From: Styela clava
Lineage: Eukaryota > Chordata > Ascidiacea > Stolidobranchia > Styelidae
NCBI RefSeq assembly: GCF_964204865.1
Contig: NC_135259.1
Span: forward strand, 4,216,001 to 4,280,000
Direction of reading: 5' to 3'
Length of the DNA stretch: 64,000 nucleotides
Shown: positions 1-64,000 of the stretch, in pieces
Position numbering within the stretch: the first letter of the stretch is position 1
Layout: each line of letters opens with the position of its first letter
Notes under the pieces: generated by a model
The model's database searches: none
Seen by the model: the letters and a program-made list of their open reading frames with translations, nothing else
What the model was told of the DNA's origin: nothing
Program-made: the position numbers and the translations under genes

Positions 1-387
1 TGTACTTTTGCTTATTTTTAACACACAGTATATAATTTTGGCATCGCTCAATAGTGATGAAGTAAACAGTTGATTGAAATTTTACGTGTCTTATGTAAAC
101 GTTTGAGCAGGAATTACATTAAAGCATAGGTTTATTGCGTGTTTAGTTTTACCTAAAAACTAGTTTGACTTTACCAGGTATTGCAAACTGAGGGGAAAAA
201 CGAGAATGTATGATGACCAACCATTATTTGGCTTCATACATACGACAGTGAATGGCAAAGTTGTACTCCGAAGCGTTTTATGCCTAAGCAATCTGAGCAA
301 TGACGCTATGAGACCAACACTTTTATAGCGTCATCTTAATATATAGCAAGCTGCCCATCACAAAAGCATTTTTTCAAAGCAAAAATA

Positions 388-399
388 GGGGGGGGGGGG
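388..399. repeat. Poly-G tract (12 G)
   Basis: A run of twelve G on the + strand in AT-rich DNA, just before the transposon terminus that ends at 453. It is simple low-complexity sequence that could vary in length; no function is implied. Confidence 0.9.
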
Positions 400-453
400 A
401 GTTCGTAAAATTTTTCAAAGGGGGGCGTGGCTCAAAAAGTTCAAGAACCACTG
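400..453 (+). mobile_element. Terminus of a hAT-type element (fragment)
   Basis: The segment ends in GAACCACTG after GCTCAAAAAGTTCAA. Read on the other strand this is CAGTGGTTCTTGAAC, which resembles the terminal inverted repeat of many animal hAT elements. A similar end (TTGAGAACCACTG) lies at 52652-52664 beside a hAT transposase remnant. The opposite terminus and target duplication were not found here, so this is an element fragment. Confidence 0.45.
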
Positions 454-662
454 GACTGTAGACAGAATAAAGGCTATTGAATATTACATTCATGATAAAT
501 ATTCACACAGATTCAACCTTGCAGAAACGTTCCGAAAAACGTTTAGAAACTGAAATAAACTTTAACAAATACTGTGATTGTGAAGGAAAAAGCATTGATT
601 GCCGGAACAAATAAATTAAACGATTTTGATTGTAAATATCCCATTATCCTTTTTTATCACAG

Positions 663-2572
663 TCATCCGTGATTATGATGATGGTGTTTGTTCTTCTGAT
701 GGAATACAAGGATAGAGGAATCATATTGATGTGGCCAAATCCAACTTCTGATGATTTTGCAGCAAAGAAACTGAGGCTTCATCCTGGACCCACAACATTA
801 ATTCGCAAGTAGGCAGAAGCAGTTTATATTTGAAAACATGTAACAACTGTCTGTATAATCGATACAACTCCAGATCGGTAATTTATGAAATTCATAAATA
901 ATAACTAGAGGTCCTTATATGCTAAATTGTGGACGCCGATTTTCTGTCACACTGCACAAGCGGCTTGTTCGTTGCTCCATTGTACCGCCTACCGTCTTTC
1001 ACTTTTGGTTGTATTTGCGTTTCCAATATTTTGATCACTGTGACGCTCATTTTTGTCTACCCCATAATATTCTTTCCTATTCCTGACTGTTTCAGATACC
1101 ATGGTTATGTTTTCGCTTGGTCATCAATCTATACTTTCTGGTACCATCCGCTGGAAAATACATGGGGTCACACTTTAGGGTTTTTTCATACTGCTATCGT
1201 TCTGCTTCAAGGAAGTCTAGTTTTCACCGAAATTCACTTAAACAGGTATTTATAAATTCTGTTTACCAAGTCTAAAGCGGTGTATATAAAAATCCATTGA
1301 ATTAAATTGACTATGTACTGAATTGCATGTCATGACTCTAGTTTATACTTTTCACATTATAAAGTGAATTATTAGCCGTTTTAAAGGGGAAATAAATTAA
1401 TTATACACGGTTTTGGAAACAGTAGTCGGCCAGTTCTCATTTGTAAGCATGCATTGCTCCATGACCGCATGTATAATCATTTGAAAATCATGTAGTTGGG
1501 AAACAAAAGTTCTAAGATCTCTGCAAATTTTTTCTAATAGTTTTGCTTTCTGATTATAGATATTGGCGGTTTCTAAACGAAACTTGGGTGCTTATACATT
1601 CTGTAGTGGTGGCTGTGCAGACGGGAAATCCAGAACAGGGTTATGGAAATTTATGGCCCTTGTTTGGATTTGGGTTTGGCTTTCTATTAGCATTCACACA
1701 GGTTAGATTGGAGTCATCATTTTATATTTTTAATTTTCATCTTAAATATACACCATAAAAGGTAATATTTCAGAAGTTGATTTATCTGATTTTGCGGTAA
1801 TAACGTATTGTAATACCTTTATTATGCCGAGTAAATTATGCCGAACGACGGTATCAATGGACACTCATTACCTATTAGTTTTATCCACAAAAAGCATCAC
1901 TGAATTATATGATATATACAGTATATGTGGTGTAACTAAAAACATTACTTTAGAATATGTTTTCTTTAGATATTCGGTTTGCAATTTTGGAGAAAAATTC
2001 CTGCATGGGTGCGAATTGTGCCTCCAATATTGTACCTCGGTATTGTTGCTGCTTTGTGTGGCACAGTGGTTGTGCCCAAAGATCCTACCAAAAGCGGATT
2101 CAGTCGTATGTACGAAATGTTGTTTGTCCCAGCTCAGGAATACATGGAATTTCTTCTTTCTTGGCTTTTCATATTTATTTTTCTTGTCATCGAATCGAAA
2201 GTTTCAACGAAACGTGCAGATGCTCCGGAATCCGACAAAAACAAATGTAATAATAAGGACTTTGTTAACCCGTCTCCTACTAAACAAGCTTTGTATTTAT
2301 CAGGAGTTATATTGATTTTTGCAATATTCGTTATGGGGTCTTACTTTTATGAACAAGCTCACTACGAGGTTACGCTAACCGTTTCTTCTATAACTTTTAC
2401 AACTGTTTTTTGCATTGGCGTCTGTATTATAGTTATGTTTTTTAAGCAACTCATCGGCCCATCCTACATTCTCTACAACCCTAGAGCCAACAAGATACGT
2501 AATCAAAATGAGAATTCTTTTCCGACAGAGATGAAATCAAACGAAGGATTCGACGGATCCTCTGATTTATGA
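663..2572 (+). CDS. Polytopic membrane protein, unknown family, four exons
   Basis: Exons: 663 (first ATG 675) to 808, 961-1245, 1560-1701 and 1970-2572. Phases are 2, 2 and 0 at the three junctions, all consistent; acceptors follow pyrimidine-rich tracts. From ATG 675 the product has 387 residues. The exon at 663 follows a strong acceptor (TTTTTTATCACAG) and stays open back to 663, so the true start may lie in an upstream exon. About seven or eight hydrophobic segments are visible: near residues 1-10 and 60-85, two in 95-130, two in exon 3, and four in exon 4. Loops carry the motifs YHPLENTWGH (end of exon 2) and TGNPEQGYGNLWP (exon 3). The C-terminal tail (last 35 or so residues) is polar. 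AATAAA follows the stop by 14 nt. I do not recognise the family; it could be a transporter-like or scaffolding membrane protein. The gene model is strong; the function is unknown. Confidence 0.85.
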
Positions 2573-2585
2573 GTATGGCTGTCGT

Positions 2586-2591
2586 AATAAA
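2586..2591 (+). terminator. Polyadenylation signal AATAAA of the membrane-protein gene
   Basis: AATAAA begins 14 nt after the TGA at 2570-2572 of the four-exon membrane-protein gene. This implies a very short 3' untranslated region, unless a later site is used. Confidence 0.6.
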
Positions 2592-2959
2592 TACCTTTTC
2601 CGCCGAAGAATTAATTGTATTAACTTTCTAAGATTGTTGTTCTTGTGTCATAAATTTGTCGGAATTTCAACGGCGTAATTAAGAAATATGTCTATTTGAG
2701 TGTCTTACATCGAATCATCTACCAACGGTTTTCACACTATAAATTTATTCGCTGCTCCCAACCAATATCACAAGTTAACATGTTATATTTATATATATTA
2801 TCTAAGCTGACCTCATATGGATAACATGTGTAATATGTTCAAAAGTAGTTGAATTTTTTTTTTACACGGCTTGTTATTTTTATACCTACGATGCTATTTT
2901 TAACTTATGATTTTGTTACTGTTTTTTATTTTTTATTTGAAGAAGAGCAAATTCACTTC

Positions 2960-4440
2960 ACCTCATGTGTGATATCTCGGCTCTGATTGAGTATATCAGG
3001 AAGAATTCCATTTGCTAATCTAAGAAATTAATACAGGGTTCGCAATTAAATCAGCGTTGGCGATGAAATCAATAAATACGTAACCCTGAAAATAAAATTA
3101 CCAATTGTAATTTAGAACACTATTCCAAAGTAGTGAAATATATTTACAAACACAATTGAGTTTTCTGGGTAAGACTCATATTTTCACTGTATGCTTATCA
3201 ATATTGGTAATTCTACTAGTAATTTTTTGTTTCTCGAATTAAATATTTTTTATAAAACTCAAGCCTTTCTTACTGCACAATCAACATGATGTTGAACTCT
3301 GACTGCATCTTCGATAACATTCCACCAAAGAAAACAACGTTATGAAACGGTATTTTTAGTCATCAAATTCATGTGCAATTATGCCTCAAGCAATACAAAA
3401 CACCATTATAATAGTGATTTTAGGATATAATTCCTAACCACGAATTCCGTGTCATCTTTTTTTGGATATATACTCTGGATACATTGCCTCGACCTTTAAC
3501 TTCATTTTGTGCTAGATTGATTCGTTGGATTTTATCTGTGTTCCCAATTTATTTTGCGCGGTCTTTTTTCATGTATCAATAATTGGAGCTGAAAGTGTAA
3601 TATAAACCTATTAAATTAAATTGGCCTAATAACTTAATATTGAGAAAATACTTCCCAATATTAAAGTGTAAATTGTGCACTCACTGATACTAATAAGCTA
3701 ACAAGCTTTCGATTCTAAAAATTATTTTACGGAGAAAATATTCAGATTATTAAATGCCAACTCCATTGTTAGCAGCATGAGTTTGAAGAATATTTCCATG
3801 GTATAAATATATAACTTTAACATTACTGTATTAACAACAAAAACGTATAGTTCGTTATTCAAACAACCTGTAAAAAAATGTCATTTTTCACGTTAGCCAA
3901 GATTGAATAGGCAATCAACCTAACAGTTGCGTATGTGGAAACCATATTTAACGAATCATACAATATATAGCTGTGATACTATTTGATAATATTTATTAAT
4001 AAGTAATAAATTCATTTAAATTAATAAAAATTCTGACAGGTTCTAGCTAGGTTTAGATGAATTGCTTCCCAACCGCTATTTCAAATGAATTAGTTTTAGT
4101 GCAGTTATATATTGTTATTTAGAGTAAGACTTGAAATTTGATTCGGGTAATTAAATATAACTATTAAATATAATTGGCATTACATTATATCAGCAAATCG
4201 TGCACTAAAAAGTTTCGAAGCACGTGTAAGTCTATAATAAAATGAAATTTGTTCCACATTCTTTCTCTTCTTAGTTGTTGTACTTCAAGTAGCGTAGTTT
4301 GAGCAAAAAGTTTAGTTCAAAAGCTTAAGATGACAACCGCCATCTGCTTTGCAAAGATTAACAAATCTCATACCACATTACGAATTCTACACTTTCATAT
4401 TTCAATCCTATATGTATATATATAAATATTGCGCACACAA
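2960..4440 (-). pseudogene. Deletion-derived copy of the six-cysteine peptide gene
   Basis: The segment matches the gene at 7079-8357 and its flanks. The 3' flank at about 2985-3150 aligns with 6730-6890, and 3670-3755 aligns with 6930-7020. The signal-peptide exon at 3750-3800 aligns with 8310-8357, and the 5' flank at 4255-4440 with 8490-8690. At about 3755 the sequence jumps straight from the region downstream of exon 3 into the middle of exon 1, so exons 2 and 3 and the introns are missing. The remaining start region encodes a hydrophobic stretch beginning MEIFFKLMLLT, against MGIFFKLLLLT in the intact copy. It cannot encode the mature peptide and is a relic of a local duplication. Confidence 0.7.
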
Positions 4441-4745
4441 CAAATTCCGATAGGGTTGGTACCGTGCAATACATATACTGCCAAGAATATGCAGATATAA
4501 CCAACTCAATATAAAAATATAACCATAAAGGTGATGTACAAATACTGCCAAGTCATAGGCATATATAGCCAACTCAATAAACACATACAGCCATTAAGGT
4601 GATTTACAAATACTGCCAGATCACAATTTGTGTTTATCCGGTTGCATCTACGAATCATATGCACATTACGGGTCGTTCATATAATTAGCGCATTAAAAAA
4701 TGTTGAAAACTCCAAAGCGGCTAGTGATCGATACGGTATTGGCAT
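4441..4745 (+). repeat. Minisatellite-like repeat, left arm of an inverted pair
   Basis: It contains degenerate tandem units of about 80-90 bp with the recurring phrases ACTGCCAAG, ATAACCAACTCAATA and AAGGTGATGTACAAATACTG. A closely related sequence occurs in reverse orientation at about 6328-6725. The inner ends also match as an inverted pair: AACTCCAAAGCGGCTAGTGATC near 4708 and GATCACTAGCCACTTTGGAGTT near 6339. The two arms bracket about 1.6 kb containing the membrane-helix exon at 4991-5066. Confidence 0.65.
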
Positions 4746-4990
4746 ATACCAGTAAGGATTTACCTGTGCACGAAATGGCATAAAAATACCAGTGTTGATA
4801 CTACATGATAACTATACAATAGGTACCAATCTATAATATTATATTACCAAACTAAAATCCAATTAAAACAAAAATAAATACTATTCACAGGTTATTCAAT
4901 AACAACTTCGAGACTTAAACCGATAGATTTACAAATATTTTTTTAAATAACAAAGAGTCAGTTATTGATTAACCATCGGAAATATCCCGT

Positions 4991-5375
4991 TTACTTTCTT
5001 CTACACCAGTAGACGACAGCAAGGATTAAAAATCCCATCGCGATGAAAAACCACTGGGCGATAATCCTGCAAAAAGTAGAACAAATTGAAAATAATAAAA
5101 GTTAGATGAAATAAAAAGGTTATTCAGTAAAATGATTGATTCTATATTTCTTTACTTTGATGTTAGTTCCCGTAATTTTTTGACCTTTCTAGCTTTCTGA
5201 AAAACATTATCTACAAGTTAGACACTGTTGTTGTTCTATAGAAACACGCAGTTCGTTGAGGCATTAATATTTGCTAAACATTGCGTCATAATTAATTTTC
5301 TGAAAACTTCACTTACGTGAAGCAAAATGAAATTACTGTTTCCACTCTGTTGAGCACGGTTGATTGTATGCTGCA
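4991..5375 (-). CDS. Last exon(s) of a small single-helix membrane protein (partial)
   Basis: The last exon, 5066 down to 4991, follows a clean acceptor (CTTTTTGCAG). It encodes 24 residues and a stop: a hydrophobic helix containing IAQWFFIAMGF and ending in the cytosolic-type tail WCRRK. A possible preceding exon runs from about 5370 or 5375 to 5317. It has a strong donor (CAC|GTAAGT) in matching phase 2 and ends VETVISFCFT, but its acceptor is poor. Related helix exons occur on the + strand at 40767-40840 and 47118-47191, so this sequence belongs to a small family. A basic tail after one helix, with an intron just before it, recalls CD225/dispanin-type proteins, but the diagnostic first half of that domain was not found. 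Upstream exons are not identified. Confidence 0.45.
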
Positions 5376-6327
5376 CTAGGTGCTCTATTGTTATAAATCT
5401 TAGACAATCATAACGAAATTAATTGCGTTTTAATTTTTTTTCACTCAAATTAAAATCACCAGCTTGGTAACATTATTTTATATATTAAATTATATATTAA
5501 ATGTCCCGGTCTTGCAGTATGACAGTCAAAAATAATTTTTTTATTCAATACTATTACAAAAAAAAAAATTTTTCAACGGAGGCAGTCGATTTACCACTGA
5601 CGGGGTCTCACTTCACTAGGTCACCAGAGAAAAACTGTTATGTCATAGTTATGATACGAAGTATGGGCTATGCGTTAATTTAACACCCAACTGTACTGTC
5701 GCTGAATCACCGAAATGCCGGAAACAAAGTGCAAGTTTTCTAATGATTTGGACGATTTCCATTATTTGAAGTGTAAAGACCAATAGAGTGTATTTTAATA
5801 TCATTTACAGCTAATTTTGATGCCTGTAATCTACCCACAATGGTATGGAAAAAGCTTAAACTTTTACTAAGCCCCTAGAATTGAATCAAGGTTGGCTTGT
5901 TCAATCCGCGTCGTACCGGGTTTTCGCTGCAGAAATATGGTAAGCCTATTTATGTTGTGAATGCGGAAAAGAAATTGTTTTTTAAGATCTGAAATATTTC
6001 AGTTGAACCTTAATTTCAAAATTACTGAATCTCGAAATTTGAAGTCCCACAGTTGATATTGATGCTGACTTGTTGCTAAATGTTTAACGGCCTATTTCCT
6101 TGAATTAAATAAAATGACTCATTGTTACCAGGGTGTTCAAATGTACCGCAACGCAGTGGGACTGAACAGAGATTTTCAACCAGCACATTTGTTGTTGTGT
6201 TATGATCGATCAGCTGTTGTGGGGTTACATGCCATCGTAGATTGGTACCTTTTGTTTAGTTCAAGACATCGGCAGTTTTATGTCTTATTGTACGCAATCA
6301 ACGTGTAAAGCCCCACCCCTGAATTAT

Positions 6328-6725
6328 AGTACCGTTTTGATCACTAGCCACTTTGGAGTTTTTCACGCGTTTAACGCACTAATTATATGACCTACCAGAT
6401 GTTATCGGGTATTATGTTATTGGATTGCGGCTTCCATACATCTGTCCATCTGCTTGGATCTGCGGATTTTTATGTAAAGTAACATGCTTATAACTCATAG
6501 ATGCAACCGCATATACATACATTGTATTCTTATGAAATGATATGGCAGTATATGTACATCACCTAAATAGCTGTATTTGTATATTGAGTTGGCTATATAT
6601 ACATATGACGTTGACAGTATATGCATATTTGGTTGACTGTTCATGTATACTCGTATATATGAGTTGGCGGTATATCTATATTCTTGGCAGTATGTGTATA
6701 GCACGTTACCAACCCCATCGGCTTG
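6328..6725 (-). repeat. Minisatellite-like repeat, right arm of an inverted pair
   Basis: This is the reverse-orientation partner of 4441-4745, with the same phrases on the opposite strand (CAGTATATGTACATCACC, TATATTGAGTTGGCTATAT, TTCTTGGCAGTATG). Short open frames here, on both strands, arise from the repeat and are not genes. Confidence 0.65.
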
Positions 6726-7017
6726 TTATGAGTATATCTGGATGAATTTCGTTTTCTAATCTAGAGGTATTGACAAAGGGTTCGCAATAAAATCATCTTC
6801 TACTGCCAAAACAGTAAATACGTAGTCCTGACCTAAAAATATAATTACCAATTGTGATTTAGAACTCTATTCATAAGTAGTGAAATATGATTAAAACCAT
6901 AAATGTTGATGAACGACATCCCTATAGTAAAGTGTGCTAAGCTAAGAAGCTAATGAGAAGCATATAAGCGTTCGGCTTTAAAAATTACGCTATGCACAAA
7001 ATAAAATAATCAGATGA

Positions 7018-7023
7018 TTTATT
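7018..7023 (-). terminator. Polyadenylation signal of the six-cysteine peptide gene
   Basis: AATAAA on the - strand, about 56 nt beyond the stop codon at 7079-7081 of the peptide gene. Confidence 0.5.
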
Positions 7024-7078
7024 GTTCTAAATTTTACTAATCTTCATACTTAAAGTAAATTTCATGCAGAATGTTAAT

Positions 7079-8357
7079 TTAATAAAGTAAAAATTCGTCA
7101 TCATCTGTCCACGATTCGTCACCAAATATAGTTCCAGACTTGCATCCAAGTCTTCGACAAAGTTTACATAAATCTGCAAAAAAAAGTAATAAACTTTTTA
7201 AATGCTCAGAATAAAGGGGAGTGTCACATTGCAATTCCTGGACATTACTTACATAACTCGATGGTTAGGAGGCCTTGCTCATCATTCATATAAACACGTC
7301 AAATAGATTACATCGATCTTAACCCTACGTCAGCTCAGAAGCCCATATGTGATGAGATCAGTGTCACTGGTAACCTACTGGTAATATCGCTCTTAGCTAT
7401 TTATTGCCATTGGAAAAGCATTTTCAATCTTCGAATTCAAAATTCATGTTGCGTTTATTAAGTATTTTTAGACGAAACTAGGTGGAATCTTAGAAATGCC
7501 TTTTCATGATAAAGTGTTTTCTGTTTGATAAATAAACCCGTAAACTTGAGGCTTTACTTGATCTTTTTTTTCTGTTCATTTGATGCACTGAGTATCATCT
7601 CATTTTTAAAATTTGTTGTATAGATATTTTTTACCTTTATTGTCTTTGAACATGCATCTTCCTAAGTATCTGCGGATGTAATGATTCCATTCACAGTATT
7701 TAGTGCAATTCAGAACTATTTTTACTTGCTTTCTGAACTTTTTTGCAATCGATGTTTTGTTATGTTTCTTCTGTATTAAAGCTGCAAATAAAATGAAAGA
7801 TGTAAGTCGGTTTCCAATATGGAGCCAAAATTTATGGAAGCTATTGAATGGATACAAATATATATAATATTACGCGCTATGACTCCTCGTCACTGTCGGG
7901 TGCCGAAGAAAGCTACGTTTAACTTGTCATGTCTTTGATTGATGAAACATGAGACCTAGTACCGCACTCCTTTCACATCATAATCCAATATTTCAATGGT
8001 CATAACTGATACAACGACAAGAGAACTCGTTGAGTAATTATAGCCTCTATCGCCCAATCGGCCATTTGTCCGTAGTTAAAGAAGTGAGTCGTATGTAATT
8101 TCTTTCAATTTAATTTTATCATTCGAGATTTTTTTAAATGCATTTATTTATAAAGAATCACTCTAACAAACATACTAATAATTTTTAATAGAAAATAAAT
8201 CTATACAAGCAATGATAGGCGCGTAATAAAATTTTAATATTTTTGTCTAATACCGCTACAAACACCAATGCAAAAAATTTCACTCACTTGCACTGGTATG
8301 CTCTAGCGTAAATGCAAACACTGTTGTTAGCAGCAAGAGTTTGAAGAATATCCCCAT
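7079..8357 (-). CDS. Secreted six-cysteine charged peptide, three exons
   Basis: Exon 1 is 8357-8288, exon 2 is 7781-7635 and exon 3 is 7173-7079. Both introns are phase 1, with good donors (CAA|GTGAGT, AAAG|GTAAAA) and acceptors (ATTTGCAG, TTTTTGCAG). The product has 103 residues. Residues 1-23 form a typical signal peptide (MGIFFKLLLLTTVFAF core, then HTSA). Residues 24-50 are very basic (many Lys, some Arg, no Cys). Residues 50-88 carry six cysteines spaced C-x3-C-x12-C-x8-C-x2-C-x4-C, again with many Arg/Lys. The last 15 residues are acidic (DES, DDDE). A basic core with an acidic tail after a signal peptide is a layout seen in antimicrobial-peptide precursors, but the spacing matches no family I can name. 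It could equally be another secreted ligand or a toxin-like peptide. A broken relative lies at 2960-4440. Confidence 0.72.
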
Positions 8358-8489
8358 GGTATAAATATATAATTTCAAGATTACTGCATCAAAACAAAAA
8401 CGTTTAGTTACAAACATTCACAAATCACAGGCAAAGTGGCATTTTGAAGTCTATAATAATATAAAACTTGTTTTCAAGTTTTTCCACTT

Positions 8490-8690
8490 ATTAGCTGCGT
8501 TGTGCTCCATATCGATTAGGGTAGTTTGAGCAAAAAGTCTATGCTTGAAGCGCTAAAATAGTTAGATCAAATGCTCAAACCAATTTACAACAACAAATTT
8601 TGTACCACACCACGACTTCTACTTATGACAGTTTCATATTCCAATCATATACGTATATATATATAAATATTGCGCGCACAACAGATGTTG
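8490..8690 (-). promoter_or_regulatory. Conserved 5' flank of the six-cysteine peptide gene
   Basis: The sequence is kept in the broken copy (4255-4440) although that copy lost its coding exons. Shared elements are GTAGTTTGAGCAAAAAGT (8520-8537; 4296-4313) and a TATATATATAAATATTGCGC block (about 8655-8675; 4417-4435) that could serve as TATA region on the - strand. The distance to the start codon is about 300 nt, so an untranslated 5' segment or a second element is possible. Conservation may simply reflect recent duplication. Confidence 0.35.
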
Positions 8691-8699
8691 CTTATTCTA

Positions 8700-10890
8700 A
8701 CATTGGGGTTATTTTAAAGTACAGTATTATTTCAAAATGAATTACGAAATCAAGTGCAAATGAGTGTATTCAAATATAACTGATTATGTAAAGCCTAATT
8801 TAATGCGAGGTTGACTACTATCCAGTTGCTTTAATGACTCAAACTTCACAAAGCAATACTTGCTGAGTATAATATGTTTGGAGTTTATGTAAACTGTGCC
8901 TATATTTCGCGAAGGCCTTTAACACCGTATGTTCTTTCATATCCTTCCATATCGAGGTGAGAAGTCAACAATACTTTTGTTATTAATACAATTAGTCACT
9001 AAAAATAAATGCTACTGTGGAAGATATCGTTTATAAGAAACCGCAATATTTATTAAAACATATGCCGAGAAGGACTCACAAGTGCGTCAGAACGTTACAT
9101 TCCATGACGCTTGAAACAGACACGTCAGTACGTCACGTAGCCTATAATGTATCTTGTTACACAATCCATAGGTTTGTAAAAACTTAAATAGTTTTTTCCA
9201 CTATAAATAATTTGCTGTATCCATTTGACATTTGTTTGGCCTGATATTCAAATTGTAATTTGCTTCATCAGAGTGATCAGCTGAATGGAAATCCAAACCC
9301 TAGGATAAGGATAGTTTTATACCAATATGACTCCAACAACTCAGATCAATTACCACGTGTAGCGTTGCTTTCGATTTGTTTTTAGTATACCATTTAACAG
9401 CATAAATAGGGTTTGTTTTTTGGACATAACAGAGATATTATATCATTTATATAATTATAAATAGAGTCTCTTCTATCATGTATAGGTGTGAACAAAAAGA
9501 CAAATGTTTGATAGCATACTAATAACTAGTACAATAATAATGTTGGCCTTTAATGTTGCATATAAAAAATTCGCTTTTCTTCTGCACTTTATAGAATACT
9601 TCTGGACGAATCGTTTTCAAATTTTTAATAGTTAAATGGAAAGCGCCCCTATAAGGCTATTCCTTTTTTTTCTTTTTCAAACTTGGTCTGTACTTTGTAG
9701 GGGCTCACAACAACTTTCCTTGCGACAGTTCATCGTTAACGAATTCAGGATTCATATATTACACATTGTATCGCACTTTCCCGAGTTAAAATGTTTCACT
9801 GCTGTACAAGCTAGAGTTTAGATATTTTTGTCACGGTATTTTTTTTTGGACAGGTACCAAGTTTCCCGTTATATTGATGAATCAATGCTGTTATCACAAT
9901 TTATATGTAACTCAATTCTTAGCAATCGTTGCAAACATTCTCCACAGCAACATTTGTGTTCACATGCTTCAAAAACTTTGAAGGCTGTCTATCTATAAGT
10001 AAACAACGCATTTATCAGATGCATTAGCGGTATCTGGAATGAATAAAATATTTCACTAAAAATTAGTCTGAATATAAGTTGTCGATTATGTAGACTAGAA
10101 TCCTTCTTATAAAGAAAAATTTATTTTAATAATCCTTGGAAATCTTCCGTCCATTCAATAGCTAAAAGGGAGAAAAGATAAAACAAACGGGATGCTGGAC
10201 AGCATTTTGTCCACAGTAGCTAAGCATGTAGATGTTGCATATACAATAGATAAACATTCAATGCTTTTTGGTGTGTTTTCTGTGTTTCACACAAAAGTAA
10301 AAGTTTATGTTGTTTAACCCGTTTAGTATCATTGTTTAAAATATTTCTTTGAACTGCTTATCAGTTCTCAGTACCAGTACTATTATTGCAAAAAATTTAA
10401 ATCGGTCTCAGTCGATATAAATAAGGTAGTTTGTGTATATATATTTCGACAGAAGAAGCGATCACAATAAAAATGACGTATAAAAGCTATTCGATCTCAT
10501 GAAATGATCCTAAGTAATACTGTGACAGTATTTTTCCGCGTGTTCATGATTCTTTGTTTTCCTGTATTTGTAATTTGTTATTGCTGTGTTAGGTAATGAT
10601 TTTCTATTGCCTCATTGTTGTGTTGCGTAATTATTAACACCGAATGGGAGAATGAGAAGGCATTGTCTTCCACGTTCGGGGCGGTGACACACATTCGAGT
10701 TTGGTGTTTCCTGTGTTGAGTTTGTGTTAAAGTTGCAATATTGCTGTTTTTAAAATAAGAATAAAGCCGCAGTCGAGCCTCTGATCTTCTGTTTTTATCG
10801 CAGTCAGATGTTTTAAAGAGTATAACAAGAAAAGCTGCGACAATACAAGTGGTTCGTTTAGGACTATCACAAATTTATTTTATATCAATC
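8700..10890. other. No gene recognised
   Basis: AT-rich non-coding-looking sequence. The longest open stretch (9636-9821, + strand) starts at a run of T-rich codons and has no splice context or recognisable domain. The C-rich patch near 10650-10700 shows no RNA-gene signature I could identify. Confidence 0.5.
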
Positions 10891-10898
10891 CGTCCGAT

Positions 10899-10918
10899 GT
10901 AAGTAAGTAAGTAAGTAA
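10899..10918 (+). repeat. (GTAA)5 microsatellite
   Basis: Five perfect copies of GTAA. A simple repeat in intergenic sequence. Confidence 0.9.
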
Positions 10919-11022
10919 TATTTTAAATATGTCAAGAAAAGCGTCCTAATTAATAGCAATTGTGAAATGTTGTTTTTGATTATTCCATGATTTGACTTCT
11001 GCTAATTTAGTTTACTGTCTCA

Positions 11023-11354
11023 TCAACTACACCCGCAGGAATTCATTACAGACTTTTTCTGATATCTTCCAAGTGCATAACAAATGCTAAAGTTTTTTGA
11101 TAAAACATAAGGAAGTCTAAACACGTGAATCACTAAGTACTGCCATACTCTGCATTCTGTAACGAACGGAGTTCTGATTGAATGAAATATACTTACATAA
11201 TGTTCCCAATCAGTCTCGGTTCTGAATATTGTACCCTTTTTACTAAAGTAGACGACGGTGATACATTCGACGGCCACAATACCACGAACGTGTATGCAAA
11301 ACTGAATTCTATTCCAGATTATTTCGAAATATTCATTTATTTCTTCATAACATG
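11023..11354 (-). CDS. Unrecognised open frame of about 110 residues (possible gene fragment)
   Basis: The frame is open from just after a TAA at about 11354-11356 to the stop at 11023, long for this base composition. Seven Cys and many aromatic residues are present, and the codons in the first half are less AT-biased than surroundings. A strong donor-like GTAAGT lies at about 11197-11192, after the codons for TDWEHY, so the real exon may end there. No clear acceptor or start was found and no family is recognised. It may be a decayed exon; confidence is low. Confidence 0.25.
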
Positions 11355-11541
11355 ATATGTTTTATTTTGTACATTCAGTATACTTTCTAATTTGTTTCGG
11401 AGATCGTCATATTTTAGCAAAATTTGAAAATTTGATTGCGTGCAATTTTGTGAACCACTTTGTTATATTCCTGAATCTTCAAAACGTTTTCGTTCTCCTT
11501 GTTTATAAGATATTGAATCTCAAATATATTTCGAAACAATA

Positions 11542-11754
11542 TCAAATAGTTTGTAGTTCTGTAGCGGATTCGTTAACATTTGATTCGTTCAATTCAACAA
11601 AGATTGTTTCGTTTTCATAGTTAAACAGTAAGTTTTGACCAAATAGCACAGTCTTGTCGACGATAAAAGATTCTATAACATTGGTGATCTCTTCGGAAAC
11701 AAACTTTGCCAGTTGACTCACGACAGTAGAATTATTATAAATTAAATTATGCAA
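11542..11754 (-). CDS. Small acidic open frame, doubtful
   Basis: A 70-codon frame beginning MHNLIYNN and rich in Asn, Glu and Val (for example VELNESNVNESA). It lies upstream, on the same strand, of the open frame at 11023-11354. A run resembling a promoter (TATATATATATATAG) sits at about 11829-11843. There is no signal peptide, cysteine pattern or known domain. It may be part of the same decayed locus or chance. Confidence 0.2.
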   Translation of the reverse strand: MHNLIYNNSTVVSQLAKFVSEEITNVIESFIVDKTVLFGQNLLFNYENETIFVELNESNVNESATELQTI

Positions 11755-13009
11755 TCAACTTATACATTCGACTTGCATATTCACTCTCGCTCACCAACTT
11801 AAATCTTGATATAACCAATTCCACTGTTCTATATATATATATCCCTATTGCGACAACTAAAAACATGGCTCAAGTCAGTTGTCAGGTTGTTGTAGTAGTT
11901 ATACTACCCATTTTGTCAAATGTTTTCTGTCATTTCTGAGTCTGGTTAGAATATAGTTTTTTGAATTTGAGTGCACAGGGTCTTGATGACATTGGAAAGA
12001 AATCCTTTTTCTTAGAGGATATCCGGACGTCGAATATGACATTCCAAAGTCCTGGTCGGTCTCAAACCGAATTTGGAAACTTATATGACTATACGATTTG
12101 AAAATATGCTTGGTTAGGGAAGCCATAGATAGATAATAGAAACTTCAATAGCTCGATTATCCTAAGGCTGTAAGCATTTTATCTGCCAGGCTGCGACTGT
12201 TAGTTTTCGAAGCTATTCAACCAGGTGACATCAGCGGTCGAAGCACAACAATCAAATGTTTTTTGGTATTAATTGGATATTAAATTCCAACATTATTTTC
12301 TCTTCATTTAATTTATCACGCCTATCATTGCACGTTGACACAATTTTTTATAGATTAATTTTTATTTCTATAAATTTCATTCATTTAAAATAGTTACACG
12401 ATCCGGCATATATAGTTTGATTGATTGTACGCACATGCGATTAAATTTTACACCAAACTACAGGCTGATAGCGACTTACCTACTCCATGGTATACGAACT
12501 TTTTTGCGTAAAATACATACCGGATAATATCCACAATAGTTTGTTTGTACAAAGCAAATCATATAACACCAAGTAAAAACGAAATGCGACACATCACCGA
12601 ATTTGCAGTCTGCCTTTTGTTTTCAGCCTTATTAGTGACTAAATATTTCGTTGTTATAGTTAATTTCGTTAACAAACTTGACAAACGCATATCCTTCTGA
12701 ACCCACTTTAACGGAAAATAAGATGTAGTCATAAAGAAAATCTTATGCTTATTTTTCGTCGAATTTCTACTGGTTACACCGCACCACATTCTCTGTGATC
12801 AAATCAAATTTCTTTCCACTGATTAACAGTGGAACTCAAAATCTGTGTGCATTTTGATCATCTGAAGTTTTTTACCATCCACGCCTTTTTGTTCATATTT
12901 CGCGGCACTATAAGCATTGCAAGTTCACATACTCGCGGTTTGCCAGCTATATGGTCAAATCCAGCGTTTCTTAATCAGGCATGAATTCCTCACTGAGGGG
13001 ATTTTTTTT

Positions 13010-13025
13010 GGGGGGGGGGGGGGGG
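13010..13025. repeat. Poly-G tract (16 G)
   Basis: A run of sixteen G on the + strand directly after eight T, in the 3' flank of peptide gene copy 1. The matching position of copy 3 (near 31720) has only a short G-rich stretch, so the tract expanded after duplication. Confidence 0.9.
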
Positions 13026-13332
13026 AGTAAATTTACTTTTCTTTACAGTAGCCACATTTAATACCCCATTCTTTTATATGCAAACTAAATTTTAGGGCTT
13101 TAACCCTGAATAAATATTTTTATTTAAATATGAGACTCCCTGATCGTGTCTTAAATGCCTGATTCTTATTATAATTAGATGTGTCATGTAACCGTGTCTA
13201 TCATGCAAAGTTTTCCAAGCCTTTTAAAGCTAACCCAAACTTCATACTAACACAGCAAGTAAACCAAAAACACTTTTATATTTTAATTGTATTCAACGAC
13301 TTTCGAACAAATACAGAGATGTACTTGGATCA

Positions 13333-15599
13333 TTATCCTTGAGCACACAAACATTGTGGCACCTGAAAAAATTAATGATATATATACATATTTTATAATG
13401 TATTTATCTAACATTTATTATCATTTTGCATTCAATTTTTTTATTATCTACAATCTATTTCCCCCTATTTTATTGTTTATAAGTTTTAATTAGAGATGAA
13501 TAAGTTACTTACAAGTTAAAAAGCTACAGTTATATTATTAGTATTAATTTCCCCAGTGAAAATAGAGGAAAGTTGAACAAATTCAATTAAATGTACATGT
13601 TATTAGTGGGATGGTAAACAAAAATAAGGATACAAATAAGTTGACATTTACTTTGTATTGATTCTTGTTGTATACTTGAACCACAATGCTATCTTTGCAT
13701 GTGCATTTATCTCCACATATCTGAGAACCTGATTTACTACATAAAAATAAAACAAAGGTGAAAATTTATGTAAATTCATCAGTAAGGTTCATTTTGCGAT
13801 TATTGTACACACTCAATTTTTAAAACTAGTTAATCTGAGACTACAAGTCCAATCTACCTATGGAATTGTCGCAATTAAAATTTTGATTTGAATTAATTAG
13901 ATTTGTTCGACATACTCCTCATTCAAAGAACTTCAAATAACTATATTTTTTTTTAGAAATAATTGAAATATTCTAGAATCATGGCACCATCTACTCAAAT
14001 CAAATGTCCACAGAACTGAAACGTTTTGTTTTCAGCACATTCTCAATTTACTATTTTTAATAAAATTTACGTTCAAGTCTAATGGATTCAACCATCTTTA
14101 GGTACCAATTATTCGAATTCGATTAGTTTATAGCTAATTAGGTTTTTCAAAGCCGAGAACAACATGAATTTAACAAATTGATCTAGTGGGGTATTTCTTC
14201 CCAATAAGCAATAAAATAACTCAATGAATTAATCCGATATTGAGGTGCTAGTATTGAAAAATACTTTTTACTCGCATTCCGCATAAAATTGACAAATTTT
14301 TCATGAAAATTACGAGAGTTAAACTTCGCTTAATTATGCTTACTAGCAACAAGAAGCTTTAATCTTTTCTCCCTTGCCATTCGAATCCTTTATATTCACG
14401 TAACAAGTCTCCTTTTTGCATTCTTTGCTACTCTCTTTACACGGAGTGTAAGACAATCTAAAAAAAAATTTGAAAGAATAATTGTAAAAATTCTAAATAT
14501 TTAACCATTTTTTAGAAATATGCAATGGAAATTAGTGATGATATGGATGAAAAATATTTTTCACTAAATTGAAATAAATTAACAAACAAGCAAACCCAAA
14601 AATAGTTTTGACAGTAAATACACGAGAATACACAAACAATTTGCGATTACAACTTGTGCATGTTTGTATTTGCTTCTCTAGCAATTAACTGAAATTTTTA
14701 ATAAAATAATTTTTCAAAATCATTGTATATATGGAATATACCAAGGTAAATGTTCCGTCTCTTCATTATATGTATTTATATGTGACCGAATAATCAGTTT
14801 TTTCGCGAGTTGGAGCTTACAAACTAATTGGCATGTTCAAAACCATCAATAATCGTATGCACTTCAATTATTCCTCTCAAATGATATGCAGCGCGTTCGC
14901 TGACGAACTACGTTTTCATTACGATTACAACAGCCGTAATACTGGATGATTCCATTGTAAAGTGGATTAAGGCGATCGTGTCTTTATGACATATTGTAGA
15001 GTGCACGACGAATCCTAATCTGTTTAATTGAAGTGTGATGAATCGTAGTTTACAAGTTATTTCTTCCTTAGAATAATCAAGTCGAAAAGAGCCGCATGAA
15101 ACCGGCACAACCGGCCGAGCCGCTGGTAGGCCACCCACGGGAATAGATGATTAGCGAGGCAACGGTTACATAAAGAAATAAAAAAAAAGGGTCGATAATC
15201 GGGGAACAGAAAAATCAATGAAAAACAGTTCTTGTTAATGAACAATAAACCGTATTTATTTCATCCGAAAAAGCGATAAAATATAAACATTACATAGGAA
15301 ATGGTTAAAACAGTAACAATTCTAAAATGCCATGAGTATTTCTGCTACATAGATCAATATTGAATTTGTTGTTCAATATTTCTAAATTTGCCAGATGTAC
15401 AAATAAATTTACAACATAGGAAAGTGATTAAATAAAGATATAGTTACGGGAAAACAATTACGCAAAACATGGGAAAAGTGTGAATGATGCAAGAGCTCAA
15501 AGATACTTACGTCGGCTTACATTTGCACTCTTCAATGAATTGACAATACACCGAGCTAGCAAAACCTAAAATGAGTAAAGTCACAAAAAGCCGAATCAT
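13333..15599 (-). CDS. Twelve-cysteine secreted peptide, copy 1
   Basis: Exons: 15599-15511, 14457-14344, 13736-13652 and 13362-13333. Phases are 2, 2 and 0; all junctions carry GT/AG with pyrimidine-rich acceptors. The product has 105 residues. Residues 1-19 are a signal peptide (MIRLFVTLLILGFASSVYC, probable cut after it). The mature part has cysteines spaced C-x-C-x8-C-x6-C-x4-C-x17-C-C-x7-C-x3-C-x-C-x18-C-x-C, ending four codons after the last pair-forming CxC begins (CLCAQG). It is rich in Lys, and the exon 2 loop reads KDSNGKGEK. Copy 1 has three extra residues (FIE) before the first CxC. I do not recognise the fold; CxC pairs plus a CC doublet recall secreted disulfide-rich modules such as VWC-like domains, but the spacing does not fit. 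It is the leftmost of five tandem copies and keeps the TATA-containing promoter. Confidence 0.83.
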
Positions 15600-15730
15600 T
15601 GTATTCGTTTTCTTTCTGTAATAAATTTTACGTATATATACTTTAAAATATTGAAAACTACTGCAATATAATCTAGATTCATCTTGCTTTGATAAACAGA
15701 AAGCGGAAACTTAATTTATAAATATTAAAT
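15600..15730 (-). promoter_or_regulatory. Promoter and leader acceptor of peptide copy 1
   Basis: On the - strand a TATTTATA block (about 15724-15717) precedes by about 100 nt the 3' splice-like site TTTATTACAG (AG at 15617-15616), which sits exactly 16 nt before the ATG. The same 16-nt spacing recurs in all five copies. No donor allowing a normal intron between TATA and acceptor is evident, so the site could receive a spliced leader (the TATA-to-acceptor stretch being an outron) or end an intron starting further upstream. Confidence 0.45.
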
Positions 15731-16021
15731 TTGAATAATCGGAATTGAGTAGTCAGTCTCTCGAAAGTTCAAATAAATCGAATTAAGCCTATTACAATAT
15801 ATACAGCAAAAATAAATCGTGATGTCGAACCGAAAATATTATCAATTCTATTCCAAAATGGAGTCGAAGTTCTGGATTAATCAGAACACTGTTTAATTAG
15901 CAATTGCATTTTAATTTTGTACTATATTTCTGTATGTTTTCTATATCAGATATCAACAAGATTCCAAGTTTTATGTGATTGGGGTAGAACAGGAATTTTA
16001 AACTTAGTTCAAACTTAGTAA

Positions 16022-17532
16022 AAATAGCTCAGTTTACTGTGTCTGACACTGCTGAGTTTCAAGTATATCAGTGCGAAAGTTATATCACCTCGCAACACTC
16101 TAATCTGAATCTGTTTGACGTTACAATCCTTCTGCAAACTATTGTGAATTCTAACCTATATATGAATTATCTTGGCACATTCATATTTTTTTGTAAAGCT
16201 AACATAAATTTGTATTACGTATATATTTTGAACCTGTGCTGTGTTGTTCAGACACGCGTTTGCGAAACTGGAAAAAAAAAGGTTTATCTCAGTATATCCG
16301 GACAAAATTAGCAAGCAAAATTGTATCTTTTATCGCATCTGCAAAATGTAATGTACATAAATAGTGGTTCTTATATGCGCACGATTTGTTTATAATTTCG
16401 TCAAATGTTTGTCAAATAAGACATTGTACTATCGCTTTAATTTGCGTCATATTGGTTATTTTTTAAGATGTTCCGATTCTTTTTTACGTCAAGAATATTT
16501 CTCAGACACATCAGTTTGCCATGAAACAATATTAAACATTGCTGTAGTGATTTTTCAAAATATGAAAAAAAAAACTTCAGGAGTCAGTGTTTTGAGTTCG
16601 ATTTCCCTATATACGTATAACACAAATGGCATATTTAACCTGCTGGCGACCTATGGATACAAAGTAGAAATTCATATCCAGTTTTTGTTACAATTCTTTA
16701 CAATTTCAATTTTTGGGTATTCTACAATTTTTCAAACATTACACAATCGTAGTTTTACACTTCAGAATGGAATTAAAAATCGAAGAGTATACTTTTTTGT
16801 CACGATCATAAATCCATCTTATTAGCAGGTCTTGTGCCCAACATTTGAAACTTTTTTCAGGACGAATGTTTCTTGTTGGCAAATTATTAGAAGCATTAAG
16901 TGAGAAAGTACTTCACCTCAACAATGATCATATATTCTAAGTTAACAAAAACTAAGTAAATTACAAGCAAAGCTTTCTTTCATAAAAAGATAACAAAAGA
17001 TCTGCTAGAACCAGCGAGCTCACAAAAAATCCTTCCTCCGAGATCTAATCATATATAATAAATAAACTATTATGAAGGTCCAAAAATATTGACATGATCA
17101 TGATTAAATAAATTCAGAAGCATATATTGTCATATATATTCGATTCATTCCAGAAGCATACTAGATGTTTCATGTATTTTTGACTATGTGTTTTGCGTGT
17201 TGATGCTTTTCATTCAAGCATGTATATATATATTTGTTTTAAAAAAACTCGGTGCTTTGGTATACGTCCACTTCAATTTATGTTTTGAAAATGTTCTGTG
17301 AGGGCGTCTTTATCGTAACTTATTATAACTTATTCGCGATTTGATGTTTCAAATTCTTGATTTTTCAATTTTATTAGACCAGATAACCTGCTATTAGGCG
17401 TTCTGAACAAACAAAGGAAAGGTGATGGAGAAAATATTTGAAGATTGAAAAGATTGCACGAAGGAACCACTCCTGTTGTGTTTGATGGAATAAACAGATG
17501 TAACACGCCTTCAAGCGTTTATCGAAAATAGT
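16022..17532 (+). repeat. Left arm of long imperfect palindrome 1
   Basis: The arm starts AATAGCTCAGTTTACTGTG and matches, in reverse, 18305-19878. Shared phrases include CACCTCGCAACACT, CGTTACAATCCTTCTGC, TATCCGGACAAAATTAGCAAG, GATCATGATTAAA and GCCTTCAAGCG. Open frames at 16039-16311 and 16364-16825 are inside this arm, recur with disruptions in the other arms, and are not credible genes. The arms have diverged by many substitutions and small indels. Confidence 0.75.
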
Positions 17533-18304
17533 TCATTATGTATAAGAATTAAATATTAAAAAACTTTAGTGTAATTTTGTTACTGGCTGAGCTACATTTA
17601 TCAGGATGATATTGACCTCAATGCTTGAATCAAAATTTTCTCCATTTTAATTTCATTACACCGGAAATAAATCGAAATGAAAGATAGGCAAGGGCAAAAT
17701 AGAGTTGTCTTTCGACACGAGTAAGCGAGTTACTGAAGAAGAACTTTAACTAATATCATTCCAACGCACGAGTATTTTGTTGTACATCCAAATGAATTCA
17801 ACTAATATATATATGAAGTTGTGCTTTTTCATATGCAGGATAAAGTATATGATGATTGAAACAAAGTAATAGTTCGTTGAATTACCTAAATGGCAAAAAC
17901 AAATTTGAAACAATATGAATTTTTTGAAGATACCATTTTCTTTTTACATCTTTATGCTTGTAGTTAGAATGAATATGAGTAGAAATTGAGGTAAAAACAA
18001 ACTATATATAACTTTCCGAGATTGAATGAGGTAATCGCTCAATCCAAAATCAAATTCAATACCAATATTATACCGAATTGCTATACAAATGGGTAAAGAA
18101 AATATCTCTTGTGGAATGGAAAATACTCATTTTTTGTAAAGTTGTTGCGTTTACTTAAATCGTAGTCATATCAAACAAAAATGAAAAAAGTTTGATGGTG
18201 ATGTTGTTGAACAGATTGATTGACAAGACGTGGCATACTATCGATAATATATGTAGCTGCCAGGATATGGAACTTTTGAACTTATACAATTATCAAAAGT
18301 GTTT

Positions 18305-19878
18305 AGAATAGAATATAGATGAACGCTTGAAGGCGTGTCATATCTGTTTATTCCATCAAACACGATAAGAGTGGTTCCTCCGTGCAATCTTTTCAATCTT
18401 CAAATATTTTCGCAGACCTTCACTCTGGTTGATGAGAACGCCTAATAGCGGGTTTTCTGGTCTAATAAAAGTTGATAAATCAACAATTTGAAACATGTAA
18501 TTGGATTTATGTTATAATAAGTTACAATGGAGACGCCCTCACAGAACGGTTTCAAGACATAAATTGGAGTGGACGTATAACAAAGGGTCAAGTTTTTTAA
18601 AAACAAATATATACATGTTTGAACAACCAATTTCATTTTAGCGAATAGTTTAATCGAAAACACATGAAACAACTATTGTATATGTTGTTGAAATAAATTG
18701 AAAAGATATGACAATATATGCTTGTAAATTTAATTATTCATGATCATGTCAATATATCAGGTCCTCTATGAGAGTTTATTTATTATATGTGATCAGATCA
18801 CGAAGGGAGGAAACTAGCTCGTTCTGGCAAAATTTAAATTTCCCTCCAATTTTTTGTATAAAAAAGTTTTGCTTGTAATTTACTTACGTTTTTGTTAACT
18901 TAGATTATGTGATCATTATTGCAGTAAAATAATTTCTTACTTCACACTTATAATTATCTACTAACGAAAAACATTCGTCCTGATGAGAGTTTCAAATGTT
19001 GGACACAATGCATAAGACCTGTTAATAAGATTGATTTATCATTGTGACGAAAGTGGATACTCTTCGATTTTCAATTCCATTCTGAAGTGTGAAACTCCGA
19101 TTGTGCACGTTTTGAAAAATTGTAAAATACTTCAAAAGTTCAATAAATAATATTTTTTCCATATGTAGCTTGAGTGCATGTTCAGGGTAACAAAAACTTA
19201 ATATAGACTCGTACATCGTATCTATAGGTCAATTGGTTTCTTCAACGCCAGCAGGTCATGCCATTCGTGTTAAACGTATATGAAAATCAAATTCAAAACA
19301 CTGATTCATGAGGTTTTTTGATCGTCAGATTTGAAAAAATCACTAGAGCAAAGATTAATATTGTTTTATAAAAGACTGATGTGTCTGAAAAATATTCTCG
19401 ACGTAGAAAAGAATCGGAACATCTTAAATAATGACCACCATGAAGTGACGCAAATCAACGCGATAGTACAAGATCTTATTTGACAAATATTGGACTAAAT
19501 TATAAACATATCGTGCGTATATAAGAATCACTATTATGTTCAATAAATTTCGCAGATGCGGTAAAAGATACAATTTTGCTTGCTAATTTTGTCCGGATAT
19601 ACTGAGATAAACCTGTTTTTTTTTCAGTTTGCAAACGCGTATCTGAACAATACACTACAGGTTTGAAATATATACGTAATACAAATGTATGTTTCCTTAC
19701 AAATATAAAAATGCATGTGCCGACATAATTTATATTTGGGTAAGATTTCACAATAGGAGAAGGCTTGTAACGTCGAACATACGTAGATTAATTATAGTGT
19801 TGCGAGGTGAAATAACTTTCGCACTGATATATTTTAAACTTAACAGTGTCATAAACAGTAAACTAAGCTATTTTTGGA
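18305..19878 (-). repeat. Right arm of long imperfect palindrome 1
   Basis: Inverted partner of 16022-17532, ending CAGTAAACTAAGCTATTTTT. With a spacer of about 0.8 kb the whole structure is about 3.85 kb. Related arms lie next to copies 2-5 (about 25446-28075, 37600-37870, 39695-40700, 45060-45870, 53571-53940). The fold-back form with shared outer ends suggests a transposable element with long terminal inverted repeats that was amplified together with the peptide genes. Confidence 0.7.
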
Positions 19879-20340
19879 CACGTGAGTGGACTTATGGATC
19901 GTTTTGATATTATGTTGTTGTTCTTGTTCATATTCTTCTCCGTCACCATAAAATCGCTTTTCTCTTCGAATACTGGACAAATTGCTTTGAAATTTTCAGT
20001 GGTTGAAAATTGATTTTTTTTTTCCAGAAAACTATTACTTTCATTGGTTTCAAATATTCTTTGTAGCACTGCGAGATTCGTTTTCTTGACAAGTGATTCA
20101 TTTGTTTTTGTGCTGGCACTCCTCTTTTTTTGATCACGTATCCATCGAACGTCGGTGGTGTGTAACGAACTTCTTGCTCAAGAAACTCGGAAGATTTTTG
20201 AGGTTACCGGTACGCGTAACGTAGTAAACTACTGCTTCGCTTGGTGTCCATAAACTGCGGTATTTACTGTTATGATACCGTGGTAACTCGAAGCAGTTGT
20301 TATCTCAATCAAGTTGAAACAGAATGAAAAAACTGGAAAA
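19879..20340. repeat. Repeat blocks shared with 28100-28740
   Basis: The part at about 19870-20035 (ACACGTGAGTGGAC onward) recurs inverted at about 28100-28260. The part at about 20060-20330 (CATCGAACGTCGGTGGTGTG onward) recurs in direct orientation at about 28460-28740. The mixture of orientations shows that a segment was inverted or re-inserted in one unit. Open frames on both strands here are repeat-derived. Confidence 0.6.
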
Positions 20341-22340
20341 TCCCTGTACCTGCAGACCTGTAACAGTGCCGCTTTGCCGATTTGGAAACCCAAACAGTCT
20401 CTTGTTACTATCTAAGTTCAAAATCCCTGCACTCTTAATGAAAAAGGTGAGAATTTCCACCGAAATATTTGGTTCACAGGGGTTCCAACCCCTTTCATCT
20501 GTTGGGTATGCGTTTAACATTTCCACCCGAACAAATCCCACCTCAACTAGTATGACGTTGAATCCAACGTTCGCCGTACCTAAAATCCCATTTTTCCGTG
20601 GTATCTATGCACATAAAATATTCTTTTTTTTGCTCTTCGTGTCCATATATTTGAGCATCGCTCTCTTGCTGTTGTAAGGAAATATATTTTGTTCGCCTCT
20701 TTCGCACCCTCGGATGTTTGCCTCTGTCGCCAATGGATTAGAATCACTCGCACATACCGAATTTAACTCAATTATAAACTCCGAGGCGTGCCACTCATCA
20801 TTTAAAATTGGCACTGCGGGCCGCACATTTTTTTCTCACTGGCCGCAGGATGCACACCCATGGTTTGAGGAACTTGGCATTTATTAACGCTATTGCCTAT
20901 ACTTCAAGTAACTTGTTGTATCAGATAGTTTCTAAATTTTATTTCAGAATTGAAGGTAGATATATATAAATACGTATAACGAGAATACTTAACGATCGAA
21001 AGTTAGGGGATCCCCCAAAACAGCGCTCTCACTCCATAGTGACACCTTGTGTCCCATCACTAATTAATTAATAACTCGCTAATTATACGACCTAATTCGC
21101 CCAACATTAATAGGCTTTCGTGAGATATATATCGGCCATACTCGACAAGCGCCGGGATGCGTGCTTCAAAATCTCTCGCCTCTGCATAACTGCTGGTTTC
21201 CAAATATTTCTCTCGCTTTCATGTTGCGTTATAAAAGTGTCTCTCCTAATTCCCGTTGGCACATGATTAGCAATTTCATGCATGGGTATAACTAGTGCAC
21301 AATGAGAAGAAGGCAAATTTAGTATCAATAGAAAACGGTGGTTTTATAGATAGAATCAATTTGAAGCTGGTGAGTTAGTAATCACAGAAACATGGTACAG
21401 GTAGTTCAAAGCAATAATGTGATCAAAGTAGTTCCGAATTTGTGACCTTTCCAAATTAAATTTTGATTTTCTGGGGTGACCGTTTTATCAATATTGATAG
21501 TTGTTTATCATTTTGCTGAAAATTACACAAAAAACCTTATTCCATTATAATTGATTAAACAAGGTATTGAGAGTCTCTAGAAACATAGTTGTCAAAAATT
21601 CACATGTAGCTGCACATATGCTATCACAATATCGAAGGAATTTATCATTATCACGATTTACTTTAAAAACATTGGTTCAAGCATTAACTGGAGTTAGTTG
21701 AATAAAAGTCTCACTGCAATGATAATAAATATCAGAATGAAACTACAGATTTTTGAGGTACATGAGAAAACGTGTTGCGCTTAATTTCATCGATGTTAAT
21801 TACATTTATTCCATGCTGAAGCTTTTGTGCAGTAACAATCAAAGCATGACGTCATCAAAACGTCAGATGAAGTGTTGTGTTTGTAGTTTCCGTAAATATA
21901 ATTGTGAATTCTTTGGTGACTATTTTAGCTATAATAATGATAATGGTACTGTTTCATTGAAAAATAACACAAAAAAAGGATGAAGTTCAAATTAATTAGT
22001 TATAATCAGTGCTTTAACCCTCTACTTAGAGTCTACTAGACACAATAGTTGGCACTCTTTAGCGTCGCCTCGCGGAATAGATCTCTTTAGAATACGCTTT
22101 TATAAAGCTTTCAATCAGCGAGTTAAGCCACTAATGTACGATTGTTTTAAAAAAAATAAAAGTTACCATACAAAATGGACTCAAAAAATAGGCTACATCT
22201 ATTATGAAATTTGTGCTAGCGGATTTTTGCATAGCAGTTAAATATTCATTACAAGAATCCATTATTATATTTTGGGCACGTATATATACGATATATCTAC
22301 CCAAAGCAAAATCTCCTTTTACTTCACCCCCACGCCGTAT
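20341..22340. other. Non-coding repeats between units 1 and 2
   Basis: At about 20405-20560 there is a repeat shared with 28745-28900 (GTGAGAATTTCCACCGAAATAT). At about 20990-21140 there is a repeat shared with 47880-48600, including AACTCGCTAATTATACGAC and GCCTTCGTGAGATAT or close variants. Open frames at 20324-20677 (+), 20605-20826 (-) and 21753-21983 (+) have no splice context or domain. No gene is recognised. Confidence 0.5.
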
Positions 22341-22707
22341 AAAGTTGTTGATAATTCGCGGTACTATAAGCATTGCAGGTTCATATACTCACGGTTAGCC
22401 TGCCGAATGGTCAAACCCAGCGTTTCACAACCGGACAGGAATTAAATTTTACTGTTGATTTAAATTTTACTGCTTTAAACCTGAATAAATAGATTTTATT
22501 TGAATATGCAGCGTCTCATTTTGTGTCCTAAAGTGCCTGATCTTTCTTACAATCGTATGTGATGTGCAACCACGACCACACCGCGAAACTTTCCCCGTCT
22601 TATAAAACTAACCCCAACTTCATACCAAGGTGAAAAGTATATCAAAGACACTTTTATTCTTTAATTGTATTCAACGACTTTCATATCGAACGAATACAGA
22701 TGCACAT

Positions 22708-25195
22708 TTAAAGGTAATCTTGAGCGCATACACATCGTGGCACCTGAAAAATTTATGATATATATACATATTTTATAATATATTAATCTAACATTTATTA
22801 TCATTTTGCATTTCATTTTTTTATTATCTACAATCTATTTCCCCATATCTCATTGTTTATACGTTTTACTTAGAGAGAAGTTACTTACAAGTTATAAAGC
22901 TACAGTTATATTATATATTAGTATTAATTTTCCCAGTGAAAATAGACGAAAGTTGAACAAATTCAACTAAATGTACATGTTATTAGTGCGATGGTAAAAT
23001 AAAATAAGGATACAAATAAGTTGACATTTACTTCGTATTGATTCCCCTTGTATACTTGAAATACAATGATATCTTTGCATTTGCATTTATCTGCACACAT
23101 ATGAGGACTTGATGGTGTGATACTTAAAAATGAAACAAAGGTGAAAATTTATGAAAATACATCAGTAAGGTTCATTTTGCGATTATTGTACACACTCAAT
23201 TTTTAAAACTAGTTTATCTGAGACTACAAGTCCAATCTCTGGAGATAATTGATACCTATGGAATTGTCACAAATAAAATTTTGATTTGAATTAATTAGAT
23301 TTGTTTTACATACTCCTCATTCGAGGAACTTTAAATAACTATATTTTTTCCTAGAAATAATTAAAATATTCTAGGATCATTGCACCCTCTACTCAAATCA
23401 AATGTCCCCAGAACTGAAACGTTTCGTTTTCAGCACATTCTTAATTTCCTTTTTTTTTAATAAAATTTACGTTCAAGTCTATTGGATTCAACCATCTTTA
23501 GGTACCAATTATTTGAATTCGATTAGTTTATAGCTAATTATGTTTTTCAAAGCCGAGAACAACATGAATTTAACAAAATGATCTAGCGGGGTATTTCTTC
23601 CCAATAATCATTCAAGTAACTCAATGAATTAATCCGTTATTCAAGTGCGAGTATTGCAAAATACTTTTACTCGCATTCCTCATAAAACTGACATTTTTTC
23701 ATGAAAATTACTAGAGTTAAACTTCGCATAATTATGCTTACAGGCAACACGAAGCTTGTAATAATATTTCATTTCCATCCGGATCCCTTTTAATCACGTC
23801 ACAAGTCTGCTGCATGCATTTAACACTACTCTCTTTACACGCAGAGTTGAACCACCTAAAAAAATTTGAAACTATGATAGTAAAAATTCGAAATATTTCA
23901 CCAATTTTTAGAATTATCAGTTTTTTATTTCTTTACTTCTCTCAAATGATATACAGCGCGAACTACGTTTTCGTTACGATTACAACAGTTTTTTAATTAG
24001 TTTTTTTCACTAAATTGAAATAAATCAACAAACAAAACCCAAAAATAGTTTTAGCAGTAAATATATGAGAATACACAAACAACTTGTGCATATTTGTATT
24101 TGCTTCTCTAGCAATGAACTGAAATTTTCAATAAAATAAATTTTCCAAAATCATATATATATATATATATATATAAAATATACACAGATAAATGTTCCGT
24201 CTCTCCATTATATGTATTTATATGTGACCGAATAATCAGTTTTTTCGCGAGTTGGCGCTTACAAACTAATTTGCATATTCAAAACCATCATTATCCGTAT
24301 GCACTTCAATTACTGCGCTCAAATGGTTTACAGCGCTACAGTTTCGTTACGATTACAACAGCCGTAATACGGGATGATTCCATTGTAAAGTGGATTGAGG
24401 CGATCGTGTCATTATGACATATTGTAGAATGCACGATGAATCCTAATATGTTTAATTGAAGTGTGATGAATCGTAGTTTACATGTTAATTTTTCCCGAAG
24501 TATGTGAACCAAGATGGCGGACACCGAATTATGTAAACCAGGTTAGGCCATAATGTCAGGTACAATTACTACGGGAGTCACTTGGCTAGTCCCCGAACTC
24601 CTAAGAGAACTAAAATGAGGACAATTGAAAAAAATAAAGCTTTACACTAATCTGGTACACATACTACGTTTCGATGTCCTTCATCTCGGTTCACATACTC
24701 CGAGAGCACCGGCGCAAGAGCTGCATGCGGCTCGCGCGCCGCGGGTTGGCCACTCATGGAATAGATGATTAGCGACAGTTATGGAAATAAAAAAGAGATC
24801 GATAATCAGGAAACGGGAAAATCAATGAAAAACAGTTCTTGTTAATGAACAATACACAGTATTTGTTTAATGCGCAAAAGCAAAAAAATACAAACATTAT
24901 ATAGAAAATGGTGAACAATATCCATTCTGAAATGCACGAGTATTTCTGCCATATAGATCAATAATGATTTGGTTATTTTATATTTCCTAATTTTTTTAAT
25001 GTACAAAGAAATTTACAATATAGGAAAGTGAATAAATAAAGATATACCCGCGGAAAAACAATTATGCAAAACAATGAGGAAAGAGTAGATGATGCAAAAG
25101 CTGAAATATACTTACTTCGGCTGACATCGGCACAAATCACAATACACCGTGCTAGCAAACCCTGAAATGAATAAAGCCACAAAAATGCGGACCAT
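22708..25195 (-). CDS. Twelve-cysteine secreted peptide, copy 2
   Basis: Exons: 25195-25116, 23855-23742, 23122-23032 and 22743-22708, with the same phases as copy 1. The product has 106 residues. The signal peptide is MVRIFVALFISGFASTVYC; the mature part begins DLCRCQP. The framework is C-x-C-x8-C-x6-C-x4-C-x17-CC-x9-C-x3-C-x-C-x18-C-x-C. The loop of exon 2 is KRDPDGNE; the last exon reads VPRCVCAQDYL. It is closest to copy 3 (shared ITxSSP start of exon 3 and shared promoter deletion). All splice sites and the frame are intact. The upstream TATA region present in copies 1, 4 and 5 is missing, so expression may differ or be lost. Intron 1 contains an (AT)n tract and a miniature transposon at 24496-24702. 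Confidence 0.82.
24153..24178. repeat. (AT)n microsatellite
   Basis: An alternating AT run inside intron 1 of peptide copy 2, at the position where copy 3 carries a 3.1 kb insertion. AT runs are common insertion targets and are prone to length change. Confidence 0.8.
24496..24702. mobile_element. Miniature inverted-repeat transposon in intron 1 of copy 2
   Basis: The termini form an imperfect inverted repeat of about 55 bp: CGAAGTATGTGAACCAAGAT at the left and, inverted, CGGAGTATGTGAACCGAGAT at the right. The middle holds GGTTAGG, ACTACGGGAGTCACTTGGCTA and CCCCGAACTC. Related copies lie at about 51262-51455, 56775-56930 and (partial) 33710-33780 and 38215-38285. There is no coding capacity. 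The corresponding place in copy 1 (near 15060) lacks it. Confidence 0.65.
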
Positions 25196-25445
25196 TGTAT
25201 TCGTTTTGTATCTGTAATAAATTTCACGTATATACTTGAAAAAATAAATTGTGGTTTTAATCTGAAAATATATCATCAATTCTATTTTATAACAGAGTCG
25301 AAGTTCTGGATTGATCGGAACAATGTTAATTTGCAATTGTATTTTAATCTTGTATTATATTTCTGTATGTTTTCTATATCAGATATTAACAAGATTCCTA
25401 GTTTTACGTGATTCAGGTAAAACAAGAAATTTAAACTTAATTAAA

Positions 25446-28075
25446 AAATAGCTTAGTTTACTGTGTCTGACACTGTTGAGTTTTAAGTATATCAGTGCGA
25501 AAGTTATATCACCTCGCAACACTCTAATCTGAACCTGTCTGACGTTACAATCCTTCTGCAAACTATTGTGAATTCTAACCCATATAGGAATTATCTCGGC
25601 ACATTCATTTTATTTTTTGTAAAGCTAGCATAAGTTTGTATTACGTATATATTTGTAATCTGTGCTGTATTGTTCAGAAACGCGTTTGCAAGACTGAAAA
25701 AAAACAGGTTTATCTCAGTATATCCGGACAAAATTAGCAAGCAAAATTTTATCTTTTATCGCATCTGCAAAATGTAATGAACATAAATAGTGGTTCTTAT
25801 ATACGCACGATATGTTTATAATTTAGTCAAATATTTGTCGAATAAGATGTTGTACTATCGCGCTGATTTGCGTCATGATGGTCATTATTTAAGATGTTCC
25901 GATTCTTTTCTACGTCGAGAATATTTTCCAGACACATCAGTCCTCTATGAAACAATATTGAACGTTGCTGTAGTAACTTTTCAAAATCTGACAATTAAAA
26001 AAACTCAGGAATCAGTATTTTGAATTCGATTTCCCTATACGTATAACACGAATGGCATATTTTACCTGGCGTTGAAGGAACCAATTGACCTATTGATGCG
26101 ATGTACGAGTCCACACCCAGTTTTTCTTACTCTGGGCATGTACACAAGCTACCTAGAAACAAAATAACTAATAATTGAAATGTTGGAGTATTTCACAACT
26201 TTTCAAATCTTACACAATCGGAGTTTCACACTTCAAAATGGAATTAAAAATCGAAGATTATACATTTTTGTCACGATCATAAATCAATCTTATTAGCAGG
26301 TCTTGTGCCCAACATTTTGAAACTTTCTTCAGGACGAATGAACCTTGTTGATAAATTATTGGAAGCGTTAGGTGAGAAAGTACTTTATCTCAACAATGAT
26401 CCTATATTCTAAGTTAACAAAAACTAAGTAAATTACAAGCAAAGCTTTTTTTCTATAAAAAGATAAAAAGGAGTGTTTAAAAATTTTGCCAGAACCAGCG
26501 AGCTCGAAAAAAAGCCTTGCTCCGAGATCTAATCATATATAATAAATAAACTATTATGGAGGACCAAAAATATTGACATGATCATGAATAATTAAATTCA
26601 GAAGCATATATTGTCATATATATTCGATTCATTTCAGAAGCATACTAGTTGTTTCATGTGTTTTTGACTGTTCACTGAAAATAAAATTGGTTCGCGTGTT
26701 GATGCTTTTCGTCCAAGCATGTATATATTTGAATTAAAAAAAAACTCGGTGTTTTGGTATACGTCCACTCCAATTTATGTTTTGAAACTGTTCTGTGAGG
26801 GTGTCTTCATCGTAACTTATTATAACATATTTTCGATTTGATGTTTCAAATTCTTGATTTTTCAATTTTATTAGACCAGTTAACCTGCTATTAGGCGTTC
26901 TCATCAACCAGAGTGAAGGTCTGTGATAAAGAAAATATTTGTAGATTAAAAAGATTGCACGGAGGAACCGCTCTTGTCGTGTTTGATGGAATAAACAGAT
27001 ATGACACGCCTTCAAGCGTTCATCTATTCTAAACACTTTTGATAGTTACCCTGGGGATGCCCTCACAGAACGGTTTCAGAACACAAATTGGAGTGGACGT
27101 ATAACAAAGGGTCAAGTTTTTTTTTTAAATATATGCTTGCAAACTTAATTATTCATGATCATGTCAATATATTAGGTCCTCCATGAGAATTTATTCATTA
27201 TATGTGATCAGATCACGGAAGAAGGAAACTAGCTCGTTCTGGCAAAATTTACACTCCACTCCATTTTTTATAAAAAAAAGTTTTGCTTGTAATTCACTTA
27301 GTTTTGTTAACTTCGAATATATGATCATATTTGCAGTAAAATAATTTCTTACTTAACGCTTCTAATTATCTACCCATAAAAACATTCATCCTGATGAGAG
27401 TTTCAAATGTTGGACACAATGCATAAGACCTGTTAATAAGATTGATTTATCATTGTGACAAAAGTGGATACTCTTCGATTTTCAATTTCATTCTTAAGTG
27501 TGAAACTCCCATTGTGCACGTTTTAAAAAATTGTAAAATACTCCAACATTTCAATTAATAATATTTTTTCTCTATGTAGCTTGAGTGCATGTTCAGGGTA
27601 ACAAAAACTTGGTATGGACTCGTACATGGTATCTATAGGTCGATCGGTTTCTTCAACGCCAGCAAGTCATTCCTTTCGTGTTAAACGTATATAAAAATCG
27701 AATTCAAAACACTGATTCATGAGGTTTTTTTTTGATTGTCAGATTTGGCAAAATCACTAGAGCAATGATTAATATTGTTTCATAGAAGACTGATAAATAT
27801 TCTCGACGTAGAAAAGAATCGGAACATCTTGAATAATGACCACCATGACGTGACGCAAATCAACGCGATAGTACAATATCTTATTTCACAAATAGTTGAC
27901 TAAATTATAAACATATCGTGCGTATATGAAAATCATTATTTACGTTCAATACATTTCGCAGATGCGATGAAAGATACAATTTTGCTTGGTAATTTTGTCG
28001 GGATATACTGAGATAAACCTGTTTTTCCAGTTTTGCAAACGCGTATCTGAACGATACACTACAAGTTTAAAATAT
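25446..28075. repeat. Long imperfect palindrome 2
   Basis: The left arm starts at about 25446 (ATAGCTTAGTTTACTGTGTC) and runs to about 27050. The inverted arm starts at about 27056 (GATGCCCTCACAGAACGG) and is recognisable to about 28075, where it is truncated. A stretch at 28254-28455 repeats the outer end of the left arm in direct orientation. The sequence aligns with palindrome 1. Open frames 25790-26023 (+) and 26734-27036 (-) are arm sequence. Confidence 0.7.
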
Positions 28076-28459
28076 TTGAAATCAATGATAGTAATAGCCT
28101 TCAGATAAAAAAAAATCAATTTTCAACCACTGAAAATTTTAAAGCAATTAGTCCAGAATTCGAAGAGAAAAGCGATTTTATGGTGACGGAGAAGAATATG
28201 AACAAGAACAACAGCATAATATCAAAACAATCCATAGGTCCACTCACGTGTCCCAAAATAGCTTAGTTTACTGTGTATGACACCGTTAGGATCAAAATAT
28301 ATCAGTGCGAAAGTTATATCACCTCGCAACACTATAATCTACGTATGTTCGACGTTACAAGCCTCCTGCTGTTGTGAAATCTTAACCAAATATAAATTAT
28401 GTCGGCACATGCATTTTTTTATTTGCCAGGAAACATAAATTTGTATTACGTATGGTAGC

Positions 28460-29870
28460 ACTGTGAGATTCGTTTTCCTGACAAGTAAATGATTTGGTTT
28501 TGTGCTGGCACTCCTCTTTTATTTTGATCACGTGCTCATCGAACGTCGGTGGTGTGTAATGAACTTCTTGCTCAGGAAACTCGGAAGATTTTTGAGGTTA
28601 CCGGTACGCGTAATATAGTGAACTATACTACTTCGCTTGGTGTCCATATATTTGTAAACTGCGGTTATTACTGTTATGATACCATGGTAACTCGAATCAG
28701 TTGGTATCTCAATCAAGTTGAAACAGAATCGCGATAACAACTGGAAAAGTTCAAGTTCAAAATCCCTGCACTCTTAATGAAAAAGGTGAGAATTTCCACC
28801 GAAATATTTGGTTCACAAGGGTTTCAACCCGTTTCACCTGTTGGGTATGCGTTTGACATTTCCATCCAAACAAATCCCCCCTCAACTAATAGAGCGTTAA
28901 GTCCAACGTTCGCTGTACCTATATAATCGCACCTTAATCGATGGCAAGACCATTTATCCTGCAAGCTTGGAAACGTACTATAATAACCACCTAAAGCTAG
29001 CATGAAAGGTAAATCATGACAGATTCTTATAGGATTCATAAAATTTATTAAAACCATGAATATTGAGCAAAATAGACTACTAAAGGTCACAAAAAAAAAC
29101 AAATACAATCGTAAAGACCAAGTCAAGTTACGTTATTTTTTTGCTAATTGGCAATTCTTCATGCTGTGATGGATTTCAAGCTTTTTCTTTTCCTTAGGGT
29201 ACTTGTATATCGAAAATCCAGTAACAAGAATCCGTCATTGCTATTGCTTTTGCGTAATTCAATCTTTTTCATCAAAATTATGATCTAGTGATAATCCAGA
29301 GTTCATCATTGGAGTTCATCAACAATTTACAAACACAAAAAAAATAGATTAGCTTGTCTTTTGCAGTAGAAAAGAGGTCACGTTTTAACTTGGAACATAT
29401 TCTATGAAAATATTTAAACTGAATTGGAGATCTTGTGTAATGACCTTGTGTAAGGAATTTATGATATGACTTGTTATATAAGTGGTGAACAGCACAGACT
29501 AGCGTTTTTCAGTCTGTCTTCTTATCAGGGAGTTTGAACCATTATAGATAAATGAATAGGCAAGATGACTAATCGCTAAATCGTTAAATCAAACAGGTTT
29601 AAAAACTAGAGGAGAAGACCTATGCCCATTACCACGTCACCGGATGTATAATAAACCAGATAGATAATGCTGAATGTCCTTTTAAAATCAGAAGTCTTTT
29701 GCTCTCAGCAAAGTGAATATAACTCAAGTGAAAAGTGAGGACATACATTGGTAACGGTATAAGCGCTTGTGTGACGTTACACACGCCTGTCGATTGTCAA
29801 TAATCGGATCAAACTTTCGCAGCGGTAAAACGAATGAGCATTCTACTGAAATGAACTTTCCGCAGATGTT
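28460..29870. other. Repeat copies, no gene recognised
   Basis: 28460-28740 and 28745-28900 repeat the blocks at 20060-20330 and 20405-20560. From about 28920 to 29870 the sequence is unique as far as I can see, with no credible exon. The open frame at 28824-29126 (-) crosses a repeat boundary. Confidence 0.5.
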
Positions 29871-29872
29871 TC

Positions 29873-30271
29873 TCAGATAACTCGGCTCGGAGGTTTGGGG
29901 CTCTGTGCAGATCGTAGGATTAAGCTTGCCATCGCACTCCTAAAAATTACCCTGCGTAGGTCGAATCCTGTGAAGGGGTAATTATGTGCGGGATAATTAT
30001 GGGATTCTTCAACGTCGCAGGATGGTTCATGCCACCACTGGTTCGTTACGACTTCCCCATGCACCATCAAGTCCATGCGCCTGAATAATATAACTGACAA
30101 AATAATCTCATAATCGACGTTACCTGGTTGAACAGGCAAGAGGTTCGTCGTAGGATTAAGCCGTCTTATTAATATTCCTGTCCCCGAAAAAAAAATATGA
30201 AAATCCAGCTCAATAACAATCGCGCGGCCCTTGATATTGCGCTCCGTCAGCATGTACGAAGTTGAAGTCAT
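29873..30271 (-). other. Long open frame in a GC-richer patch, probably repeat-derived
   Basis: A 132-codon frame (starting MTSTSYMLTERN, with a duplicated NYP phrase near residue 95) lies in a patch of about 600 bp that is visibly less AT-rich than its surroundings. There is no signal peptide, helix or known domain. The composition and the internal near-repeats CGTAGGATTAAG (29912 and 30151) suggest a mobile repeat rather than a gene. A real coding exon cannot be excluded. Confidence 0.3.
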
Positions 30272-32049
30272 CCATCTTCATTCGATGAACAAACACCCAA
30301 TAGGAACAAAAATATTAACAAATAGCAACACATTTTACTATATATAATAGTTTTCGGATGTAAGTATCGCTACATGCACAGAACTTATTTTGGCAAACTG
30401 ACAGAACTACATCACAAACTACACTTCAGAAACTTTCAACCAGGTGTACATTGCGAGAACATATTAGAAAATATATTTCATGCATGGAATGAAAGATAAC
30501 GACATATAACAAGGTTACAAGAATAATGATATATCTTCTCATATCTTCCGGTATACAATTCGATGCTGGGCATTCTATACCATTCTTTTTCGTAGTATCC
30601 ATATATATACATTATTACTAAAATTACAATCAGACTGAACAAGTTTATATTAATTTAAGCTTTATAAAAACTAGTATTAGCATATTAAATGGAAATTATC
30701 CAGTTAGGACTAGGATTATGAAGGATTTGAAATTACAACAAATTAAGATGGAATAATTATTATTCCACCAAAATAGATGAGGTGGAAATGACAAAAATAT
30801 TCTTTCTCAGTTTCAGTGATAGTTAATAATTGTTGTAGGAAATTTATCATTTATCAGTTAATCATTTATTTGACCTGGTGAATACCAGTTGATCCTTCAT
30901 TTGACCTGGACTAATTATTTGGTAGAGTTGAGTAGAGAGGGTCTTTGTTGGGGTGGAGATTCTAGAGTTGGTCTAACTTGGGCTGGTGATTCTTCAGTTG
31001 ATCCATTTTAAGTTTTGGGCACGTATACATAAGATATCTTTATTAGAGATATGGTCTTGATTTTACGCACATGCAATTGAATTTCCTCCTAAGCTACTGG
31101 CTGAAAGTGACTCATCTACGCCATTGAACAATTTCTTTCCACTCTTTCTTGCATAAAAATACATTTCGGATATTATCCACAATAGTTTGTTTGTACAAAA
31201 CGAACCCAATAACAGCAAGAAAAAAAGAAATCCGACGCACATTTCAATCAGTTTTTTGTTTAATTAACCTACCAATTACAATCCGTTTCAAGTCACCGGC
31301 TTTGCAGTCTGCCTTTTGTCTTGAGCCTTATTGGTGACAATTTATTTTGTTTTTATAGTTACTTCCGTTGACAAACTTGACAAACTCATATTCTTCTGAA
31401 CCCACTTTCAAGGAAATTAAGATGTAGTCAAAAAGAAAATATTTTGCCTTTTCAGCTTATTCTTTGTAAAACTTCTACTGGTTAGATGGCACCACATCCT
31501 CTCTTCTCCAAGCAAAATCTCTTTTCACTGTTTAACAGTAGAATCAACACTTGGGTGCATTTTGATCATCTAAAATTTTTTACGGCCCCACGCCTTGTTG
31601 TTCATATTTCGCGGTACTATAAGCATTGCAGGTTCACATACTGGCGTTCAGCCTGCTAAATGGTTAATTCCGACGTTTCTTAATCGGGCAAGAATTCCTC
31701 GCTGAGGAAATTTTAATTTTTTGAGGGAGGAAAATTTACTCAGCTTCACAGTAGCCACAGTCACTATTTATTGCCCCAGTTTATTTTTTAAATTGAATTT
31801 CACAGTTTTAAATCTGAATATTTTTATTTGAATATGCGTCGTCTCTGTTCGTGTCCTAAAATGCCTGATCCTTCCTACAATTGTAAATGATGTTCAACTG
31901 CGTCTAGCATTCAAAACTTACAAGCCTTCTAAAACTAATCCCAACTTCATGCTAACACAGAAAGTACATCAAAGACACTTTTATTCTTTAATTGTATTCA
32001 ACGACTTTCATATCAAACGAATGGAGATGCACATTCGAATGTATCTGGA

Positions 32050-35000
32050 TCAGTAATCTTTAGCACACACACATTGTGGCACCTGAAAAATGTATGATAT
32101 ATATACATATTTTATGATGTATTAATCTAACATTTATTATCATTTTGCATTCAATTTTTTTTATTATCTACAATCTATTGCCCCCTATTTCATTGTGCAT
32201 ACTTTTTAATCATATAGAGAAGTTACTTACAAGTTAAAAAGATACAGTTATATTATTAGTATTCATTTTCCCCAGTGAAAATGAACAGAAGTTGAACAAA
32301 TTCAATTAAATGTACATGTTATTAGTGGGAAGATAAACAAAAATAAGGACACAAAAAAGTTGACATTTACATTATATGGATACCCCTGGTATACTTGAAC
32401 CACAATGCTATCTATGCATTTGCATTTATCTTCACATATCTGAGGACTGGATGCTGTGATACTTAAAAATAAAACAAAGGTGAAAATTTATGTAAATACA
32501 TCAGTAAGGTTCATTTTGCGATTATTGAACACACTCAATTTTTAAAACTACTTTATCTGAGACTACAAGTCCAATCTCTGGAGATAATTGATACCTATGG
32601 AATTGTCGCGAATAAAATTTTGATTTGAATTAATCAACTCCTCATATCAAATCAAATTAATATACTCCTCATTCGAGGAACTTCAAATACCTATATATTT
32701 TTCCTAGAAATAATCGAAATATTCTAGGATCATGGCACCATCTACTCAAATCAAATGTCCCCAGAACTGAGACGTTTCGTTTTCAGCATAGCCTTTTTCT
32801 ACGTTCAAGTCCAATTGATTCAACCATCTTTAGGTACCAATTATTTGAATTCGAATAGTTTATAGCTAATTATGTTTTTCAAAGCCGAGAAAAACATGAA
32901 TTTAACAAAATGATCTAGCGGAGTATTTCTTCCCCATAATCATTGAAATAACTCAATGAATTAATCCGTTGTTGAAGTGCGAGTATTGAAAAATACTTTT
33001 TACTCGCATTCCACATAAAATTGACAATTTTTTCATGGAAATTACGAGATGTAAACTTCGCATAATTATGCTTACTAGCAACAAGAAGCTTGTAAACCTA
33101 TTTCATTCCCATTCGGATCCCTCCTAATCACGTGACAAGTCTGCTGTCTGCATATTACTCTACTCTCTTTACACGGAGAGTAAGACCACCTGAAAAAAAT
33201 TTTGACACTATGATTGTAAAAATTCGAAATATTTCACCAATTTTTATGAATTAATTTTTTAATTTTTTTACTTCTCTCAAATGGTATAAAGCGCGAACTA
33301 CGTTTTCGTTACGATTACAACAGTTTATTAATTAGTTTCTTCACTAAAATGAAATAAATCAACAAACAAAACCCAAAAATAGTTTTGACAGCAAATATAT
33401 GAGAATACACAAACAATTTGCGATTACAACTTGTGCATATTTGTAATTGCTTCTCTAGCAATTAACTGAAATTTTTAATAAAATAATTTTCTAAAATCAT
33501 TTTATGTATATATAGTCCGGCAGATAAGGGGCCTTTTTGGGCCCAACCTTGGTTTCAGACATAAAGTTTTTTTTATTTATGAGTATTCATCTTGGGGTCA
33601 TTGCCCATCATTTCTACATGGGTGTGGAGTTTGCAGCTTTGAACAATTATTTCTACGGCTTGATATTTGTATTAGTTAGTGTTTTTCGTCAAATCTGTGC
33701 ACCCTCATGGCGCACAACCTGAACCCTAACCTGTTAACACTACTGTGTTCAGGTTGTGCGCCATCTTGGTGCACAAACTATGGAAGCACTAAAATTTACT
33801 AGGGAATAAAGTCAATAACTTTTAGGTACTTTTTGAACCCAGCTTTGGGTCGCGACCCATATATATTCAAATACTGTTGAAACATACGGGTAAAATAAAG
33901 AGTACTACTTCAAAATACCCGCTTTAGTTGCAATTAACAATACAAGACTGCTAATGAAGTCGGCAGTGGTTCAAGTTGATATACACCCGGTGTAGAACAG
34001 TCAATTATTTGTTAGCAAGGATTGTTATGTATCGGGAAGATTACGACGATGCAGTGAAAGATAATGCTATCACGAAAACAAGAATGAGAAAATTGCTACA
34101 TTTCATAGTATATATATTTCCCTGGGAAAGAATGTAGTTCATTCTTATGTTCCATGCTTTTCAAACTGCCAAAGACTCTCAACACTTTAGCTTCTCTTCT
34201 ATAAAAATACATTGTTATTATATATTCGCATTTCCATCTATTTGTTCGTGCTCCCAGATAACCGATCAGTGGCCTATCATAAACTAAAAAAGGCGACCGT
34301 GCTTCTCTTGCCTGTTGTCATGCTGTCCCTCGAGTTCAATTCCAACAAAAAATTCACGAAAACGGGTTTTAGATTTTATGATTTCATTAATATTCTCAAC
34401 AATGAATGATATAAGGGTGGTAAAATGCCAAGGTACTCCAACAACATGATCATGTTTTGCAACTTACAACCAATATTTTGTATGTAACTTTGTTTGACAG
34501 AGCCTCAAGAGGTCTAACTACAAATATCAAAAATGTGAGGTTAAAAAGCATTACATGAAGAATGGTAAAATAAAGATCAATTCACCAATATCTACTTAGA
34601 ACTTAGTGATGTGCATCTGTTAATGTTTTTATGTGTTTTAGCGATTCCTAGATATATTCGCGCTATCGCATCTGAACAGCGTGGAAAAGTTTATACCTAT
34701 CTATGCACTTGAAAAACTATGTCAGATGAGCGTCATATTATCGAATATCAGTAAAGGAATAGTGCAATGGGAAAAGACATATATGGCGTAACTTTCAGTA
34801 ATATGCAATCAAATAATCTTACTGTATAGAATATATATTTAAAAAAAACATTTCGTCACGCCAACCGCAGTCCGAAACCTTTTGTCTCTGGCTGAGCTTA
34901 GATACCAATTGGCACTCATGTAAACTGGTAAGAGGCACGCGATGGAGCAGATAATATGAGTATTCACCCCCCAGCTGTCATTTGAGTGGGTACTGCTGTT

Positions 35001-37351
35001 TTTATTAAAGATGATACTGATCTTTTTGTATTAAAGGTTTACTGGCATCACCGATTTGAGGATGTCAAGTGATGGATATAAAGGAACCAGTTGAAAACCA
35101 ACACGCAATATTTACAAAGCTTACTTCCAACATGCGGTTTGAATGTACGAAAAAGCTGAAACTAGTATTCTTTAGAACAGCATACAAATTCTATGGAATG
35201 AAATCATACACAAAATCTCGTCAAAAACCCATAGCTCAATAAACAAATGGAATTTGATGCATGTGCGCATTACAACGTACAATCGAAGCACGCAGGGAAA
35301 TGTGTGTGATGTACTAGTGATCTAAATGTTTGACTCAACTATGTGGGTATAACAGGTGCACATCTCGGTTTCGCATACGCATACCTTCTATCTTCACAAG
35401 AATATATTAATTTGGACAAAGTCAATACTGCACCTGAAAGGTTCCGGTTCTTCCAAAAGAAAACACGTTACACATCCTTAGATATCAGTGGATGGTTTTA
35501 CCTTGTTTGGAGTGAAAGACGAGGTCGGATATTCCAATTCATTTCAACTAATAAAATATTTCCCAAGTCCCTAAGCTTTAAGCAGGAAAACGAAATGCCC
35601 GCGGCAACACAAATGTAGTTTGAAGAACGCAAAAAAGTGGCTAGATGCTGTCGATGAATCTTGGCCCATATTAGTGAAATAAACTACAATTTATTCACAA
35701 CCTGAACATTGTATGTGTACGAGGCTAGGGTCCAGGATTTGCGTCATTTTGGTACTAATACTTGAAATCCACTTAAAAAAATTGCTCAACATCATATACT
35801 CCACACCCACCTGGGTATCAATATTTATGTCATCGACATTATATCTAAACAATAAAAAAAACTTTATGTCTCAAAACAATGTTAAAACCCAATGGGATCG
35901 GCCTGGTCATAAAGGGGTACCCTGTGTCATAATTTGGGATTATGGCTAAATTAAATGTATTTTGGGGGGTCAATAGTATTTCATAGTGGTCTGCATGTGA
36001 ACAAAACCAATTTCAAAACTCAAAAGGTTTGAGTTTAAATTATCCATGCTTGATCCGAGTGTTCTTAATTACGGTGACGTCATCATATTTTTTTATGTAT
36101 AATTTTTATTTTGTAACAAGGTCAATTTTATTTGTATGAGTATTTCAAAGCTTAAAAATAAACAAAGAATCTGTTGTTAGTTGAAAACGAAGTATTTTGA
36201 ACGCGCGAGCAACGTTCTCCGACTCATAATAAACAAACAAAGATACCAGACAGCACGCGATCAAATGCTCTTGGATAAAACGAATATCACTTCACTTACA
36301 AATCCCACTCTTGTTTTATTTTAAAGGTGACGTGAAGCTCTTCTAAAAGAGAACTCTTTCTCTTGCATATCAATCACGTGTCGACCACAGCGTTAAAAGT
36401 GAGAAACTTTTTCTCGAAATTTTTTGAAATTTCTCTCTTCTTACCGGCGTACGGCCGTACACATTTGCGCTACGTAATTTGGGCGCATTTTAGTGGAAAG
36501 CGAAGAAAATAAGCTTTTTAAGGACACATTAATGATGTTTTTGGCATTTTGGTTGGTGAAATATTAAAAAAATTATAGAGGGGTGTCAAAATGACCCAGG
36601 AACACCGGTGGTTATTAGGGCCCGATTCTGCTGGACTAATATAGAATATACAAAGATGTTCCGTCTCTCCATTATATATATTTATATGCGACCGAATATT
36701 CAGTTTTTTTGCGAGTTGGCGCTTACAAACTAATTTGCATGTTTAAAACCATCATTATCCGTATGCACTTCAATTACTGCTCTAAAATGGTTTACAGTGC
36801 TATGTTTTCGTTACGATTACAACAGCCGTAATACTGGATGATTCCATTGTAAAGTGGATTGAGGCGATCGTGTCATTATGACATATTGTAGAATGCACGA
36901 CGAATCCTAATCTGTTTAATCGAATAGATGATTAGCAATAGTTATATAAATAAAAATGAGTCCGATAATCAGGGAACGGGAAAATCAATGAAAAACAGTT
37001 CTTGAACAATACACCGTATTTGTTTAATGCGCAAAAGAGCAAAATACAAACATTATATAGAAAATGGTGAACAGTATCCATCCTGAAATGCCACGGGTAT
37101 TTCTGCTACATAGATCAATAATGAATTTGTTATTTTATATTTCTCAATTTTCCTAATGTACAAAGAAATTTACAATATAGGAAAATGATTCAATAAAGAC
37201 ATAGTCACGGAAAAACAAATATGCAAAACATGAGGAAAGAGTAAATGATGCAAAAGCTGAAATATACTTACCTCGGCTGACATTGACACAAATTACAATA
37301 CACCATGCTAGCAAACCCTAAAATGAGTAAAGCCACGAAATGGCGAATCAT
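32050..37351 (-). CDS. Twelve-cysteine secreted peptide, copy 3
   Basis: Exons: 37351-37272, 33189-33076, 32461-32371 and 32082-32050. The product has 105 residues. The signal peptide is MIRHFVALLILGFASMVYC; the mature part begins NLCQCQP. Cysteine spacing equals copy 2. The exon 2 loop is RRDPNGNE; the last exon reads VPQCVCAKDY. His4 within the hydrophobic signal core is unusual but should still permit export. Intron 1 is 4.1 kb because a 3.1 kb transposon (33515-36636) sits in it; exons and splice sites are intact. Like copy 2 it lacks the TATA-bearing upstream segment (junction near 37400). It is probably functional at protein level; expression is uncertain. Confidence 0.8.
33515..36636. 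mobile_element. TA-flanked 3.1 kb DNA transposon, non-autonomous
   Basis: The insertion interrupts sequence that is continuous in copies 1 and 2 (resumes at AATATAGAATATAC). Its ends are GTCCGGCAGATAAGGGGCC and, inverted, GTCCAGCAGAATCGGGCCC, flanked by TA at 33513-33514 and 36637-36638. Longer subterminal parts also pair: about 33560-33670 and 35790-35905 inverted (GACATAAAGTTTTTTT, GGTGTGGAGT). Open frames inside (33537-33722, 34212-34409, 35343-35618, 35713-35949) show no transposase motif. The TA target duplication suggests a Tc1/mariner- or similar TA-targeting superfamily, which is an inference. Confidence 0.7.
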
Positions 37352-37873
37352 TGTATTCGTTTTGTATCTGGAATAAATTTCACGTATATACTTGAAAGAA
37401 TAAATTGTGGTTTCAATCTAAAAATATTATGAATTCTATTTTATAACGGAGTCGAAGTTCTGAACTAATCGGAGCAATGTTAATTTGCAATAGTACTTTA
37501 ATCTTGTATTATATTTCTGTATGTTTTCTATATCAGATATCAATAAGATTCCTAGTTTTACGTGATTTAGATAAAACAGGGATTTTAAACTTAGTAATTA
37601 AAAATTGCTTAGTTTACTGTGTCTGACACTGCTGAGTTTCAAGTATATATCAGTGCGAAAGTTATATCACCTCGCAACACTGTAATCTAAATCTGTTTGA
37701 CGTTACAATCCTTCTGCAAACTATTGTGAATTCTAACTCATATTGGAATTATCTCGGCACATTCATTTATTTAGTATATCCGGACAAAATTGTATCTTTT
37801 ATCGCATCTGCAAAATGTAATAAACATAAATAGTGGTTCTCATATACGCACGACGTGTTTATAATTTAGTTTA

Positions 37874-39695
37874 GTCCAGCGGATTAGACCTCAAATATAA
37901 TAGAATTGTGCACTTTTGGATGCAAGAATGAAACTTGGCACACATGTACAGTAGCATCTTCTGCTTAATTTTGGATATGGTGCCATCCATAAAAATATCT
38001 CGTTGCCATGGAAACGAGGCATCATCCGTATTGCTATCCAAGTGTAAGAAACATTTTTAGGAAATAAGATTTCCAAGATAAGTAAACCGATGTGTATTTA
38101 AGAAGTGAGGAATATGATAAAAAGTGCATTTTGACAATTGCCCTGGATAACAGAATACCTGATTACCATGGAAACGAGGTATCGTTATCGGCCAAACACG
38201 ATTATTAGTCGCAAAACCTGAACGCTAACCGGAACACAAATACTACGTTCATGTTGTGCGCCAACTTGGTGCACATACTTCTTGAGCTCCATCATCCCTA
38301 CCATATTATAGTTGATCAATATGATACCCCAGCCAAACTACGCTTGGAAAAATTACCGTGTTTTCACGCATCGACTGCACCGAATTAGCAATAAATTTTC
38401 ATAATCAATTGTAAATTCTTTGTTTATTGAATAAACAGATTGGTACTGATTTCACCTCGCTTGTTACAAACTTGGCTTTGTTTTGGAGCAATTCCTATTG
38501 TGTTCGACACGAGCGGGAAGTATTCCTGTTATTGTCATGAACCACAAATTAAGCTACATTCACTTTCAAAATGTAATTCCTTTTGTGCTCAATCAACTGC
38601 CATTGTCAATGGTATATTTTTTTAAACTCATAGCCACATACAGCTGGTGAAAATATAAAATATATATGAAACAAACTTTTAGGTACATTCTACTCTTCCA
38701 TATATTGCCGTTGGCTATCTGTGTCGTGTGAAAATAGTAAATATCTATATTGCCCTTCTAATAATCAGAATTCAATTAACAATAAACATTAATACTACTT
38801 TCCTCTCGAAAATCGTGTGCACTAAGCTCAAACAAACCTTAATATATTCACTACATTTTATAAGACTGCAATTCTATTGAATACCAGGCAACATACTGTT
38901 CTATATCTGTCACAATGATTGTGATCGCGGTGCTCAGGAAATGTGTTTTCGACATTGTTATTTAACGGTAATAAATTCGGCGGATCGATATAATAAATAG
39001 CGGTTTAAGACCGTAATATGTATGGAATAATATTATGTGTACAAGGATTGAGATTAGATTATGAGAATCAATTTTATGGCTTATATCTTGACAGGTTGGT
39101 GGACCGAAATAAGAGAAGGGAAATGTTTTCTACTCGGCGTAGTTTATCTTACCCCAGCAGGTGTGGGAAATCACTTTCCTGAGGGGGTCCAGTTACAGAT
39201 AATAGACTTAGTTAGGGGGCTATGAAGTGAAGTGAGCTTTATAACCGTATCTGCTGATTTTAAGCTCCTGTGTCGAAAATTGTTGACGAAAATCTTATAT
39301 ATATATGTTTTGTTCAAAAAAAAAAGGTCTCGTAATGTTATATTCTCCTAATACCAGGAACCCTTCATTACAAATTAAGCAGGCTGTTGAATATTGTCTT
39401 TAAAAAATACGTCTCTCCATTTCTTATTAAAAACGTCATTCGGAATCCACATTGCGTTTCCCACTCATACTGATGGATTTGTTAGAGCGGCTGGCAAATT
39501 ACGGCAGCTGCAGAGAGAATGTTGGTAGAAAAATAAGTACAAACCTAGACTGAGGTTTATATAATAAACAGCATAATGTAGCAATCAGGTCATCTTGGAT
39601 GAGTTTTAGGTATATGTGGCTGGTTTTCCACATTATTTACAGGTGCAGATATAATACATGGGTATATCTTAGCCGACGACTCGTTAGTTTAAACG
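37874..39695. mobile_element. Insertion in the palindrome arm of unit 3
   Basis: The arm sequence matching 25446-25830 breaks off at about 37870 and resumes near 39697 (ATGAATCAGTATTTTGAGTT). The foreign stretch begins GTCCAGCGGATTAGACC, similar to the ends of the transposon at 33515-36636, and contains part of the miniature element (38215-38285, GTGCGCCAACTTGGTGCACA). Its right end is not clearly defined. The loss of arm sequence (matching 25835-26000) indicates deletion as well as insertion. The frame at 38440-38625 has no gene features. Confidence 0.4.
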
Positions 39696-39696
39696 C

Positions 39697-40700
39697 AATC
39701 TCATGAATCAGTATTTTGAGTTCGATTTTCCTATACTTATAACACAAATGGCATATTTAACATGGCGACCTATACAAATCCATATCCAGTTTTTGTTACG
39801 ACGTAGACATAAGTTACGTAAAAAAAAATAATTGATATGTTGGAGTATTTTACAATTTTTCAAAATTACACAATCGTAGTTTTACACTTCAGAATGGAAT
39901 TAAAAATCGAAGATTATACATTTTCGTCACGATCATAAATCTATCTTATTAGCAGGTCTTGTGCCCAACATTTGAATCTTTTTACAGGACAAATGTTTCT
40001 TGTTGGAAAATTATTAGAAGCGTTAAGTGAGAAAGTACTTTACCTCAACAATGATCATATATTCTAAGTTACCATAAACTAAGTAATTACAAGCAAAGCT
40101 TTTTTTTATAAAAAGATAAAAAGAAGTGTTTAAAAATTTTGCCAGAACCAGCGAGCTCACAAAAAATTCTTTCTCTGAGATCTAATCATATATATTAAAT
40201 AAACTATTACGGAGGACCAAAAATATTGACATGATCATGAATAATTAAATTCAGAAGCATATGAATGAATTCAGAAACTTGGTATGAACTCGTACATCGT
40301 ATCGATAGGTCGATTGGTTTCTTCAACGCCAGGTCATGCCATTCGTGTTGAACGTATTGGAAAATCGAACTCAAAACTCTGATTCATGAGGTATTTTTTT
40401 TCGATTGTCAGATTTGGAAAAATACCTAAAGCAATGTTTAATATTGTTTCATGGAAAACTGATGTATCTGAAAAATATTCTTGACGTAGAAACAATCGGA
40501 ACATCTTAAATAATGACCACCATGACGCAAATCAACGCGATAATACAATATCTCATTTGAGAAAAATATGACTAAATCATAAGCATATCGTGCGTATACA
40601 GGAATCACTATTTACGATCAATACATTTCGCAGATGCGGTAAAAGATACAATTTTGCTTGGTAATTTTGTCCGGGCATACTGAGATAAACATGTTTTGCA
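39697..40700. repeat. Rearranged palindrome arms of unit 3
   Basis: 39697-40265 matches the arm in direct orientation (compare 26000-26640). From about 40275 to 40700 it matches in reverse (compare 27600-28060). The centre of the palindrome has been deleted, leaving the arms abutting at about 40266-40275. Confidence 0.6.
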
Positions 40701-40766
40701 AACGCGTTTCTGAACAATGCAATACAGGTTTAAATATATACGTATCAATGTGTTCAAATTTTGCAG

Positions 40767-40840
40767 GATATTGCTCAGTGGTGTTTAATCGCGATTGGAT
40801 TCATTCTAGCTGTAATCTTCGTTGGTGTAGACACAGGTGA
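40767..40840 (+). pseudogene. Frame-disrupted membrane-helix exon, first + strand copy
   Basis: After the acceptor AAATTTTGCAG the sequence is homologous to the minus-strand exon at 4991-5066. It reads IAQWCLIAIGFILAVIF in one frame, then a 2-nt difference moves the expected tail (WCRHR and stop, against WCRRK and stop at 4991) into another frame. A 1-nt difference near the start also changes the phase. This looks like a decayed exon; if the helix frame were kept, it would run on to a TAG near 40890. Confidence 0.5.
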
Positions 40841-42292
40841 CCGAAATATTTTGGATGGATCACAAACTAGTTTTTGTGTTATATTTTAGCAAGAAAATTT
40901 TTGTAAATTTATCAGTTTGAATAGAAAAGCTGTTGAAACAAAACAACACGAGAACAATATTTTTCATTTCATTTCAACTGAATGTAAACTAGTAAGATAT
41001 ATTTGTAGACAAGATATTGGAAGGTAAATTTGGTCCTAGAATAAATAGTTTGTAAAACCTGTTCCTTTTATAAAGTGAATAAAGCTTTTATAAGTTAGTG
41101 CATGATTGAATATTTAACAAAGCATTGGACTAATATTCGTTTTTTATCAGCCATATTTGGTACTGTTTTGTGTACGTTTTTATATGAATATAAAGTACAA
41201 AGACTACTATGAGATTCTAATATAGTTTCTGGGTAATCGGCACAGTCACGAAAAATCAATAAGGAAATGATTTCTGTCAATTCTGAGTTTGGTTTGATTA
41301 TACTTTTCAATTTTTAGTGCACCGGGCATTGATGACGTTTAAAAGATATCCATTTTTTTAGACAATACCCTGACATTGAATATGCCTTCAGCATTTTATC
41401 TGCCAGGCTGCAACTATTAGTTTTTGAAGCAATTCAACCAAGTGACATCAGTAACTCCACAACGATCACATGTTTTTTTGTATTAAGTGGATATCAAATT
41501 CCAACATTATTTTCTCTTCATTTCATTTATCACGCTTATCCATGAACCTTGACACAATATTTTATAGGTCAACTTTTATTTTTATAAATTTCATTCATTT
41601 TATGGCGCCATTTTTATTTGAAATATAGTTCCACGATCCGGCATATATAGTTTGCATGATGCGAATGAATTTCACCCTACGCTACTGGCTGATAGCGACT
41701 CACCTACGCCATGGAACAGTTTTCTTTTTTTCTTTCTTGCAAAAAAATACATTTCGAATATTATCCATAATAGTTTGTTTGTGCAAAGCAAACCCAATAC
41801 TAACCAGTAAAAAGAAATCAGACGCGCATCTCATTCATTTTTTTTGTTTGACCTACCAATTACAACCCGTTCTAAGTCACCAACTTCGCAATCTGATTTT
41901 TGTTTTTTCCACGTTGGTGACTAATTATTTTGTTGTTATAGCTACTTTCGTTAACAAAATTGACAAACCCATATTTACCTTTCCTTTCAATCATAATTAC
42001 TATTCAATTCCCTATTTTTTTATTTTGTAAAGGAAAATTTACAGCTTTAAACCTGAATAAATATTTCTATTCGAATATGCAGCGTCTATGTTCGGTCCTA
42101 AAATGTCCGATCCTTCTTACCATTGTTTGTGATGTGCAACCGCGTCCATTATGCAAAGCTTTTCAATTCTTCTAAAACTAACCCCAACTTCACTCCAACG
42201 CGGGAAGTATATCAAAGACACTTTTATATTTTAATTGTATTCATTAACTTTCAATTCAATAGAATACAGATGCCCGTTTAAATGTCCTTGGA

Positions 42293-44646
42293 TCAATATA
42301 CTTCCAAACACGTACATTGTGGCACCTGTAAAAACGATAATGTAAATAATGATATATATATATATACATAATTTATTATGTATTAATCTATTATCATTTT
42401 GTATTTAAATTTTTATTATCTATGAGCTCTTACCCTTATTTCATTGTATATACTTTTCAATTACAGAGAATTTACAAAAACGTTAAAGAAGCTATATGGA
42501 TATTACTAAAGTAATAATATTTCCAGTGAAATTAGGCGAAAGTTGAACAAATTCAATCAAATATACATAAGTGTTATTAGTGCGATGGTAGACAAAAATA
42601 ACGATAAAAATAAGTTGACATTTACTTCATAGTAATTGCCCTCGTATTCTTGATACACGATTCTATCCATGCATTTGCAGAATTCTCCACAACTCTCAGG
42701 TTCTGAATTGGGACTTAAAAATAAAAAAAATATGAAAATTTGTCGCAGAATAATGTGCCAACAACTAAAATGTTTCGTTTTCAGCACATTCTCAATTTAC
42801 TTTTTTTTTAATAAAATTCATTTAAAAATGTAAAAAAAGATAATAACGTTCTAGTGCAGGAGTTCTCGAAATTTCAGTGTTATGGAGCCCGTGAAAAGGG
42901 TGGCTATTATTTGCGGAGCCCCACAATAAGTAAACATATGTTATCTTTACGATATTTAGCCATTTATCCACCGTAAGGGCTAAAAAAACAATGACATTTT
43001 CACCCTCGAAATACAAGTAATCACGCTTCTTATATATATATACCTAGGCTGACCATCTACAAAATTAAAATCGTTACTGGAAATACAACAGATTATTCGA
43101 CCATTCCAACAGAAACAGACCGAATACACTGACTATGATTTGTGATTGATGATCGATCAGTTGCAAGATGCTTCCAGCTAAAAACGTTACTAAAATTCAG
43201 CATTGCTAGTTTATTTATTAACTACTGAACATTTTCTAATATAGGGTTGAATAAAGCTAGAAATAAATCTAAATTTCGCAAATAAATTATACTAACTCTG
43301 GACATTTGTCACTTGACAAACATAGAAAGTAGTGTAGAAATGTGGAAACGAGGCGAAAATTGAAACATAGCGTTATCTATTGGAACTTACAGATAATGTC
43401 ATATTTGAATTAATAACGTGTTGCCACATTTCGACGCTTCCGTTGTCAAATTTTATTAATGCAGTTATTTCATCTTTGAACAGATTCAAAATTAGCCAAG
43501 TCAGTAATTTAATAAGTACACGAATTGCTCGCGGAGCCATAGGTTTCTCTCACGAATCCCTGCGGCTCCGTATGAAGCTCTTTGAGAATCTATAAATTGA
43601 GCCATCCCTAAGAACTAAGTATTTGAAATTGATTGACATATAGATAACTATTTTTAAATGAAACGATCTATAGGTTTATTTCATCCCAATAGTATTCAAA
43701 ATACCTCAATTAATTAATCCTTCACTCAAGTACGTTGAAGAGCTTTAACAAAAATAGTTTTTACTCGCATTCCGCACGGAAATGACAATTTCTTCATGAA
43801 AATTGCAAGAATTAGAACTTTGCATAAACCTCGCATAATTATACTCACAGACAACAAGTAGCTGGTAAGCTTATTTCATTCCCTTCCGGATCGTTTTTAT
43901 TCACAAAACAAAGAGACCGTTTGCATTCTTTCTGCGATTCACACTGAAAGTTCCGAAAACTGAAAAAAAAAAAATTAGGATTGTGAAAATTCGAGATATT
44001 TTACTATTTGTAGAATTATGCGGTGAAAATTAATGATGATATGGATGAAAAATATATTTTTCTAAATTGAACTAAATTAACAACTAGAAACCCAAGAATA
44101 TTTTTGTACAGTAAATATATTACACAATACAAACAATTTTTGATTGCAATTTTCGCATATTATTTCAGCAATTATTTGAAATTTTTAATACGATAGTTGC
44201 CCAAAAGCATTGTATAGATTAGAATATACCAAGATAAATGTGCGGTCTATCCATTTTTTGTATTTATATGTGACCGAATAATCAATGATAAAACAAAATT
44301 GATGTCTTCTCACATGTTACTCCAAAAATGAATGCTTCCTAAGACCCTTATATAATTTACCATTGTAACATTATTTATGCTTACTTTATTTGTACGTGTT
44401 TGGCGCTAATTTACATGTTCAAAACCACCATTTTCATTTGAAATACTCAATCACGTGTCAATATAATGTATCGGCAGCAAATGTTAGCCCGGTCTATCAG
44501 CTTTACCAGATTGAATGCAAAGCATGAGGAAAGCGTAAATGATGTAAAAGCTAAAAAAATACTTACGTCGGCCGACATTTGCACAATTGACAGTACACCA
44601 AGCTAGCAAACCCTAAAATGAGTAAAGTCACAAAAAGACGAACCAT
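42293..44646 (-). CDS. Twelve-cysteine secreted peptide, copy 4
   Basis: Exons: 44646-44567, 43959-43849, 42713-42626 and 42325-42293. The product has 103 residues. The signal peptide is MVRLFVTLLILGFASLVYC; the mature part begins QLCKCRP. Spacing is C-x-C-x8-C-x5-C-x4-C-x17-CC-x8-C-x3-C-x-C-x18-C-x-C. Intron 2's donor is GTGAGT rather than GTAAGN. The exon 3 loop is acidic (PNSEPES, YQEYEGNYYE) whereas copies 1-3 are neutral or basic there, so copy 4 and copy 5 form a second subtype. The last exon reads VPQCTCLEVY. TATA region and 16-nt leader acceptor are both present. Intron 2 carries a hAT-like insertion starting at about 42856. Confidence 0.83.
42856..43600. mobile_element. hAT-like insertion in intron 2 of copy 4
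   Basis: The left end is CAGGAGTTCTCGAAATTTC, followed by GGAGCCCGTGAAAAGGG. The right end inverted reads GATTCTCAAAGAGCTTC followed by GGAGCCGCAGGGATTCG. Such 'CAGnnGTTCTCAAA' ends with a GGAGCC subterminal block are typical of hAT-derived elements. A diverged relative starts at about 50365 in copy 5 (CAGGTGTTCTCAAACTTTTG), so insertion predates the split of these two copies. No transposase is recognisable inside. Confidence 0.5.
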
Positions 44647-44785
44647 TGTATTCGTTTTGTATCTGTAATAAATTTCACGTGTTTACTTCTAAAGATTGTC
44701 AACTTCTTTAGAAAAATACTACAATATTATCTTCATCATGTTTTGATAAAGAGAAAGCGGACGTCTAATTTATAAATTTAAAGTT
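44647..44785 (-). promoter_or_regulatory. Promoter and leader acceptor of peptide copy 4
   Basis: The TATAAATT block at about 44771-44778 and the following GACGTCCGCTTTCTC (- strand) are shared with copy 5 (about 53065-53090) and, slightly diverged, with copy 1. The acceptor TTTATTACAG ends at 44663, exactly 16 nt before the ATG. Confidence 0.4.
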
Positions 44786-45100
44786 TGGGCAATCAGGATT
44801 GGGTAGTCAGTCGCTTGAAAGTTTTGAGGCCTATTACAATATATACAGCAAAACTAAATTGTGTCGTCAATATGAAAATATTATCAATTCTATATTCCAT
44901 AACGTAGTGGAAGTTCTTGATCGATCGGAACAATGTTTAATTAGCAATTGAAATTCAATTTTGTACTATATTTTTGTATGGTTTCCTTACCAGGTATCAA
45001 CAAGATTCATAGTTTTACATGATTGCGGTAAAACAGGGATTTTAACTTAGTTATAGTAAAATAGCTTAGTTTACTGTGTCTGACACTGTTGAGTCTCAAG

Positions 45101-45536
45101 CAGTGGTGAGCTGTAGCCGCAGCGCACCGGAACGGCGTTCCGGTTGATGGACATTTTACTGCATTTGAGTTCTTTTCGTTGAAATAAAATTATGCTACAT
45201 AAAGTCTAGTTTCTCTGGTAAATTCAGTTTTGTTTATGTTTTGTTACATCATATTAACTAAGTCTTTTTACGTCACATCACGCAAATAATAGTACAGTAG
45301 TAACGTGTATTAGGTGTTTCCCCGACCTTTAACCACATGAATATCCATTCTATACTTTTTAAATAATAAGATTTGTATTGAATTGCTATGACTACTCTTG
45401 TAATTTTACACAAACATATTTCATTTCTTCCCAGTTCATTGCAGTTCTGTAAACGTCCGCGTCGTGTTGTGAATATATTACATTTTTTGCGAATTAGGTG
45501 CGTTCCTGTTGTTACAATTTTTCCAGCTCATCACTG
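45101..45536. mobile_element. hAT-type miniature element with 8-bp target duplication
   Basis: The ends are CAGTGGTGAGCTG (left) and, inverted, CAGTGATGAGCTG (right). The flanks are GTCTCAAG (45093-45100) and GTTTCAAG (45537-45544), an 8-bp duplication with one mismatch. The uninterrupted site is present in the other units as GAGTTTCAAGTATATCAG. Terminal CAG and 8-bp duplications are hAT hallmarks. At 436 bp it has no transposase. The palindrome GGAACGGCGTTCC lies near its left end. Confidence 0.8.
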
Positions 45537-45869
45537 GTTTCAAGTATATCAGTGCGAAAGTTATATGACCTCGCAACAGTGTCTAAATCTGTTTGAGGTT
45601 ACAAGTCTTCTGCAAACTAATGTGACATTATCAAATATATATGAATAATTGAATTTGCTAGTATATATTGCTACATCTTTTCGATTAATCTCTGAAACAT
45701 AACAGGTGTTTTTGATACAACTATTCGCTAAAAATGAAACAGGTTTGCGCGTTGATGCCTTTTGTCCAAGCATGTCTTTATGGTAACGCATTATTACATA
45801 TTTGCAATTTGTAGTTTCAAATTCTTGGCTTTCCAATTTCTTATGCCAGAAAACCGCTATTAAGCGTTC

Positions 45870-46975
45870 TCAACATGCAGAGGTAAGATCCGTGATAAAA
45901 AAAAAAAATTCAAGATTGAAATGATTTGCACGTAAGAACCACTCCTGTCCTGTTTGATGCAGTAAACAAATGTGACATGCCTTCAAGCGTTTATCGTTTC
46001 TTCCCTCGCCACTACACATATTATTGATAATAGGCCACGTCTCGTCAATCGATCTCATGTGTTGTATACAAAGCCTTTCTTTGCTGTACTTTAAATATAT
46101 TGGGTTGTATGTTTGGTCCTTCTGTCCTTAGCATACCCCTGCTGTAGTCTATGGACATTTTTCGCTCATTGGCTTCTTTCCAGATGTCTTCATATAAGTC
46201 AATCAATCATGGATGAACGATTTATGATAACCGGGGCCCCTGTTTCGGAAAACCGAGTCCATATTTGCCGCTTTCAGAGAGACGGTGGTCTTTGATCCTT
46301 GAGGAATTAAACCAGACGTATCAATGGTATACCCAAATGAGTTACATTCGACTATTTCTATAATTTCTTAAATTGTGACTGGACTTAAAATTTTATATTT
46401 TCATGAATTTTTTATTTTACAAAGGACATGACATTTTTTCCATTCTATTTAGTTCAAATACCAAGAGTTGTTTACAATGAAAACATAAGCCAAATGATGA
46501 GAACTATTTTTCTTAATAAATATGCGCCTGTACCGATTATAAAAATTAATATGTCGTTAATGACCGAGCATTTTAAATCACTATTTACATATACTTTCAC
46601 TCTGTTGTTTTTTTATTCGAAATAAAAAGAAATAATCAGTTGTTCCTTGAATTTAGTTGCTGTTGTATCACAACCAAACAATTACAGATATTTGCTTTTC
46701 TCTGTGGTCACATTTGAAATCTCTGCTGCCACCATGCGACTAAGTAGTAATCAATCTTGAATTTTTGAATGTGACAATGTTACAATTGATTGATCACAAA
46801 TGGTGTCGCAGATGGAAGCTCTTGGGCTCAACCCTAAAAAATTACGTCTCCTTCAAAATGTCAGCTACTTTCATATCAGGGGTTTCTTGTTTGAAGTAAT
46901 GTTTTGAGTGGAGTGATGAAACGCCCAATAAAATGTAAACTGGAAAGATTTCGATTTTCCTGAAAATATTTTAAT
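45870..46975. repeat. Duplicated block, near-identical to 53940-55065
   Basis: The block, including CGCTTTCAGAGAGACGGTGG, is almost identical to 53940-55065, with only scattered substitutions and short indels. Frames such as 46113-46295 (+) and 45870-46058 (-) are repeated there; the corresponding frame at 54059-54382 is longer but has no splice context or domain. This is the youngest-looking duplication in the window. It is not annotated as a gene. Confidence 0.7.
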
Positions 46976-47117
46976 TTTTTAAAAGATAGATAATTTTGCT
47001 TGCTAATTTTGTCCGGGTATACTGAGATAAACCTGTTTTTTCAGTTTTGCAAACGCGTTTCTGAACAATACAATACAGGTTTAAATATATACGTATCAAT
47101 GTGTTCAAATTTTGCAG

Positions 47118-47191
47118 GATATTGCTCAGTGGTGTTTAATCGCGATTGGATTTATTCTAGCTGTAATCTTCGTTGGTGTAGGCACAGGTGA
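47118..47191 (+). pseudogene. Frame-disrupted membrane-helix exon, second + strand copy
   Basis: Nearly identical to 40767-40840 and sharing its frame differences relative to 4991-5066, with the conserved acceptor TTTTGCAG. The flanks from about 46985 to 47720 match 40660-41370, so exon and flanks were copied together after the frame was broken. Confidence 0.5.
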
Positions 47192-47879
47192 CCGAAATAT
47201 TTTGGATGGATCACAAACTAGTTTTTGTGTTATATTTTAGCAAGAAAATTTTTGTAAATCTATCAGTTTGAATAGAAAAGTTGTTGAAACAAAACAACAC
47301 GAGAAAAATATTTATTTTCATTTCAACTGAATGTAAACTAGTAAGATATATTTGTAGACAAGATATTGGAAGATAAATGTGGTCCTAGAATAAATAGTTT
47401 GTAAAAACTGTTCCTTTTTTAAAGTGAATAAAGCTTTTATAAGTTAGTGCTTGATTGAATATTTAACAAAGCATTGGACTAATATTCGTTTTTTATCAGC
47501 CATATTTGGTACTGTTTTGTGTACGTTTTTATATGAATATAAAGTATAAAGAGTGCTACTATGAGATTCTAATATAGTTTTTGGGTAATCGGCACAGTCA
47601 CGAAAAATCAATAAGGAAATAATTTCTGTCAATTCTGAGTTTGGTTTGATTATACTTTTCAATTTTTAGTGCACCGGGCATTGATGACGTTTAAAAGATA
47701 TCCAGTTTTTCAAACAATACCCTGACATTGAATATGCTATTCCAAAGTCCTGATCGGTCTCAAATCGAATTTTGAAACTTACATGACTGTACGATTTGAA
47801 AATAAGCTCGGTTAGGGAAGCCGTAAATAGATAATCAAAACTTTAATATTCCAACGAGAATTTCGGTCAGAGACCGGAG

Positions 47880-48650
47880 ACTTATCGATCGAAAGTTAGG
47901 GGATCCCCTAGAACAGAAACTGCGATTTCGATTCGAAAAATTCTGCAAACCCGAACTGAATTGTTTTGAATAGTTTTCAGCCAATATCAAAAATGTAGAA
48001 AACAATAGCCAACTCCCCATGTCGTCGATGAAATACAACTACTCGAGGAAATACTTTTATGAAGAATTCTGCAAATCCGAACTGAATTGTTTCGATTAGT
48101 TTCCAGCCAATAGCCTATTTACCAATCCTATATTTGTGTCAAATACAACGGCGCTAACCCGGGTTGCGACGGCTATTCAAACACAGCCTAGCGATATTTT
48201 GGTGAGGAATTCTGCAACCCCGAACCTGATAGAGGGATATGGACATTGCTTAAACTTTAAAGAGTAATTATAAGTAACGAGATACGATTTCGCGGCGTGT
48301 AACCTTCGCTCTGACTCAATAGCGTGAAAAATTTCTCGAAAGAAACTTGCGCATCGCGACGACGTCAAAGTTGCAAAAGAGATAGGGACAATGCTTAAGG
48401 ATTAATCACGAGATACGATCTCTCGCTTTGTAAAAATCCAGATGTTTTCATCACTAATTGATTAATAACTCGCTAATTATACGACATAATTCATCCAAAA
48501 TCAATAGGCTACTGGTCCGAGATATGATGAATGCACATGCTGAATTTGGAGCAGATTCAACCACGCCTTCGTGAGATATCGCGTGCATCTAACAGACAGA
48601 CATACAGACAAATACCTATCAACATACTTACCGATTAAAATCGATAAGTA
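47880..48650. repeat. Inserted repeat with terminal GACA-rich segment
   Basis: It begins ATCGATCGAAAGTTAGGGGA and contains two related blocks GAATTCTGCAAAnCCGAACTGAATTG (47940 and 48065). It ends with ACAGACAGACATACAGACAAA and CGATAAGTAA. Its start and middle match 20990-21140. The sequence on either side (AAGCATTTTATCTGCCAGG at 48651, flank match to 12170 and 41392) shows that it is an insertion in the 3' flank of copy 5. No coding frame is recognisable. Confidence 0.5.
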
Positions 48651-51261
48651 ATAAGCATTTTATCTGCCAGGCTGCAACTATTAGTTTTTGAAGCAATTCA
48701 ACGAAGTGACATCAGTAACTCCACAACGATCACATGTTTTTTTTGTATTAATTGGATATCATATTCCAACATTATTTTCTCTTCATTTCATTTATCACGC
48801 TTATCCATGAACCTTGACACAATATTTTATAGCTCAACTTTTATTTTTATAAATTTCATTCATTTTATGGCGCCATTTTTATTTGAAATATAGTTCCACG
48901 ATCCGGCATATATAGTTTACATGATGCGAATGAATTTCCTCCTACGCTACTGGCTGATAGCGACTCACCTACGCCATGGAACAGTTTTCTTTTTTTCTTT
49001 CTTGCAAAAAATACATTTCGAATATTATCCATATTAGTTTGTTTGTGCAAAGCAAACCCAATACTACACAGGAAAAAGAAATCAGACGCGCATCTCATTC
49101 ATTTTTTTGTTTGACCTGCCAATCACAACCCGTTCTAAGTCACCGACTTCGCAATCTGATTTTTGTTTTATCCACCTTGGTGACTAATTATTTTGTTGTT
49201 TTAGCTACTTTCGTTAACAAACTTGACAAACCCATATTTACCTTTCTTTTCTGCCCTAATTACTATTCAATTCCCTATTTTTTTTATTTTGTAAAGTAAA
49301 ATTTACAGCTTTAAACCTGAATAAATATTTCGATTCGAATATGCAGCGTGTCCTAAAATGCCCGATCCTTCTTATCATTGATTGTATGTGATGTGCAACC
49401 GCGTCCATCATACAAAGCTTTTTAAGTCTTCTAAAACTAACCCCCAACTTCACTCCAACGCGGGAAGTATATCAAAGACACTTTTATATTTTAATTGTAT
49501 TCATTGACTTTCAATTCAAACGAATACATTTGTCCGTTTAAATGTCCTTGGATCAATATTCTTTAGAACACCCACATTGTGGCACCTGAAAAAAAAATAA
49601 TATTATACTGTATATTTTATATACCAATTTTGTTATGTATTAATCTATTATCATTTTGTATTTAAATTTGTATTACATCTTGCCATAATTCAATTGTTTA
49701 TACTTTTCAATTAGAGAGAATTTACATACAAGTTGAAGCAGGAGTATTACTATAGTATTCATTTTCTGCGATAAAATTAGGCGAAAGTTGAACAAATTCA
49801 ATCAAATATACATATGTTCTTAGTGCGATGATAAACAAAAATAATGATAAAAATAAGTTAACATTTACTTCATAGTGATTGCCCTCGTATTCGTGATACA
49901 CGATCCTATTTCTGCATTTGCAGGATTCTCCACATCTCTCAGGTTCTGAACTGGGACTTAAAAATAAAACAAAGGAGAAAATTTGTGGAAATACATGATT
50001 GAGGTTTATTTTGCGACTATTGTACACACTCAATTTTTAGGAGTAACTTATCTACGGCTCGAAGCAATTCAAAAACAAATCTCTGGAAATAATTGATAGA
50101 ACTGTCGAAATTAAACGTTTGATTTGAACTAATTAGATTTGTTCGACATATTTGTTCTCGTTCAAGAAACTTCGAAATCCTATATTTTTGTCGTATAGAA
50201 ATAATCGAGATATTCCAGGATCATGGCACCATCTACTCAAATCCTATCTTTGATTGTCTCAGAATAATGTGCTTACAACTTAAACGTTTCGTTTTCAGCA
50301 CCTTCTCAATGTAATAAAATTTATTTAAAAACGTAAAAAGGTAATAACGTTCTAGTGCAGGTGTTCTCAAACTTTTGATAATATGCCCGGAAAAGGGTCG
50401 ACTATTGTTAATCGAGCCGCACAATATGTAAACATGAGTCATTTGTAGTTGACTTGCTTTCATTTACCTCTACAATATTAAGCCATTTATCCACCGTAAG
50501 GGATAATCATAATGCCGTTTTCACCCTCGAAATACAAGTAATCACGTTTCTTATAAACATGCCTACGCTGTTAAACACAATCTACAAAACACAAACTTAC
50601 TGGTTACTGGAAATGCAACAGATTATACGACGTTGCAACAGGAAAAGAGCAAATACTGACTAACATGTGTGAATGATAATCGAGCAGTTGCCAGATGCTT
50701 CCAGTCAAAAATAGCCAAAAATCTTATTTAAATTCATCATTGCTAGTTTATCAATTTTTTGTATTTATAGAATAAAAAATTAAAGAGAGTTAAACTACTA
50801 AACCTTTTCTAATAAGATTCAATAAAATCTAGAAATAAATCTAAATTTCACATATAAATTATATTAACGCTGTACATTTTATACTTGACAAACATATTAA
50901 TAAAGTAGTGTCGAAATGTAGAAACAAGGCGGTAATTAAAATTTGGCATTATTCATTGGAACTTATAATCTCTTATTTGAATTAACGCAACGTTGCCACA
51001 TTTTGACGCTATCGTTGTCAAATTTTATTATTGCCATCAATTGGCATATAGATAATTATTTTTTCACCAGGACAATGCCGGGAACAACATAAATTTAGCA
51101 AAACGATTTATTGGTTTTTGCCTCCCAATAGTCCTTAAAATAACTCAATAAATCATGCCGTTATTCAAGTGAGTAGACGAGCATTAAAAAATACTTTTTA
51201 CTTGCATTCCGCACAAAATTTACAATTTTTTGATGAGAATTGCAAGAATCAGAACTTTGGC

Positions 51262-51455
51262 GCTCAAGAAGGGTTAGGGTTACGCCATACCTTTATTTCA
51301 ATTTTCCGTATTTTAGTTCTATTACGAGTTCGGTAAATAGCCAAGTGACTCCCGTAGTATTTGTACCTAAAATTATAACCTAACCCTAACCTGGTACACA
51401 TACGACGTTCCGGTGTCCGCCATCTTGGTGCACAAACTTATGGAGTACCGAACTT
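51262..51455. mobile_element. Miniature inverted-repeat transposon in intron 2 of copy 5
   Basis: Related in reverse orientation to 24496-24702: GTTCGGTAAATAGCCAAGTG, CTCCCGTAGTA, CCTAACCTGGTACACATACGAC and CGCCATCTTGGTGCACAAACTT. The left end is less well defined (GGGTTAGGGTTACGCC near 51270). It is non-coding. Confidence 0.55.
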
Positions 51456-51935
51456 TGTATGAACTTCGCATAATTATACTTACAGGCAACAAGTAGCTGG
51501 TACCCTTATTTCCCTCCCTGTTGGATCCTTTCTGATCACATCACAAAGATACCGCATGCATTCCTTCTCCCCTTCACACGGAGAGTACCAATCAATAATA
51601 CTGAAAAAATAATTAAAATTAGGATTGTGTCAATTGGGGATATTTTATTATTTTTTAGAGTTATGCGGTGAAAATTAATGATGATATGGATGAAAAATAT
51701 ATTTCACTAAATTGAACTAAATTAACAACTAGAAACCCAAGAATATTTTTGTACAGTAAATATACAACAAAATACAAACAAATTTCGATTACAATTCTTG
51801 CATATTTGTAATTGCTTCTCGAGCAAATAAATGAATTTTTTTTTAAATAAGTTTCGCAAAAAGTATTGTATATAGAACATAACAAGATAAATGTTTGGTT
51901 TCTCATTTTGTGTATTTATATGTGACCGAATAATC

Positions 51936-52664
51936 AAGTGGGCCACGAAGCAGTTCAAGGGGGGCCACGACACAAGGCTAATAATTTATTATGAAGCGAC
52001 TAAGTTTGCATACTTTTCATTTGAAAGAAAAATTCCCGTTCACCTCAGTTTTATTATCTCAGTCACAAGGTGTATTTACTTTCTTGTGTGTGCGAATTGT
52101 TTGATCATAATGGAATTTTGAATATATTAATCAGAATAGTTTGTTAGTAGGCCATCTAACCTGTAGACGGGCAGTTTCGCTAGAGTGCGAGGTCACCGTC
52201 GATATTATATTATTACTGCAGAAGACTTTATGTAAGTTCCCAATGCCCAAAATACGAAAATGGAACGAAAGTTACGTTGGCTTTGGTTTTGTTGATGACA
52301 TCGCTGCCGATGTATGCTAACACGTTCGCTTTGAAATCAAGCGAGGAAGACTTTTCGAGTTTCTGTATATCCCTTTGCGATTCTTACCTACTACGTAGTA
52401 AGAAAGCTTCTTCATTGCTAGTTCAATTTGCCACAACCTATCTGTGCGAATCTATTTTTTCTGATCTTGTTACCAACAAAGCAAAATCTAGGAACCGTCC
52501 CGATGTTGACAGTGACCATTGCCTGGCTATATCAAAGACGGTGCCTAATATAAGGAATCTAGTTAGACAGTCCCAAGCGCAAGATTCACATTGATTGTTT
52601 ACTAAAAAGCTTTGACTTTTTTGCCCGTGGTTTGTAAAGTAAAGTAGAAGATTGAGAACCACTG
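51936..52664 (+). mobile_element. hAT transposon remnant with transposase C-terminus
   Basis: This insertion lies in intron 1 of copy 5. Frame 52277-52594 encodes about 105 residues that match the C-terminal dimerisation region of hAT transposases of the Charlie/ZBED5-like type: F-x-TTYLCES-x-FS-x-L, K-x-RNR-x-D-V-x-x-D-x-x-LA-x-S-x-x-x-PNI. There is no N-terminal catalytic domain, so the enzyme is a fragment. The right terminus is TTGAGAACCACTG (52652-52664). The left part (51936-51970) has GGGCCACGA and GGGGGGCCACGAC, typical of subterminal hAT sequence. Confidence 0.75.
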
Positions 52665-53198
52665 TCATAGGGATTGGTGAACAGCAACCATCCTAAAATG
52701 CAACGAGTATTTTTGCTATATAGATCAATATTACGTTAGTTGTTTTATATTCCTTAGTTTGCTTGTTGTACAAGGAAGTTTTCAATATAGGAAAGCGATT
52801 AATAAAGATATAGTTACGTAAAAACAATTATGCAAAACACGAGGAAAGTGTGAATAATGCAAAAGCTAAAAAATACTTACGTCGGCCGACATTTGCACAA
52901 TTGACAGTACACCAAGCTAGCAAACCCTAAAATGAGTAAAGCCCCAAAAAGGCATTGTATTCGTTTTGTATCTGTAATAAATTTCACGTATTTACTTATA
53001 AAGATTGTCAACTTCTTTAGAAAACTATTACAATATCATCTTCATCATGTTTTGATAAGAAGAAAGCGGACGTCTAATTTATAAATATAAAGTTTGGACA
53101 ATCAGGATTGGGTAGTCAGTCGCTCGAAAGTTTTGAGGTCTATTTCAATATATACAGCAAAAGTAAATTGTGGCGTCAATATGAAAATATTATCAATT

Positions 53199-53570
53199 CG
53201 AGTTCCTTTCGTTGAAATAAAATTATGGTACATAAAGTCTAGTTTCTCTGGTAAATTCAGTTATTAATTTATGTTTTGTTACATCATATTAACTAAGTCT
53301 TTTTGCGTCACATCACGCAAATAATAGTACATTTGTAACGTGTATTAGATGTTTCCCCGACCTTTAACCACATGAATATCCATTCTATAACTTTTCAATA
53401 ATAGGATTTGTATTGAATTGCTATGGATACTATTTTAATTTTACACAAACATATTTCATTTCTTCCCAGTTCAGTGCAGTTCTGTAAACGTCCGCGTCGT
53501 GTTGTGAATATATTACATTTTTGCGAATTAGGTTCGTTCCGGTTGTTACGATTTTTCCAGCTCATCACTG
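53199..53570. mobile_element. Truncated copy of the 45101-45536 hAT-type element
   Basis: It retains the right-hand 370 bp, ending CAGCTCATCACTG followed by GTTTCAAG, but its left end is deleted together with the adjoining palindrome-arm start. The left junction is at ATCAATTC|GAGTTCC. Sharing this insertion with unit 4 shows that units 4 and 5 derive from one ancestor that already carried it. Confidence 0.7.
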
Positions 53571-53939
53571 GTTTCAAGTATATCAGTGCGAAAGTTATAT
53601 GACCTCGCAACACTGTCTAAATCTGTTTGAGATTACAAGTCTACTGCAAACTATTGTGAATTTAATCATGTTATAATAAATAAGCTATCGTGGAGAATCA
53701 AATATATCGACATGATCGAATATATATGAATAATTGAATTTGCTAGTATATATTGCCACATCTTTTCGATTAATCTCCGAAACATAACAAGTGTTTTTGA
53801 TACAACTATTCGCTAAAAATGAAACAGGTTTGCGCGTTGATGCCTTTTGTCCGAGCATGTCTTTATGGTAACTCATTATAACATATTTGCAATTTGTTGT
53901 TTCAAATTCTTGGCTTTCCAATTTCTTATGCCAGAAAAC

Positions 53940-55065
53940 CGCTATTAAGCGTTCTCAACATGCAGAGGTAAGATCCGTGATAAAAAAAAAAAAAATTCAA
54001 GATTGAAATGATTTGCACGTAAGAACCACTCCTGTCCTGTTTGATGCAGTAAACAAATGTGACATGCCTTCAAGCGTTTATCGTTTCTTCCCTCGCCACT
54101 ACACATATTATTGATAATAGGCCACGTCTCGTCAATCGATCTCATGTGTTGTATACAAAGCCTTTCTTTGCTGTACTTTCAATATATTGGGTTGTATGTT
54201 TGGTCTTTCTGTCCTTAGCATACCCCTGCTGTAGTCTATGGACATTTTTCGCTCATTGGCTTCTTTCCAGATGTCTTCATATAAGTCAATCAATCATGGA
54301 TGAACGATTTATGATAACCGGGGCCCCTGTTTCGGAAAACCGAGTCCATATTTGCCGCTTTCAGAGAGACGGTGGTCTTTGATCCTTGAGGAATTAAACC
54401 AGACGTATCAATGGTAAAACTACCCAAATGAGTTACATTCGACTATTTCTATAATTTCTTAAATTGTGACTGGACTTAAAATTTTATATTTTCATGGATT
54501 TTTTACTTTACAAAAGACATGACATTTATTACCATTCTATTTAGTTTAAATATCAAGAGTTGTTTACAATGAAAACGTAAGCCAATTGATGAGGACTATT
54601 CTTCCTAATAAATATGCGACTGTACCGATTATAAAAATTAATATGTCGTCAAGGACCGAGCATTTTGAAGCACTGTTTACATACTTTCACTCTGTTGTTT
54701 TTTTCAAAATAGGAACGAAATAATCAGCTGTTCCTTGAATTTAATTGCTGTTGTATCACAACCAAACAATTACAGATGGTTTGCTGTTCTCTGTGGTCAC
54801 ATTTAAAATCTCTGCTGCCACCATGCGACTAAGTAGTGATCAGTCTTGAATTTTTGAATGTGACAATGTTACAATTGATTGACCACAAATGGTGTCGCAG
54901 ATGGAAGCTCTTGGGCTCAACCCTAAAAAATTACGTTTCGTTCAAGATGGCAGCTACTTGCATATCAAGGGTTTCTTGTTTGAAGTAATGTTTTGAGTGG
55001 AGAGATGAAACGCCCAATAAAATGTAAACTGGAAAGATTTCGATTTTCCTGAAAATATTTTATTT
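53940..55065. repeat. Duplicated block, near-identical to 45870-46975
   Basis: Second copy of the recent duplication. Identity ends at about 55065, after CCTGAAAATATTTTA, where the two copies diverge into unrelated sequence. This marks the right edge of the amplified peptide cluster. Confidence 0.7.
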
Positions 55066-56770
55066 TTTTCCATTTTTTCAATGTTTTTGTTATATAAATT
55101 AATTATAGCAATTCGTCAATCATAAATTCTAGCCATAGCAACAAAAAGATTCAACGCAAGTATTGTCAAAATCAATATACATTGTCTGAAGTATGAAAAA
55201 ACATTATCTAGACAAGGTCTGTGTATTCATTAATACAGCTGTCTGGGACGCCCCATAAAACTTTTCAACAATTTATCACAGCAAATTTATTTTAAATAAA
55301 AACTTTTTAAAATGGAATCTGTATATATGGGTCCCCGTAAGCACATGTAATTTGACACCAATGCGACACAGTCCTCTTGATGTATAATGTAAAAACCTAT
55401 AATATATATGGGGCTAATTCATTGCTGCTCTAAATTAATATTATGCAAACATCCACACTAATTGTACGAGAGGTATTATATAAATATAATTCCTCTTCCT
55501 GGATATGTTATTGAATGTTTTCAAATCCCATTTGCATGATTTTTTTACAGGAGCATCAAACTTATTCTTATTCGGTGAAAAATTTCATGATCTATATAAA
55601 CCTGGCGGATAAGGGATGCTATTTATTTTGTAAGTCATGAATGAGATGAAATCCACTCATTGGTAAAACATAAGGTTTGCTGTAACATCAAAGCAAAAAT
55701 GGTTGGGTTGGGTTTTGTTTGTCTTTTTGACATCAAATTTCTATGCGTTTAATTACTGCATATCCATTCAGAAAAATCATTGTTTAAAGCAATATTATAT
55801 TAGAAGTTACATGTTCCTCATTACAAATGGTTACTTTAAAGTATATATATCAAATGAGACTTCCTTACGTGACTATGTAAGTGACTTCAATAGTGATTTT
55901 GTAAAGTAATTTTACTTTTAAATTACTGAAAAATTTCTTTATGTTTCTTAATTCTTTAAGCTTTTGTCATGCGAATTATACGCCGCAGACTTGAAAATCA
56001 TAATATTGGGCAGCATTATGAAAGCGGAGGAAATAAGCAATTCTAGTGGATCATATTGTAATTACGTAATGTCTCGTTTCGGTGGCTTGAGACAGTTTAC
56101 GAAGCGCTGCGGTACTTTATTACTTGCTAAATGTGATGCATTGCATTCGTTGAAAGAAAAATATATTATTGATAATTGTATCTATTTTCTCTTTTATTGG
56201 CGATATCTGTAAACAAACAGATAAGTATTCAATCTAGATGATTGCACAAAATGTTGTCGTAAAATTTACTTTCGTTCGATTATAAATATACGCTACGCTA
56301 CGGCTTTGTAGCGTCCTCCTCCGTTTTCACACACAAAAAAAAAATCAGGAGGTTAACTCAGACTAACATACAAGCCTTGTTAATTAGAAGATAACTAAAA
56401 ATGAAAGAGGACAGGGCCCAATAAAAGTTGTGAATTCAATGAACGCATCGTTTCCTGTATACGTATATTCGAACTAGTGCAATGTGGGGCAAGTATTTCC
56501 TATTCCTCGAATTAAATAACTTCCAATCTTATATGTTAATCTTCGGAAGGATGACAATGATTCTTCAACTGTTTCGTTATGTTCACACAAAAAACTCCAC
56601 ATGCGATATCCTGATCTGCTTATAGCTTTCAGCTGTGTAGGTGAATGAATGAAGATTCTTGTTTTCATTCGTTATCTTTTTGGTAAAGTAAGTAGTATTA
56701 ATTACAGGCACTGCCAATCAGTCGTATAGAAATCCTAAAAGTATATCCACAGTAGAACAAGCACTTCCTT
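55066..56770. other. Unique AT-rich sequence, no convincing gene
   Basis: One stretch deserves note: after an acceptor-like TTCTTAATTCTTTAAG at 55961 a + strand frame stays open to 56212, with less AT-biased codons (CELYAADLK, GGLRQFTKRCG). It has no matching donor or domain, so it is not called as a gene. The frame at 56474-56668 (-) is similarly unsupported. Confidence 0.4.
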
Positions 56771-56774
56771 GGAC

Positions 56775-56930
56775 GCTCCAGAAGTATGTGTACCAATATG
56801 GAGGTAACTAGTTTTGTTTGCTTACTTTACATCAACACAAACAGTCCCCGAACTCGTAATAAAATTATAATAAGAAAAACCGGAATAAAATTATGCCCTA
56901 ACCCCAACCTGGTACACATACTATGAGAGT
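56775..56930. mobile_element. Miniature transposon copy, diverged
   Basis: CTCCAGAAGTATGTGTACCAA at the left and, at the right, CAACCTGGTACACATACTA with CCCCGAACTCGTAATA between them match the element at 24496-24702. The central part is diverged. Confidence 0.55.
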
Positions 56931-59900
56931 ACCCTTCCTTGTGTTACGACGATTTTTCTGATTCATCATCAGATGAATCGTTATTGTTTGATGCTTGGAT
57001 GTGAAAAATTACAGTGATCTAAAATAAAATTTGAAAACCGAAAACAATGAGTCCTACCCGCTGGCTGTTTATCTGAACCCAATTTGTGCATACAGTAAAT
57101 TGGAAATATTGGTTCGTTCTTCCAAAACTCGACTCGGACTAGAAACCGGATAAAGGGCTTTGGCCACAATAATAAGCAAGCCACTGTATCGGCTGCCGAT
57201 TGAATATAAATACCCCAAGTTAAGGCGATGTGATCACCAACCTAGAATGTAGTTTTATAGGTTGTTATTGTTCATATAGCCTATCCAATTATGTGTGATT
57301 TTATTTTAGGTTTGATGCAGTATTGGAAATGGTGCTACCGGAATAATGGAAGTTTGCATAGACGGCTTACTCATATGCGTAGCAAAATACATACAATGAA
57401 CATCTGAAAAGATAGTTCTCATGAGAGTTCTAAAATTTTCTAAAACAGATATTTTCAAAAGAGACAATTATTACGAATAGACATTGACCTGCAGATTTTT
57501 TTTTCATAGATATCTTGTATTTATCGGTATGCGTATTTTATGGGTTTATTCATTAGCAAAGCTATTCATCATAATTTGTATGAATCATTCTTATATAGAT
57601 TAGGAGATTCTCTAACTGACAGTCGTAAACAGTTTTTTTTTCGTTTGCATAGCTTCGATCGTTATCGATCGTTATTAAATGATTCACATCATTATTTCAA
57701 CAAAAATGAATTTAAAACTTAGATTCTATCGAGTGTTACACAGCTTCGGATAGAAAAAAGGCGTTTCGAATTATGTCCACTAAATTTTAATAATATATAT
57801 CAATATTTTAGAATGAGAAGATGATATTGACATTTGCGGTGCTATATAATTAATGAATATTTGGTAAGTATAGTCTCTAATATGTTATTCGGTCTTTTCT
57901 TCACAGTCTCAGTCCGAACAAACCTATGTTTTGGGTTCAATACTTTCCGTTCAATTCGTATCCACCAGACGAATGTGCATATTAAATCCCCAAATATTTT
58001 ATTTACAATGCCAGGAAAAGTCGTCAAATATTGCTAAACTAACAAGCGGACATCGCACTCGAAAGTCTTTTACATTTTTCGAGTTTGCGATGCATTGTTT
58101 TCTCTGTATCAATTGCACTCAAACATACAAACTTGCAAGTCCAACAGCCGCAACAGCTTTTTCAATAAGGTCGTCTTGTTTTATTATATTTAAAAGCATG
58201 AGTTAGTAATTGAAAGAAAGTTTATGAGCAAGGCGCATAATCAATGGACAACTGGCTTCGGAAAAACAACTCACATGAAATGAAAGAAATCCTTGCTTAC
58301 AAGTCAGCATTGTTGTGAATTCCAGGAAACAATTCAGGGGTAGTGTCTACTACAAACGTCGTTATGATAATAAAAAAAAATTATGTAGAAAAAAATGATG
58401 CAAGTGATGGAAAATTTTATCAGAGAGACACTGAGGAAACAGTGACAAAACAAAAAGATTTTGATTTCCATCACACTTGGTGTTTTAATTATAAGGAATA
58501 AATAGCACTTGTTTGTAAGGCAACTGATGACCACAAAAATGTTTGCTATGCGCAAAAATATGCCATAATTACTTTTGAAAAGACATTTCTGGCTCAACAA
58601 TTTCGAGTGAATTAAAATAGCACTCACTTGTAAGTTTGTGTATGACTTAAAATCTTATTTTAGCACATATTTGAACATACATGTGAAGTGGTTTGAGCAA
58701 TTTAAAATATGATAAGCAAATTTCAATTTTCTTTTTAACCAATGACATCTCCATAAATAAATGTACGTTGTCAGTACGTTCACTGTTGTCGTTCCATTTT
58801 CTGTATTTGCCAAGTTCTGAGAAGCAAACATCTGCAGATAAGAGCTACTTTTCATGGTGTCTAAAAAAGAGTACACAAAAGATAAAAGTAAATAGAATTT
58901 ATTGGGTAATTCAAACGACAGACAGTATTAAAATTTTCGAATTTCAAATTCATGTTGCTTTGACTGGCAGTTTCATTTTCAAAACTAAGCTTTTTTAATG
59001 TGGTGAAATCGATCATGCCCTCTAGAAACTCCTTGAGTCAAAGAATATAATGAATGAAACGAGCACCACTTGTTATACGAGGACAAATTTATTTCTTGAA
59101 AGGTCATTGAGCGTTTTAAGAGTCTCACCTAATTCCGCCACACTCCAAGTGTTAGGTACACGATCATTTCAATACGTTGTATTCGTGTTATGAAATGCTG
59201 CTAGGTAACTCTAAAATCTCGACCTTGGTGAATAAATAGAGAGTTAAAATTTGAGCGGACCGTTATAAATATGATGTCACTTTATCGACAAGTACCCTTA
59301 GCATATGATAACTTGGTAATGTTTATTCATAATAAGAAGTAGGTTACACAGCGAGGATTCAAACGCTTCTGAAAGCAAAATCAGAATCTTTAATATTTCA
59401 TCTCGGTGTGAAAAAATGTATGAAAAAGTGGTTCAGTACAACTAATGGAGGTGATGATTCATATCGCGGCAAATACACAAAAATTATTTATCCAGAACTC
59501 GTCATTTGTTTAGGATGACATTTCATCAGACACCGATGAGCTATCGATTATATGCCATTCCGCATCAGCAAAGTAGGCTCTGATCGTCGGCCGACAAACT
59601 GGGCTATCAACTTTCATTTGCAAAACCCATACATGAAAGGCTATACGCATAAGTATTGGACGCCAGTTTCCTGTCTGTGACGTAAGAGATCGTGCCATTG
59701 TGCCGTGCTAGATATATTCATATAGCATAATTATTGAAAACTCTGAAAGGGCAGAGCATATGCTAATCAGTCGCATATTGGGCACTTTTCAAATAGTCGT
59801 TTATTTTGACAGGTCTGAGACAGAATTGAAGCGTTTATAATGCAAATTTATTGTAGAATATAACGTTACTGGTATAAAACTTTTTCAGAAGAAAGAATCA

Positions 59901-60500
59901 GTTACCACGCATGAGCCAGTGATGTTATTTACATCTAATATCAGCCGCCTGCAGTGGCAGATGTTTTACGTGAGAGTGCGATATCGTTGTCAGGCCTAGC
60001 AGCTCTGAGGTTTTAATTTGCTGGCACTTAGAGATAGGATTTCCATAATGAAGCTTGATACGTTGAGAATGTGCCGACATGGCTAAATTACCTTGAAGAG
60101 AGATTAATGGAATACGTGAGACTTGGTCACGGTTATCATATAACCATAATTCCTTTCTACAAAATTTACAGCGAAAATTTTCAGAATTGATTTGCTAATT
60201 AATAACAAGTTTAATAAATTTGCATTTTGGCGATATTGAACGATCCTTCACTAAAAATGTGTCGTACTACTCTGGCCAGCCTGTGCGTAATGCAAAACGA
60301 TTGATACTCGCCTCAATCCGCTAAATAGCCTCGAGTGTCAGAAGAAGGCTTCGTGCATGCATTGAGACACAACATCTGCAGAAATACATATGCGTTGCCT
60401 CTGGTATTTTCCGTGTTCTAAAAATGCGCCCAATCGACATAACTAGCAAATCATGTTAGAAATTGTGCCGCTTACTTACAGTGTGTTTGATTCGAGAGTC
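56931..60500. other. No gene recognised; two weak minus-strand frames
   Basis: 57184-56981 (-) and 59698-59510 (-) encode 67 and 62 residues with fairly balanced composition. The latter begins MARSLTSQTGNWRPILMRI and ends in a Ser-rich acidic tail. Neither has clear splice signals, a signal peptide or a domain I recognise. They might be single exons of an unseen minus-strand gene. Other frames are short and AT-rich. Confidence 0.35.
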
Positions 60501-60517
60501 TTGCTCCGCACTACGAC

Positions 60518-60630
60518 AAATGTATTTGTGTAACGTTTCGTCTGAACGAGGTCAGGCTTCTTCATTGTTGAAATATGCTTGTCTGAAGAAGTCTGACTTC
60601 GGTCAGCCAAAACGTTACAGGAATACATTT
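60518..60630. repeat. Inverted repeat with 47-bp arms
   Basis: The left arm 60518-60564 runs from AAATGTATTTGTGTAACG to GGCTTCTTCA. It pairs with 60584-60630 read in reverse, from AAATGTATTCCTGTAACG to GACTTCTTCA, around a 19-bp loop. The 'GAAGAAGTCTGACTTCGGTC...AAACGTTAC' phrase resembles hairpin-like sequences found near the ends of many animal repetitive elements. The frame at 60463-60771 runs through this repeat and is not a credible gene. Confidence 0.7.
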
Positions 60631-60771
60631 TTGTCAGTGTGCAGTAAGAGGCTTAGAATATATTTATTCTTGCTACAGCATTGTTGCTGCAATATACGCA
60701 ATACGGATCGACATGCACAAAGGTATAGAAAAAGGAAAAAAAGTTTGTTAGTATCACGTAACCCCGTCTGA

Positions 60772-62890
60772 CAGTTTCTTTATGCATACGCACAATGGCT
60801 GCTGAGGAAATGCGACATACGGTCATTGGAAATGGTCAAGTAGCAGTAAGGGTAGAAAAGGAAATAGCAATGAAAGCAAAATGCTTCAGGCTTTACAGTA
60901 GCCGGCTCTTGTAATGCAAGTAACTGTATAAGCAATAACAATTTGTAAATGTACGCACTTTCGTGGTCTAATAATCTTTTAAATGAATATTTGTCATGAA
61001 TTTTGTATGTATTTAGTCGAAATTTGTCATGAAAATTTCATTATTTTGCATCGCTTCGTCTTCATATTATAAATATGCATTAGAAGAGGTCGAGAGCAAA
61101 ACACTTTGGAACAAACGTATTGAAATTAGTTTTAAGATTTCACGAGTTTTTAGATTGCTGTTAAGGAGTAGAAGAAAATCATAAGTGTTCTCAAGAATAG
61201 GTAGCACTTAGCTTTTAGTAAGGGAGTCGCTCATATTTGTTCTAGAATCGCATTGCAAATAAGGCCATGGCGGTAATGTAGATACGAGTCAATTGCGAAT
61301 TTGAACTCCGTCAGAATAATTCGGTCAGAATTTCATTTGCGCCAAACTATACCTTGAAAAGGCTCTGAAATTGTGTTACATTTATTCTAGCAAATGTTAT
61401 ATCCATTTAGCGAATCGTATTTTGTGGTAATAACTCGCGAAGGTAAAGAATTGCAAGTTCTTTTCAAACAATGAAGTAGATAACATTGTAATAAAACAAT
61501 AAGTCGATGTCATTACTTGATGCGTCATCAGATGTCATGTCGATATTTGAACTTTCCAAATAAATTTATGATATTAAACTTTTGTTGTTAACCAAACATT
61601 GAGGCGGGCACTTTGTGAGGCAATGTTCCTGGAATCTGCATTTGTTTTGAAAAAGTTGTCACAACTAAAACATTTCGGCGAGTGCGGAAGGTATATTGTA
61701 ATAATATTTATGTAGAACTTATATAAGAGGATAAACATATTGACAACGGTACATTGACAGAGAAAAGTAGCCTTGATGTCCGTCATTGAGCTTACGCAAT
61801 ACCCGACCAACACCTAATGAAAATTTGTGTCCTATTTAACTAATAATTCCTGGAAGTATATCAATATATGTTCTGAATAGTTTGCTTTCGTATATTTAAA
61901 AAAATTTCATTTCAATTTAATTTAACAAAGCCATCTACAATTCATGATTACCATGCGCATGGGCATTTATACACAGTGCGCTAATGTAACACAAGGTAGT
62001 TTATGAATTTTGTTATAAGTATGTTTCCAATGGTAAAACAAACAGTATATATATCGAGATCGAAGCCAATGTACGTCATTTTCACATTTGACAAGACAGC
62101 GTCGATAAGCTGGTCGCTAATACAAAATACAATGCGAAGTAAGGTCGCGTTTAAATGCCGTTTTAAAAATAATTCAGTTACTGTTAAGAAATAAGTAGCA
62201 TGTGAACAAATTTGAGTAACAAAAGAAATAAGAAACATTCTGACAAAAGGGATTTTACCTCGTATTATGATAACTCGTGATCTTCACCTGTCAGGTTCCC
62301 CGACTTTGAATAAACATTTACAATATTGACCATTCTACGGAACTGTGCGTGAGGTCTAGATTAGTAAATGAGTAATTTGATCTTAACAATTACTCGGACT
62401 TGGAAACATGGTACTAAAATTAATCTAACATAGCAACAATGTGATTTGTGACACTGACCGACTCAGAGGCCTATTACTGTAAGGTATTGCGAGAAGAGAT
62501 ACGTTTTCAAGTGTGCAAAAGTGGAGAATTTTTGGGTTTATAAGTTATAAAAAAAAATAGAAAAAGATAGGTAGTCTGCGGAAGACAACCAGATTAAACT
62601 ATTGAATATTTTTATGTTTTGTTTTTCTGGAGTAATGTAGAAAATAGGCTTGAATGAGTTACAAGGCATCACAAACCTCAATTTTATCATCCCAGTTGCC
62701 GCGGAACCATTCATATAGTATGCTACCCATCTTTTCATTTTAAAGGGGTTATTCCCCCTATATTGTATATAGGGAAATCACTGCACCCATTTAACAACTC
62801 TAGTTTATTATCATCACTCATAATTATCCACTTTCTTGGATCTACTTTCAGTTGTAATTATGTAATTTATTAGTAATGGGCATTGGCAAC
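60772..62890. other. No gene recognised
   Basis: AT-rich upstream region of the gene that begins near 62902. Overlapping frames on both strands at 61574-61813, 61981-62238 and 62538-62738 have no domain or splice support. The palindrome CCCCCTATATTGTATATAGGG at 62754-62774 may be part of a promoter. Confidence 0.4.
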
Positions 62891-62901
62891 ATAAAATTGA
62901 G

Positions 62902-63068
62902 ATGCGTTTTCGGAAGATTCGAAAAATTGGCCGCTGGAAAAATTGGCGTCTGATATCTGTAGTAATATCTTGTTTCACTTTCGGCCTGTTCGTGGGGTGG
63001 GTGGGCAACACCGATCAAATAAAAGAAGAGATTGAACTTCGAGTTGATCATGCACCGCCTGACGCAAG
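62902..63068 (+). CDS. First coding exon of a type II membrane protein (partial)
   Basis: From ATG 62902 the frame runs 55 codons plus 2 nt to a perfect donor (GCAAG|GTAAGT). It encodes a short basic N-terminus (MRFRKIRKIGRWKNWR), a hydrophobic segment of about 17 residues (LISVVISCFTFGLFVGW) and then a polar stem (IKEEIELRVDH). A basic cytosolic tail, one signal-anchor helix and a charged stem are the layout of Golgi type II proteins such as glycosyl- or sulfotransferases. The catalytic part must lie beyond 64000, so the family cannot be named. An upstream ATG at 62878 is in another frame and hits a stop after 25 codons. Confidence 0.7.
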
Positions 63069-64000
63069 GTAAGTTGTGCGAAAATTATTACAAGCAAACA
63101 ATTTAGTCTTTGGCAAGACATTCTATAATTTGCAGTCTGCGCATATTCCCGTGTTTGAACTCTCTCAGTTTCATAACCTAAAACTGTTTCATTTACGTTG
63201 TTTTTGAATGTTTTATGGCTAAAACAGGATCATCGAAAGATTGTTTTTGATTGTATGTGTCAAACAAAAATGCTTGTTGGAGCCAATATTGACCATTTTA
63301 CGCTGTGATTTGCAGTTTATTCAAAAACTTCGTTTAGAAATTGACAAATACCAAATTATTACTGCAAATATACGTTGTTTGACCTAGGTAAATGTAATTT
63401 CAAATGCCACTAATTTACGTTTTTTGAAAGAACACCAGATAATCATCTCATCGGCTGTGTACATTCTATAAAAACTCGGACTTTAAGAATCAACAAACGT
63501 TATCATGTTCTGAATAGGAATACGATTCATTTCATGTAGTCGAAAATGGGACGCCACTGAGGTTTTTATTTCTGGATCGACTGCGCGTAGATTTGTATTT
63601 GTAGCATTGAATGTTCACCTACCCATATATTAGGATGCACTCCCGAGTCCCGATATACTAAAAAAAAGATTAGCGTTCAAATTTCATTTCTAATTACTCG
63701 AAGGGAAGTGAATAACTTGACTATCGCAGACATGATGTACAACACGTTCTTTGATGTTAATTTTAAGACCCCCAAAATCAATAAAGATTGAATCAAGTCA
63801 TACATCAAACCACTACATTATATATTGATAGAAGATCTTTTCGTGTATAGTCATCATATAATGCAACGGATCAATATTATTTTATAACATACCATAATAA
63901 TCAATAATTTTACTTTGATGTTCGCTATATATCAAATTTATTTATTAACCCTCATTAAAATTTAATTCGTGTTCCTCAATTGACTATAAAAATTATATTG
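63069..64000 (+). other. First intron of the type II membrane-protein gene
   Basis: No in-phase exon with acceptor and donor was seen up to the end of the window, so the first intron is probably longer than 0.9 kb. Confidence 0.5.

What the first reader, a model, noticed from the sequence alone, without database searches (positions are those of the whole stretch)
13333..52955. Tandem array of five genes for a twelve-cysteine secreted peptide of unrecognised family
Five minus-strand copies share four exons, phases 2-2-0, a signal peptide ending VYC, and the framework C-x-C-x(8-10)-C-x(5-6)-C-x4-C-x17-CC-x(7-9)-C-x3-C-x-C-x18-C-x-C. All exons are too small to appear as long open frames, so ordinary ORF-based annotation would miss them. 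The cysteine spacing matches no family I can name. This is the best candidate for an undescribed system in the window: a lineage-specific secreted peptide cluster.
Basis: partly seen in the sequence, partly recalled or inferred. Interest (0 to 1): 0.9.

Follow-up and report, generated by a model that had tools for sequence, protein, structure and literature searches.

The report
Fast-evolving sea-squirt secreted peptide cluster
A sea squirt (Styela clava) carries five neighbouring copies of a gene for a small secreted peptide with twelve cysteines; the peptide matched no described family in our searches and its mature part appears to change unusually fast, as defence or recognition molecules often do.

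Summary
Five minus-strand copies (A-E) at 13333-52955 share four coding exons, phases 2-2-0, GT-AG borders and the stated 12-cysteine framework. Two corrections. Copy E cannot be read from its ATG here: its first coding exon is frameshifted and the upstream non-coding exon seen in A-D is deleted; an intact form is in the protein databases. And annotation did not wholly miss the cluster: the organism is the ascidian Styela clava, and uncharacterized NCBI proteins identical to C and D are listed; none was found for A or B. The searches gave no homologue outside S. clava and no Pfam, NCBIfam or credible PDB match. All 12 mature cysteines are invariant among A-D, while other mature positions diverge at dN/dS about 1 (site test p about 0.015) and, in 4 of 10 copy pairs, faster than sampled introns (2 pairs opposite). 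Net charge runs from +6 to -4. I read it as a tandem family of disulfide-locked secreted peptides under diversifying selection, most likely immune or defensive. Two low-confidence models lean towards the cystine-knot growth-factor fold, a hint only. An undescribed family of a familiar kind.

The parts
13333..15599 (-). Copy A coding region: exons 15599-15511, 14457-14344, 13736-13652, 13362-13333; 105-aa preprotein, mature net charge +6
   Evidence: no database protein of this sequence among the hits
16038..16063 (-). Copy A 5' non-coding exon (start approximate; donor after 16038; acceptor before 15615)
   Evidence: splice junction inferred from P0003
22708..25195 (-). Copy B coding region: exons 25195-25116, 23855-23742, 23122-23032, 22743-22708; 106 aa, net +1; 5' exon about 25487-25462
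   Evidence: no database protein of this sequence among the hits
32050..37351 (-). Copy C coding region: exons 37351-37272, 33189-33076, 32461-32371, 32082-32050; 105 aa, net +2; identical to NCBI protein LOC120338072 (P0001); 5' exon about 37643-37618
42293..44646 (-). Copy D coding region: exons 44646-44567, 43959-43849, 42713-42626, 42325-42293; 103 aa, net -4; identical to NCBI protein LOC120338519 (P0002); 5' exon ends 45075
49553..52955 (-). Copy E: exons 52955-52881 (frameshifted from the ATG), 51600-51484, 49956-49869, 49585-49553; 5' exon deleted; broken form in this assembly. An intact form is the database protein P0003 (LOC120338533)
45101..45536 (-). 436-bp insert with near-perfect inverted ends and near-perfect 8-bp flanking repeats (hAT-like, label recalled) in the 5' exon region of copy D; truncated homologue at 53570-53196 in copy E
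16064..16086 (-). Conserved TATA-like segment of copy A (also B 25510-25488, C 37668-37646, D 45567-45545, E 53601-53579)
   Evidence: promoter role is inference

Best explanation
A tandem gene family of Styela clava encodes small peptides (mature part 84-87 residues) with twelve cysteines, presumably six disulfides. Shown from sequence: five homologous copies, a conserved signal-peptide-like start in A-D, invariant cysteines, fast change of the other mature residues, and a copy (E) that is broken here but intact in a database entry. Inferred: the peptide is secreted from epithelium or blood cells, folds into a rigid cysteine scaffold made largely of two beta-hairpins, and uses its variable surface to bind targets that change over time, such as microbes, their proteases or other foreign molecules; different copies, with different charge, cover different targets. 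Most likely role: innate immune recognition or defence.
For: Anatomy. Coding constraint. Selection: pairwise mature dN/dS 0.55-1.60 against 0.18-0.81 in the signal peptide (A-D, 6 pairs); codon site model M2a over M1a 2dlnL 8.35, p about 0.015, 66% of sites with omega 2.1 and 34% with 0.12 (A-E). Mature exons differ more than sampled introns in A-B (24.5% vs 8.4%, p 1.2e-9), A-C (20.5 vs 12.8, p 0.005), B-C (17.2 vs 9.7, p 0.002) and A-D (35.0 vs 25.7, p 0.007). Intact and broken forms of copy E. Charge +6, +1, +2, -4, -1 for A-E. A candidate secreted cationic six-cysteine peptide gene lies about 5 kb from copy A, with a paralogue outside the window.
Against: No expression, localisation or activity data. 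Of 10 copy pairs the intron comparison is significant in the stated direction in 4, not significant in 4 (A-E, B-D, B-E, C-D) and opposite in 2 (C-E p 0.044, D-E p 6e-6); pairs with D or E include intron stretches that no longer align. Synonymous sites are also above introns in A-B (p 0.0006) and B-C (p 0.003), not in A-C (p 0.65), so intron homogenisation may explain part of the excess. The high divergence in A-B is not confined to exons: the window just upstream of exon 2 is 0.32 and windows below exon 4 reach 0.40; in D-E exons 2 and 3 are no more divergent than their surroundings. The site model was my own code on five sequences with one fixed tree. Reproductive proteins and protease inhibitors give the same signature. 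Acidic members (D, E) speak against a simple cationic membrane-lytic peptide.
Confidence: 0.42

Rival explanations
1. Reproductive proteins: the peptides act in gamete recognition or as seminal or egg-coat proteins, which also evolve fast and duplicate in tandem.
For: Same signature of fast change with a constant cysteine frame. That ascidians use fast-evolving gamete proteins is recalled knowledge; a review, PMC9265791, was seen only in a search listing with the start of its abstract.
Against: No expression evidence either way; nothing seen in the window points to gametes.
Confidence: 0.2
2. Cystine-knot cytokine-like ligands: the peptide is a miniature relative or look-alike of the NGF, Spaetzle, IL-17, PDGF and DAN fold class and acts as an extracellular signal or antagonist.
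Confidence: 0.2
3. Protease inhibitors with variable binding loops.
For: Small, disulfide-rich, secreted, fast-changing between fixed cysteines.
Against: No match to any Pfam family, inhibitors included, and no single hypervariable loop: sites in the fast class are spread over the whole mature peptide.
Confidence: 0.12
4. A decaying, non-functional repeat cluster.
For: Copy E is broken and D carries an insert in its 5' exon region; dN/dS near 1 overall.
Against: Open frames in A-D, 12 of 12 invariant cysteines, exon 2-4 lengths differing by threes, a third of codons at omega 0.12.
Confidence: 0.06

Closest known systems
Tandem families of fast-evolving secreted disulfide-rich peptides in animals (defensins and comparable effector families; recalled)
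   Same: Tandem copies, conserved signal peptide, fixed cysteine scaffold, fast-changing surface, an intact and a broken form of one copy
   Different: Twelve-cysteine framework with no Pfam match and no credible PDB sequence match; four coding exons; charge not uniformly cationic
Cystine-knot growth-factor superfamily (NGF, Spaetzle, IL-17, PDGF, DAN/gremlin)
   Same: Two predicted beta-hairpins and a C-terminal C-x-C; weak structural resemblance
   Different: No sequence match, twelve cysteines, much shorter fingers (recalled comparison), low-confidence models
Known ascidian antimicrobial peptides (styelins, clavanins; recalled)
   Same: Small secreted peptides of Styela
   Different: Those are linear, cysteine-poor and cationic (recalled); these have twelve cysteines and variable charge

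Membership tests
Cystine-knot growth-factor superfamily | Sequence profile match to a member family | tested here: not met
   Pfam, no family at E up to 10 for A-D and P0003, with the tool's caveat that its filters drop most matches above about 0.1; PDB profile search gave four chance-level APOBEC rows
Cystine-knot growth-factor superfamily | Two beta-hairpin fingers in the knot topology | tested here: inconclusive
Cystine-knot growth-factor superfamily | Knot disulfide connectivity | not testable with these tools
   needs a disulfide map; a C-terminal C-x-C is present
Cationic antimicrobial peptide | Net positive charge in all members | tested here: not met
   net +6, +1, +2, -4, -1 for A-E, E taken from P0003
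Cationic antimicrobial peptide | Killing of microbes | not testable with these tools
   bench assay needed
Fast-evolving tandem secreted disulfide-rich peptide family | Signal peptide more constrained than the mature part, cysteines fixed | tested here: met
   in one of six pairs (B-C) the signal-peptide ratio, 0.81, exceeds the mature one, 0.55
Fast-evolving tandem secreted disulfide-rich peptide family | Secretion and expression shown | not testable with these tools
   signal peptide judged by eye and by hydropathy only

The most novel reading that the evidence does not exclude
A styelid-specific family of miniature cystine-knot cytokine-like ligands under diversifying selection, that is, an immune or recognition signal evolved in one chordate lineage, with copy or allele differences between individuals.
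Probability: 0.13. Interest if true: 0.7.

Novelty: new variant of a known kind. Interest (0 to 1): 0.47.

Why it matters
[quoted passage not shown] A compact, fast-evolving array of orphan twelve-cysteine peptides, with a broken and an intact form of one copy, gives a small locus that is directly testable by expression, population genetics and structure. It also shows that part of such a cluster (copies A and B) was not to be found in a very large protein database.

Tried and rejected
No Rfam family at gathering threshold in the window and no tRNA. No phage record matches copy B. A concatenated three-copy query for longer or fused relatives found none at E up to 1 among 45 candidates. Viral-structure Foldseek search: best E 0.19. 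Internal duplication of the two halves of the peptide: observed score reached by 20 of 500 cysteine-preserving shuffles, not accepted. The extra N-terminus of P0003 is read as an annotation extension through the 5' exon and the insert, not as part of the peptide (inference). The weak own-genome match on contig C1 (E 0.9; L015) is taken as chance. Papers: none of the held library names the three LOC numbers; some searches were seen as listings with abstract beginnings, and no paper was opened. Later searches for expression papers did not complete.

Full report
Where it lies. The window is contig C13, bases 4216001-4280000, of a 376.6-Mb assembly in 379 contigs. The organism is Styela clava (Ascidiacea, Styelidae) by inference: database proteins named S. 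clava are identical to copies C and D, and the contig length listed for them, 22,500,630, equals that of C13.

The observation. Blastn with the exons of copy A finds five copies of each exon, all on the minus strand, plus four short chance-level matches. The gene models have GT-AG borders and phases 2-2-0. The mature parts have the stated cysteine framework. The exons look constrained as coding sequence: no stop in exons 2-4 of any copy, and lengths of exons 2-4 differ only by multiples of three, against 3 of 17 internal gaps in intron 3. Thirteen of the 14 own-genome matches of copy A lie on C13 at these exons and the other is a weak match on C1. That search did not list exon 3 of D and E nor any exon 4, so it would also miss more divergent copies. 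In 20 kb on either side of the window, copies A, B, C and P0003 find nothing below E 0.9.

Corrections. Copies A-D have an additional 5' non-coding exon whose donor and acceptor agree with the splice junction implied by P0003; this is inferred, not seen in RNA. In copy D this exon region is interrupted by a 436-bp insert with near-perfect inverted ends and near-perfect 8-bp flanking repeats. In copy E of this window the 5' exon is deleted together with one end of the same insert, and the reading frame from the ATG at 52955 is shifted and stops after 12 codons. P0003 (LOC120338533) has the same mature peptide as the exons of E with an intact start and an N-terminal extension like the one that insert plus 5' exon would encode in copy D, from which it differs in three residues. 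So an intact form of E exists elsewhere, presumably in another individual or assembly; P0003 is listed without a contig. NCBI lists copies C and D, but nothing matching A or B was among the hits of a search clustered at 90% identity, so annotation missed the cluster only in part. A fused or very different model of A or B is not excluded; a search for longer proteins found none.

Evolution. Among A-D the twelve mature cysteines are invariant, as are 16 of 70 other ungapped columns. Pairwise mature dN/dS is 1.01, 1.60, 1.24, 0.55, 0.79 and 0.97 for AB, AC, AD, BC, BD and CD; in the signal peptide 0.57, 0.34, 0.18, 0.81, 0.56 and 0.33. Mature exons differ more than sampled introns in A-B, A-C, B-C and A-D; four pairs show no significant difference, and C-E and D-E show the opposite. 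With intron 3 alone the exon difference is higher in 10 of 10 pairs, which are not independent and were not tested (D-E only 0.177 against 0.165). Along A-B, windows on exon 2 are at 0.20-0.25 and most windows of introns 2 and 3 at 0.02-0.15, but the window just upstream of exon 2 is 0.32 and windows below exon 4 reach 0.40, so the excess is not confined to exons. Synonymous sites are raised too in A-B and B-C but not in A-C, so homogenisation of introns between copies may contribute.

How it probably works. A rigid disulfide scaffold (inferred) presents a surface that differs between copies in charge (+6 to -4) and in about three quarters of its non-cysteine positions. The peptide is secreted (inferred from the signal peptide) and most likely recognises or neutralises changing foreign targets. 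A candidate cationic six-cysteine secreted peptide gene about 5 kb from copy A, with a paralogue outside the window, is compatible with a defence neighbourhood but proves nothing. The reproductive, inhibitor and cytokine-like readings remain open.

Limits. No RNA evidence was available; the own-genome search with P0003 did not complete and the five-copy profile search could not be made; paper searches after one search did not complete.

Noticed in passing
window 8357 to about 7079, minus strand: Three-exon gene candidate for a secreted cationic peptide (six cysteines; net +15 over 62 residues before an acidic C-terminal tail), antimicrobial-like in layout; no Pfam family above its cut-off and no PDB match. 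A paralogue of all three exons lies on the plus strand in L019 (2396-3541), and a first-exon-like remnant at window 3852-3751.
   Followed up: partly
window 929-2572, plus strand: Open frames that look like exons of a multi-pass membrane protein; no Pfam family above its cut-off for the 197-aa frame at 1979-2572.
   Followed up: no
window 16020-17523, 18318-19875, 25444-27047, 27128-28075, 39697-40744: Dispersed direct and inverted repeats (about 73-92% identical) between the array units; they may have helped duplication.
   Followed up: no
window 45101-45536 and 53196-53570: A hAT-like (label recalled) short inserted element in the 5' exon region of copies D and E; in P0003 a sequence like it is predicted as protein-coding.
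   Followed up: partly
window about 62902-63068, plus strand: Start of a probable type II membrane protein gene (read by eye).
   Followed up: no
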